A stretch of 64,000 bases of DNA from Spinacia oleracea. Lineage: Eukaryota; Streptophyta; Magnoliopsida; Caryophyllales; Amaranthaceae. Location of the stretch: positions 5,580,001 through 5,644,000 of the forward strand of contig NC_079490.1 of assembly GCF_020520425.1 (NCBI RefSeq), in the 5' to 3' direction. Below, one piece after another: positions 1 to 64,000 of the stretch (position 1 is the stretch's first letter; every line of letters begins with the position of its first letter). The position numbers and the translations under genes were made by a program. Below the pieces are notes generated by a model. That model made no database searches, was not told the origin of the DNA, and saw nothing but the letters and a program-made list of their open reading frames with translations.

Positions 1-709
1 ATTCCAGTTTAGCGTGAGAGTTGGTTAGTTATTTTGCTTCCCATTGCCTTCGTTTCTTTGGCGATTATGGTAGCGAATGTTACATACCTGCTTTTAGTAA
101 ACTTGTCCTTTCTACTTAACATAAATGGTGTACTATATGGACATCTGCTCACCAATTTGATTTTCTTTAATATTTGGGTCATTTGCTTGCATAAAACCTC
201 TTAATTTGAGAGTATTGAGACAGGTAATGTTTAGACATGCTCAAAAAATTATGAATGATATTGGAATTGATCAACAAGAGTGTGAGTAAGTAATGTAAGG
301 TTTTGTTCTCTTCAATCGAATTGAGGTGTTATGATCTAAATTAATTTAGGTGTAGTCTAAGCGTAGTTTGGTTATGGTCTGAATATTTCTAGTCTGATTG
401 AACTGGACCAATATCTTCGCTTGATTAAATTTTGACTGTTTATTGATGTTAAGTTTATGAGAATCGATATCTTGTGAATGTTTGTTAGATTTGTTTCAAT
501 GTGTACTTGGCAAAGTTCGAGTATGAACTATGAAAAGTAACAAGTGTTCTATCCTAATTGGACTTGTGGATTGAGAGAGGCCAACCAATGCATCAATGGA
601 GTATTCATGAAGGCCTTGAAAGGTGAAATCATTGATTGGCAAAACTTGTACTTGCCTCACTAGCATTAGCAAGTTATTATGCATCATCAAACAGTTGAGA
701 GTTGAGACC
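1..709. other. intergenic, no gene recognised
   Basis: AT-rich sequence with no convincing coding frame, splice-site pattern or RNA gene. Short open frames here have no recognisable domain. It could include the untranslated end of a gene lying to the left of the window, which cannot be judged from this sequence. Confidence 0.5.
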
Positions 710-718
710 TTATAAGTA

Positions 719-1069
719 AAGATGGCTGTGTGGCCGGCCCGGACCGAAGCCCGACCCGAGCCGGCACGAAAAAAGACCGGCCCCACACTGGCACGAAGTC
801 GTGGGTCGTGGGCCGGGTCTGTGCCTTAATTTTTTGGAAAAAGCATGACAAGGCACGACTCGACCCGGCACGACAAGCACCCAAAATTTTGTAAAGACGA
901 CCCGTCCCGGCCCGACACGAAAGCTTGTGGGCTCGTGCTGGGTCTGGGCCTTGTTTTGAACTTTTTGGCCCGGCACGATACAACGTGGGCCTAGATTGGG
1001 CCTAGCTTGTTTAGGCCTACCACCCGTGGGCTCGGCACGAAGTCCGGCCTGGCCCATAGCCATCTTTAC
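719..1069. mobile_element. GC-rich non-autonomous TIR transposon
   Basis: A sharply GC-rich island of about 350 bp in AT-rich DNA, built from repeated GGCCCGG/GGCACGA-like words. It begins with AAGATGGCT and ends with the inverse AGCCATCTT, and both ends are flanked by the direct repeat TTATAAGTA (710-718 and 1070-1078). A 9-bp duplication fits a Mutator-like non-autonomous element. Because TTATAA is itself palindromic, the alternative boundary (6-bp TTATAA duplication with a GTAAAGATGGC terminal repeat) cannot be excluded. No coding potential; the open frames inside are composition artefacts. Confidence 0.7.
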
Positions 1070-1078
1070 TTATAAGTA

Positions 1079-3335
1079 GATATACACATGCAGGTTGAAT
1101 TGTCCTACGTCGGAAAAGGAAAGAGATAATAATAAACTTATAAGTCTGGAAAGCTGGAACTACTCTTCCTATTGTCGATTGGTTTTAAGAATGAATCTCA
1201 TATCAGAGTTCATAGTGGATAACTTTTCTCCTTGTTGTGTACGACTAGACATATAGACGAAATTCATTACAAATGTGAAAAAGTTGAACCCCCCATGACT
1301 TGGATGACAAGATAGAGTCCATCACCGCAAAATGTTTTGACATTTTGTGGAGATGGGGTTAGGTTTTATAGGTGAAAGTGGTTTGGTGTGGGTTGTGGAA
1401 ATTTATTTGTGGGGTATTTTTTGAAGTACTCTCTTTTCATGTGGCCTTTCAAGAAATTGCTTGCATTTCAAGACAATGTAGCCAAAACAATTATGCAAGT
1501 ACATAAGAGTAAATCATTATTTTTCCATGATTGTATGAATTGATTCTCGTGGGAGCAAACTATGCCATCAAGTAATAACTGTTTGCCGGTTTTTTTATAT
1601 GACGGGTTCTGATTGGTTTGACGAAAAATGTTTTTCATGGTCAAACTGGAGTATCAACATATCGCGACTATGGGTATGAGGGTAAAATCGTCTTTGCACA
1701 GAGATAGTGATGGTGATTTAGTCTTGACACGCAAAATAACATGGACACGTCGACGTTATGGTACTGATAGTTGTAAATTAAAATCAATACCATTAAGTAG
1801 TTATTAAGTAGTTAAATGATTCGAAGTACCATCAGATACTTTTTATACGTCCATACATATCTTTTATAATTATAAGGGTATTTAAAATTTACAATTTGTG
1901 CTAGCACCGATACTCAAAATTTACAATTTATGCTTACAACGGTACTCAAAATTTACCCATGATATTTTGCGTTGCGATATTAACAAACTAATTTTTAGTT
2001 TACAAAATTTGGAGTGAAAGGATGCCATTGAGTAATACAATGGCACTTTTGAGGTGTCTGATGATATTGTTTAGACTTACAACAATATTGATGTGTTGTG
2101 GTTCCGACCAGCTTAATGTTTACACGATATTTTTCAGTTTTTTGTCCGTCTATAATGACTACTGGTTTGGTATAATTCATTATTATATTGTGTCGTTCGT
2201 TTTATGTTCTTTGTCAAAACAAACCGAGTTTGAACTGTAAATAATCCTGTCAAAAACCCCCCAAAAAAAAAAAAAAACCTTTGAACAAAGCTTAACATAG
2301 AATTATGAATCTTTAACACATTAAAAATCCGAGAGAGAGAGTGACCAATAAACAATCCAGGTGGAATCTTTAAGGAAATCTAAACAAAAGAATTTTGCTC
2401 AACAAGATCCAACAAAAAAAACACCATGGTGTGGAAACCTTAACATGGTGATGGGGCCGACAATTATACGATACATATTAGAATTTCCAATGTGGCATGT
2501 TTATATTGGCTGAAGTAACATGTGCTATGCTCATGCAATTTTGCATGTCAAGATTCAAAATTGATGACTTTAACAAACATGCTCCACGTAATCTTTTGTC
2601 TACATGCATTAGAGTACATGAATAAGGTTTGGCCTCGTAACCTCAATATGAATCCATTTTCAAAGGGTTTTGTAGTTGAGAATTTTTTATTGCCCCCCTC
2701 GCTTTCAACGAGTATGACCTGATAGTTTAATAAAGTCTTTCATCTAACATTCTAAAAAATAAAAACACATTACTCAACCGTCAACCTGATTTTAAATTTT
2801 GAATGCTTCGGACGAGAAGAATACCCTTTGTACTATGTATTGAGTATGATATTACGAACCATTTGGTATCCGGCCATGATAATGAGAATAAATTTGTATG
2901 TAAATTTGTAAGGAAAATCAATATCCATTCCAATGATAATGCTAATTAACTCAAAATTATTTTCTTTTCTTTATAAATTTTCATTACCATCCATTACCAT
3001 TTGGGGAGTGCAAACTTACGAAGAAAAACACCAGGTTTGAGACTAAATTAATTACCATGGACATTATGATGTTATTTTTTTTTCCAAATAACACTTGGGT
3101 TTATTTTCATTTCCGTCGTTTATTACCGGCTACAAACAGAACATAAGTTCTAGTTTCTCCTTTTGTTCCTACTCCCTTGCATGTATTCCCATTATAATCT
3201 AATAAAAAAATACTTGGTCAGATCAGATGTTATAGTACAAAACCCATGCCCAATCACTTAAAATCGGGTTCGAGTTAAGCTTGATTTGTGGCCTGAACCG
3301 TGGTTTTGGGCTACCCAACCCTGCAATTATTTCCA
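1079..3335. other. intergenic, no gene recognised
   Basis: About 2.3 kb of AT-rich sequence. Apart from the short tandem repeat at 1879-1958 no gene, RNA or clear transposon end was found. Open frames of 60-70 codons are present but have no domain and no codon-like structure. Confidence 0.5.
1879..1958. repeat. 32-bp tandem repeat, about 2.5 copies
   Basis: The unit starts TACTCAAAATTTACAATTT and is followed by a TGCT(A/T)(A/G)CA(C/A)CG-like segment. It recurs at 1879, 1911 and 1943, the last copy truncated. No function is suggested. Confidence 0.7.
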
Positions 3336-3857
3336 ATAAGATAAGATAAGATAAGGGTCAATAAGATAAGATAAGATAAGGGTCAATAAGATAAGATAAG
3401 ATAAGATAAGGGTCAATAAGATAAGATAAGATAAGATAAGATAAGAGTTAATAAGGTTGCGTTCTATTCACCTGATTTTCACTTATTTTTCCTGAACTTA
3501 TATTATCTGAACTTATCTGAATTTAACTGAACTTATCTGAACTTATTAGAACTTATCAAAACTTATTTTAGTTATAAATTATACTTGGTAAACCCTTATT
3601 TTTCCTGAAATTATCTTATCTAAACTTAACTGAATTTATTTTTCCTGAAATAAGTGAAAATATGGTGAATAGGACAGGGCCTAAGATAAGATAAGGGTCA
3701 ATAAGTTCAGATAAGATAAGATAAAATAAGATAAGGGTCAATAAGATAAGATAAGATAAGATAAAATAAGATAAGTTCAGGACCAATAAGATAAGTTCAG
3801 GACCAATAAGATAAGATAAGATAAGTCAAATTCAGGTGAAGAGAACACTGCCTTAGT
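3336..3857. repeat. ATAAG microsatellite with an embedded MITE-like inverted repeat
   Basis: Runs of (ATAAG)n punctuated by GGGTCA occupy 3336-3454 and 3681-3825. Between and around them are inverted segments with the word GTTCT(A/C)TTCACCTGA: on the + strand near 3460 and as its reverse complement near 3830-3850. A weaker inner pair lies at 3465-3495 and 3645-3680. The picture is a small TIR element whose interior expanded as a microsatellite. Exact ends and target duplication are uncertain. Confidence 0.6.
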
Positions 3858-4878
3858 TACCTCTTATATAAAGTAACCAACAAAACTTTTACCTAAGATT
3901 AAAATTAAGGGTTTTTTTTACAATATGTTAAAATCATCTTAATAATATTTCACCAAAAAAACAAAAAGTTGGGACAACAAAATTCCATTCCCTACCCACT
4001 TTCAAATCTCAAAACATTTTTTTTTTTTTGAAGAAAGAAGAACAACTTTGCCCAATTATGAATTTTGTCAAAAAAAATTGTACCAATTGATTCTTCCCAA
4101 ACAAATGCTCAAAAAAGTGCAACAATTTCAATGCAAATTCTCACTATAGAGTAAAACAGCTGACAATCACGTGACCTTTTTCTCAATTTTCTTCCCTCCT
4201 TTAATTTCCTCAAACCACGCGCCCTCCTGTTCATCCCTGTTTCTCCTTCTCTCTCTTTCTCTCTCCTCTCGTGTGTCAGCCTTTTGATTCTTCATTCTAC
4301 ATATAGCTCTTCTTTCCAATTTCAAATTGTTTACATAAATTATCCCAAAAATTTAGGGAAAAAAAAAAAATTCCCCTTTTAGCAGGACTTCTCCTCTCAC
4401 TCCCTCAGATCTGCCTCTTTGCTGGGTAAGTTTTATTTGTTCTTCTTATTATTTTTTTCCCTCTAAATCTTTCTAATTTTGATTTGCATTGTGTTCTTAA
4501 TTGGGATTTGGGGGTTGCGTTTAATTTGGGGAAAAAAAGGAAATAATATCTGGGGTTTTGATTTTATCTCATGTTTCTCGGTCTTACTCTCTGTTCTCGC
4601 TGCTATTTTATGTAATTTTTCGCAATTTTTTTGGGGTTTTTCTTCTTCTGGGTTTTTTAGCTCAGTTGTTCTTGGGGGAATGTCTATGAATTTCAGCTCG
4701 AAAACAGTACTTAGACAATTTTTTTTCTTTAATTGTTGTTGGGGGTTCTATACTGTGTTCATCTGATTTTTCTGCTTGTAAATTTTTTCTTTGTTATAGT
4801 ACTAAATTTTCGAGGATTTTTCTGTGTTCATGAGTAAGTTAGTGATAATGTGGTTTAAATTTGTGGAAAATGCAGGAC

Positions 4879-7800
4879 ATGGGGATTATATCCCGGAAAT
4901 TATTTCCAGCATGTGGAAGAATGTGTGTATGTTGTCCTGCACTAAGGTCCAGGTCCAGGCAACCTGTTAAGCGCTACAAAAAGTTGATTGCTGACATTTT
5001 CCCCAAATCTCCTGTGAGTTTGTAATTTAAATTGCAATTTTGTTGGGGTTTTAGCAACTGTGTTGGGGGAATAATTATCTTTTTTTATTTTTTATTTTTT
5101 TACTTTAGATGTTCATAGACCTGTTGGTTTGTTCGAATTCGAATCTTAAGAAAGTGAATGCCTATATGAACTTTTGATCTGTTGTAATGTTGTACCCCGT
5201 ATTACCTAGGTAGAACCTTTTATGCAGGACTACAATAACTCTATGAAAATATTCCCTTTGTATGCAAGTGAGTTTTATAGATTCTTTACGCGAGAGAAGG
5301 TTGAGGGCTGTTGTTTGTTTACTGTTTGCTCGTCGGTTATATAAAAAGGTTGTCTATACCATCATAATATGTTATAGTGTGAGGAAAGTGCTGCTGCCAA
5401 CTTTAGATGATAACCATAATCAGGACAAAAAAAATCATGAAATGGTTTTTTAAGATAATGTTTATAGGATCTGTATGGAAGGGAACTGTGAAAGTTCATT
5501 AAGTTTGCATAATTCAGGTTCAATACTTGTGTTTATTACAGCACGAATGATGTTGTTCACTATGTTTTTTTTTGGGATAACAATGTTTTAACGATAGTCT
5601 AGTGCCGCCGTGCCGGGGTTGATAAACTTTGTGTCATCTTTGGAGAACTATAGAAGATGGTAAATTTGCTGTTTCTTTGTTCTTCGGCAGAAAAAGTAAT
5701 ATTTCTGTTCTTTCTTCATGTTTAGGACGGCCAGCCAAATGAACGGAAACTTGTAAAGTTGTGTGAGTATGCTGCCAAGAACCCTCTTCGTATCCCTAAG
5801 GTAATGATCATAGTTTGTGAGTTGTTTGTTTATTATTGTTTGTGGCACTTGGATATATTTTTTATGGCTTGATAGAATTTGTGTTTGGGTCTAATCATTG
5901 TAGATTACAAAACAACTCGAAGAGAGATTCTTTAGGGAATTGCGGCATGGACACCTTAAGACTGTTGGCTTTGTCATGGAAGCCTATAATAAGTTGCTCT
6001 GCGTGTGCGGGAAACAAATGTAAGTTCGCTTGCCAATCATGTTTATAAGAAATGTATTGTTGCTGATTTTGGTCAATTCTTTTGGATGTTGGTATTGGCT
6101 GAATTGTGTGGAAGGGTGTGAATTAACTCTTGCATTTTTAGTTTTTTATTTGTAGAAGTTCATTCCCCTTAATCCTTGATGAAGGGTGTCACCTGATAAC
6201 TTTTTGTTGTAACAATGTCCTGGTGAGAACTGGGCTAAGATCCTCAAGAGTTCGGTCCTCTATATTCTCCTCGTTGAGAAACTGACGCATTTATCAGATC
6301 CGTTGACTGCCCAAGTACTTGGACTTGGCCAACTGAATCCTGGTGTTTATGGTTTCATAAATCCTTTCATGTCATTTTTTCTCCACGTCTCTCTTTGTAG
6401 GACTTCCTTTCCCCAATTCCTTGATACCACCGAATTATTGGGAGTAAACCTGATCTCTTGTCGTAAATACTGCTACCATTTGTCCATTGTAGCATTCATA
6501 GTCTGAATAGTAGATGTTGTTAAATCTGAATGCGTTTGTCAATTGTAACTTGTCAACTAGGCAATATACCTTTGTTGCTTTGCACAAATATCGTTGGGTG
6601 TTATAGTTTCTGACTATTTTTAATGAGGTCCAGGTGTAACTGGTTTTGTTTGTTCTTTTCAGGACATACTTTGCAGCCAGTCTGTTGCTTCTTAGTGACG
6701 AGGTTTTGGATCTCTCTAAGGAAGTTTCTGTACAAGTAGCTGGATGCCAAACATTAACTCGATTTATCTATAGTCAGGTGAAGTAGAAGATCTGCTTTTT
6801 TTGCTTCATGAACTTCCATATTACATAATTGTAGAGAAAATTTTGTATTTTAGAGGAATGTCCGTTCACTCTCTTTTGTGAGGAGTTGTTCAAGTAGAGC
6901 TTTAGTGATAATCTTGTTTGTTAGATTTTGGCTTCAATTTATGTCCACCATTTTTGTTAAATTGCTCACTTCATAAAACCTTGTCACTAATTGGGGCCTT
7001 TGTTTCATTTATAATTTAAATTTACTTGCTATATTGTGGATGTAAATATCACAACCACAGTTCACTAAACGTATCCAATTATTTACCGATAAAGCCCATT
7101 AGATGTTTACTTGAAGCACAACATATTGTTCATACTGTTTCTGAAATTTACGGAAAGGAGTACAAATTATCCTGCTGGTTTTACTCTTTTACTTGAGGAT
7201 GGGCCTTCAAGGTTCTTAAGCTTGGGTTAGCAATACACTTATATATGGCACATGTGATAAACCTTGTAGGATAGGTATTATGTTATTAAAAAATTAAATT
7301 ACGCTACCTGTTTTAATCTGTAGTATGTTTCCATATTTGTACTAGTGCTACAATTATTTTTTCCGTTGGTTCCTTACAAGAATTTGACACATGCACAGAA
7401 TGATAGCACTTATGCCCGCAATATCGCGACTCTTGTTAACAAAGTCTGCATGTTAGCTCGGGAAACGGGGGAAGAACATCAGAAACATTCCTTGAGAGCC
7501 TCATGCCTACAGTGCCTTTCAGCTATGGTAACTTCTCAATTATGATCTTCGCCGCAAACTTGGTTTAGCTAGCTCTGTATTTTGTTTAGAATGATTCACT
7601 CATTCAGCATTATAGATTTATTGGTATATGAACAACTGATTAGCTTTTCATCTTTCCATTGCGTTGTAAGTTAACTTATAATTATACTTGCAGGTGTGGT
7701 ACATGGCTGAGTTCTCGCACATTTTTGACAATATAGACGAGGTCAGTAAACTCAAATCCATTACCTCGATCTGCATAGTTTTCAAACATCAATACGATGG

Positions 7801-10800
7801 TATCTTTTGTTGTTGTATGTCTTGGGATCAATAAGGTTACTGAGATTTTGGGAGTATAGTTTTTTTTTCAACTGACATGGGTTTGTTTTGGTACTGTCTG
7901 CACAATGAGAGATACCAAAATTTGTAGAGACCAATGTATAAAAAGGCATTTCTAATAGTTGGCTTTACTTAAATGTTTTGTTGACTATATTCTAGTACAC
8001 ATGTGTTTAGTCTTTTTTACACATTTTATATTGGTTCCAACCACAGATTGTGCAAATCATATTGGACAACTATGAGGGCGATGTGCAAATTGAGGAAACA
8101 GAAGAACCACGTCATCACTGGTTGGATGAGGTTGTTAGATGTGCAGGAGGAGGTTGTGCTGTAGCTGGAGTTGCAAGTCCTTGCTGTACTGCTGTCAGGC
8201 CTCCTCCGGACAGGAAACACATTTCTTCATTAACAAAGTAATACTTGTGTAAATATGAATATGTTACAACGTTGTCTATTATCTTGAACATATTACCTCC
8301 TGGACTCGAAGTGATCTTTTGGTCATCTTTTGATTCCGAAATTTTTTCCCTAGAGAGGAGATGGAGAATCCGAGAGTGTGGGCTCAAATTTGTCTTCAAC
8401 GATTGGCCGAGCTTGCAAAAGAGAGCTCCACTATGCGTCAGGTTCTAGAGCCAATGTTTACATATTTTGATGTGGGGCGCCATTGGTCTACCCAGCAAGG
8501 TTTGGCTGTCACAATTCTTTGTGATATGTGCTATTTCATGGAAGTGCCAGGTACACTTGCTTCACATTTTGGTTAGCTGATGTTTACATTTTTCCTGTCA
8601 TGCTGTACTAGTAATACTCCTCGTGCGTCCAAAAAAAACAAAAAAACAAATAAATTACACCCAAGTTACGATTTGTTTTCTTTGTTTAAATGCTAGTGTA
8701 TTTGAATAATTAGTATGCATTGTGGTGATGTGGGTATTTTAGAAGAAGCCAAGGGAGGCCAAAGATGACTTTGATGTAGGAAGTTAAGAATGATAAGTAG
8801 GAATAGCCACTAGTTAGAAGTGAATGGACAAAAGGTTCTTGGTGGACGTAGGAAATAAAGTCTTGGTATGCACCTGACCCCATCCTTTGGAGTTTTGGGA
8901 TGAAGGATATGGCACTGTTGTTGTTTGGTTGCTGTAATGTGATGGTTTTTTCCTTTGGACTTGTTCAGGTTTACATCCTCCTCCAGTTAGTTGTATTATA
9001 TTATTGGTCATTTTCAGTCCATTCTAGATTAGGAGCTAAACTTGCTATATATGCTTTTGTTTTTCAATGCTAAAATATCTTGGTACTTTATTCTCGCTTT
9101 TTATGTCTATCAGAAAATCAGCAAGTAATTTTGAATGGCATAATACGTCATATGGACCATAAAAATGTTGCACAAGACCCTCTAGTCAAGTCTTGCGTGG
9201 TCCAAGCTGCTGCAAATGTGGCACGGCAAATTAGGTCTGTTGCAACTCTTTCTGATGTTGGGTTTGTTGGTGACTTGTTGCGACACTTGAGGAAGAGTCT
9301 CCAGTCAATTGCTAGTCCTGTTCGAGAGGAAGAGATTAACTTGAATATCCACCTGCAAAATTCAATTGAATCTTGCCTACTTGAAATTGCAAAAGGCGTA
9401 AGTTCAATATCATAGGCATAGAGTTATCATCCTCTTTCCTTCAGGCCATCACCAAGTTGTACCCACTTACTTTCCCATTTGATACATCCCTAACCACTTT
9501 TATCCCTCCCTGCAGATTAAGGATGCAGATTCATTGTTTTATTTGATGGTAATAGCACTGGAGAAGTTGCCTCCGGTTGGAGTTGTTGCCCGAGCAACAA
9601 TGGGCTCAGTGTTAATTCTTGCTCATGTATCAGTGGCAGTCCACTCCCATTTGCAGCTGGTAAAAACAATATTTTCATGTGATTTTCTTGGAAGCTTCAT
9701 TTATATTGAAATCTTTGTATTCCTTTCTAAAGAAGGAAAACTACTTATATCAGCTTTATTAAAAGAAAAATCTTTGTATTCATACTGGAACTCTTTTGAT
9801 CATTTTATGTTATCTGGCATGTGACACTGAATAATATTTGCAGGCTTTCCCGGAAGCACTTCTCATTCAAATTTTGAAAGCTATGCTGCACACAGATACC
9901 GAAGCACGTGTTGTGGCTCATCAGATATTTTCTGTTCTCTTGTTTCCGAGCTCCTGGAGATCTTATGAAACAAGGAGATGGCAGTCTAACAGGAGATCTG
10001 CATTAGCTTCTGTCACAGATTTACTTGATAAGCTTCGAAAAGAAAAAGATTATACTGTAGAAAAGACTGTTGATGGTGGTTTAGATGAGTTTAAGGGTAA
10101 AGAAATCCCGGAGGATGAGTGTAAACAGGGATGGCGACGGAGCTCCCCTAACTTCCACAAATTAAGCTCTATTATTGACCGGACAGCTGGATCCAACAGC
10201 ATACCTGAGGTACTAAAGTGGTGTTATTTATTATTCAAGCTTTTGTTCACATGGCTTGTCTGATAAGTTTAATCTTGCATTGTTTATTGTTTTTCAACTA
10301 CTGCAGGAACCTTTATAACAAGGTTTTACTAATAACTCTGAATTACTGCAGGAAACATGTATAATGAAGTTGAGTGAAGATCAGATGTTGCAATTGCTTT
10401 CTGGCTATTGGATACAGGCTACCCTTTCAGATAATTTACCATCAAATTTTGAAGCAATAGCCCATTCTTATTGCTTGATGCTCATATCTTCACACATTAA
10501 GGTGAAACTTATCCAAGAACATTATTGATAGCACAACTTTTGTTCCCTTTTCTTTGTCTCGCTGTCATTTATTATCATGTTCCTTTGCATAGAGCGGGGA
10601 CATGTCACTGTTAAATGTTAACTGGTATTTCTGATAAGTAACTTTGCTAAAATGTCAATGATTCATGAAAGCTTGTTGATCGTTTTTTGCATGTAGTTAG
10701 GTAAGTATAGAAATAATCTTATGTTTGCTCACCAAAAAACTAACCAAATTCTTCTATGCAGAATACAAATCACAGTGTTGTTGTGCGCTTTTTCCAGCTT

Positions 10801-13565
10801 CCCTTGTCCCTAAGAAATGTATCATTGTTTGGCGACTGTGGTATGGATATATAACTTTAAATAAATATTTTTTTTACATTTTCGGAAGCCAGTATTGTTA
10901 ATAGTATTCTTATGGAGTTTTAGGGATGTTGCCATTTGCTTGCCGGAGATCAATGTTCATAACATCAACTGCGATGCTAATGTTTGCTGCCAGAATGTAT
11001 CAGATGATTGAGCTGAATGATCTGCTAAGGTCCCAAGTTCCATCTGATGTGAGTCTTAGATTTGAGCACTCTATTTTGAGTTGAGAATTTGAGATGCCCT
11101 AAATTTTTCGCCTATGGTTTGTAACAACTCTATTTTGAGTTGAGATGGCTTTTCTTGTGAAGTTGATGCCCTAAATTCAGCTTTCCTTGCTACCTGATCC
11201 TTTTTTGTTCATTTTGTCTTGCTTTTATTCTATTCTTGTTGGCTAAAAAAATAAATCAGTACCCTGTTTTTTAAGGACAACAGACCCTGATGTATTTTTA
11301 CTTCCACTTCAGTTTGCTGTTTCCCCTTTACAAACTCCAGTTGCCAGCTGATGTTTTTTCACTAGTTAAATGGCAGCTTATTTAAAGCATTGTTTTCATG
11401 CAATTTGCTTGTTTGTTGGTATATGATTACCTTTATTTTGATTTTTGGGACTAACCGTAGCACTCTTGATCCACACTCTAACCGGTTGGCAAATCATGCA
11501 GGTTGATCCCTTATTGGGCATCAACGAGGACCTTCTGGTGTATGTCAAACCTCAAGCGGACATTGGACAGTATGGTTCAGCATTAGATAATCAAGCAGCT
11601 ATATCATTTCTATCTGAATTACGAGAAAAGAATCTTGATCATGAGAAGATTACGATGGACATCATAGTGAGATATCTTTGTTGCATGATTAAGGTATGTT
11701 CGACTGCTGGATATTATATCATCATGTTGTAACCTTTCATTAGCATATTTGAAATGGTAATATCTGCTTATTTTCTTTTAGATCGAGGAAGAAGAGTTAC
11801 TTAATCAGCTGTCTACCATATTCACTCCTGATGAGGCTTTCATCTTCACTCCGAAAGAATTAAGAGAATTGGATCACACTCATATCATGCGCCACTTGAA
11901 GGATTCCCCTTCTTTGGACGGTGTATGTTGAATCACCTCAAATCAGTTTAATTGCTTTTGCATCCTGACTAGTTTTCAAGATTCTTAGGACGTGACAAAA
12001 GTTATCATGTTGCAGGAATTATCTGTAAGTTCAATTGTTGAAGATGATGTGACAAGTTCATTGTCTGTTTTGAATATTTCTGGCCAAAGAGTGCCACATT
12101 CCCGTTCAGATTCTAATATCATGAGCATCGGACAGCTTTTAGAATCAGTAAGTATTTCTCCTCTTTTCCCTTCTTTTGAATGGCTAAAAAGCCATAATAT
12201 CACTGAAATAATAACTTTGATAGCTTTTAAATTTGAGACGGCCGCCCTCTATAGAGACGCCCTATTTCCGTCTCAAATTCGTCTCTAATCATCATTTTGA
12301 TTCGGATTTGGACTATGTAGAGATGAAATTCCTCTCTATAAAAAGATTATTTTGTAGTGGTATTGCCAGTTCACTATGATTTTTACGCTTATTTTCAGGC
12401 ACTTGAAGTGGCTGGACAAGTTGTTGGGACATCTGTATCGAACTCTCCCTTATCTTACAGTATCATGGCTGGTCAATGTGAAGCACTTGAGTCGGGAACT
12501 AGGAAGAAGCTCTGCAATTGGTTGGCCCAAGAAAAATCTACTGGCGATGTATTTGCTCCTTTCTCTGATGGACCAACTGTAATTAACCCGGTGAGCTTTA
12601 TATCCTAGTCTTCTTCTTTAGTGCTTGATAGAAAGATTTGGTTGAGTTTAAACTTACCTAATTGCACCTCAAAATATCCTCTTAAATAGTTGAATGTTTA
12701 AGAATTTCACCACATTTTTTTTGTATTCTTCTCAAGAGTGCGGCCAATATTGTTTTTTTTTAAAGGAAAAGAACCCTGAACTTGCAATAGTTTATTTGAT
12801 GGGGAGTGTGGGTGCTGTTGTCTTTAAAGAGGCATCGGATAGATTGTTAGAACTAAAAAGAATCACAGAAGTCATTGAATGATTTGGGACCTAAGGTAGC
12901 TTTGCGCACACTAGCATAATGGTTAATGTGTGGAAAAATTGTGAGAAAATACCTTTTACGGAGTATGTTCCAGTTTTTGTGAAAAAAACACCTTTTATGT
13001 TAATAGTTTAGAATAAATGCACCTTAAGATCAAATGTCGGCCAAAAAAAGTCAAGTTTTCGGGCGTTGACTCACTTTTTTTCCTACAAATATATGTGTGT
13101 GTTACACTATTAACAAATACCCTAGGAACCGACACACATAGTTGAAGGGAGAAAATTGGAGCAATGCCCAAAACTCTACTCTTTTGCCGGAATCCGTTCT
13201 CAAGACGTGTTTATTCGAAACTATTACGGAGTAACATTAAAGGTGTTTTCTCACAAAAAAAGTTTGAAAAGGTGTTAACAAAAACTGTGAGATAAAAGGT
13301 CTTTTTTCACAAAAATTTCCATAATGGGTGATACTGTATGGGTCTGTATCAGACAATTTGTTTGAAATCAAAACAGTTGATCAGTTTTTAATCTCAGTTT
13401 CTGCTTCTGTTAACATAGGTATCGCCTCGTGCGGATGGTATACACGGAGAAGTGGGACCCCACGAGCAGTTTAGTTCTCTGAGGTTGCCTCCTGCAAGTC
13501 CCTTCGACAACTTCCTCCACGCAGTTTCAGGACCACGACCTATGTTAGCTGGACTATCCCCTTGA
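4879..13565 (+). CDS. EFR3-like protein (EFR3 OF PLANTS / SEMI-ROLLED LEAF 2 family), 985 aa
   Basis: ARM/HEAT-repeat scaffold that in plants anchors the PI4-kinase alpha complex (with NPG/TTC7-like and hyccin-like partners) at the plasma membrane. Nineteen coding exons with GT-AG borders can be joined: 4879-5013, 5726-5800, 5904-6019, 6663-6777, 7399-7527, 7694-7741, 8047-8237, 8354-8550, 9114-9397, 9516-9659, 9844-10209, 10352-10501, 10762-10840, 10924-11048, 11502-11693, 11782-11922, 12016-12147, 12399-12590, 13419-13565. These total 2958 nt in one frame, close to the family length of about 1000 aa. The N-terminus (MGIISRKLFPACGRMCVCC) is cysteine-rich and followed by basic residues, matching the palmitoylated, lipid-binding anchor known for EFR3. 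A probable leader exon ends at 4425 after a CT-rich stretch, so the first intron is in the 5' UTR. The family assignment is by recognition; the exact paralogue is not resolved. Confidence 0.88.
12201..12359. mobile_element. short CACTA-type MITE in EFR3 intron 17
   Basis: Starts CACTGAAATAATAACTTTGATAG-like and ends with the inverse of CACTACAAAATAATC, giving roughly 24-bp imperfect terminal inverted repeats opening with CACT. The middle holds GAGACG/CGTCTC-rich words. A TAT flanks both sides, offset by one base. Size 159 bp, no coding capacity. Confidence 0.5.
12931..13320. mobile_element. MULE-like MITE in EFR3 intron 18
   Basis: An approximately 390-bp segment with inverted ends. The left end reads GGAAAAATTGTGAGAAAATA, and the right end is the inverse of GGAAATTTTTGTGAAAAAAG; the match continues into ACCTTTTA. 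Flanks TTAATGTGTG and ATAATGGGTG agree at 8 of 10 bases, compatible with an old 9-10 bp target duplication. It lies wholly in the intron before the last coding exon. Confidence 0.55.
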
Positions 13566-14353
13566 AGGAGATGATGCATACAGAATTGTATTAACTTATT
13601 AGTGTATCGAGCTAGGTATTAGTGTGCACTGACTACTGAGTAGTTTTATGGTGGATCACTGTTAACTAAGTAGGTGTAGGTTACAACTTAAGAAAATGTG
13701 AATCCCTTGTTTATCTAATCTAATTGACTCATCAGTGACTCAACGCTTTCTGTTAGTCTGTTCTTTGTTCACAGTTCAGTTGCGCGGTTGTTTTAGTAAA
13801 GTTGTCTGTTGGCTGTTTGTTGAAGTGTTGATTTTGATCAGTATTTGCAGCTCGTTTGTTATAAGAGAGAATGAATAAGTGATATTCAGCAAATGATTTT
13901 GGCACATCAAAAAATTGTTTTTGGCATATCCATTTGTGAAAGGGTGTTTTCCATGCTCTACATACAAGTGGTGTGTGCGGTGTGCCAACATCAGTTTTCG
14001 GGATATTGGTGCCGTAGGGTGTCATCTGAAGAAGACAAATTATCAGTTTATCTCCGATTCATCACTTCCTTCTCCCTTAGTCTCTTCGTTTCTGAACAAC
14101 GAATGGCCAATCCCCTTATCATTCCCCCCCACTCTCAAAGAGTCTAACCTACTATCCCAAACGGTTGACCTGTGTAGGGTTTTGACCCAGTAGAGCACTT
14201 CATTTTACCTTCAAAAAATAAAGTGAGAGGCTTATTGGAGTTGGGATGGGCCAACTCACACTGTCTTAATTTAATACGACATGAACCTGTTGTAAATCCG
14301 ACAACACACAAGAAATACGTAAATGAGCCGTGGGTGCGAATAATATAGGAGGC
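13566..14353. other. EFR3 3' flank and intergenic DNA
   Basis: Contains the presumed 3' UTR of the EFR3-like gene. Overlapping open frames on both strands at 13750-14190 have no recognisable domain and are taken as chance. Confidence 0.5.
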
Positions 14354-14356
14354 TAA

Positions 14357-14664
14357 GAGCATCTCCAATGGTTGTAGCTAGGGACTTGCTTGCAATTTTT
14401 AGAAATTTCAAGCCACTAGCTTGACCATTGGAGTTGGAATAATAAATTAGCTTGGCCAATAAGCTAATTTGCTTGAAAAAACTTGTCCAATAAAATAATT
14501 TTAAATCAAATTAAATTTAAATATTAATTGACAAATATGACTACATTAAATATCAAGCTAGTAGCTAATCATTAGGGTACTAACTAGCTAGAAAGGAAAA
14601 TAGCTTGAAATATTATGTGGCATGATAAGCTAATTTAGAAATTAGCTTACCATTAGAGATGCTC
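14357..14664. mobile_element. Tourist-like (PIF/Harbinger) MITE
   Basis: 308 bp with terminal inverted repeats GAGCATCTC(C/T)AATGG at both ends and TAA immediately outside each end (14354-14356 and 14665-14667). This is the typical target duplication of PIF/Harbinger-derived MITEs. The interior is AT-rich and repeats AGCTAATTT/AAATTAGCT words. It has no coding capacity. Confidence 0.8.
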
Positions 14665-14925
14665 TAATATAAATGCAAATGGAGGTGGAAGATTCGGACA
14701 TGCGAGCATATCTCGTTGGTACACTAAAGTAAATTATAGTTCTACATGAACAATTGATTTAGAAATTTGGTAAATACACGATCAGTTGGCCCACAAGTAC
14801 GCCTTTTTTCTTATTTTGAGAAGGAGCAACACAAACAGTCAAACACCTTCCAATAGACGAATTTACGGATCTAGAAGCAGCAATTTAGCACAACAAAAGT
14901 GGAGAAGAAGTGATTAGCGTGGGAA

Positions 14926-16707
14926 ATGAAGAACATTACTCCTCCATCCATGTTTCATTCTGGTAATTCTTCTTTTTTGTCTTTATTCCTTTTACGCCAT
15001 TTTTCCTCCAACCGTAGACTCGCTGCCATTGATGACCCTCAATTGTTTCTTCAATCTGTTAGAGAACATTGCAAATTAGGGTTTTCGGATTTGAAACTCC
15101 CCATTTCCCTCTTCCATCAATTGACCTCTTTGCGTCCTCTCCCTTCTATTATCGTTTTCAATCAGCTCTTTACTGCCATGAATAAATTGAAGCGTCTTCA
15201 TCCTCATTCCACCATTGTTACTCTTTCCAAAAAGCTTGAGTTTTTGGATATTCGACCCAACAGGCATTCTATTGGTATTCTTGCCAATGCTTACTGTCAT
15301 CTAGGCCATGTCGATTTCGGGTTCTCTCTCATGGGTAAAAGCCTTAAGCTTGGTTATCCCCCAAATGATTTTACCTTTAACACCTTAATCAATGGCTATA
15401 TCCACTGTGATATGCTTCCTCAAGCTGCTCAATTATTGGATCAAAGGTTTCCAACCTGACATTGTTACCTTTGGTGCTGTGTTCAAAGGCCTTTGTAAGA
15501 TTGGTGATAATTCTGCTGCTCTCAGATTGCTTGATAAAATGCAATCAGATGGTCATTGTAAGCCTAACCTTGTCATATGTAGCACTATTATTGACAGTCT
15601 TTGTAAGGACAGACTCTTAAAAGAGGGCTTAGACCTGTTCTCTTCTATGAAAACTCAGGGCATTCAACCTAATGTGGTCACTTATAACTCATTGGTTCGA
15701 GGCCTCTACAATTCCGGCTCTCGGGAGAGGCTAAGGCTGTATTGGATGAGATGATACAAAAAAATATACAACCAAATGTTAAGACCTACAACATGTTGGT
15801 TGACATGTTCTGTAAAGACGGGAGTGTTGATGAAGCACAGGCAATTCTACGGCTTATGGTTGAAAGAGGTGTAACTCCCGACATCATTACTTACAATTCT
15901 TTACTCGATGGTTATTGTCTGCGTGGCCAGATGGAAGATGCCCAAAAGTTACTTGGTCTCATGGAACAAAGTGGTTATGAGCCTGATCTTTTCAGTTTTA
16001 ATACTATGATTAATGGATATTGCAAGGCTAAGAACATAGACAAGGCCCTGAACATTTTCCAAGAACTGTGTCAGAAAAGGATAACACCTGATGTTGTAAC
16101 CTATAACACTCTTATTGATGGCTTGTGTAAATGCAGTAGACTTACACGTGCGCGCCAGATATTTACAGAAATGCGAGCTCAGGGAGTTGCTCCAGATGTT
16201 TTCACGTATAGTTCGTTGGTTGATGGCCTATGCAAAAGTGCACGGCTTGATGAGGCAGTAGCAATACTCGAAGATATGGAAGACAAGGGCATTAAACCTA
16301 CTACTGTCACCTACAATATCCTAATGGATAGCTTGTGTGAGGCTGGAAAGCTTAAAGATGCAGCAAATATCTTCTTTGATCTTGTATTGAAGGACTTGAA
16401 GCCTGATATTAAAACATACAATATTATGATTAAAGGCTTCTGCGAGAAAGGATTAATGGATGAAGCTGATGTAGTATTGAGAAAAATGGAGGAAGATGGT
16501 TGTTCCCCCGATGATGTCACTTATAATATGATCGTCAAAGGATTTATTCTCAATAATGACTTAACGAAAGCATTTTACTATTGTAATATTATGGTTAGCA
16601 AAGGATATGAAGCTGATGCAGACACTTTCTCAATGTTTGTTGATCTCTTGTCTTCTGATAACTTAACTTACTCGTCCAAGAGTCAGCTGCAGAAGTTCCT
16701 TAAATAA
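14926..16707 (+). pseudogene. P-class pentatricopeptide repeat (PPR) protein, two frameshifts
   Basis: Intronless organelle RNA-binding protein gene of the P-class/Rf-like kind. The reading begins MKNITPPSMFHSGNSSF, followed by a Ser/Arg/Leu-rich stretch that looks like a mitochondrial transit peptide. After that come about 12 tandem 35-residue PPR motifs with the usual NTLI(N/D)G, DVVTYNTLIDGLCK and P(D/N)(V/I) words. The frame changes twice. Near 15440 the LLDQ of one motif passes into GFQPDIVTF of the next in another frame, with a few bases missing. Near 15725-15745 SGSRE passes to EAKAVLDEM through a 1-base deletion. The last frame runs uninterrupted 15742-16707 to TAA. Either a recently broken gene or assembly errors; no other decay is visible, so an error or a young pseudogene are both possible. 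Confidence 0.82.
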
Positions 16708-17767
16708 CTCAAAGTTGAATATAACATGATTGTGAATCATGGGGAGATTTTGGAGCTGTGATGACTGATGATCAATCAATACCTATGAATAATCAAAAGC
16801 GTTGGTACGTATGTGTAAATTTGCAGTTAAACATTCTGATTTAGGAGGAGTTTAGATTGCAGTCTTTGTAGCAGTTACCTATGGCCTTGAATCATTGTTA
16901 TGTTGCATATATCTCTGTTTCTCTTGGTTACAGAAGCTGATATAGATGGTCTATGATATGACTATATGATTTCTTCACCTTTTATCGATGAGGTTTATCG
17001 TAATAGCATAATTCTGGTGTTATTGATATGGTCATGAATAATTAAATACTGTCTAATGTATCAGTTGTTGCTGGAAAGTAGAAGTTTCCGAAGCAGCATA
17101 GATAGCTGAAAAGCAGGGGAATATTGAGAACCACCCTTCTGAATCTGAATCATGCAGATGGGGGAAAACTATATCTGTAATTCTGTACAGCGTTGATTTA
17201 TCTATGGGTTAATTAATACATCCTTAATTGAGGATAAAAACTCCAAACATTAGTGTTGCAACTATATATCTGAAACAAACCAAATTCTGTAGTATACTTG
17301 TTTTGACCTTGTATTTGAATAAATTTCTTATATATAGTTGCAGATCACATTGTTGAATTATCAAGGAAATTAGGGGTAAAAGTTCAGTTTTCGGTTTTAG
17401 ATTAAGGCCCAAACCGAATCCAAACTGAACTAATTCGGTTTTCATTTTTTGAAACCGAATCCAAACCAAATAACCTTTTAATTCAAATCAAACCAAATTG
17501 GATTTTTAATTTTCAGCCCAATACAAACCATAAAATCGAATTATCATGGGCCTTTTAGTTGGGCCTTTTTTGGGCCTATATTATACCAAATTTTAGCCAA
17601 TTTTCGGGCCTTTGTTATACTTTTTAGCCAAGTTCGGCCTTTTCAGTTTTAGTTCGGTTTATTCAGTTTCAGACTTTTCTGTCCAATCCAAACCATAAAA
17701 TCAATTTTTTAAAAAAACTTAGTCCAAACCGAACCGTATAGAAAAAAAAACCGAACCAAATTTCTTA

Positions 17768-17814
<47 letters not shown>

Positions 17815-18254
17815 CTACCAAACTTTCGGATTTATATAATTCTATAACAGGAAACCAGCCTAAGAGTAATTCTGTAATTGCTAACTTTGAACTTTGTAAC
17901 AATATCTAACTAGTGATTAGCCATTCGAAGTATGAATGCAGATTTTTAGTTTGATTTTTAGTGATTTCAACATCATGTTTTCGTGTTCAATAATCGCTTA
18001 CACTTATTTATTATCAAATGCTATTACACAACTGCAGTTCATAATTATGGGAAAAATATATGCGAAGAACTTGGTATATTTTTCTAAACACACATGACAA
18101 AATTAGTGGATAATAAAATGCGTAGAACTTCATAATAGTTAATGAATGAATGAATTAAACATAATTATCGACTAAAATCTGCGATAATACTTGGATAATT
18201 AACAATCTTAAAATATGTAACACTTTCTAAAATACAAGAATATAATGTACTTAA
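16708..18254. other. intergenic between convergent PPR and sugar-transporter genes
   Basis: Holds the 3' flanks of the two converging genes and the CCGAA/TTCGG repeat at 17375-17822. No gene seen. Confidence 0.5.
17375..17822. repeat. AACCGAA/TTCGGTT-rich interspersed repeat with (TTTTCGG)n tail
   Basis: Dense alternation of AAACCGAAT and ATTCGGTTT words on the same strand, with GGGCCTTT-type spacers. It ends in six to seven tandem copies of TTTTCGG at about 17770-17815. The many inverted words could fold extensively. It looks like a degenerate non-coding transposon; clear ends were not found. Confidence 0.55.
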
Positions 18255-20623
18255 TTAAGCCTTAAGCACGGGCATCTCGGGAGTAACAACATCCTCGGGA
18301 ATGAAATGACCCCAAAACTTGTGGTTCTTCCAGACAAGAGTCATCTCTTCAATAGGAACATTCTTGGTCTCGGGCAACAAGAAATAGATGAATATGGTCA
18401 TAATCACCACGAAGAAGGCGAAGAAGATGAAGAGTCCAAACTTTAAGGCACATAGCATTGGGAGGAAAGCTTGGGCTATAATAAAGGTGAATATCATGTT
18501 AACTGATACATTGATACTCTGTGCAGCAGATCGGACTTCGAGAGGGAAGATTTCACTAGGGACGAGCCATCCTAGAGGTCCCCATGACCATGCGAATCCA
18601 GCTACATAGATGCATATAAATAATACAACTACAATTGCGTACCATTCTGGCAAATTTGTTGCATCCCCTGTCACTCCAAATTTCCATCCGATGAATGATG
18701 CTACTAGGATCTGACAATGCAAAGCAACAAAGGTAAGTCGTCAATTAATTAAACAGTCAATTAATGTTACTATTAATTAAATTAAGATGGAAGAAATTGA
18801 TTTGATTACCTGAAGAACAAGCATTTGAATGCCACCCTGAAGGAAGAGAGAACGCCTTCCCCACTTATCAACACCGTAAATGGAGACCAAAGTAGCAACA
18901 ACATTAACGCCACCAGTAATGACAGCTGACATAAGGGAGGCATCATTTGCAAATCCAATTGTTTGAAACAAAACAGGTGCATAAAACATAATCACATTGA
19001 TCCCGGTAAGTTGTTGAAACATAGGAATCGCAACAGCGAATATGAGAGGAGGTCGATATTGTCTATTTCTTAAGAGGCTTCTCCAAGGGTCTTCCACCTT
19101 CATGGAGGTTTCACTAGCTGTAACTAGGTCTTGGAATTCAGCGTCAACATTGTCTACCCCTCGGATTTTTAACAGTTGTTTCTTAGCTTCATCGGGTTTA
19201 CCTCTTTCAATGAGGGAGTTGGGGGTTTCAGGAAGGATTAAAGAACCAACAAGAATAATGAGAGCAGGAACCATAGCTCCTCCGAGACTCAACCTCCAGC
19301 CAATGTGATCAACTTTGACAAATACGTAGTTAAGGAGATTGGCTATGAGGATTCCTATTGTAATTGTGAGTTGGAACATCATGTTTAGCGCGCCTCGGTG
19401 CTTGTAAGGTGCCATCTCCGATAGAAACACAGGTACTGACTGCAAATATTATCCAACAACCAATAATTTACTTAGTTTAATTTTATGAACAAATCTCAAC
19501 TTACCATTACAATTACAAATATTGGTTGTATATATATGTGCATGATATAGCAATGAGTATAAATTAGAAACCGTAACTCTATCAATATTCATATATCATA
19601 TATAGGTCAGGAACTAATCGAACTATTATTTGGTTATACTCCATGTGTAATAATGCATTAATTAACGCTTTGATATAAATTGTTTCTTAATAAGCTACGT
19701 AGTACTTCAAAATATAATGCAATATCGATATCAATATCAATATCAATGTCATATTACATACGTAGTATCAAACTAACTGGTTATATAGTTATATATGCAT
19801 AATTCATTAACACTTTGATATAATCATATAAATCGTTTCGTAATCTACGTGGTACTTTAAGATAGAATGCAATTGTGCTTAAAAACAAGAGTTACTCCGA
19901 ATGTTCTGCCACTAATAGTAATCTCTCGAGTAAAACATATTGCAATTCCAATTACTAAACAGAAAAAATATTGGTTACGGAGTCGATACCTGATTAGCGA
20001 AGCCAATGCCAAAACCAAGAAGTATACGGCCGATTATAAGCATGGCAACGTTTTGAGCAGCGGCATTAACAACAGCACCGACAAGGAAGAGGAGACCTCC
20101 CGCAAACATGGATCGCTTACGGCCCCACTTTCTTGTGACCGTGGATGCCACAATAGAAGCTACTAATGCAGCCAAGTATAAAGAGGATGTGAACATAGTT
20201 AATTTGACGCTATTGAATTTACAATACTGGTTCGTCCCAGAATCCGCCATCTGTTGTCTATAAACTGAAGGGAAGAATTTCTCCAAAAACATAGGCATTG
20301 ATGTAACTCCACCTGCATATATGACAATTATATTATGTTCATTGACGTATCTAATAACACACTTGCGATTAATACTCTTACTTGGCATCCGAAATTTACT
20401 AATTAAGCGAATAACACTAATCAATTCAAGCCATGCAAATTAAATTAAACCCTGTTAATCTAATAATTCAATAAATCAAATAGATACCTGAAATCCCGAT
20501 GTCATAACCGAAGATCAAACCTCCGGCAGCCGCAAGAAGACAACTCAAAAAGACGTAACCAGTTAATTTTCCTGGATAGTCTTTACCTACTTTTCCACTG
20601 TCAACAATTATTCCACCGGCCAT
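18255..20623 (-). CDS. STP-type monosaccharide/H+ symporter, 514 aa
   Basis: Plasma-membrane hexose/proton cotransporter of the major facilitator superfamily (sugar carrier protein C/STP1-like). Four exons in transcription order: 20623-20488, 20312-19990, 19439-18810, 18710-18255; 1545 nt in a single frame with GT-AG borders. Diagnostic words in order: [26 protein letters not shown] in helix 1, TNQYC in the extracellular lid cysteine region, [32 protein letters not shown] at the end of helix 6, [17 protein letters not shown] in helix 7, [25 protein letters not shown] and [13 protein letters not shown] at the C-terminal end. Twelve membrane segments are expected and the hydrophobic pattern agrees. 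All residues usually needed for transport appear present. Length is typical (about 510-525 aa). The exact STP number cannot be assigned by eye. Confidence 0.93.
19651..19872. repeat. imperfect duplication and (ATATCA)n in STP intron 2
   Basis: Segments 19651-19724 and 19798-19872 share the order CATTAA, CTTTGATATAA, GTTTC(T/G)TAAT, CTACGT(A/G)GTACTT and ATGCAAT, so they look like an old tandem duplication. Between them is a short (ATATCA) run at about 19721-19750. Confidence 0.55.
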
Positions 20624-22006
20624 TATTTATTTTATCTCTAAGTTTGATCGATAGAAAATATGGATGAGTAAAATAAGGCACAAAGTGTCAACGTATTTAT
20701 AGTACCGTACTTTCCTAATCCTACTCGACATATAATAGGAAACTAATTAATTAATAATTCGAACCTATAATAAAAATAAGAAACATAACATAAATATAAC
20801 TCTTACTCTCCTAATTCTATCCGAACAAGAAGTAAAACGGAATTTACAAGGAGCACAGCCAAGAATTTTCGTTTAGTCACTAACTTCTATCTTTATGGAT
20901 TTCTTTTGTTTTGGTTTTTGCGTAGAGTAGGTTGTTGGAAATTTATTTTAATTAAAACACTAGAGTTTTTTTTTAGGGAAAGTTATTTTTTAGTTATTAA
21001 TTTATTGGTTACTAATTGTTAGTACAAGCTGGATAATATTTATTATAGTATTTTTGAGAGAATAAATTATATCCCGTATAATATTTTAATATTCTTAAAA
21101 TAAGTTACTATGTGATCTTACGTTATACTCTGTAAAATGTACGAAGAGCTAGAAATATCTTATTGTATAGAACGATACACCATCAATTGGTGGTGTGACG
21201 CGTTTACACGAAAAATACAAGATTGTCGCCCGGCGAGTAACTGAATATAGAATACATGCGTCACTAATTTATCAAAGATTCTCCTGACTCCTTGTATCAG
21301 TGTTAAGGTCACCTTGCCTATACTATAGGGTCGCGGGGATCAAACTCTACTACGAAACAGAAACATAAATAATTAGAATTACGTAGTATTATTTACTATT
21401 CTTACGAGCCTTGCTACGAAACAGAAACATAAATAATTAGATTTTTTTTGACATACAAAATAATTAGAATTATCTAGTATTATTTACTATTCTTATTGTT
21501 TAGAGTTACTTACTCATATTGTTTAGGGTTACTTACTCATATTGTTTAGAAATTATAGTTACTACTATGATTTTTGAGGTTATTCGCATGATTTAAGTTA
21601 GTTGACACATTTTTCACTAACTATGTTTAAAAAATACCCTACTATCTACTACTAACACCTAATAAATTAATAAGTCAATTAAATTGTCTAAAACTATTTA
21701 CTAGTCAAAGCGGATCAAGTATCAAGGGACGGAGGGAATGAGAAACTACAAAAATTGGACTGTCTCCTCGTCCTTGTATAAATCAAGTTCAAGATCCGTG
21801 GATACTAACCCGACCCATTAAATCAAACAATTTTTTTTACAAGTTGGGAAATCCAGCCAGTCCAAGTCCAGGCCCATAAAAACAAAACCCATTTTTTCAA
21901 GATTTTTTCTCATTAGACCATCTCCCCTAAAAAAAACCTTAGCCAACTTCTCTTACTTTCACTCTGAGCTGAAGATATCTCCAACAAACAAAGCTCCACA
22001 CCAACA
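20624..22006. other. divergent intergenic region between STP and ClpP3 genes
   Basis: Shared upstream region of two divergently transcribed genes. A tandem duplication lies at about 21351-21500: CTACGAAACAGAAACATAAATAATTAGA followed by a TAGTATTATTTACTATTCTTA block occurs twice. GTTTAG(G/A)GTTACTTACTCATATT also recurs just after it. No gene seen. Confidence 0.5.
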
Positions 22007-25000
22007 ATGGCTCACTCATATGTGGCGTTACAGCCTTCGTCAACTACTCCACGACTCAACGCTTCCATCTTCGACCACCACTCGTCTTCTCGCTCCTTCG
22101 ACTCTCACTTTCTCTCTCTTCCGTTCAAGCCTCTCTCCACCAGGTAATTTTCTTTTGCTAAAACCTCAAGATTTGATTGATTGATTGAATGATTGTTGTT
22201 GTTGTTGCTTAATTGTAGTTTTTTCGTCAATTTTTGGTTAGGGTTTTGAAATCGAGTAATTCTTCCGAGAAAATTCGTCGAAGTTCGACGGTTAAGGCTG
22301 TGTATTCGGATGGATTTGGAACTCCGAGGCGAAATGAACGCGGTGGAATTTGGTCAATTAGGTAGGGTTTGGTTTATCGATTTGATTATTGTTGCTGTAT
22401 GTGTAATTTGTTGAATTTAATTGCCAATTGAAGCATGGAGTGGTGAACTTTTGAATTGAATTTTGTAGAGATGATCTGTTGGTTCCGTCTTCCCCGTTTG
22501 TTCCTGCTTATGCGGGACAAGGACCGCCTCCTATGGTACAAGAAAGGTTCCAAAGTGTGATTACTCAGTTATTTCAATATGTAAGGGTTTTTTGAATTAT
22601 TTTTTTTGTTTTAGCTCTTAATGATTAAAATTAGAAATCTGTTTAGCTCATTTCAATGTATTTTCTGCTGTTGTTGGTTTGTCGTAGAGAATAATTCGAT
22701 GTGGTGGAGCCGTTGATGATGATATGGCTAATGTAATTGTTGCTCAGCTTCTATACCTTGATGCGGTTGACCCAAACAAGGTTGGTTTTTGTTTATTGCT
22801 AAGAAATTTGAAACAAGTTCAAATGAGAAATAGATGTGTTATTGATTATATCTTAAGTTGATGGTCTGATAAGAAATGTCTCACTTATGCTTATTGCTGA
22901 GTGGCTGAGTGCTTACTTAAGTAGCTGTATTACTATGCTATCCTTACTTGAAGGCTTTCTACTTGGAAACTGGATTACATTTGAAATCAGAACAGTTCTG
23001 TTAGGACTCATCATGACTGCCTCCTTGTGATTAATTGCGTAAGCTTTTTCTTGGCCCAACTAAATTTAAGCAAGTTGTCATTACCCATGAAGTTACTCCG
23101 AGAAGCTTCTTAAAATTGAACGTAGATAACATTAACTTGTATTCATACCCCCCCCCCCCCACCCACCCACACACTATATTTAGAAAATGTACACTCCGTG
23201 TAGGCATATACGAAGTATTTGTCTATTACACTTTGTTTGGATAGCAAGATGGAAGGAAGGGGGAGAGAAAAGAAAGGGAGGGGGGAAGGTGGAGCTCAAT
23301 TCCCCGTCCAAATCTCTCCAACTTCGCAGGGATGGTTTATATTAAAGAGGGAAGGAAAATGAATTGCTCCCTCTCTCTCCCCCTCATTCCCCCAACCCTT
23401 TACTCAAGCATGTGAACTTGTTCTCCTTCCTTTCCTTCTCTCCTTTTCTCTCTATTTCTTCTTTTCCAAACAACGTGTTAATGTGAATGTGTCATTTACG
23501 TCATTTTAAGCTTATTAGTTACTTGAACCGCTAGGTTTTCCCACGTCATTTTAAGCATATCAGCTACTTGAACCGCTAGGTTTTCCTGATACTTCAAATA
23601 ACTCAGCTAGTTTAGTAGCTTTTCTGCTAGCCATTTTCCAAGCCTTTTTAGTTTTTTGTCAAATCAAGCCTAAGTCTATAATCAAATATCAAGGGAGATG
23701 ACTTGGAAGTTACATATACTTTTTTAAGTGTATCTTATTGATTGCATGTAATAAACTGTAGATTATTTCTAGCATGTTATAAACATATTCTTCCTCTCTT
23801 GTAAAACGCTTATGTTGTGCTGCAAAGAAAGGAAAAGGTCTGTACTCCTGTTAAGTACTTTTGTACACGTTGCCTAGAGACAGTGCTATTAATCATCACT
23901 GTGCACTTTATATCATCTAAGGATTTGTGAAATCTTATGCTTGTTTGATCTTCCACTAGCTTATATTTAATGTATTAACCCCCTTTCTATAACTTGTATC
24001 TAATTGCAACACCCTTCTTGAATGATGTGGACATGCAGTCAACTTAAAATATTTTATTCTCCAAGTTTCAGTTCTCCATGTCTATATTTTAGTGTTTGAT
24101 TTAATTGCGATGACATGTGCAGGATATTGTCATGTATGTGAATTCCCCTGGAGGATCAGTTACAGCTGGTAACCTTTGTTATTAAATTTTAGTTCTTTTT
24201 TGGACAAATGATGGAATTTCTTCTGCTTTTTTCTCTAGCAAGTTTAGTTGGTCCTAACCACTGTCTTGTTAGGTATGGCCATATTTGACACGATGAGGCA
24301 CATCCGACCTGATGTCTCCACTGTATGTGTTGGACTAGCAGCAAGGTGACTCTTAATACTTTCTTGATTATTTTGGATCTTTAGTTCCTTCGCTTTTGTA
24401 CTCGTGATTCATCATCATCGTGATTTCATTTCTATGTTTTCAAATTGGTGCATATAACAAGAATTTTAAAGAGGATCTTGTACTTTTTATCCTGTGATTC
24501 TCTGTAAATATAAGTGACCACTGACCACAGATCCAACCTTGTTGATTTTCCTGTGGCTCTTTCTGTTGTAATGGAAGCCTTGTTTCTGCTTTGCCCTCTT
24601 GCTTTATTTGTGCTCATTTTAGGTAGCAGGATAGAGTTACTCAGTTCATTCTCTGACTTTCTTTGTGAGGGAGCACCTCTTATCAGTACATGCTGCCCCT
24701 CCTTTTCTGTTAATTAAATAACTCTTTCCCCCATTAGTCTCCCAACCTTAGTCTTTGGTGTTTTTGCAAGTTGTCATGGAATACTCCGTAACCAGTTTAG
24801 ATCTTTTGGAGACTTTCTCGCGATTCCCTTATTACGGTTTTACCATGGAAGCAGGAAAATAAACTGGTGGTGGCAATTTAATAGAAACCTTTTTTTCTTG
24901 GTCCTATTTCCTAAAGTATAGTTTATTTATTCCTTGTTGGAGCATTTTGCTATACCATCAAGCGGTGTTCCTATGGTATGTTCTGATGCATTATTTGGAG

Positions 25001-26608
25001 TTTTAACCTTTTCAATATGTATGGTTAGACCTTGATATTTTAGTCTGCTCCCATAATCAATAAGAGTGAATATATGTTGAGCCTTGTAGTAAGTTCTGCT
25101 TCTATTCCTTTTAAAGTATCTTCTTTACTGGATCAGCACTTCTGTTAGATATTTTGCCAATAGTGTTATGGTTGCTTGGCTGTTCTTTCCTGGAGTGTTT
25201 CAAAGAATGACCTACCTTTTTTATTTAAATTATGGATGTCTAATTGTCTATCCAATATTTTTCCAGGGAATGTGACATTTTCTTAATGCCCCCCAAAGAA
25301 GTGTTTTTTTATATTATTATTGTTTTTGGATATTAAGGCTCGTAAACTTCTTCACTACAATTGTATAGTTAAGTCGGGACATCTACGTAACTTTTTGTTT
25401 ACCTCATATTTTGTTTTGAAAAATGACAAGTTCAATATGATAGAAGGAATGGTTCTATGCTTAAAAGTCAGTCAGTTGGAACATTCTTTTTTCCTCCTAG
25501 AGTCCCCGATAACTTCTACTTGGAACTCCATGTTCTTTATCAGTAGTTTTAAGTAGATGTAATCCCTCTAAAATGTACAGTTTTTTTTATTATTATTATT
25601 TCTGAATTATATTGACCTTCTTGTGCAGTATGGGGGCTTTCCTTCTAAGTGCCGGGACCAAAGGTGAGTCATCCTTACATGATCTATTATTGGATTACTG
25701 ACATTGTTAGATTTTGCACCTCTATCAAAGGCTTATTGTTTTGTTTTGTGATGCCTTTTCTAAAGGGAAAAGATACAGCTTGCCTAATTCAAGGATTATG
25801 ATCCATCAACCTCTTGGTGGTGCACAGGGTGGTCAAACTGACATCGATATCCAGGTAAAACTCTCACCTTCTAGTATTACATCCTCGCATCACACAGAGA
25901 TGGCTCCAATTCTTAGACAGTTATCTGCGGTTTCCCTGTTTTTTAGTAGTCTATTTCCGTGTGACTTCCGAGATGCTTGGATTTTTGTGACCTTTATTAT
26001 TTAATCAACCTATGTCAAATATAATGTGGAACTAGATTAGGTTCCGTATACGCAGTGACATTATAAAATTATAATTTGACCATTTTTTTATAAAATATTT
26101 GAGTAACAAAGAATTGTTCCAAAATAAATTAGTTTGGAGTACAAAAGATTTTGATAGATTTTCAAAAGACTAATAAAGTTTTAGTCAAATATCCTGAATC
26201 TATTTCATAAAAAATTATTGAAACAAATAAATGAATTAAAATAAAAGGAAAAAAATTGGCTAATTTCCCCTGGAAGGAACACGTGTCATTCCTGGTGTCT
26301 GTTTCATTAATGTAATAGATTTGAATATGGAAACATCTTAATGGCCAAATTGTAAGCATGTGAACTCAATTACTGTCCTTATTGGTCCTGTTCAGGCAAA
26401 TGAAATGCTGCACCACAAGGCAAATCTCAACGGGTATCTGGCCTATCACACTGGTCAAAGCTTGGCAAAGATCAACCAGGACACCGACCGTGATTTCTTT
26501 ATGAGTGCCAAGGAAGCCAAAGAATACGGGCTCATTGACGGTGTCATTATGAACCCTTTAAAAGCACTACAGCCGTTAGCTGCTGCAACTGCTGATCTGG
26601 CATCGTGA
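22007..26608 (+). CDS. CLPP3: plastid ATP-dependent Clp protease proteolytic subunit, ClpP3-like, 305 aa
   Basis: Serine protease subunit of the chloroplast stromal Clp core. Nine exons join in one frame (918 nt): 22007-22143, 22242-22361, 22469-22580, 22688-22780, 24123-24168, 24273-24345, 25629-25663, 25766-25854, 26396-26608. The first 70-80 residues are rich in Ser, Thr and Arg with few acidic residues, as in a chloroplast transit peptide. The catalytic triad is intact: Ser in GLAASMGAFLL, His in IMIHQPLGG, Asp in DTDRDFFMS. That separates it from the inactive ClpR subunits. Words such as [27 protein letters not shown] and the C-terminal [13 protein letters not shown] favour ClpP3 over ClpP4, ClpP5 or ClpP6. 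The catalytic Ser codon is split by intron 6. Intron 4 carries a MITE. Confidence 0.93.
23228..23475. mobile_element. purine/pyrimidine-switch MITE, copy 1, in ClpP3 intron 4
   Basis: Starts near TTTGTTTGGATAG, runs through a GGAAGGAAGGGG-type purine tract, then a core TCCAAATCTCTCCAACTTCG / AGGGATGG / AGAGGGA(A/T)GG(A/G)AAATG, then a pyrimidine tract ending TTCTTTTCCAAACAACG. The ends are inverted (TTGTTTGG / CCAAACAAC). The same core is found at 30415-30650 and at the window edge near 63885, so it is an interspersed family. Confidence 0.6.
23495..23590. repeat. 46-bp tandem duplication in ClpP3 intron 4
   Basis: ACGTCATTTTAAGC followed by TTGAACCGCTAGGTTTTCC occurs twice in succession with few differences. 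Confidence 0.65.
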
Positions 26609-27760
26609 TAGCAGCAGAGAGTCAATCGTGGTCGTGTTAGTCTTAGAAAATACTGCACTGCACTGGGGCCCGTTGTTACTGGGAAGCGCACTCTCTGGAA
26701 TGAATGAACTCGGAAATGTGACAAGGAATTTAGTGGCCATAAGATGAAAGAGAGTTATAGTCTTGAGACTAGAAAGATTTGTCAATTGTGCACCTCTATT
26801 AATTGAATTATAGATTATTCTTGTAATTTGGTCAAACTCAATACTTCGTATGTAACTGTAAAACGGGTTTTCCTGTTGCAATCAGAAAGTGGAAGTTTAT
26901 TAAGATTTTCTTGCATAATGTTTGAACAATTGAACCTTGGGCTATGGAGGCCTGCTTGCTTGCTTGTAAGGTATTCATTATTGCATGTTTGCCATAACTT
27001 GTTGGTGAGACCATCAATACTCATGAACAAAAATAAATTGTTCGTTGATCTCTCTCTTTCTCATTCTTCTACACCATATTTATGAACAATTGTAAATTAC
27101 CCGTCCTGAATGGTGCTACTGCGATCTTGAAAGGTATCTAAAGGGTCGGGTTTTAACACAAAAAATCATGCCTAGACGCATAAATGTGGAGCGGGCTTTT
27201 TGGGCCAAACGGGCCTTTCGGGTCAAGCTCGGGCTTTAGTTTAAAATGCGTGTTTTATGTTGCTCAACCCCGTATTTTTCAAGCTGAGCTATAGTTGGTC
27301 AGGTCTAGTCGAAGGTATACTTTTGTGGAGAAATTGTATTTTTGTAAATACTTTATGGTTTTTGTAACCGTGATTGAACGAGTTGTCCCATGACTAGGCT
27401 TTTATTGACAACTTACTTTGAGCATGTTCGGCGGTAACATTTAAGATAGTTGGATAACCTTTCAACCTGTTCAAAATGCTACTTGTAAATTCTAGTATGT
27501 AGAGGTTAGCGATAAAGATAACGATTATGTAGCGTTACCAAATGTTAGAAGTACAACATGTAACATTTGATAAAATTATACTCCGTAGTAATTTTTAAAC
27601 AGTATTCCATATATCGGAATATTGCATTTTACAATCTCAACCGTTAATTTAACCGAACACTCATATTAGTTACCCGCTACTTTAGCGGCTAAATATTCAC
27701 AGCTACCCTCAGTATAGGGCCTTTGTTTCCGATCTCAAATTCTCAATTTCATTTCTGGTA
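26609..27760. other. ClpP3 3' flank and EBP2 upstream region
   Basis: Contains the ClpP3 3' UTR and about 0.9 kb of unannotated DNA. A GC-richer patch near 27140-27240 repeats GGGCC/GGGCTTT words, reminiscent of the GC-rich element near 719-1069, but no ends were found. No gene seen. Confidence 0.5.
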
Positions 27761-27765
27761 GCCAA

Positions 27766-27796
27766 AGCCCAACTTAAAGTCAAGTCAAAACCCTAA
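27766..27796 (+). promoter_or_regulatory. site II (AGCCCA) plus telo-box (AAACCCTAA) in EBP2 promoter
   Basis: AGCCCA, the reverse of site II TGGGCT, lies at 27766-27771. The telo-box AAACCCTAA lies at 27788-27796, about 120 bp before the likely leader-exon donor at 27919. This pair is the known signature of plant ribosomal-protein and ribosome-biogenesis promoters, which fits the EBP2 gene downstream. Confidence 0.7.
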
Positions 27797-28711
27797 CTTC
27801 AATCGTCCTCCTCCCGCGTCCTCTTCCTCTCTAAACCCTCCAAGAAAACCAGAACCTTGTAGTTGTAGTCGGAGGCGCCTGTGTCAACCACCTCTCCTTC
27901 TCTGCTGCTGCTACTCTCGGTAATTATCTACATTCCGTTTCTCTTTCTCTGTTGATTTTCATTTGTATTTGTTATTGATTCAAAGATGTAATTTAGGTTT
28001 CTTTTCATATGTTTCGATTTTTCTGGTATGATAGGGTTTCGAATTGCTAATTGTATTCCGTTGCGTTTGTTTTGGTGTTGGTTTCATGAGAATTTCTACT
28101 TGAAATTCGTATAATCCTTTTCTTATATGATTCGATTTTTCTGACAATCACTGTTCGTCGAATTATAGTGATTTCCCTAGCTCAGGGACGGGCCTGAAAT
28201 TAGGGTTTTGATAGGAAATGAAGATTAGGTTATATTTGTATGCTTTAATTAGGTTAATATGCCTGCTTTGCTTTATCTGGCGGACTCATATGTGCAAAAA
28301 TTGGTCCTTGTAATTGAATTATATGGTAACCTTACTAATCATGATAATAAATTAGTCGAGGCATCTGTAATGGTAGTTTTGTTAGCTAGATTGACTTGCA
28401 ACTGAACCAAGACAAAGTATGTTATGATTATTTCATCCCTAAAATTATATAGAAGTCAGTGAATTAGATACAGTTAAATTTGGATGAATATACTGGAAAT
28501 TTCTGTTGTCGAATACAGTTTATGTGCTGTTGAATTTCATGAATCCATTGGTGTAAGTTGAAGCTAATGATTGCAGCTAGAAAATCGTATTGTCCGCAGT
28601 AATTGAGCTCTATTTTTTATACTCCATTTGTCTGTTAACTTGATGAAGAATAGTTTACTTTGTTTTAACTCAATTCTTACCTTGTTAGGTAAACTTGAAA
28701 TTTGAGCAGAC

Positions 28712-29722
28712 ATGGTTGTGCTCAAGACATATCCTTCTTCCATCAATGGAAATGAAATTGAAGATGATGATGATTTAGACACAATGGTGAGTGATTCAGA
28801 CTCTGAACTAGAATCTGGATCAGAAGATGGTGAAGAAAACGACGACATAAAGCTAACAGAACCGTCAAAGACTGCCATCAATAACAAGGAAGGTCTACTT
28901 GAAAAGCTTAGTGAGATAATCTGGCCCGAAGATGCTGATTGGATGCACAAACTGTCAATTGTTATCGATCAAGAACAAAAAGTTGATGTGAATGACGATC
29001 TTGCTCGTGAGGCTTTGTTCTACACACAAGCATTACAAGGAACAAGAGAAGCCTTTGCAAAGATCGAATCGAAAGGGATCCCGTATCTACGACCTTCTGA
29101 TTACTATGCTGAGATGGTGAAGACCGATGCTCATATGGGTAAAGTTAAGAGCAAGCTTTTGGTAGAGAAGAAGCAAATTGAAGAACAAGATGAGAGGAGG
29201 AAATCTAGGGAAGCTAAGAAGATCTCGAAACAGGTTCAGGCTGAAAAGATGAAGGAACGGGCTAAGGAGAAGAAGGATAGCATTGAGTCTGTTAAGAAAT
29301 GGAGGAAACAGAGGGAAAAGACCGGGTTTTCAAACGATAAGGAGTCGTCCTTCGAGGAGAGTGGCGCGTTCAAAGGGAAACACAGAGGGCCACCTGGCGC
29401 ATCCCCGGGAGGTGGGAAGACGAAAAAGTTTGACGGGAAGGATGGTGGTGGTGGAGGAGGGAAGCGTAGAGGGCCCCACGGGATAGCACCGGGAGATAGG
29501 TCTGGTGGGAAGGCGAAACAGTTTGATGGGAAGGGTGAAAGGGGAAATGACAGGAAGAGGAAGAGTCGGGATTTTAAGGATTCTAAGTTCGGGTATGGTG
29601 GCAGGAAAGGCGGGAAGAAGCAGAACACCGCGGAAACAACCAATGACTTCAAAGGGTTCAATAAGAATAATAAGAATAGTAGTAATTCTCATTCTGGTAA
29701 TAAGAGAAGGAAGCAATTTTAG
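28712..29722 (+). CDS. EBP2: rRNA-processing protein EBP2 homologue, 336 aa
   Basis: Nucleolar factor for 27S pre-rRNA processing and 60S ribosome assembly. Single coding exon from MVVLKTYP to TAG. Domain order: an acidic Asp/Glu/Ser-rich N-terminus (residues about 15-50); the conserved EBP2 core with WPEDADWMHKLSI, DDLAREALFYTQAL and IPYLRPSDYYAEMVKTD, then HMGKVKSKLL; a lysine-rich coiled coil; and a long Gly/Lys/Arg-rich tail holding two related KGKHRGPPGASPGG / GKRRGPHGIAPGD segments, typical of nucleolar proteins. A probable 5' leader exon ends at 27919 and its intron ends at about 28688. The length is normal for the family. Open frames antisense to the Gly-rich tail are composition shadows. 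Confidence 0.93.
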   Translation: MVVLKTYPSSINGNEIEDDDDLDTMVSDSDSELESGSEDGEENDDIKLTEPSKTAINNKEGLLEKLSEIIWPEDADWMHKLSIVIDQEQKVDVNDDLAREALFYTQALQGTREAFAKIESKGIPYLRPSDYYAEMVKTDAHMGKVKSKLLVEKKQIEEQDERRKSREAKKISKQVQAEKMKERAKEKKDSIESVKKWRKQREKTGFSNDKESSFEESGAFKGKHRGPPGASPGGGKTKKFDGKDGGGGGGKRRGPHGIAPGDRSGGKAKQFDGKGERGNDRKRKSRDFKDSKFGYGGRKGGKKQNTAETTNDFKGFNKNNKNSSNSHSGNKRRKQF

Positions 29723-31684
29723 TTTTTGTTCTTGTGTTAGTCTTCTGCTGTTAGTTGTTAAGGGTTGAGTTGTACTGTGGCCCGGTTTTGGAGCCTGTTT
29801 GATTTTGTAAAATTACTTGCAGTTTATGACATTTTCTGAGATTATTGACATATGGTGTTGAAAGGCAAGACTGAATTTCTATGTGTATTTTGTTGTGCAA
29901 AAACCTACTACTTATATTAACTTGATGGATCATATGGGACTAATAGGAGCATTGGGATAATTGTTTTGAAATATTTTTAGACTACACATTGATGAAGATG
30001 ATAATATTTTCAAAATACTCTTTAGGTTACCTTGAAGAACTTCAATCTTGAAAATAAAATTGGAACTGATTTGTCCTCTCTGTCTCTCACTCATTCTACT
30101 CATTTTCTTAATTTCTCTAGTGAGTAATTGATAATTTGATACTCCGTATTTACTATTGTTAACTATTGTTAAATGAATGGGTGAAAAATACAAGGCACGA
30201 CAATCTATAGGGTTGTGATGAGCCTGGCTGATCCACACAAAATTCATGAATTTTCTTCAAATTTCAGTCAAAAATAATTCCCAATGCATCAATGGTATGT
30301 TTCTTGATTTTCTTTTTGCCGCCTGTTTTTTGAAATTTTGGTATGTCATTTTCTGTCTATGTACCCGCCCTTTTTTTGTTCTCGTATTTGTTTTCGTGCT
30401 ACCTTTTATACTTTGTTCGGCGGCAAAGGCGGAAAGAGAGAGAAAAAGAGAGGGAGGGGAATGTGGAACTCTATGTTACCTCCAAACCTTTCTATTTTTG
30501 AAGGGATGTGTTTAATAAGAGGGATGGAAAATGCGTCCTCCCACATTTCTCCTTCCTTCTCCCAAAAGTCCAAAACCTTTGTTGAATAAGAAAATTTGTT
30601 CCCTTTTATTTCTCCATTTGCTCCGTTCGGACTTGGTAAAGGTTGTTGCAGCACCTTTAGTATCTAATTTATAATGTTAAGCCTCTATTTTTTGTAATAG
30701 GAAATTGTGGAACTAAAAAGGTCCAAGATTAAAAGGAACGACAATTTAAATTTTTTAATAGTTAATCAAAATAAATAAAATAAAGTCACCCACCATGAAT
30801 TCGAAACTTCCTAGAAAATCGTGTACTTGATCCGTGTCCTAGAATTTCTAAAGATCATTTATTGAAATAACCAAAACCCAATTCAAATAACCCGATTGCC
30901 TCTTATAGGAGAGGTTGCAAATTGCCAAGTTATAGTTGTACTCGTAACATACTAACACACTTGTGTTTAGTAGTGAGAAATGAGAGTTGTAACTATGCAT
31001 TAAGTTTGAGCGTTTGCGAAAATAATGAGAAATATAAACTTCCATACAAGCTTAATTTTCTAAATATTACTAGAAAAACTTGATTTTATTTCATTTCGTT
31101 ACGTAAATTCTTTTCAATAAATTACTGCTGAACAAAAATATATAATCTATATATTTTAATAACATTTAAGTGTTTCATGAGGTCTAACCTAATAGTAATC
31201 ACCAACTCTTAATCAAGGCCAGTGTTCGACAGATGTAAAGTTACCTCAAAATGCATAAAAACTCATACGCTGTAAAAGTTATTTGTTTTTCAATGATACT
31301 TTTTTTCTCCTTAAGAAGAATTACCCCTTCAAAGTCACTCGTAATGTATAAAAGGTAACCACGTAGCCTTAAAGTTTATTTATCTCATAATATAAAAAGT
31401 GAATCAACACATGTTAAAATAAAATAAAATATGGATAAAATTACCTCGACAATGCAATAAATTTACTGTACACCGGATGCACGCTAAACATTTTGAGCAG
31501 TAATACCATGACTATATTGTCAAAAACTGACCCGGTCAAATCGACAACCGACATAAATCAAAGTGACCCCCAAAAAAGATCCACATATTCAATCTAAATG
31601 AGCACAATGATCGTGCACAAATTTTTTATCCGATTAAACCAAAATTATATCCTATTCGTAACCGATAAATGACCCAATTTGATA
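29723..31684. other. intergenic between EBP2 and the giant MULE
   Basis: EBP2 3' flank, then AT-rich DNA with one MITE copy at 30415-30650. No gene seen. Before the MULE inserted, the right part of this stretch was the distal upstream region of COX5C. Confidence 0.55.
30415..30650. mobile_element. purine/pyrimidine-switch MITE, copy 2
   Basis: Same architecture as 23228-23475: a purine tract GGAAAGAGAGAG..., a core TCCAAACCTTTCTATTTTTG / AGGGATG / AGAGGGATGGAAAATG, then a CTCC-rich tract ending near TTTGCTCCGTTCGGAC. Confidence 0.55.
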
Positions 31685-31694
31685 GCCCATCATT
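31685..31694 (+). repeat. left target-site duplication of MULE (GCCCATCATT)
   Basis: Exact 10-bp direct repeat of 58263-58272, placed just outside the two palindrome-bearing termini. MULEs usually make 9-11 bp duplications. Confidence 0.8.
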
Positions 31695-31717
31695 ATACCC
31701 CTAATTGCTATACCCAT

Positions 31718-31807
31718 GTACAGCCATCTTGGCCGTACCCGCTACCCAAAACGACGCGCAGCGTCGTTTTTCATAAACTACCCAGGTACAACCAAGTTGG
31801 TTGTACC
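31718..31807. repeat. left terminal palindromes of MULE
   Basis: Three palindromes in 90 bp: an imperfect GTACAGCC..GGCCGTAC at 31718-31738; a perfect 10-bp-arm palindrome AAAACGACGC/GCGTCGTTTT at 31748-31770; and a perfect 23-bp palindrome with arms GGTACAACCAA at 31785-31807. A fourth, CGCGTG/CACGCG, follows near 31824-31845. They probably serve as transposase binding sites. Confidence 0.75.
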
Positions 31808-32568
31808 CCCTACCATTGTTAGGCGCGTGAATCCCACGCGCGGGTAGTTAATTTTGAAAAAAATAAATGGCACGTGAGGGTAATAATTTCGCGCAGGAAT
31901 GGCCTATAAATACAAAAAAAAAAAAAATCATTTCGAAAACCGTTCAAATTCTCAGCACGCAAAAAATTTTCTCTCTCCTCCGCCCACTCATCTACGTTGA
32001 TTGCTTTCTCTCTCCTAAAACCGCCATTAAACTTCCTGCAACCACCTCAATTTACTTTCTCTCTCTTCAAACCGCTACTAATCTTCATTATTTAAGCTGA
32101 ATTTGCAGAAAATATCAAGAGAAGAAATCTGTGCCTTCTTTTTGGTGAAAGAAAAGGAGAAAAATGGATGTTCGAGATGAAATTGACATGAACAAGCTAC
32201 AAAATCCAACGAAAAGCAAAAAGTAAGTAATTAGAAATGATTTTGATATTTCGATTTTATTTTCGAACTAAATATGAAATCTAATTTTGTTTATTTTCGT
32301 TCTATTTCCGAAAAACGAAGATGCCGAAAGAAAAAAAAAGAAACGTATGTAATTTAATTTCAGATTTCGTACATGCAACTGTTTAAATAGTTAAATATCT
32401 GTTTAATTTAGTTATTTTCAGTATTGTTCATTATAATGATCAAATAATTTCATTATAATGGTCAATTTTTTTGGTTTATGATGTTAACAAACCCTAACTT
32501 CTGATTTTTTTGCTATAGTACTGGAAGATCTAGTGAAGAGCCAAAAATCGGCACTGAAAAGCAATCAG

Positions 32569-32890
32569 ATATGACAGAGTAAGTTATTTTAAGTTTTCGT
32601 AGATAAAATTGATTTTAATTTACATATGTTCAATCAATTTTATGTTAATGTTCAATCAATTTTATGTAATGTTCATTTTCGTTGCGAAGTGTTTTACCAA
32701 ACCCTAACTATTGGTTTTTTGGTCACAGACATGACGGAGTATGTTATTTTAAGTTTTCGTAGATAAAATTCATTTTAATTTACATATGTTCAATCAATTT
32801 TATGTTAATGATCAATCAATTTTATGTTGATGTTCATTTTCGTTGCGAAGTGATTTTACCAAACCCTAACTATTGGTTTTTTGGTCACAG
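32569..32890 (+). repeat. 160-bp tandem duplication (intron plus splice borders)
   Basis: Copies 32569-32728 and 32729-32890 both start ATATGAC(A/G)GAGTA-like and both end TTGGTTTTTTGGTCACAG. Each includes a donor, an intron with TGTTCAATCAATTTTATGTTA words, and an acceptor. It duplicated a splice unit of the Ulp1-like gene. Confidence 0.75.
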
Positions 32891-34002
32891 AACTGGACAA
32901 TACCAAATTGAGAATGAAATTGAAACTGAAAAGCAAATAGACAAAGTCCAGTAAGTAATTTTTATGTTTTTGAATATCAATTTCTATTTAAATTACGAAT
33001 GTGCCGTTCATATTCATAGAGATTTAAGAATAATCTTATTGATGATTAAAATTTGGATAGGGAATGTCAATTATTTCAAATATTATTATAATAATGTAAA
33101 TGTGATGAACTTTTGTTGAGTTTTTCTATCCTTATGTTAGATGTTCAATTTATGTGTAAATGTTCATATTGTTTAAGCTAAATATTCATTTTGGTCTACT
33201 GAGTTTTGTTCATTCCTCTGTAAAATAAATTAACTCGAGAACTCATGATAACTATCTTAGGCAAAATGTTCAATTGATTATAGCAGAATATTCAATATCT
33301 TTTTGAAAAATGTTCATATATTCCAAACTGGATATCCTTTTTGGTCTACTGAGTTTTCTCTAGGAATACTGAATTATTTCGAATGTTATATATATATAAT
33401 TAAAATGATTTGAACATTTGTTCATTCCTATGTCCAAAAAACTAAGTCCAGAACTCTTGATAACTGTCTGTCTGCAAAATGTTCAAAATATTTTGATAAA
33501 ATATTCATTTTTCTTTTTATAAAATGTTCAATATATTTTTATAAAATATTCATTTTCTTTTTTTAAAATGTTCAATTTTTTTCTGGAATATATTTTGTTA
33601 CTGAGTTTTGTTTTTGAATATACTATGAATTATTTCTAGAATTATATTCATAATGGAAATGTTCTTTGTACTAATATTCAATTTTTCTATCGTAAAATTT
33701 TAAAACTACACTCATTTTGGTAAAATATTCAATTCATTTTGGTAAAATGTTCAATTCCTTTTTATAAAATGTTCGTTTACTCTGATATACTAAGTTTGGT
33801 TTAGAAAATGTTCAATTATTTCAACTGCTATATTCATAATTTCAATGTTTGAACTTTTGTTCATTTCTTCAGTCCTTTTTAATATTAAAACTCATGATAA
33901 CTGTTTTTATGTTAAATGATCATTTTGTTTTCATAAAATATTCATTTTTTCAAACTGTATTTTGCTCTGGACACTCATTAGTTATACATTTATAAAATCT
34001 AG

Positions 34003-34580
34003 AGAACAACCACAAAGGTTAATACTCAAATTTAAGCGAAGACCAACTAAATCCCAGCCAGAGGTTCAGAAAGTATTAAGGTATAAGATAATATCAATTT
34101 TGTTTTAAATTTGAATAATTTTTAATATTATATAATATAATGTGTCCATTAACATCGTATTAATAAAAAATACAGTGAAGGAGATGAGAAGGCATCTACA
34201 ACTTCTAAGACAGAAGTTCAAAAATCATTGAGGTATAATATAATGTCTATTTTTAGCTTTTTGAATGATTTTTTTTTATTAATTTTATATAAAATGATTT
34301 GTACGTTTACACCTTACTATTCAAATTACAGTGAAGAATAAGACAAATCTTCATCAAAATCCCAGCCTGAAGTTACTGAGAAATCTTCATCAAAATCCCA
34401 GTCTGAAGTTCAAAAAACATCAAGGTAAAAAATAATATGAATTTTCAATTTAGTTGAATCGTTCTTAATTTTATATAAAATAGCATGTATATTAACAATA
34501 TCTTATTCAAAAAACAGTGAAGTAGATCAAGAAGATCCTTCAAAATCTATGGTACAAAAAAAGATTGCTACAAAAAATAG
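34003..34580 (+). repeat. array of four related micro-exons
   Basis: Small exons at 34003-34080, 34176-34232, 34332-34424 and 34518-34580 are separated by introns of about 90-100 bp. Several share a CAGTGAAG opening, a SKSQPEVQK-like product and a T(C/T)AAG/GTA ending. They look like tandem exon duplications that repeat a Ser/Lys/Glu-rich motif. The third has an in-frame TAA. Confidence 0.6.
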
Positions 34581-35017
34581 GTACAATTTTACTTTTTTTT
34601 AACAATTCATTTCCTTCTGCATATTTGTTCATAATTGTTTCATTGTTTGTTCATTCATTTGGAATTGTTTGTTCTTTATTTTTTATGGGTTATTCTTTAT
34701 TATTGAACAACTCTTTCTTTCTTGTTTATTTGTAAGTTTATATTTAAATGATATTGTTCATACGTTTTCATATATATGATCACACTTTTTTTGGTTTAAT
34801 TTATAGAATTTTTTTGTACTTTGTTTATCATATCAGGGGCAACATGTTAGTGAAACAACTTTTAGCAAAGAGCATAAAGCAGAACAACAAAAAAAAGGCT
34901 GCAGCAATGGTAGCTGCAGCTGCTGCAAAAGCCAGCAAAGAAGCTGAGGAAAGGATAGCTACACCTGTTGTAGCTGCACAAATAGGAGCTGAGAAAAGGG
35001 CACATGCTGCTGTTGCA

Positions 35018-35197
35018 GAAGCCAAAAGAGTCGCCGAGGAAAAGGCATCTCCAGCTGAGAAAGAAGCCAAAAGACTGGCTGAGGAGAAGGCATCTGCAGC
35101 TGATGCAGAAGCCAAAAGAGTGGCTGAGGAAAAGGCATCTGCAGCTGACGCAGAAGCCCGAAGATTGGCTGAGGAAAAGGCATCTGCAGCTGATGCC
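35018..35197 (+). repeat. 45-bp tandem repeat, four copies, encoding coiled coil
   Basis: Four in-frame copies of a 15-codon unit with consensus EAKR(V/L)AEEKASAADA. It extends the helical linker of the Ulp1-like protein. The copies differ at few bases, so the expansion is fairly recent. Confidence 0.85.
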
Positions 35198-38100
35198 GAA
35201 AGAGAAGCTGGGAAGAAAGAAGCTGAAAACAAGAGGATGGAGGCTAATAAGAAAAAGGAAGAAGAAGATAAAGCTGAAGCAAAGAAGAAGGATACTGAGT
35301 AAAGAAAGAAAGAATATGAAGATAAAATGAGTCAGCTTATTGCTAAAAACAACAAAGAGTTGATAGAGGAAGCGGAAAGGAAAGAAGCTGAGAGAAAGGA
35401 AAGAGAAGCTGAGAGAAAGAAAAAAGAAGATGATGATGCCACAAAAGCAATTGCCAAGGTGGTTGAAAATGTAAATGCTTCAGAGAGTGCAGATCCAACC
35501 AATGGTGGTAATGGAACAAGAAAATGAAGGAAGACAACTGCTAACAAGAAAAAAGCCATTCAAAGTATATATATTGATGAAGCACTACAAAAGAAGTTGC
35601 ACAACATATCAGATTCATACAATCCGAGAAGAAGTACAAGATCAATGGTGAAAGTGCAAGAAAATATTTGTGCTGAAATAGTTACCAGAGAAGAATTTGA
35701 TGGAAAAGGTAAATATTTACATTGTTCAATCTTATTTCAATAAATGATCAAATATATTATTATGTAAGTTGTACTTAGTATTTGTTATTAATGTAGATGT
35801 TTATGAAGTTACTTCCAAAGTAACAAATACTCCAAAGAAAAGGAAAGTGGCTGAGAAAAAAGTTGAGGATGAGCCTTTGGATGTTGAGATCACAAAAACA
35901 AAAAAGCAAAAAGGTAAATATACATACAAAAAAAATGTTAAGCAATAATATAAGTTATTTGATAAAATGTTAATATATTAAATACATTATTATCTTTTTT
36001 ACAGGAGTTGAGAAAAAAGCATCTGTTAAAAGAAGAATTCTTCCTCTTAGGACTGCAACAAAAAGAAACAAGAAAAAGGATACTGAAGAAGTGAAAGATG
36101 AACAGAAAACAGGTTTTACATTTAACATTGTTCAAAGTTTTTTCATGGAATGTTAATTTGGTTATCAAAAATGTTATTTTTGTTTGCATAAAAATTCTTT
36201 CTGTTTTTATCTCAGTTATTCAAAGTTTTTGGTTATATGTTCAAAGTTTTTTTCCATCATGTTCAAAATATTTCTATATTAAGTTCAAGTTTTCTTAATT
36301 ATGTTCCAAGTTTTTTATCATATGTTCTAAAAACTTTAAACATATGATAAAATAACTTTGAACTTAATAAAATTTAACATTGTTCAATTTTTTTTCATGG
36401 AATGTTCATTTATTTATCATAAAATGTTATTTTTGTTTGGATAAAAATTCTCTCTGTTTTTATCTCATACAGTTATTCAAAGTTTTTGGTTATATGTTCA
36501 AAGTTTTTCTCCATCATGTTCAAAAGTTTTCTATATTAAGTTCAAAGTTTTCTATATTATGTTTGAAGTTTTTTATCATATGTTCAAAGTTTTTGGACAT
36601 ATGTTAAAATTTACAATTATTCAAAGTTTTTTGGTCATATGTTCAAACTATTTTTCCATTTTGGTCTATTGACAGGACTTGCAGAAGTCATAGCTAAAGG
36701 GAAAAGGAAAATGAAAGAAACTTTGAAGAAAAGAAAGGAACAAGAATAAGAGGTTCAAGAAGAAGAGGAAGAAGAGGAAGTTGATGAGGAAGAAGAGGAA
36801 GAAGATGAGGAAGATGAGGAAGAAGAAGAAGTGAAACAACAAAAAAAGATGAAAAAAGGTATATATATTTAGTATAATAAAATGTTAAAACATTGTATTA
36901 CATATTTATCAAAACTTCTTAATTCTATGTTCTTCTCTAACAGAGCAAACAGTACCGGTGAAGGATAGGTTGCTTATGTTCGAAAAACAAAGACAAGAAA
37001 TAGGTAAGATTAAAATTTATTTGTTTTCCATAAGATAAAACATTCTAGGATTGTTATTAAAACTCACTTATATGTGTTCCTTTTCCAGCATCAAAAAGAA
37101 CAACACCAAAAGCAAACCTACCTGCTGAAAAGAAACGAAAGAGGAAAATAGCTGATGAGGATTGGGAAGGGAAGGAAGAGAATAAAAATGATGATATTCA
37201 CAATTCAGAAAAAGGTAAAAATAAAAATACTTGAATGAATCTATGTAATTTATTTTTATTCTTATTATTCATGCATTAATTTTTGACTTTGTTAATCAGA
37301 TTTAGTTGTGGAATAGGAGGCTTCCCCTTTGGCGATGATTACCAAAGAAGTTCCTGCAAGAAAGAAACAATGAAATCAATCGCTGTTTACAAGGAGAGAG
37401 TAGAAGAAGAAGAGGAAGAAAAAACCGGTGTTAGAGGAGGACACGGAAAATTCATCACATTCATTTCCATGATGAATGAACAGAAGAAGGAGGCCGTTCG
37501 AAATATTGGTCTAGGAGCATTGCTAGATTTCCAGCTACCTACTTCATCCCAACAATTTGTTACATGGCTGTGTAACAACTTTGAGGAAAACAACCAAAAT
37601 CTTTATCTGCCAAAGAATGAGAAAATTCTGATAGAATTTGAGGACGTGAAAAAGATATATGGCCTTCCTAGCGGTGAAGTAGAGATAGTTGAGGCAAAGT
37701 CTGACAAGGCTAGTGAAGAATTTTCTGCATTCATGGCAAGGTAAATGATCTTAAGTCTATACTTTTATTTTTAATATGTTATAGAGTTCAAAAATCTAAC
37801 TGCATTATGCATGTACTATAAATGTTCTTTTACTTAAAGTTATTTGTTCAATTGTGTATGGCTTAATATACATTCAGAATTTGAAAGTTTATCTCATACA
37901 ATTATAATGAGAAAAAGTTTTTTCTGCGTTTATCTCATACAATTATTCATAGTTTTTCCTCCTTATATTCAAAGTTTTTATCAATTATGTTCAAAACAAT
38001 TCCCTATTATGTTTAAAGCTTCTCCAATATGTTCAAAGCTTTTCTCCAATATGTTCAAAGTTTTTTTCCTTTATGTTCAAAGTTTTTTTCCTTTATGTTC

Positions 38101-41100
38101 AAAGTTTTCAGTCATATGTTCAAAAAACAGATTGAAGAAGACATTAATACATGAAAAGTGAAATCCTAATTAAATTTTGTTCATATTTAATGAAATTTTG
38201 TTTTTCTTAATTAAATTTTGTTCATATGTATATGGTTGTTCTTTTTTTATAACCCTGATTCATATAATTGTTCATAATTGTTCATAGTTCTTGTTGTGTT
38301 TGTTCTTTCTTTTTATATTGTTTGTCCTTTCTATTTGGGAATGTTTATCTTAATTAGATTTTGTTCATTAAAAAAACAGTTGAAAAAAAATCTTTATAGA
38401 TTCAAAGTGGAATCCTCTTGGGAATAAGGTCCCATCAGTTCAGAAAATTTTGAAGTACTACAGTCGAGAAGACCAAATTGAGGCTGGACCAGATGCAAAT
38501 TTCATTACAAGCTTCTTGGTGGTGACTGTCAACACATTGATCAAAAGCACATTGTCAAACCAAGCATACTTCAAATTTTTGTTCTCAATGATGGATCATG
38601 AGCAGATCCAGAACTTGAACTGGTGCAAGTATGTGTGGGAGGCACTGCTCTCAACTACTGCACAGTATAAAAAAAACCTGAAACTAAAGGACAGAGCAAC
38701 ATTTTTCACAGGACCATTGCCGTTGTTGACGGTATAGCATCATTTACACCTTCTAAATTTATGATTTTAATCTACTTGATCAATCATAGGGTTTTTCTAA
38801 CATTTATACTTTTTATGTCAGATTTTCTATTTTGAAAGAGTTCAAAGAATGAACTTTTTTCCTCCAAGACGAATTCCACTTGTGTCCTGCTATACAAAGG
38901 AAATAGGACAAAAACGGAATGAATTGGAGAAAAGTGGCTTTGGATTGGGGAAGGTGTTACCCAAAATCAATATTGAAGAAAAACAAACTCCCAAGGTATT
39001 CCTAAATACATTACATTCTAATAGATTAAAGTTAATAATTCTGCAAAATATAAATATGTGTAATATTAATTTTATGTTCCTTCCTTTAATATGTTAAAAA
39101 ATACTTTAAGAACATATATAAATAAATGTTCATAACCCTTTGCTTAAATGTTCTTTATTTTTGCATATAATGTTCATACCTCTCTAAGCCATATGATAAC
39201 ATAATGAAGAATTAGTGCATTATATACAGAAAGTAATAAAATGTTCAAACCTCTTTGGTTTTTTATTCAAACTGTATCAATAAATGATAAATATAAGTGT
39301 TTAACCTCTTTAATTATATATTGTGTATGTGCACAAGTGTCATTCAGTATATATAGTTGTTCATAATTTTAATTATAAATGTTCAAACTGAAACACCTAA
39401 AAAGTTTACTATTCCCTAATGTATGTCAATGGGTTTTAAAACACAGGAGTTTATGGATGAGTTTGTGGGTATAATTCAAGCTGTTGGTGACAATTTGTCA
39501 AAGCTTTCTGATTCACTGAAGAAGGCGCAAGAATTCTTCCCAGGAAATGAGTTGGTATCTAAAGTGGAAGAGTTCTTGTCAAAAATGGCAAAAGAACCAT
39601 CATTAAGCCAAGATGAGTGGTCTGATGACTTCATTAAGGCTCTATTGGAGAAAGAAAAAGAGTTGTTGGATGCAATTGATCTGGAGAAAAAGAAAGCAAA
39701 AAAGGATAACAAGAGATATGAGTATAATATCAATAAAGCTTTCGACTAGGGACTTACACCATCACCGATGGTAGATGATGACAAGTTGAAAGGTCAGAAA
39801 GCTGGTACATCCACCTCTACGCCAAGTTTGTCACTGGAAGAAATAGATGAATCTTTGGCTTCTGCTATGCTAAATCTAAAACAAAGAAGGGAGGAAGAGA
39901 AAAAAGAAAATGAAATTGCAAAAGCTAAGAAAATGATCCAAGCAGAATCACAAGTGAGTGAACCAGCTTCAGAAGAACCAAAAACAACAGTGGAGAACAT
40001 TGTTGTACAAGAAGAGAAGACTGTGAGCTTGGATGCAGCTACAGTGGAGCCTGAGTTGCATGTATCAGAAATGATGCCTGTAACTAATGTAATTCAAGAG
40101 AAGCCTGCACCAGAAGTGAGAAATGAAAAGGATCCTGCACCACAAGTGATTAAGAAGAAGGTTACACCAGATGGGGTTGAGGAGCAGCCTGCAACAAAAA
40201 AGACAAATGAAAATGCTGAACCACAAGTTCTTGAGAACAAGGTTGCAACACAAATGGCTGAGGAGCCAGCAGAACCTCATACTCCTACACAGTCGCAGGT
40301 GAAAATAGCAGTGGAAGCTGAACAATCTGTTGGTGCAGGACAATCTTCTCTTCCTTCACCAAAAACTCCACTGAATGAAGTCTCAATATCAACATTAATT
40401 TCAAGCACAAAAACAGATTTGAAATTGGACGAAATTTTTGAAGACAAAGAGGAAAAAGAAGATGAAGGAGAAGGGTAAATTTTAACTGTACTCAGACTAA
40501 ATTTGTATTTGTGAAACTTTGGTTATATTATGAAAACTATTTTAAAGACATAATAATGTTTTGGTTATTTAAAATGTCATGATTTAACTTTTTAATCTTT
40601 TTGTTTTTCGTTAATATTCATTCTTTTTATAAGTTTTGTTCAAACTTGTTTAATATGTTCATACTCTTCTAGTTTTTGTTCATACTTGTTAAATTCTTGG
40701 ATCATTCTTCTGGAATGTTATGTTCTTTCTTTTTGTAATTTTTGTTCATTCTTTTACTTTATATGTTCATACTTTAAAATTATTTGTTCTTTCTTGTTCA
40801 AACCTGTTAACTTCTTGGTTCTTCTTCTGGAATTTTATATTCTTTCTCTTTATTTATCTTATATGTTCGTACTCTTAATCTTATATGTTCATACTCTTAA
40901 TCTTATATGTTCTTTTTATAATTAAGTCGATTTTTTGTTAAATTTTTTGTATATACAGAAATGAGAAAGGTGACGAAGGAAAAAGACCTCAGAGGATTCA
41001 CAAACTACCGGCTGCCTTCTCTTCTCCATATTTGGTCAAGTATCGAGACTTGTTCAAAAATCTGGACACAATGCATCAAAGCCTAGAAGATTATGTGTTA

Positions 41101-42628
41101 AGTGGTCAGGACAACAGGTATTTTCTTTAATTTCACGTAAAAGTAATTTAAAATTTAAATTCAAATACTTCCTCCTAATTTACTTCCTTTTTGTAGTGAG
41201 CTTCTTTATTTTGATGGATATAACTACATCAATAGAGAAGACATGAAAACACTGGTTGATGAAGTGGAAGTGGTTGACTGTGTGATTGATTCATGGTCGA
41301 AGTATCTAAATGCAAAGGACCATAAAGATAAACTCTTTCTTTCAACAGTTCCATATGTAAGTATAATAATTGATGTTATTTAAAATGTTCATGTTGTTTA
41401 TATAAAATGATCAATTTTCTTACAAAGAATGTTCAATATAAAAACAAGTAATGTTTAATATATTTAAATAGAATGTTCATAATTACAACACATAATGTTC
41501 AAAAGTTTGAAATGGAATATTCATTATTGAAATAATTAATGTTCAACAAAATTAAGATAAAAAGTACGAATGATTAAATTGAAATGTTCATTATCATTGT
41601 AAATAATTTTACATATTTTTTTAATTGAATGTTGATTATCTTTAAATGCAGCATATTATGTGCACAAACAAGGTATGTCCAGCAGGATCCTCCTACGAAA
41701 AAAGGCTTGATGGTTTTAAAAGCGGGATTAACGATGAACTGAATAACTATAATTTCAAAAACATTCATCAATTTAAACAGGTAAACCTATATAACTTCTA
41801 ACCCATTCCTAAAACTTTAATGTTCATTTTAATGTACATTATTATTCATTGTTTTTAACTTAAATAATTACCTCTTTTTCAGATATTCATTCCCGTTCTT
41901 GCTGCAAAACACTTCTATCTCCTAGTCATCAACCATTACAATGCAATTGTGGATGTAATTGACAACAGGCCTCTACCAAAAAATGTAAAATTTGAAGATA
42001 AATACGAGGACACCCAGAAGTTGTGGTAAGAAATAAATCCTTCATAAATGTATATTTGAAACATCAAAAGATAATTATCTTACATTTTTGAACTAAAATT
42101 CCAGTTGGATGCTTTTGCAAAATATATGGGCACATTTGGTTATGACGTAGAACCAATGCAAAAGTATGAAATGAATTTGCTCAAGATGAAATGGAGAAGC
42201 ACGAAGGACTATACAAACTGCGGTGTGTATGTCATGAAGAACATGGAGACCTATACTGGTGATCCAAGACATAAATGGATCTGTGACTTGAAGGCAAATG
42301 ATGTAAGTTTAATTTTGTTCATTCTTCTTTCGTATTTTGTTCATTATTTTTATTGTTTTTGTCTTTTCTGTTTTATTGTTCTGTCTGTTGAATTTCTTTT
42401 ATATTCCTAATTTTATAATTTAATATTTGGATTTCATAAAACATTTTTAATTTTTTTTTTAATTTTGATATACAGACAAATCAAATAAGGAAGCTTCGTG
42501 TCATTTTCTGTGGTCTCCTAATGCTTTCAAAGCAAAATAAAAAGCATGAGTCAAACATAAATGAAGCATGGAGGAGTTAATGAAAAATTAAGCAGATAGT
42601 AAGAAGGTTAACAAACAAAGATAGATTT

Positions 42629-44003
42629 TGAAGGAAATAATGCCCTTGGTCCAAGTATGCATTCTATGTTAAGTCTAATAAATGCGGTTCAGTATTAATT
42701 AACAAGTTAATAATTCAGTGAGATCAAGTGAGCTGAATGCCTAGCTAGAGGCCGCTTCAGTTCAAGTGGAATTAATGATATTAATCCACAGCTTACTCTT
42801 GACTGAACCCGTAGGGTCACACAAATAGTACGTAAACGGATCAAGTATTTAATGGCATTAAATACTCCATCTATGAATATTCGGAACCGACGGATCTTGG
42901 TTTCAGTGGGAGCTAAGATCGTCACAGGCAAGAAATGAATACTCCGGAAACGGAAATATGGATCGTATCGGAAATATAAATATTATCCAAGTCGTAGATG
43001 TTGCCGGAAACGGAAACATGGTACGTATCGGAAAATATTATCGGAAATGGAAATATTACCAGAATCGGAAATATTGCCGGAAACGGAAATATTGTCAGAA
43101 TCGGAAATATTACCGGAATCGGAAAATAATTCCGGAAACGGAAATATTAAATATTTGTTCGAAACGGAAATTAATTCCGGAATCGGAAATATTAAATATT
43201 GTTCGTATCGGAAATGAATTCCAGAATCGGAAAATTTAATCGGAAGCGCATCGTACGAATAAGCATCGGACGAGGCCTGCCGGACGAGGCCCAGCACGAA
43301 GCCAGGCCATCGCCCAGCAAGCCAAGCGCGCCGCACAAACAGCCACGCCAGGCCCAGCGCAAGGCCAGGCCCAGCAGGCTGCGCGCAGCGCGCAGCGCGC
43401 ACAGCGCGCGCGGGCGCTGAGTGGGCTGCTGCTCGCGCGCACGCATGGGGCCCATCGTGGCTGCCGTGCGTGTGTGTGCAAGTGTTTGTGTTCGTGCACG
43501 TTTCCTAAAACATGCAGAGTTCGGTTAATGATTAAATTCTTAATTCTATTTGATAAATTAATTAAATTAGAGTTCTTGTAGGATTCTAGGTTTAATTAAT
43601 TTGTATCTGAATAGGATTTCGATTCCCTTTCCATACCGCTATAAATATGAGGCTAGGGCTCACAATTTATAACACAAGTTTCAAAGTATTCAAAGTGAGT
43701 TTTTGAGAGAAAAATTCAGTCACACATTTGCCTATAAAGTGCCGAAAATAATAGTACCTTAAGGGCGATTCTAGTTGGTCAATCTTAAGGCGGATCCGGA
43801 CGTGCTGTGGACTATCTACGGAGGGACGACACTTGGAGTCCTAAAGACTTGTTCTTGTTCGGTTCGGGCGCAGCTAGGGAAGGCACGCAACAAAGAGTAT
43901 GCATCTAATCTATGCTAAATGATTATGTGTAAATAATATGTTTTCCTGGGTTTATGGTTTTTCCGCATGATTTATGAATTGTCATATGTATCATAACCTA
44001 ACA
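42629..44003 (+). repeat. left LTR, 1375 bp
   Basis: TG...CA ends. Carries a tandem CGGAAATATT-rich region (about 42946-43230), a GC-rich GCGCGCAGCGC stretch (43380-43445), and a likely TATA box (CTATAAATATGAGG, near 43640) before the presumed R region. Differs from the right LTR by two small indels in the repeat tracts and about two substitutions. Confidence 0.93.
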
Positions 44004-44004
44004 G

Positions 44005-44017
44005 TGGTATCACGAGC
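44005..44017 (+). other. primer-binding site, tRNA-iMet type
   Basis: TGGTATCACGAGC starts two bases after the left LTR. It matches the canonical Copia PBS TGGTATCAGAGC except for one extra base. Confidence 0.8.
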
Positions 44018-44889
44018 CCCTTATTATTTTCATAATCTAAATTGCATGAACATGGTTAAATATTACAAATTTGCAAGAATTAAAAGGGGTGATTAATTTT
44101 CGTAATTGTTAATTAATTGCAAATTGCGTTTATTTAATTATACGTACGCAGTTTTTCGGCAGTTTCTTCGTTACTCATCCGAATTGAGTGATTTTTGTGT
44201 CAATTCCGCATGTAAAAAGCATTCTAAAATTTTGACAAAAATAGTATTTTTCTGCCGAACCCAGAATTCTCAAATTCGAAGCCTAACTATGACTTTTCGA
44301 AGGTTTTAGTTTTTCGAATGCAAAATTTCGTAAATTTAAGATGTTAAATTAAATATTTGCGATTCTTGTTGATAAATCTTGAATTTTTGATTGACCTACT
44401 GCATATGTTTAACAAGTTTGAATGCCTAGTCTTGTTAATTATGCAATCTAATTTGTAATTATGATTAATTTGTTGAAAATTAGAATAATTTAGAATTAAT
44501 TTGATTTTCATAATTAATTGTAATTTAATTAGAAACCTATGATTAAAAACCACCATAAAAATTGTAAATTTACGATAAATTTTAAATTTTTATGACCTAG
44601 ACTTGAATCCATAACAATCGGAAATCAATTGGATAATAAATTTTCGATTTTTTCGCCCTAAAATTATGAAATTAATATTATTTATTAATTTGTCATTAAT
44701 TTTAAATATAAATTTTAAATTTTTATGCGATTCGTTCATATAACTTGCACGCACGAAGCAATGGACGCTTCGTGTTACCCTTAAGGGGTGTTGTATAATG
44801 CGGGCATGCGACGACGAGCAAGGGAGCTCGTCGCCCATGCGGCACGAATGCAATGAGCAAGGGCGTAGTGCACGAGCACAAGGCAGCAG

Positions 44890-45330
44890 CCCTGCCTTGT
44901 GTCGTGTGCCACGACCAATGGACGAATGGGCATGGGCATAGGGCGAGCCAAGGCAGTCGCGTGTGGGCAGCAAGCGAGCTGCGCCACAACGCGCGCTGCC
45001 TCGCACAAGAGCGCGCAGCCTCGCGCGCAGCGAGCGCAAGCTCGCGTGCCACGAGCGCTGCGCCTAGCATTGCTCGCGCGCACAGCGAGCGATGTCGCCC
45101 GCCCAGCGAGCGATGTCGCGCGCCCAGCGAGCGATGGCTCGCGCGCCCAGCGAGCGATGTCGCGCGCGCACTGCGAGCGATAGCCCGCGTGCGATGAGCG
45201 CTGGCGCGCGCAGCGAGCACCAATGCGTGCGGAGGCTTGCGATAGGGATGCAGCAGCTATGCGACGAGTGCATGGGCTGCGCGCACATGGCCAGCAATGG
45301 CTGTGTGCGTGCGGCCCATGGGCGTGCAAC
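44890..45330. repeat. GC-rich tandem-repeat island in retrotransposon leader
   Basis: Very GC-rich block in AT-rich DNA. Its core (about 45080-45185) is a tandem of CCCAGCGAGCGATG(T/G)C(G/T)CGCG, roughly 21 bp, in four to five copies. It gives overlapping open frames on both strands, none of which resembles a protein family. Related GCGCGC words occur in the LTRs. Confidence 0.75.
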
Positions 45331-47939
45331 GCGTAGGGTGTTTGCGTTACGATTAGATCGTTCTGAATGTTTAATTTGAAAATTTCAGTTCACGTAATTT
45401 TAATTAATTTTAAAATTAATAATTTAAATTATTTTCTTGGATTTTAATTTTGAATATTATAATTATAATAAATGTTATTTATTCTAATTATTTTACTAAA
45501 ATTAAAATCATGAATTAATTTAAATGCGACTGAAATTAAATTAAACTTTTTGGATTCAATTATAAATTTATATGAGCTTTAAATTTTAATTAAATTTGTA
45601 TGTTTCCGGTTAGACTAGAAATACATTTTTATGTTTAAAATTGGTAAAGCATATGAATTTATTGGTTTAAGTGGGAGCGTTTTTTAGTCATAAACTCTTG
45701 ATTAGGTCTACAAATCCTTAAGGTTAAAACAACTTGATTAGAATTAATAAGGACTGAATAATTGGTAGATTATTGGTGCCCTTGATTAATTGCTGCAAAT
45801 GTTTACGTGATGCATAATGTGTTTTACTAACCAGCTATGTGGGCCATTCATGATAATGAATGGGTGAATGGTATATATTGTATATGTACTGTTTTGCAGG
45901 TTATGAAGTGACTAGTATGGCCCAAATAGGATAGAAAATATGGTCTGCGTACCATTAATTTGAATGTAATTGGTCTAAAGTACCAAAGTTATTTTTCAAT
46001 TCAAATATGGTCTGCGAACCATCAAATAGTTGTAATTAGTTATAGCTTATCCTATTTGAAGAAAATGGTGCCTCCCACGGAGATTTTCAAGACGGACTTT
46101 GAAGTCAAAGCTTCAAGATGAAGTCGGGCCATACTAGATCACAAATATCTTATGCATGTTTTAAGTTATTTATTGTTTTAAATATGTCTTAAAATGCATG
46201 AGATCAAAAGCTTGATTATGTTGCATGATTAAGGATTTTAGTTCACTTAAAATCTAACCAACATAGTAAGAGCCTTAAGTTCCAAACTTAAAAATTGAGT
46301 TAAAAGGTGCCATGCCAAAATATACACTTGCTTGGATATCCTTTACATCAATCTAGTAATAGTTTTCGCTCAGCGAGGTGTTACTTATTGGTCCTAAAGG
46401 GGCAAGGTACACAAATAATTGTGAGTACATGTTAGTTTTGGTGAAACTCAACGATATAAGTAAGGAGTCCTTTTATGTCGTGGCAAATTCGATAGGTTTA
46501 CCTAATAAGTTCTTAGACGTACCTATCAACCAAGAATAGTTTCTAGACTATTAGCAAAAGGCTTTTGCTTACCTAAGATATTCTAGGATTAAGTCGACAA
46601 ACTGTGCTTAGTTCTTCAATGATTTTAGGATCTTGGAATCATTTTATTCACACCTGCCGGAACACATAATTCGAATAAAATGCTAATAACTTGTTTGAAT
46701 TGCATGGTTGCTTTAATTTCAAGTTATTATTCATGATAAATGTTTAAACTTTGCATGCTTCAATGTATGTTTTAATTATTGTTTATAATTAAATATCTTG
46801 CACTGCAATAAATCCTTTTAGAAAGGTAACAGTAAATTTCCTCGATTGGTAGTGAATCCAAGAACGATTCACGGAAATGAGAGAAAGTGAGCAATTTAAA
46901 ATGTACGTTTCTTATAGCGACTTTTATGGTTGTTTTCGAACGTCAAAATCGAATGGCAAACCAATTGGTGCTTGTGAATTCAAAATACACTGTAGTTTTG
47001 AGATCATAAAGCATTGAGTTTAATACACTCAGCTTTACCAATGGTTAACAACCTAATATCTTTGTCCATTTAATTCTCGAATGAGTCTAGTCCCTAGACA
47101 TTCGAATAGATCGATGCTTAGAGAACTTTAGAAGCTTCTGGTAAGATCATCTAGTTGAAACAAAATATTCAACATAAATTAAAATGGTAAAGAACCTTGT
47201 TGGTGACATTGGACATGTCTAACAAAGTATAAAAGTCAACACTAAAGAATTCAATTCTTAAGACTATAAGAAAAGGTACAAGAAATAGGAAAACGAGGAA
47301 CAAATGAAAGGAATTTACGATTTCGTTTCTACCTATAAGTTTATGTTTAAAGAGAAGTGACCTAGCAATCAAACTTCCTTGGTATCATATACCGCTTGAG
47401 GTTCTTACTTCGATAATAACTCAAACAATGGAAGCTAGGATACACTAATGACCTACAAGTGGGAAATGAAGCATGGCAATGCTACATTAGTTGTAGGGTC
47501 ATCTAGTTTGTTTTAAGTCCTTTCAAAGGCTGGAACTAAATGGCTATTTTGTTCCATAATCAGCATACCTAAATTTCTGCTTCAAAGACAGAAAGACTCA
47601 CATTCAGAAGAACAAAAACAATGCTTGTTTGTTTGTTTGTTTATTTGAATGAAATGGTCAATTACAGGTTGAGTCAATATGCTTGATTAAAACAAACAAC
47701 TCTTTAAAGAACTTTACTAGGTTCAAATCAAACCCTTGATTTGAGTTCCATTAATCTTTGGCATTGTTGCTTAGACCATATCAACAAGTTAACATTCATA
47801 AGCTCTATTTTGATGGACCTTTTGAAAGTTGGTTGATTTCTAGATCAAATTAAGACAAGCTAGTCTTACTTGTTGAAAGTAACAAAGAATATGAACTATT
47901 GTTAGAACGCCTAGATAATAGAGTTCAAAGCTAAAGAAA

Positions 47940-50450
47940 GGTTTTATGACTTTATTATTTCACACAGATTTGAGTGAATATAGGTTTATTTACTCAAATG
48001 TGATATAAGTTGAATCTGTTTGGCTAGTTCAAAGATTCAGAAGTATAAAAACCACTTCGCAAGAAATCATAAAGATCTAGGTTAGATCATGTTGATGATT
48101 ACTTGAGACCAAATATGATCATCAATGATTGTGTGTTGTAATTTCACAATCTAGGTCCATAAGATATGGCGTATCTAAGTTGGAATGATCGAAGTCGATT
48201 AGTACTTGATTCGATCAATGATGAATCATAAAGACTTTTCCTATAATTTCTAAAACAAAATGCTCAACTACCACCAAACTAAACCAAATTCGTCAAAGCT
48301 TTTGAAAAGTAATTTCAGAATAACTTTTCATAAAATATCTAGAGAGTTGCAAAACTCAGTGGGAGCTTAGTGTTTGTCATTCGACAAACTAAGGCCCAAG
48401 TCTAGATATATGTTTCATTGTGATTTATTCTAATGAGACACAAGGGTATTGTTTCTACCACGAATTTTTGAGAACATAATGTTTGTTTGCTCGGAATAAT
48501 GTCCTTTTGGAGATTCGTTTCCAAAATGACAAGTGGGAGAAAATAGACCTCGAAAGTTTTCGAGGCGAACAACAAACATAAACGGACATTCCGGAGGCTT
48601 TTCGAAGTGCTTCAGAAAATCCAAACTTATTCTTTAAGGACTTTAGAAGTGGCTTTAAAGAATAGACATCTCTTAGAAGACTTTACAAGTGCTTCAAGTA
48701 GAACAGAATATTCAAAGGACTTTCAAGTGGCTATTGATATTCTATTGTTTGATGTTCTATACCCTAGTAGGCATAGAGTTCAAGTCACTGGAACTATGAG
48801 ATTCTTCTATTAGATAGTGAAGAAACGTGGAGTTCAGGTCATTGAAGCTATGCGATTCTTCCATTAGATAGTGAAGAAACCTACAACTTGCAGTCAAACT
48901 ATTATCATGTAGATTAATGAGTTTGTGACTTGTAAGAAAGCTATGACGAAACCCAGATTCCCTAAAATGGTTAGAGGCCATATATAGACTCAAATGTTTT
49001 AAATGGTTAGAGGCCATAAAACATACTCAATGTTTTGATGACAAAATTGAAATTTTGTTGATTTGCAAGAATAGTTTCACACCTATTGGTTGCAAGTTTG
49101 TTTTAAAGGATAAAAACCATCAAACATTGAATTGTGTTCACACACAAAGCTAGATTAGTTGCTAAAAGTTACAAGCAAATTCACGATGTGGATTGTGTTG
49201 AAACCTCATGCATAATCGTAATGCTCAAGTCTATAATTCAAGCAAAGATTGCATATTGGTACATATAGCAATTGGATGACAAAACGTATTCCTCACTCAA
49301 ATGTTGGAATAAACTATGCACATGGTATGTCATAGGATTTGTGGATCCAAATAAATGCTTGAAAAGGAAAGCTAGCTTATGAAATCTAAGTCCAGATTTA
49401 AGCAAGCAATTGGGAATTAGAACTGTATTTTAGTGAAGCTAATAAGTATTTTAGTTTCATAAAATGTACATGATTCTTATAGATATATAAGAAGTTTAGT
49501 GGGAGTACATAAAACTTAATTGGTCCTATGTGTATCACACACATATCTCTCTGTTGTAAAATAACATTCAAATGCTAATGACTTAGATTTGAGATTATTC
49601 ATCAATAATGGACCATGGCGAAACTTAGTACATACTGGGTATTAAGATCTATTTACAAAGATCTTATGATATTGTTTTGGATTAAGTAATGGCATTTACT
49701 AAATCAAACACGAAAGTCTCCATTGGAGATATTCGACCCATGTGAATAAATCTAAGTAAAGGATGTTTGAACTATGTATAAGCATTTACTAAGTTAAACA
49801 TCAAAGAATCTAAGTAAGATTCTTAAACCTATATTATATGTCAAAGAATTTAGCTGGATTTAGTATCTACTAAAACTAGATGAGCTAAAGTTACAAGAAT
49901 AGAATTCAATTGGGAATTATTCTGCAAAAGAATTTATCATGTATGATATAATATGAGGATCGCCAAAAACGTATCGTATGACTTTAGCCATGACGAACAT
50001 ATACCAATCTCTATTGATCTAAGTAAAGATCAACTAGATTGAGATCAAGAATACTTATGGTACTTGAAAAGGTACATAGGAATAGTTCTTGATTCAAGGA
50101 AATAAAGATATGCTAAATATTGATGCTACACGCATAAACACTGGCAAAGGATCAAGCAAGACCCTTTGGAGTTAACCATTGATAAGGACGAGCTATAGAG
50201 CATCGTGTTTTGAAATGGCAACATGGATTGGAGACCATGAGTTGTTGCGTGGGAAATTAAAATAATAATTTCTATGTTCTAAGATATAGTTGGAGAGTCT
50301 TCCACATATCTATGAACTGCTTGGATAGGTAAATCCAAACAAAGCATCACTAGCAACCTATACAGTTGAAGTAAAAGTGATTATTGCCTAAGAAGCAATA
50401 AAACAGGGTTGTTTAAAGTTCTTCACTGAACTTGGGTAGATCACCTATCT
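47940..50450 (+). pseudogene. fossil Copia pol (integrase, RT, RNase H remnants)
   Basis: Recognisable only as scattered words across frames. Near 47950-48120 is an integrase-like stretch. Near 49070-49300 are GCKFVLKDK, then ARLVAK-like, QIHDVDCVET, MLKS and QLDDKT words, which correspond to the Copia RT block around CKWVFK...RLVAKGF...QMDVKTAFL. Near 49330-49390 is a GFVDPNK...LKQ-like word. Near 50340-50440 is SLATYTVEVKVIIA*EAIKQ..FFTELG, matching the RNase H end. Stops and frameshifts throughout mean it cannot encode a working enzyme. Confidence 0.65.
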
Positions 50451-51588
50451 GCTGGCTTGATGGTTCTTCATTGAAAAATGCGTAGAACCACTCTTGAAGC
50501 AAGAAAAACGTCTGCTAACTTGATGGTTCTTCATTGCAAAATGAGTAAAACCACCATCGAAGTAAGAAAGACTAGATCACATAATAAACAAACTCGAAAA
50601 GATCTTATCATCATATCTCGAAGAACATTCGATGAAAAGGATATTAAGATTGGCAAAGCATGATAACTAAACCTATGCAACAAGTGAGAAGCAACACTCA
50701 CGTTGTAGCACTGGAAATCAAGCATAGCTTTGAATTCCATGAATTGTTTTAGAAGATGGGTTTGAGGCCCATGGTTATAAAACATTTGGGTTGAACATTT
50801 ATCATATATGAAATGTATTTTCATATTCCATTTAATCTTGGTTTAGTATTAAATGATGAGTCCCTTCAATTTGACGATATATTCAAGATAGACTGTCAGG
50901 ACCAGTCCTGTGACTAAGAAATGTCTATCAAGTGAACTTGAATGTCAAAGGTTGAAAATGGTCCCTAGTCGGAGTTTTCTGTAAAATTGGACGCATAGAA
51001 AACGTTAGACGATTAGAATGCAAGATGACTAGTAGTTCTGTTTCTTGAACTATGTGGACATGGCAATGTCATAATCATTTGCATAGATACTTACTTTGGG
51101 AAGACTAGTATCGGACAAGACCTATGAAACTTTACTGTAAGAGATGAAAATCTGTCATGAGTAAATTTCATTAAATTATTAGACACTAAATCCTCAATAC
51201 CTGAGTGATTTGAGATTACTTGTTTGAGAACTGGTTGCTTTGACGTTGACCAACCGTCGCACCGTAAAAGGAGGCTATAAAGGCAACGCTCAGGTAATCA
51301 CCTATCAAACGAAGTCTAATCTCAAGATCGCAAGATTGGGATTGTCCTCCCATAAATCGGGATGAGATGCTTAAAAGTTGTACAAGGCCACTCGGAGAGC
51401 TAGAAACTGTGAAATGCATGGCCGTGCTCGGATGAATCATAGGCTATGATTATCTGTTTATTTGATCAGTTGAACTCTGAAACCGAGGAACACCTCTGGA
51501 CGTAATAAGGATGACAACTCTTACCTTATGTTCAAGAGCAAGCATCGAGCGACAAAGGAATTAGGAAATGCACACTTGTCCCTAAGGA

Positions 51589-51600
51589 CAAGTGGGAGAC
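51589..51600 (+). other. polypurine tract
   Basis: AAGTGGGAGAC immediately before the right LTR, the expected position and composition for plus-strand priming. Confidence 0.7.
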
Positions 51601-53018
51601 TGAAGGAAATAATGCCCTTGGTCCAAGTATGCATTCTATGTTAAGTCTAATAAATGCGGTTCAGTATTAATTAACAAGTTAATAATTCAGTGAGATCAAG
51701 TGAGCTGAATGCCTAGCTAGAGGCCGCTTCAGTTCAAGTGGAATTAATGATATTAATCCACAGCTTACTCTTGACTGAACCCGTAGGGTCACACAAATAG
51801 TACGTAAACGGATCAAGTATTTAATGGCATTAAATACTCCATCTATGAATATTCGGAACCGACGGATCTTGGTTTCAGTGGGAGCTAAGATCGTCACAGG
51901 CAAGAAATGAATACTCCGGAAACGATGATATTGCCGGAAACGGAAATATGGATCGTATCGGAAATATAAATATTATCCAAGTCGTAGATGTTGCCGGAAA
52001 CGGAAACATGGTACGTATCGGAAAATATTATCGGAAATGGAAATATTACCAGAATCGGAAATATTGCCGGAAACGGAAATATTGTCAGAATCGGAAATAT
52101 TACCGGAATCGGAAAATAATTCCGGAAACGGAAATATTAAATATTTGTTCGAAACGGAAATTAATTCCGGAATCGGAAATATTAAATATTGTTCGTATCG
52201 GAAATGAATTCCAGAATCGGAAAATTTAATCGGAAGCGCATCGTACGAATAAGCATCGGACGAGGCCTGCCGGACGAGGCCCAGCACGAAGCCAGGCCAT
52301 CGCCCAGCAAGCCAAGCGCGCCGCACAAACAGCCACGCCAGGCCCAGCGCAAGGCCAGGCCCAGCAGGCTGCGCGCAGCGCGCAGCGCGCACAGCGCGCA
52401 CAGCACGCGCAGCACGCAGCACGCGCGGGCGCTGAGTGGGCTGCTGCTCGCGCGCACGCATGGGGCCCATCGTGGCTGCCGTGCGTGTGTGTGCAAGTGT
52501 TTGTGTTCGTGCACGTTTCCTAAAACATGCAGAGTTCGGTTAATGATTAAATTCCTAATTCTATTTGATAAATTAATTAAATTAGAGTTCTTGTAGGATT
52601 CTAGGTTTAATTAATTTGTATCTGAATAGGATTTCGATTCCCTTTCCATACCGCTATAAATATGAGGCTAGGGCTCACAATTTATAACACAAGTTTCAAA
52701 GTATTCAAAGTGAGTTTTTGAGAGAAAAATTCAGTCACACATTTGCCTATAAAGTGCCGAAAATAATAGTACCTTAAGGGCGATTCTAGTTGGTCAATCT
52801 TAAGGCGGATCCGGACGTGCTGTGGACTATCTACGGAGGGACGACACTTGGAGTCCTAAAGACTTGTTCTTGTTCGGTTCGGGCGCAGCTAGGGAAGACA
52901 CGCAACAAAGAGTATGCATCTAATCTATGCTAAATGATTATGTGTAAATAATATGTTTTCCTGGGTTTATGGTTTTTCCGCATGATTTATGAATTGTCAT
53001 ATGTATCATAACCTAACA
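51601..53018 (+). repeat. right LTR, 1418 bp
   Basis: Near-identical to the left LTR. It is longer by an 18-bp unit GATGATATTGCCGGAAAC near 51924 and about 25 bp of CACGCGCAG-type repeat near 52400-52425. Two substitutions were noticed (a T/C near 52554 and a G/A near 52898). Confidence 0.93.
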
Positions 53019-53772
53019 GATTTTTAGTACAATGTAAAGTAAATATTTGGGTATTTTGGTGGTTTGTTCAAAAACATATGACTTAGTGTTCATTTCTTTT
53101 ATGTTTAATATTCAGTTTCCTTTGCAGTATTGAATTAAATGCACAACAAAATTTGCAACTCAATAATGCATACAATATAAATATTTATTAACTGCTTGAT
53201 TTTATGAAAATTATATATAAAGATTAATATCGTTAAACAATGTTCATTGAGAAAATAAGTAATAATCAATATGAAAATTACTAATATTCATTGTATTTCA
53301 ATATAATGTTCAATTTTAAAATTACTAATATTCATTGTATTTCAATAAAATGTTCATTTTAGAAATACTTAATGCTCAAAATTTTCATATAGAATATTCA
53401 CTTTGAAATTCGTATTGTTCAAAATCTTTAAATAGAAAACACATTGACAAATGTGTATTGTTCAAAATCAAAAGTAGATAATGTTGAATATATTTGACTA
53501 AAATGTTCATAAACTTCAGAAGGATGTCTTGAAAAAACATAAAATAAATTCAAACATAAAATATTGTGAAAAATAGTGATGATCAAAATGTTTGACCTCA
53601 ATATTCATTCTATTAAAACTAAATGTTCAAACACAATAAGAGCACGTACTACCTTACCTAAATGTTCATTCTATTTAAAATAAATGATCAAAACGTTTGA
53701 CCTCAATGATCATTCTATTTAAACTAAATGTTCAGTACAAATAAATGCACGTACAAATTTTCAACTCAATAA

Positions 53773-56700
53773 TCAATAGTTACTAAATCCTTGACTTTTA
53801 ATGGCTTTTTCAGCAGCCATTGATTCATCAAAAAGAGCTAAAAAAGCATCATACTTAAATTTCTAATAAGCTTGATCATTAGCAGATTGATGAGATCCTT
53901 TAGTACCCAACGGAGGTTTAGTAACCAATGAAACTTTAGGTCCTTGAACCTTATATCCAACTTGAGTAATTTTTTCAGCCTGAATAGATCCTTGAACTTT
54001 AGGTACTACTTGAATAATTTCTGAAGCATGAACAGGTCCTTGAACTTTACCTTCAGTAACAGATGGAGCTTTAGTAACAGATGAAACTTTAGTAACCATT
54101 GGTGATGGTGAAAGTCCCAAGTCAAATGCACTCTTGATATCATACTCAAATCTCTGCTGATCCTTTTTTGCTTTAGTAGCTGATGTTCCTTTAGTAGCCA
54201 ATGGTGCTTTATTAACCGATGGTGCTTTAATAGCCGATGGTGCTTTAGTAGCCAATAATGCATTAACTTTTGTACATGCATCGGTTTTAGTACTTCCATG
54301 AACATATGAATCATTTAAGGTTTCATTTGTTGAATTGTTTTCCTAAAATTGACACAAAATGTAAAGACATTCAAAAACAGAAATTTAAATATTCATTTTA
54401 AAGAATTAAATATTACTATCTACCTTGTCCGATGATTCTACATTTTTATCAACAACACCACCTCTTCTAAAATATTTTGGAGGCGGCTTCGGAAAAGAAG
54501 CATCAACCTGAAAAATTAATAGTGATCATTTATCAGATAATAATGTTAATATATTTATAACTAAATGATCAAACTTTGCAAGGATAACAACCTGAAATAG
54601 TGAAGGATCTAGTACAACTAGATCAGATGAGTCATTAAGAGAATTAGAGAAAATCACAGGAGCACCAACTTCATCCAACTCCTGCAAAAACCAAGCAAAA
54701 AAAAACAAAAAAAAGAATGTTCAATTAGTTATGTGCAAATGATCAATTTATAAAACATATATGTTCAATATTAATAAATATTTACCATGACTGCAGATTG
54801 AGCCTTAAACCTTGTTGCATCTGTAAATATTGCTTTTCTCTTCCTCCAATTCCCTTTAGCTTTATTGTAGATTTTCTCAACTGTACTCTTCAATCTGTCA
54901 TTCCTCTCACCTTTTTTCCTTAAATTCTGTGGGTTTTTTACTAAGGGCACAAAGATATCTTCACCCTCTTTAGGATCAGAAAAATCAATTGTACCCCTAA
55001 TACTCTCCACTTTTTCTTTTAAAAGACCAAAGGCAGAATCAACCTCAGCCCTAGCTTGAAGAGAATCTTGACTAGACATAACAAGCTTAACAAAATTCCT
55101 AAGGGTTTGTGCCCTCCAAACAAAATCCGCAACTATATTGGACTTTTCACCATCATCTTCAACCAAATGACTGCACATAGCCGCTTTTGTCCACCTCTTC
55201 AATATATAGAGATTGGGAATCTCTGGGACACAATGCACATGATAAACACGAAGCGCATGAGAACATAAAAAACCCATTTCAGTAAAATACTGACAAGTAC
55301 AATCCACTGCAAAAGTCTCTTGGTTAAACTGAACTTCATGTTTAATCAAGTCTTTTTTAGGCCTCCACACATAATAACTTTTCTCTGTAGCTGTGTTTCC
55401 GCGTTTTTCTTCTTGAGAACATGCCATACCTTTAAGAAATTGTTCTTCAAACAAAACATATGCTTCTATAGTGTAAATCTTTCTCGCATGAAGAAGAATT
55501 CCGCAATTTGCAGCTGCAACTTCTGGTCTACCTTTCCAATTTCTGTAGTCATGACCATTCTCTTTGCTCCTCCACTCAGAAATAACATCCAAAAAAACAT
55601 GATAAAAATCACATAAGCCTTGTGTCTTATCAAGTCGATGGAAAACTGACTTGTTGGTAGTTTCACAACGCTGTGATGATAACACACCACCAGACCAATA
55701 GTTCTTAGAATAAGCAGGACACCACATCTCTCTGATTGTATATAAATTCTTCAACCATGGATTTTCAACGCATTTATAGTGAGTCAACATTCTGAAAAAC
55801 AAAATGTTCAATATAAAAATCAAATTTGTTCATCAGAATATACCTATTTGTTCAGAATCAGAAAAAGCATATAACTTGGTAATAACATGAAATAATAAAA
55901 TGTTCATTTCTTTATAAGTAAATATTCATAAGATTACAAGTACATATTATTTATTAATTTGAAGTAAATAAGTAATACAAATTAATTACCTTGGCCAATG
56001 ATATTCAAATTCAGCAGCAGTTTCACAATACTTCAGAAGATAATTGAATATGTCAGAAAAACCATCTAAAGCTCTATACTGCCCAATATGCTTCTTTGAA
56101 TTCTCCCCAATATGCCACGTACATAATCTATGTCTAGTATCTGGAAAAACATTCCTTATCCCAGCAGCAATGGATGGAGCTTGGTCTGTCATAATGGTTA
56201 TTGGAGGATTTCCACCCATTGATGTAAGGAAAGTTTGAAAAAGCCAATTAAAAGATTATGTTTTTTCATTGATAACAAAACCCATTCCAAACATAACATT
56301 ATTAGCATGATGGTTCATACCAACAAAAGGAGCACAAATCATATCATATTTATTGGTCCTATAAGTAGTATCAAAAACCAATAAATCCCCAAAATAATCA
56401 TAATCTCTCTTCATCCTACCATCACGCCAAAAGAAACTTAAAAGTCCATCTTCTTCACTAAGCTCAAAGTCATAATAAAAACCTTCTTCACTGGAATTTC
56501 TCTGAGCAAAATACTTGATTAACTGATGACAGTCATGACCTTCAAGTTTATTAGCTTTTGCACGTGATAAAGCATTATAAGCATCACTAGCTGTAAAACC
56601 AACCATAGGAGATCCGCCTACTTCTTTCCTCAAAACCCTCAAGGTATCAGACACTTTAACACCACTAGCTTTTAAAGTAGACATAAAGTAAAGAGCCTCC

Positions 56701-58024
56701 TTACTAACCTTCCTTTGTGATCTTATCAAATGCCTCTTATTTAGAGGAACCATAGCATGATTATGAATCATATTATGATTCACAACCGTCCACACACCAT
56801 CCTTACCAATAGAAAACTGAACAAAAGCAGTACACCCAGTACGCGTATCCAATCTAGCATAAGACCTTGTTCTCTTCCTTTTTTCATCTTTAACCCCTTC
56901 GCAGCTACACAAGAACCGTTTCATAGTATAAAGTTCACTGTTTTGACGTTTCCGACCTTTCCCAACCCTAATACCAAAACCTTTACTAAAAGCATATTCA
57001 TTATACAAAATCATAAGCTTCGTCTTCATTTTTAGCTTCCTTCATCATTAACATAGATTCTGACCCTTCAACAAAAGACTTACTTCCTTATTCATTGCGA
57101 ATGGAAGAAATGTTCAATGTTAAATTAGGGATTGTTCAATGTTAATATTGTGAATGATCAATTTCAATAATAACTAACATTTTGAAATTTTAAATGTTCA
57201 ATATCCTTAAATAAAATGTTCAATATTAAAATAATAATGTTAAAAATATTAAAATAGAATGTCCATGTTTAAATAGGTGTTGTTCAATGTACTTAAGTAA
57301 AATGTTCATTACGAACATAGGTAATATTAAAAATATTAAATAAAATGTTCATTGTAAAATAGATAATGATCAATAAATCTTAATAGAAAGTTCAATATAA
57401 TACAATAGAATGTTCATTATCTAAATAAAAAAGACACAATACATTTCAATGCAATGTTCATTACTAATATACGTAACATTCAAAGTCATTAAATAAAATG
57501 TTCATTATTATTGTAGACAATATTCAATTTCCTTGAACTGAATATTCATAATTTGTTAAGAATGTCATAACTAAACAATGAACAATTTTTTCTTTTAGGA
57601 CAGAACAATTCAAAAATTCATAACATAATATGTATTTTTATCAAAATATATAATGTTCATAAGATCTGAGCTAAAAATTCATTAACATTATATACATTAA
57701 TAATAAATAAAATTATGAATAAAAATCGAACAAAAAACTAACGTACAATTGCAAAAAAATAAGAAATTCTGCAGAAAACCAAAACAAAGATACAAATCAA
57801 AATCAAAATATCCAGCGAAAACACGAAAAATAATAAAATTCTAAACACATTTTATCCAAAATCAAAATATAAAATCGAAAACAATCAAAACCAAAAACAT
57901 TGAAATCAAAACAAATAAATGAAAATAATAAAAATGTAAACTTACATTCTGACATCAATGTACTTAAAATTCCAGAATTAGATTCGAAAAGAGTTTCAGA
58001 ATTATCCATAACTGCGAGCTCCAT
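53773..58024 (-). pseudogene. FAR1/FHY3-type MULE transposase with SWIM finger, disrupted
   Basis: Element transposase of the lineage that gave FHY3/FAR1 regulators. Probable first exon 58024-57946 (MELAVMDNSETLF...). The main exon, about 57110-55990, holds the FAR1 zinc-binding domain (YNEYAFSKGFGIRVGKGR, CSCEG, GCTAFVQF, HNHAMVP). The MULE core follows, with DLLVFDTTYRTNKY, GMNHHANNVMFG, ITIMTDQAPSIAAGI and CTWHIGENSKKHI. Exon 55791-54786 carries the SWIM finger CTCQYFTEMGFLCSHALRVYH. Small exons follow at 54681-54592 and 54507-54424, then a tail from 54342 with TKAPS repeats. Damage: a frameshift near 57010 in YDF/YNEY and in-frame stops near 57090, at 56256-56258 (in NEKT*SF) and at 53863-53865. 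The catalytic acidic residues remain visible. Confidence 0.87.
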
Positions 58025-58167
58025 CGAAACAAAGGAGAGAGAAAATAGGAGAGAGAAAAAATTGAAATAAACCCTAAGAACAAAAATTGCGCAACTTGAA
58101 GAAGAAGTAACAAAAAAAAAAGTTAGGAAACTTAGGAAAAAGATGCTGAACGACATCGTTTTCGGGT

Positions 58168-58242
58168 GGTACAGCCAGCGCTGGCTGTACCCGCATCACC
58201 CGACGTCGTTTGGTTAGGGGTACAGCCAGCTTGGCTGTACCC
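58168..58242. repeat. right terminal palindromes of MULE
   Basis: A perfect 24-bp palindrome with arms GGTACAGCCAGC at 58168-58191 and a second, near-perfect one with GGTACAGCC/GGCTGTACC arms at 58219-58242. They are separated by a spacer containing CGACGTCG. They mirror the left-end palindromes and, read in reverse complement, align with them in order. Confidence 0.8.
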
Positions 58243-58262
58243 GAGGGCAGCCAAAAAATTGC

Positions 58263-58272
58263 GCCCATCATT
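58263..58272 (+). repeat. right target-site duplication of MULE (GCCCATCATT)
   Basis: Exact copy of 31685-31694. Confidence 0.8.
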
Positions 58273-58296
58273 GACTACTCCCCCCATTTCTAGAAA

Positions 58297-58360
58297 TGGG
58301 CTAGAACTTAGCGGTAAACAGATTAGCAAAGTGGGCCATACAATGGGCCTAAAATGGGCC
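58297..58360 (+). promoter_or_regulatory. cluster of four site II motifs (TGGGCC/T), COX5C promoter
   Basis: TGGGCT at 58297-58302 and TGGGCC at 58332-58337, 58344-58349 and 58355-58360, all in the same orientation upstream of the COX5C leader exon. Site II elements are known to drive nuclear genes for respiratory-chain proteins, COX5c included, through TCP-type factors. The first motif is 25 bp from the MULE target duplication. Confidence 0.75.
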
Positions 58361-58399
58361 ATAAAAAGTAAATGATGACTGAGCCGAAACCCGAACTAT

Positions 58400-58521
58400 C
58401 AAAGTCTTCCTCACAATTCACAAATCACAAACCATCGTTTTTGGTTGTTCGATTGGCGATTTCTGCATTTCCAAATCTTCGCCTCTCTCATCCTATTCTC
58501 CATTTCCGCCTTTTCTCTCTG
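58400..58521 (+). other. probable COX5C 5' leader exon
   Basis: CT-rich transcribed leader ending TTTTCTCTCTG before GTAAGCTTTCTCTCT. The transcription start is not visible, so the left border is approximate. The matching acceptor is TTCAG at 62684-62688, ten bases before the COX5C ATG. Plant COX5c genes are known for a leader intron in this position. Confidence 0.65.
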
Positions 58522-59247
58522 GTAAGCTTTCTCTCTCTTCTCAGCTTTCGATCTATGTCTCTGCATCCAATCATATCTGATCTTTGCTCTTATTTTCTTG
58601 TTGTTAATTTTTTATTATGGGTTCATTTTTTTAGCTTATCGTAAATTCGATTGAATATTTACAGATTGGGGGCTAGATTTGAATTTTACAATTTCTAAGA
58701 AAAATTCAAGATACCTAAATGTGTTATGTTAGGGTTAATTTTGTTTCTGAATATTTTTTGTTAGATTAAAAGTGATATTAATCGTTTTGGGTATTTTTTC
58801 CTTTGTGCGGGGTGGGGTTGGGGTGGGGGGGATGATATAGTAGGGTGTTTGAGAAGAAAACAAGACTTTTGCAGATGAAATGGAAATTATGCTGATTAGA
58901 AATCGTATGTTTTGGGTAATTTTCCCTTGGGGGGAGTTGAGATGATAAAGTAGGGTTTTTGTGAAGAAAACGGGATTTTTGCAGATGAAATGGAAATTAT
59001 GTTGATTAGAAACTGTATGTTTTGGGTTATTTAGTGAATAAATGAGTCGAGATGTCGTTTGCCAAGGTGTAATTTATTTGACAGATCGTAGCTTGTATAA
59101 AGACTAGAGAGAGAGGGTGTGTTGTATTTTCAGTGTGACTGAGTATTATCTCTGTGTGATTTCCGAGCTTCCAACTGCGTCTTTTGATTTTCTCAAAGTG
59201 GATGAATTTGATATTCAGTTGCCTGTTTTATTGTTGTGTATGTGTAG

Positions 59248-61267
59248 GGTTTTCTTCAAATGAAAGGTTTTTTGTATGAGTTTACTCTTTTCATGAACAT
59301 ATGTTGTGAAGACTCATAGAATAGAGAATAGTAGATTTTGCGTCGCTGATGTTGAATGGAAAACTGGGTTTACATTAAGAAATTGTGTTGGTGACAGTGG
59401 TTGAGTTTGCTGCAGTGCTGCACCAGGGTACTGTTATGTGACTTGGTTTGTAAATGGTGTTTGCCTACTAGTATAGAAAGTTCATGATTGATTTTTCGAC
59501 TTTGTTTGGTAGAAAGTAATCGGAAGGTAAAAAAGATAAAGGAAAAGAAAAATATGGGTTTCTGTGTTTGGTTCCAAAAATTAAATTGGATTCGATGGGA
59601 AGGGAAATGAAAGGAAACATCAATGATAAATCTTCATTCGAAAGAAAGGGGGAAATTAAAAGCTGTCGAATGATTTTCCACATTAGTTAAGGAAGGGAAG
59701 GGAAGGGGAGGGAAGAGAAAGGAACCTTAATTTGTTTTCCGTTGTTTGGTTTGATGGAAGGAAGTGAGGGGAAAGGAAAGTAAAATCCTTTGGTTTTCTT
59801 CAAATGAAAGGTTTTTTGTATGAGTTTACTCTTTTCATGAACATATGTTGTGAAGACTCATAGAATAGAGAATAGTAGATTTTGCGTCGCTGATGTTGAA
59901 TGGAAAACTGGGTTTACATTAAGAAATTGTTTTGGTGACAGTGGTTGAGTTTGCTGCAGTGCTGCACCAGAGTACTGTTATGTGACTTGGTTTGTAAATG
60001 GTGTTTGCCTACTAGCTATGTTACTCAGACACGAGTGTCAGTGTCGTGTCTGACACGGTGTCGGAGTGTCCGACACTTCGATCCAAATATTTACAGACAC
60101 TCCGACACGGTCAAAGGAGTGTCTTGACTTATTTTTTAGACACGGCTCCAAAATAAAGTGTCGGAAAAAAAAAAGACACTTTATAAAATAATTTTTTTTT
60201 CATATTTAGTAAATAAAAATATATAGATTAAAATATTAATAAAAGTAAGGTAATAAATTAAAAACAGAAAAAAATACAAAGAATCCAGTATTGGAAAAAG
60301 TAACAAATAAAAAAACAGAAAAGAAAAGTAAATGACTTTTGGAGTTTAGAGGGAAATGTATCAGGCATTTATTAAAAACGTAAAAAAGAAAAGAAAAGGT
60401 GCAAACAGTAAATTTCCTAGAATCCTAGAAAAAGGCAGGTGGATTTGTCCCACTTCCCACCACTAATTTAATAATAAAAAGTTAAAACAATAAATAAAAA
60501 AGTGTAAAGTTCCTAGATACCTAGAAAAGCACGTGGGTTTGTCCCACTTTCCACCCCCTAATTTAATTAAAAAAAAAAGGTAAAAAAAAGAAAAGTAAAA
60601 GGTGTAAGTTCCATAAATGACGGGAGAAGGAAGAAGGAACGCCGGAAGCCATGGCTATGGCTGATTCGGAGTAAATTTCAACGAAAATCAAAATTGAATA
60701 GTCCATTCCACTCGTTTTTTCTTCTACAATAAAAGCCCTAATAATAATTTTCTTCTCTCTCCTTCCTCGGCCTTCAATTGTTAGAGTTAGGGTTTTGAAA
60801 TCCCGATTTCGACACTTCTTTTCCGACCCTTTTCCGACACCAGTGTCGACACCTTCCCGGACACGTGTCGAGCGTCGTGTCGCGGGTCGGGTCGTGTCGA
60901 CACCGACACCCACCGTCCGACGAAGTGTCGGAGTAACATAGCCTACTAGTATAGAAAGTTCATGATTGATTTTTCGACTTTGTTTGGTAGAAAGTAATCG
61001 GAAGGTAAAAAAGATAAAGGAAAAGAAAAATATGGGTTTCTGTGTTTGGTTCCAAAAATTAAATTGGATTCGATGGGAAGGGAAATGAAAGGAAACATCA
61101 ATGATAAATCTTCATTCGAAAGAAAGGGGGAAATTAAAAGTTGTCGAATGATTTTCCACATTAGTTAAGGAAGGGAAGGGAAGGGGAGAGAAGAGAAAGG
61201 AACCTTAATTTGTTTTCCGTTGTTTGGTTTGATGGAAGGAAGTGAGGGGAAAGGAAAGTAAAATCCT
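59248..61267 (+). repeat. 543-bp tandem duplication in COX5C leader intron, second copy split by a transposon
   Basis: Copy 1 is 59248-59791. Copy 2 is 59792-60015 plus 60950-61267. Both run from GGTTTTCTTCAAATGAAAGG to GAAAGGAAAGTAAAATCCT and differ at about four bases (for example GTGTTGG/GTTTTGG and AGCTGTCG/AGTTGTCG). The insertion at 60016-60941 came after the duplication, because copy 1 has an empty site. Confidence 0.88.
60016..60941. mobile_element. 926-bp TIR transposon rich in GTGTC/GACAC, in COX5C leader intron
   Basis: Terminal inverted repeats CTATGTTACTC(A/C)GACAC. The 8-bp duplication CCTACTAG flanks it (60008-60015 and 60942-60949), and the intact site CCTACTAG in copy 1 of the surrounding duplication confirms the insertion. 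Subterminal regions are dense in (C)GACAC and GTGTCG words. The interior is AT-rich with no protein. An 8-bp duplication suggests hAT; a 9-bp reading (GCCTACTAG) would suggest a Mutator relative. Confidence 0.85.
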
Positions 61268-61432
61268 AAGACAGCTTTTAATTTTCTCTTTCCTTTCGAA
61301 TTCCCCCACTTTCGGGTGGAAAGGAAAGTGAAGATTTATTATTGATGTTTTTCTTCCATTTCTCATCATTTCCTATCAAATCCAATTTTATTTTTGGGAC
61401 CAAACACGGGAAAACATATTTTTTTCCCTTTC
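61264..61432. repeat. inverted partner of 59545-59670 (foldback)
   Basis: Reverse complement of this stretch resembles the segment inside copy 1 and copy 2 that runs TGTTTGGTTCCAAAAATTAA, ...GGATTCGATGGGAAGG..., AAACATCAATGATAAATCTTC, and then GAAAGGAAAG. The pair forms a foldback MITE-like structure whose left arm was duplicated. Confidence 0.65.
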
Positions 61433-62697
61433 TAATTTAGATTTATATAAATGGTATTGATTATTGAGGAACTGGTTTTTCCATACTCTGTTGATATATT
61501 TTGCGCCCCACTCTAGCCTCCTCTGCTGATCCAAAAGTCAAGAGCGCTGAAAAGTCAATACAATATTTGTATATTACCGCAAACCACCTCTCTTTTCCGT
61601 TCAGTGAATCTAGTAGTGAATGCCAAAACTATGTTTTATCCCTTTCTTTGAATTATTTTTTTCTTGTAAAGAAAATTGCAGCTTGTGGTGGAACTAAAAT
61701 GAGTGGAAGTTTACAGAGACATTACTTTACACATTTACAGTCTTCTCCTCAAGAAAACTAGCATTGTTTACAAGTTTCGGTTCTGTAGCTTGTAAGTTGG
61801 TTATGTTCTGTCTCCTGTTTGTTATTAGAATCTGTTCTATTTCTATTTGTACATGTTTTGTTCTTTGGGGTTGTTAGGGAGGCCCTCCTCAAAGATAACC
61901 TCCAATCCCTCAGGACTTGTAAACTTACCACATTTTGTAGAGCCATTTTGTAAACTTGAATCATTGACCCTGAAAAGAAAAGGAGAAAGTTGGGCAGAGA
62001 TGCTGGTGCTGATCAAAGTGGAAGGAGTGATTTACTGAAGGTGTCTAGAAGAATGATGTACTAATTTTGCATTTATTTCTTTAAATTGCCGAGAAGCATC
62101 CTTCTCCCCTTGCTCCAATGGAAATTTCTCTTCATAATTGCCAAAACGGACAGTAATTTTGGGTTCAATAAAGTGGGAAAATAGGATGGGGTAGATTAGG
62201 AGTTGTTTACAATTCAGTTGTAGTTTCGTTTGATGGCTATGGAAAGAGATAGACTATAGAGGATGTGAGAGAATAGGATGTAGAAGATTGATACTGAGGT
62301 AACTTCAGCCTTCAACAGCAAGTACAAAAGGGTGGGGGGAAGATAAAGGAAAAGGCATGATCTGTTGTTATCTTAGTTGGACCAATTGTTAATTTGTTAT
62401 ATATTGTGGAAGAGGTACTAAAAAATCAATATTTGCAGATAGAAGAATGAGAGAAGTCTTTCATATAATCTGACAATTGTAAACATTATTAGTGTTTGTG
62501 TGGCTCATATGTTCCTTTCTGGTGAAAGTTTACGTACGTGATTGTTTCATATGTTTGTTCCTCGTCCTACGCAACAAGGGTATCAGGTCCCTATTCTTGC
62601 ATTTGTAAACAGTCTTTTACCCCCTTCTCTTCCTGTAGTATGCAAGTGTACACTGCCACTTAAAGCAGTATTTTTTTTTCACATTCAGGTGATTAAT

Positions 62698-62889
62698 ATG
62701 GCTGGCGCAAAGGTTGCTCATGCTGTCTTGAAAGGTCCAAGTGTTACGAAAGAAATATTTATTGGACTTGGACTCGGGTTGGTTGCTGGTACAATGTGGA
62801 AGATGCACCACTGGAACGAGCAGAGGAAAGTTCGATCCTTCTATGACATGCTGGAGAAAGGCCAGATCAGTGTCGTTGTAGAAGAGTAA
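62698..62889 (+). CDS. COX5C: cytochrome c oxidase subunit 5C, 63 aa
   Basis: Small nuclear-encoded, plant-specific subunit of mitochondrial respiratory complex IV, in the inner membrane. A single coding exon gives a protein that begins MAGAKVAHAVLKGPSVTKEI, continues with one hydrophobic membrane segment (FIGLGLGLVAGTMW) and ends in a charged matrix-facing tail with MHHWNEQRKVRSFYDMLEKG. The length is exactly that of the family and no cleavable presequence is expected. The chosen ATG follows the acceptor TTCAG (62684-62688) closely; the longer upstream open frame from 62542 lies in the intron. The leader intron, 58522-62688, is about 4.2 kb and loaded with transposons. The site II cluster lies at 58297-58360. 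Confidence 0.95.
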   Translation: MAGAKVAHAVLKGPSVTKEIFIGLGLGLVAGTMWKMHHWNEQRKVRSFYDMLEKGQISVVVEE

Positions 62890-63884
62890 ATCGTATTTTT
62901 TGATGAATTACATTTTGTTTTAAGTTGGGTTTCTTTGGTCGTTTTTGCTGCTCAAACTGTAAAGTGAAGCACTGCATAAACCCCATTCATGATTAATAAT
63001 TTTTTCTGATACTGGAAGTTAAATGATGTAATGATATGTGGATTTTGTGTTATATCATGTTTTCTCCACTCAGACTGCAGTGTAAATCCTGAAAGTTGTT
63101 TTAGACTCTTAAGTTTTAACCCCATTGTGGTGAATTTTACGAGAACATGACAACTATGTTTTCTATTGTCGACTTCTCCCATCGTTTTCTTTCAGTTACG
63201 GTAAAATTTCAGTATGATAGGTGAAAAATATCATGATTCCTGAGGTTGTTCTCTTTGATGAATGCTTATTCAAACACTGGGATGCATGTTCTTGGAAGAG
63301 GAAGTTTGATAGAATTGGTGATGTACCCTAAAGAGGAAGTTTGTCCAATTAAGCTGAATAAGTTTGTTCTTGATCATGCTCCTTGAAACTAGAATCTTTG
63401 GCATCACAAGTTGAAATATTGGAAATTGATTTATTTTTTTCAACATAAAAGTTAGGAGAACTTGTACACTTGGAGGCAATACTCCTTGTTTTCCTATATG
63501 GCTAAATACTTGAAACATTTATGTTTGTGTGTAGTTTTGGGAGAACGAGTAGGTCGTATATGAAAAGTGAGGTTAATGTGTTTGCTTTTAGTTGTTGTAA
63601 GAGATAGAAATAATAAATACTTCGTATTAGTATAAGTGGGGTTAGTGTTACAAATATCTAGAAACAAAACGAATAGACAAGTATTGCGCGTATTTATAAG
63701 GAAAGATCAAAGTGTGTACCAATTAACAAAGATGGATTTTGAACTACGGAGTAGTAACCTTAAAACACTAGGCCTACAAAACCATTTTAATAAAAAAACT
63801 AAATAGAAGTATTATGTAATTTTTATAACGCACGTTAAATCCCAAGGAAAGAGATGTAAAAAAAAATTAGCGAAATAATACCAA
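62890..63884. other. COX5C 3' flank and intergenic
   Basis: 3' UTR of COX5C followed by AT-rich DNA. An open frame on the minus strand near 63270-63518 (words such as QLNWTNFL and the + strand sequence GAAACTAGAATC) is too degenerate to call. It might be a scrap of retrotransposon. Confidence 0.45.
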
Positions 63885-64000
63885 TTGTGTATTTGGAAGG
63901 AAAGAAAGGGGAGAAAAGAAAGGGGGGTGGGCCAGTGAGGGCGAGGGAAGAGTGAACTTGCATTTCCTTTCAAATCTTTTCAACATTGAGGGAACGTTTG
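63885..64000. mobile_element. purine/pyrimidine-switch MITE, copy 3, cut by window edge
   Basis: TTTGGAAGGAAAGAAAGGGG, a GGGG-rich tract, then TTTCAAATCTTTTCAACATTG and AGGGAA match the left half and core of the copies at 23228 and 30415. The element continues beyond the window. Confidence 0.5.

Follow-up and report, generated by a model that had tools for sequence, protein, structure and literature searches.

What makes one hexamer, TGTTCA, crowd the non-coding DNA of a spinach MULE, and could a protein of the element read it? The window analyzed here is a 64,000-nucleotide stretch of Spinacia oleracea DNA (contig NC_079490.1, positions 5,580,001 to 5,644,000), and the element within it carries VANDAL-type hallmarks, namely a MULE transposase, a 10-bp duplication (VANDAL-type MULEs have target site duplications of 8–11 bp), and degenerate terminal inverted similarity. 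The inverted similarity of the ends is short (GTACAGCCA.CTTGGC.GTACC close to both). The parts of the element are as follows:

31685–31694, unstranded: left target site duplication, 10 bp (GCCCATCATT), identical to 58263–58272
31695–58262, unstranded: MULE, spanning 26.6 kb, or about 16.2 kb once the nested LTR element is excluded
32164–42581, plus strand: second gene (KIU/VANC-like), exon bounds approximate
42629–53018, unstranded: nested LTR retrotransposon, separating the second gene from the transposase gene, with LTR starts at 42629 and 51601
53793–58026, minus strand: transposase gene, convergent with the second gene, exon bounds approximate
58263–58272, unstranded: right copy of the target site duplication, 10 bp, matching the left copy

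The transposase gene has FAR1, MULE, and SWIM domain matches at 57041–54774, with a single in-frame stop falling within the MULE domain, and probably has further exons at both ends. The nested LTR retrotransposon is flanked by GATTT on either side, and a near-identical copy of the MULE (L046) has an empty site where the window carries it. The retrotransposon is not part of the system and serves as a natural control.

The first-pass annotation had described TGTTCA as a dense array, in plus orientation across both genes, and had proposed that it is an element-specific tag read by a protein of the MULE. Recounting bore out the description. In the three dense stretches, with claimed counts of 11, 11, and about 15, we found 11 copies on the plus and 0 on the minus strand (53.04–53.73 kb), 11 and 1 (57.10–57.66 kb), and 17 and 1 (32.6–33.9 kb). 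With exon bounds that are approximate and were set by eye, the numbers of TGTTCA versus TGAACA by region are 92 versus 3 in non-coding DNA of the MULE (8451 bp), 1 versus 7 in its exons (7697 bp), 2 versus 2 in the nested LTR element, 17 versus 14 in the flanks (37.5 kb), and 93 versus 10 in the entire MULE minus the nested element. TGTTCA is thus infrequent in the exons, the retrotransposon, and the flanks. The two halves of the non-coding DNA contain 10.5 and 11.8 TGTTCA per kb, and the expectation from mononucleotide composition, put earlier at well under one, is 0.31 per kb per strand. An unexceptional rank among hexamers had been named beforehand as grounds for refutation, and this did not occur: TGTTCA stands at the top of 4096 hexamers in MULE non-coding DNA under an order-2 Markov model (z = 17.8), and first by count and by strand asymmetry as well. 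When five duplicated stretches, the clearest duplications, were taken out, TGTTCA was still the first-ranked hexamer, with 78 copies left, whereas 300 dinucleotide shuffles gave 6.2 on average and never more than 15.

The hexamer keeps the same strand in the introns of both convergent genes and in the intergenic spacer, and is therefore antisense in the transposase introns. A T-rich motif located in introns and spacers might act at the RNA level, as U-rich intron or splicing-enhancer repeats or in small-RNA phasing, and one of the sister groups described below, group C (TGTTCTTTT), has a motif strand that goes with each gene. The group of the window's element (group A), unlike group C, keeps one strand over convergent genes and spacer, which argues against such a signal, as do the lack of the motif in 12 of the 15 introns that are no longer than 104 bp and the different sequence used by group D. 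We give almost no credence to an RNA-level signal; for group A, an intron or splicing signal was rejected because the motif strand is independent of gene direction. The sites, all on the plus strand, are distributed as follows:

32425–34760, plus strand: TGTTCA arrays, 5′ introns of the second gene
36129–36645, plus strand: TGTTCA array, intron, units of about 21–22 bp
37845–38367, plus strand: TGTTCA array, intron, including five copies spaced 22, 22, 22, and 21 bp
39127–39385, plus strand: TGTTCA sites, intron
40637–40891, plus strand: TGTTCA array, intron
41386–41826, plus strand: TGTTCA array, introns inside the Ulp1 domain
42316–42343, plus strand: two TGTTCA sites, last intron of the second gene
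53065–53734, plus strand: TGTTCA array, spacer between the convergent genes, 11 copies, 0 reversed
54718–55906, plus strand: TGTTCA sites, transposase introns, antisense to the transposase
57111–57659, plus strand: TGTTCA array of 11 copies phased at 22 bp, lying upstream of the main exon of the transposase gene

Among 129 pairs of TGTTCA sites no more than 120 bp apart, 69 (53%) have a distance that deviates from a multiple of 22 by at most 1 bp, compared with 14% under jitter (highest jitter value 27% in 2000 runs). This phasing of the sites is a new observation that goes beyond the first-pass annotation. A length of 22 bp corresponds to about two turns of the DNA helix.

Many array stretches are tandem repeats of 21–22 or 43–45 bp, some of them recent duplications, and this is what would be seen if a 22-bp satellite unit had spread through the non-coding DNA and then decayed, with no reader protein involved. 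The spacers point the other way. Seven arrays in the window have the hexamer and the phase in common, while spacer identity is only 0.26–0.42 in 17 of 21 array pairs (chance being about 0.33), and the enrichment outlasts removal of the clearest duplicates. A single satellite was rejected because the spacers are dissimilar in most array pairs.

Relatives in the spinach genome were assigned to groups A–D by identity to the window's transposase, and an array was scored when at least four motif copies lay upstream on one strand. Absence of the motif from related MULEs had been named beforehand as an outcome that would speak against the proposal; instead, an upstream TGTTCA array was found in 27 of the 29 clade-A relatives fetched, being absent at loci L021 and L036. 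Upstream arrays consisted of TGTTCA in group B (9/9), TGTTCT in group C (8/8), and AGTTACT in group D (4/4), and two distant relatives had none of these three motifs at the array criterion. The array motif thus tracks transposase similarity across the four groups. Transposases of groups A and B are about 65% identical and TGTTCA occurs in both; at locus L048, TGTTCA arrays adjoin a much more distant MULE transposase, and a relative of the second gene was not found there in the 10 kb examined. For these reasons, the term “element-specific” cannot be kept for the tag. Sites are spaced at 22 bp in group A, 20 bp in group D, and 21–23 bp in group C; in group B, the commonest distances are 21 and 42 bp, yet a resonance scan peaks at 17.75 bp and not at 21. 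Across the genome, TGTTCA triples number 2061. In each group, one copy was examined, and in each of these a second-gene relative adjoins the transposase, with the N-terminal domain only in the group D copy (no Ulp1 match in that stretch), and motif and second gene are not statistically linkable across four groups that were sorted by identity.

That the motif goes with transposase similarity, in an element encoding a FAR1-domain transposase, could mean that the transposase itself binds it (through its FAR1 domain or SWIM zinc finger) for transposition or autoregulation, in the manner of the subterminal repeats of En/Spm or Ac. However, the outermost TGTTCA sites are 730 bp (first) and 608 bp (last) inside the element ends, so that the array is internal and the ends, where a transposase should bind, are motif-free, and motif copies are dispersed across the introns of the other gene. 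We regard binding by the transposase as very unlikely, and subterminal transposase sites were rejected because both ends lack the motif.

Retention of the motif was assessed in 28 alignable clade-A copies (L021 and L036 being omitted from the alignment), the matched hexamers being those that likewise contain one G and one C. Motif columns had shown no added conservation (0.791 vs. 0.822) when five copies were compared column by column, two of which align at only 63–66%. In chosen pairs that omitted the two worst-aligning copies, 20 of 20 and 10 of 10 then favored TGTTCA retention; because these pairs had been chosen, all 378 pairs were compared. TGTTCA was retained above matched hexamers in 364 of these pairs, which are not independent of each other, equally in 1, and less in 13. 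For pairs that are 75–90% identical, mean retention was 0.77 for TGTTCA and 0.37 for matched hexamers, with the same direction in 48 of 48 pairs. Within tandem units of group A, column similarity was 0.50 for the motif and 0.39 for the spacer (difference 0.11, block bootstrap 0.05–0.16), and the motif-minus-spacer difference was +0.07 in group B and +0.17 in group D at 20 bp. Two results lean toward a decayed satellite: the difference in group D vanishes at 40-bp units (0.52 vs. 0.50), and the five-copy column comparison was negative, as given above. The retention in copy pairs and the repetition of the design in diverged groups, some with another motif, argue against a satellite relic, which we consider unlikely.

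Turning to a possible reader, the second gene has many small exons in its 5′ part, a coiled-coil exon with 15-residue repeats (a 45-bp repeat in 4.7 copies, 34988–35200, giving tandem peptide repeats as in VANC variable regions), a DUF1985/PMD-like domain (37.3–39.0 kb), and a C-terminal Ulp1 (C48) domain (40.96–42.58 kb). Relative to annotated spinach relatives, it is interrupted by at least four in-frame stops. Peptidase_C48 scores 22.7 bits in the window's gene (Pfam cut-off 20.7) and 20.9 in the spinach relative P0001, falls below the cut-off in P0002 (16.8) and P0003 (15.8), and has no match in P0004–P0008. DUF287 stays below its cut-off of 21 in the second gene (18.6 bits in one exon, 15.9 in the joined reading). 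The DUF1985 profile does not match the group A second gene and is found in group D only, at 16.3 bits, far under the cut-off of 35.1; the group B N-terminal domain fits the plant mobile domain better (27.0 bits, cut-off 34.9). By these profile scores, the N-terminal domain appears to lie between DUF1985 and the plant mobile domain. A search for its farther relatives returned quinoa proteins only, sequence comparison with solved structures gave nothing useful (the only matches being F-box only protein 4, E 0.07–0.13), and AlphaFold2 applied to P0001 with nine sequences gave no usable model (mean pLDDT 34.6).

We consider it likely that a VANC/KIU-type anti-silencing system has the TGTTCA array as its target on the DNA. 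As an array, it is very probably of the VANC/KIU target type, and the presence of parallel systems within a single genome makes it an unusually clear example. We infer that the reader is the second-gene protein, which combines a DUF1985/plant-mobile-domain-like part, a repetitive coiled-coil part, and a Ulp1-like protease part, and that it binds A/T-TGTTCA-A/T. Sites 21–22 bp apart would face one side of the helix, so that adjacent protein molecules could bind together, and recognition would be limited to dense arrays. Bound protein would then remove or block DNA methylation across the element, which could allow the transposase and the second gene to be expressed. A further idea, which we find rather doubtful, is that several spinach MULE groups have TGTTCA in common as a “public” address for anti-silencing, at which one or a few proteins of like specificity derepress the A, B, and L048 groups together. 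A plant-mobile-domain-type binding part would in that case read helix-phased TGTTCA arrays, and groups C and D would have split off with the private addresses TGTTCT and AGTTACT.

In the portions of the literature surveyed (PMC5735166, PMC13317346), VANC-type anti-silencing is demonstrated by experiment only in Arabidopsis. What is new here is the 22-bp phasing, the retention of the motif between copies, and the existence of sister groups whose motif tracks transposase similarity: one crop genome holds sister groups of like gene content with three motifs at a spacing of about 20 to 22 bp. If the proposed reading is true, coevolution of protein and target becomes open to direct testing, down to the questions of which domain determines the motif and what makes helical phase matter, and new sequence-specific tools for DNA methylation removal may follow. 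If the shared address is true, cross-family help rather than strict self-recognition would shape which transposons persist.

The analogy with VANDAL/VANC systems, already drawn in the first-pass annotation, is well supported by dense same-strand tandem motifs that are largely confined to non-coding DNA, and further by the upstream arrays of clade-A relatives, the other motif in some sister groups, and the Ulp1-domain second gene. Helical periodicity of VANC target sites has reportedly been described by Sasaki et al. in 2022. According to the parts of PMC5735166 consulted, VANC21 and VANC6 recognize short motifs that occur densely and in one orientation within tandemly repeated non-coding DNA of VANDALs; the variable regions of VANC proteins often, not always, contain tandem peptide repeats. 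VANDAL21/Hiun with VANC21 in Arabidopsis is, like the spinach element, a MULE with a transposase and a second protein, and its motif YAGTATTAY is likewise dense, in one orientation, and often in tandem repeats, and it lies mostly away from exons, within introns and the intergenic and terminal non-coding DNA (same parts of PMC5735166). The spinach MULE differs in having another motif, in belonging to another plant order (Caryophyllales), and in its second gene, where DUF1985 is not recognizable in group A and an Ulp1 domain is present; for the spinach element, demethylation is a prediction. KIU genes are described in the excerpts of PMC13317346 as Ulp1-bearing VANC genes, reportedly recognizing motifs in KIU-carrying VANDALs and said to be conserved in eudicots. 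KIU/Kaonashi elements (non-TIR MULEs) share with the spinach element a C-terminal Ulp1 domain in the second gene (PMC13317346, same excerpts), whereas the N-terminal domain of group B and of quinoa relatives scores nearer to the plant mobile domain, and the TGTTCA motif and its phasing were not found in the KIU literature surveyed, as far as its consulted portions extend. VANDAL6/VANC6 has a motif (AGTTGTCC/AGTTGTAC) unlike that of its relative VANC21 (PMC5735166, in the parts consulted), which parallels groups C and D versus A. Groups A and B differ from that case in having one hexamer in common, with spacings of 22 and mostly 21 bp. In En/Spm, numerous short sites are bound by the element protein TNPA, which reportedly relieves methylation. 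The En/Spm sites are subterminal, whereas in the spinach MULE the outer 0.6–0.7 kb is avoided and the interior is filled.

The TGTTCA array lies in a MULE within the window (C4:5580001–5644000 in the 894-Mb genome), and the features of this element are as follows.

31695–58262: MULE, 26.6 kb, bounded by a perfect 10-bp duplication (31685–31694 and 58263–58272)
32164–42581, plus strand: second gene, long, with many exons and a C-terminal Ulp1 domain
42629–53018: nested LTR retrotransposon, 10.4 kb of the MULE, with GATTT on either side
53793–58026, minus strand: transposase gene with FAR1/MULE/SWIM domains

Without the nested element, the MULE consists of two convergent genes, both of which are broken in the window copy. 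Comparison of copies revealed an empty site for the nested LTR element in L046, a MULE copy with 99% identity across the first exon of the transposase (L014 with L046), where window positions 42629 and 53018 are adjacent. A segment of 80 nt, 84% complementary, occurs inverted in an exon of the second gene (39693–39772) and toward the 3′ end of the transposase gene (54095–54174); it encodes a peptide ...AFDLGL.PSPMV and looks as if an exon of one gene had been copied from the other. GC-rich tandem repeats of 21–23 bp are present in the interior of the nested element (45013–45189), and immediately right of the MULE (59248–61301) are an inverted pair and two sets of direct repeats whose copies are almost identical, spaced 544 and 1478 bp apart.

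The first-pass annotation had described TGTTCA as enriched and strand-biased in the non-coding DNA of the MULE and as scarce in the nested LTR element, and counting bore this out. The MULE without its nested part contains 93 TGTTCA and 10 TGAACA; using approximate exon bounds, these counts are 92 and 3 in the non-coding DNA (8451 bp) and 1 and 7 in the exons. The nested element has two of each, and the flanks (37.5 kb) have 17 and 14. Among all 4096 hexamers, TGTTCA ranks first by z, count, and strand asymmetry, and it still ranks first upon removal of five duplicated stretches, with 78 sites remaining, whereas 300 dinucleotide shuffles averaged 6.2 and never exceeded 15. Sites are absent from the outermost 730 and 608 bp of the MULE and from 12 of the 15 introns of at most 104 bp; an A or T precedes 99% of sites and follows 98%. 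The observation in the window is real and strong.

Distances between TGTTCA sites peak at 22, 44, and 66 bp. Of 129 site pairs at most 120 bp apart, 69 (53%) are separated by a multiple of 22 bp, give or take 1 bp; jittered positions gave a mean of 14% and no more than 27% across 2000 trials. At 22 bp downstream of a site, 63% of positions match TGTTCA (28% by chance), and the second-best match among offsets of 12–59 bp occurs at 44 bp (49%). Neighbors at 22 bp that are not intact are often TATTCA, TGATCA, or TGTTCT.

A search of the genome with the window transposase exon gave at least 149 matches (1295 candidates, 146 scored), which were grouped by transposase identity, without a tree, into A (84–100%), B (approximately 65%), C (approximately 50–56%), and D (approximately 33%). 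From these we sampled the best-scoring 30 loci for A, one being the window, and 9 B, 8 C, and 4 D copies. Within the matched first-exon stretch of the transposase, 26 of the 29 A relatives are stop-free, and the reading frame is open for 375 codons in 18 of the 29, versus 261 in the window. An upstream array of at least four TGTTCA was found in 27 of the 29 A relatives, and the 30 A loci together have 310 sites antisense to the transposase and 25 sense. The upstream 1.8 kb contains TGTTCA in all nine B copies (48 antisense, 5 sense), TGTTCT in all eight C copies (47 antisense, 142 sense), and AGTTACT in all four D copies (156 antisense, 0 sense); counts in several C and D copies are almost the same and are therefore not independent events. 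In two relatives at greater distance (40% and 36%), none of these three motifs reaches four copies upstream.

When hexamers were ranked over 10 kb of a single copy per group, TGTTCA came within the top two in B, and the TGTTCT and AGTTACT groups topped C and D, respectively. Sites are most often spaced 21 and 42 bp apart in B, 21–23 bp in C, and 20 and 40 bp in D; a resonance scan peaked at 17.75 in B and, in another A copy, at 22. The motif strand is constant across both convergent genes in A, which agrees with the first-pass annotation. In L044, a group C locus, the TGTTCT array changes strand from one half of the element to the other, so that the motif is sense to both genes; the same change occurs in a C-like locus at C1:12.844–12.855 Mb. 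This switch is not shared by A or B. L045, a group D MULE, has AGTTACT/AGTAACT densely arrayed with spacings of 20 and 40 bp across several kilobases and is a putative parallel system with its own address.

Spacer likeness within seven window arrays (3–10 units each) was 0.39–0.67, and between arrays it was 0.26–0.42 in 17 of the 21 pairs and 0.43–0.58 in 4, chance being approximately 0.33. Using tandem units picked via an outside anchor, motif columns scored 0.50 and spacer columns 0.39 in A (difference 0.11, block bootstrap 0.05–0.16); the difference was +0.07 in B (0.03–0.12) and +0.17 in D at 20 bp (0.09–0.22), and C gave 0.43 versus 0.34, without bootstrap. Comparing D at 40-bp units, which include a second motif position, showed no difference (0.52 versus 0.50). 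A column test on five A copies, two of which align at only 63–66%, spoke against motif retention (motif 0.791, rest 0.822). Hexamer retention among 28 aligned A copies points the opposite way: TGTTCA was retained more than other one-G-one-C hexamers in 364 of 378 pairs, equally in 1, and less in 13, although these are not independent tests because pairs share sequences. Mean retention was 1.00 versus 0.95 in pairs more than 97% identical (TGTTCA higher in 102 of 105), 0.84 versus 0.76 at 90–97% (161 of 172), 0.77 versus 0.37 at 75–90% (48 of 48), and 0.67 versus 0.27 below 75% (53 of 53).

Genome-wide, three TGTTCA spaced 21–23 bp occur 2061 times, versus 40 for the reversed pattern, and three TGTTCTT spaced 20–22 bp occur 2919 times, versus 53. 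Part of the 2919 is a 21-bp repeat of coding appearance, TGTTCTTCGCGAAACTCATCC, found in many places (e.g., C1:4228399), which is probably coding and apparently unrelated to the group C arrays. Among the first TGTTCA places listed, all on C1, several coincide with A and B transposase matches, and others are not among the at least 149 matches listed. Two TGTTCA array loci, L047 (C1:56.64 Mb; 74 versus 1) and L048 (C1:64.63 Mb; 42 versus 3), have a commonest spacing of 21 bp, and no second-gene relative was found within the 10 kb examined at each. The L048 transposase is 24–33% identical to that of the window, and the motif is sense to it. These arrays, one of them next to a MULE transposase that is far more distant, show that more than one family carries the tag, and its sequence distribution suggests that it may be common to several MULE groups. 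The "element-specific" recognition proposed earlier is too strong a term, given L048 and the presence of TGTTCA in B.

The best protein matches to the second gene are annotated spinach proteins (P0001–P0005 and P0008; 82–95% identity over the aligned part), followed by Chenopodium quinoa proteins (39–48%). In the one copy examined per group, a second-gene relative is convergent to the transposase in B (approximately 43% identical over the main N-terminal exon), C (approximately 27–33%), and D (approximately 25–28%); in D the N-terminal domain alone was found, with no Ulp1 match in the 10-kb stretch of L045. The Pfam cut-off for Ulp1 (20.7) is passed by the window reading (22.7) and P0001 (20.9); P0002 (16.8) and P0003 (15.8) fall under it, and P0004–P0008 gave no Ulp1 match. 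The N-terminal domain of A matches neither DUF1985 nor the plant mobile domain. Plant mobile domain scores for B (27.0) and two quinoa relatives (20.6 and 20.9) are below the cut-off of 34.9, and D scores 16.3 for DUF1985 (below the cut-off of 35.1) and 13.1 for the plant mobile domain. Alignment across A, B, D, and quinoa gave 13 invariant columns, and we infer that the domain may be one family between DUF1985 and the plant mobile domain. The coiled-coil exon contains tandem 15-residue peptide repeats (34988–35200), a stretch whose length varies among P0002, P0003, and P0008.

According to Hosaka et al. 2017 (PMC5735166), VANC21 binds YAGTATTAY, VANC6 targets carry AGTTGTCC or AGTTGTAC, and target sites are dense, in one orientation, and often within tandem repeats of non-coding DNA; VANC proteins have DUF1985, DUF287, and repetitive variable parts, and there is loss of methylation. 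A 2026 review (PMC13317346) describes KIU as Ulp1-bearing VANC genes that act on KIU-carrying VANDALs and dates Ulp1 capture to approximately the monocot–eudicot split, with retention in eudicots. The accessible portions of PMC10398659, PMC12312487, PMC12859917, and PMC8756742 contain no spinach case. Among the mostly non-subscription papers listed by a literature search directed only in small part at spinach, none described a motif of this kind in this species. The likeliest reading is that the TGTTCA array is a putative VANC/KIU-type anti-silencing address, which the second gene of the same element would read. Sasaki et al. 2022 reportedly described the sequence, density, and helical periodicity of such motifs, and named DUF1985, DUF287, and Ulp1 as the domains involved. 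These features are seen in the spinach MULEs, the DUF1985 (group D) and DUF287 matches lying below cut-off.
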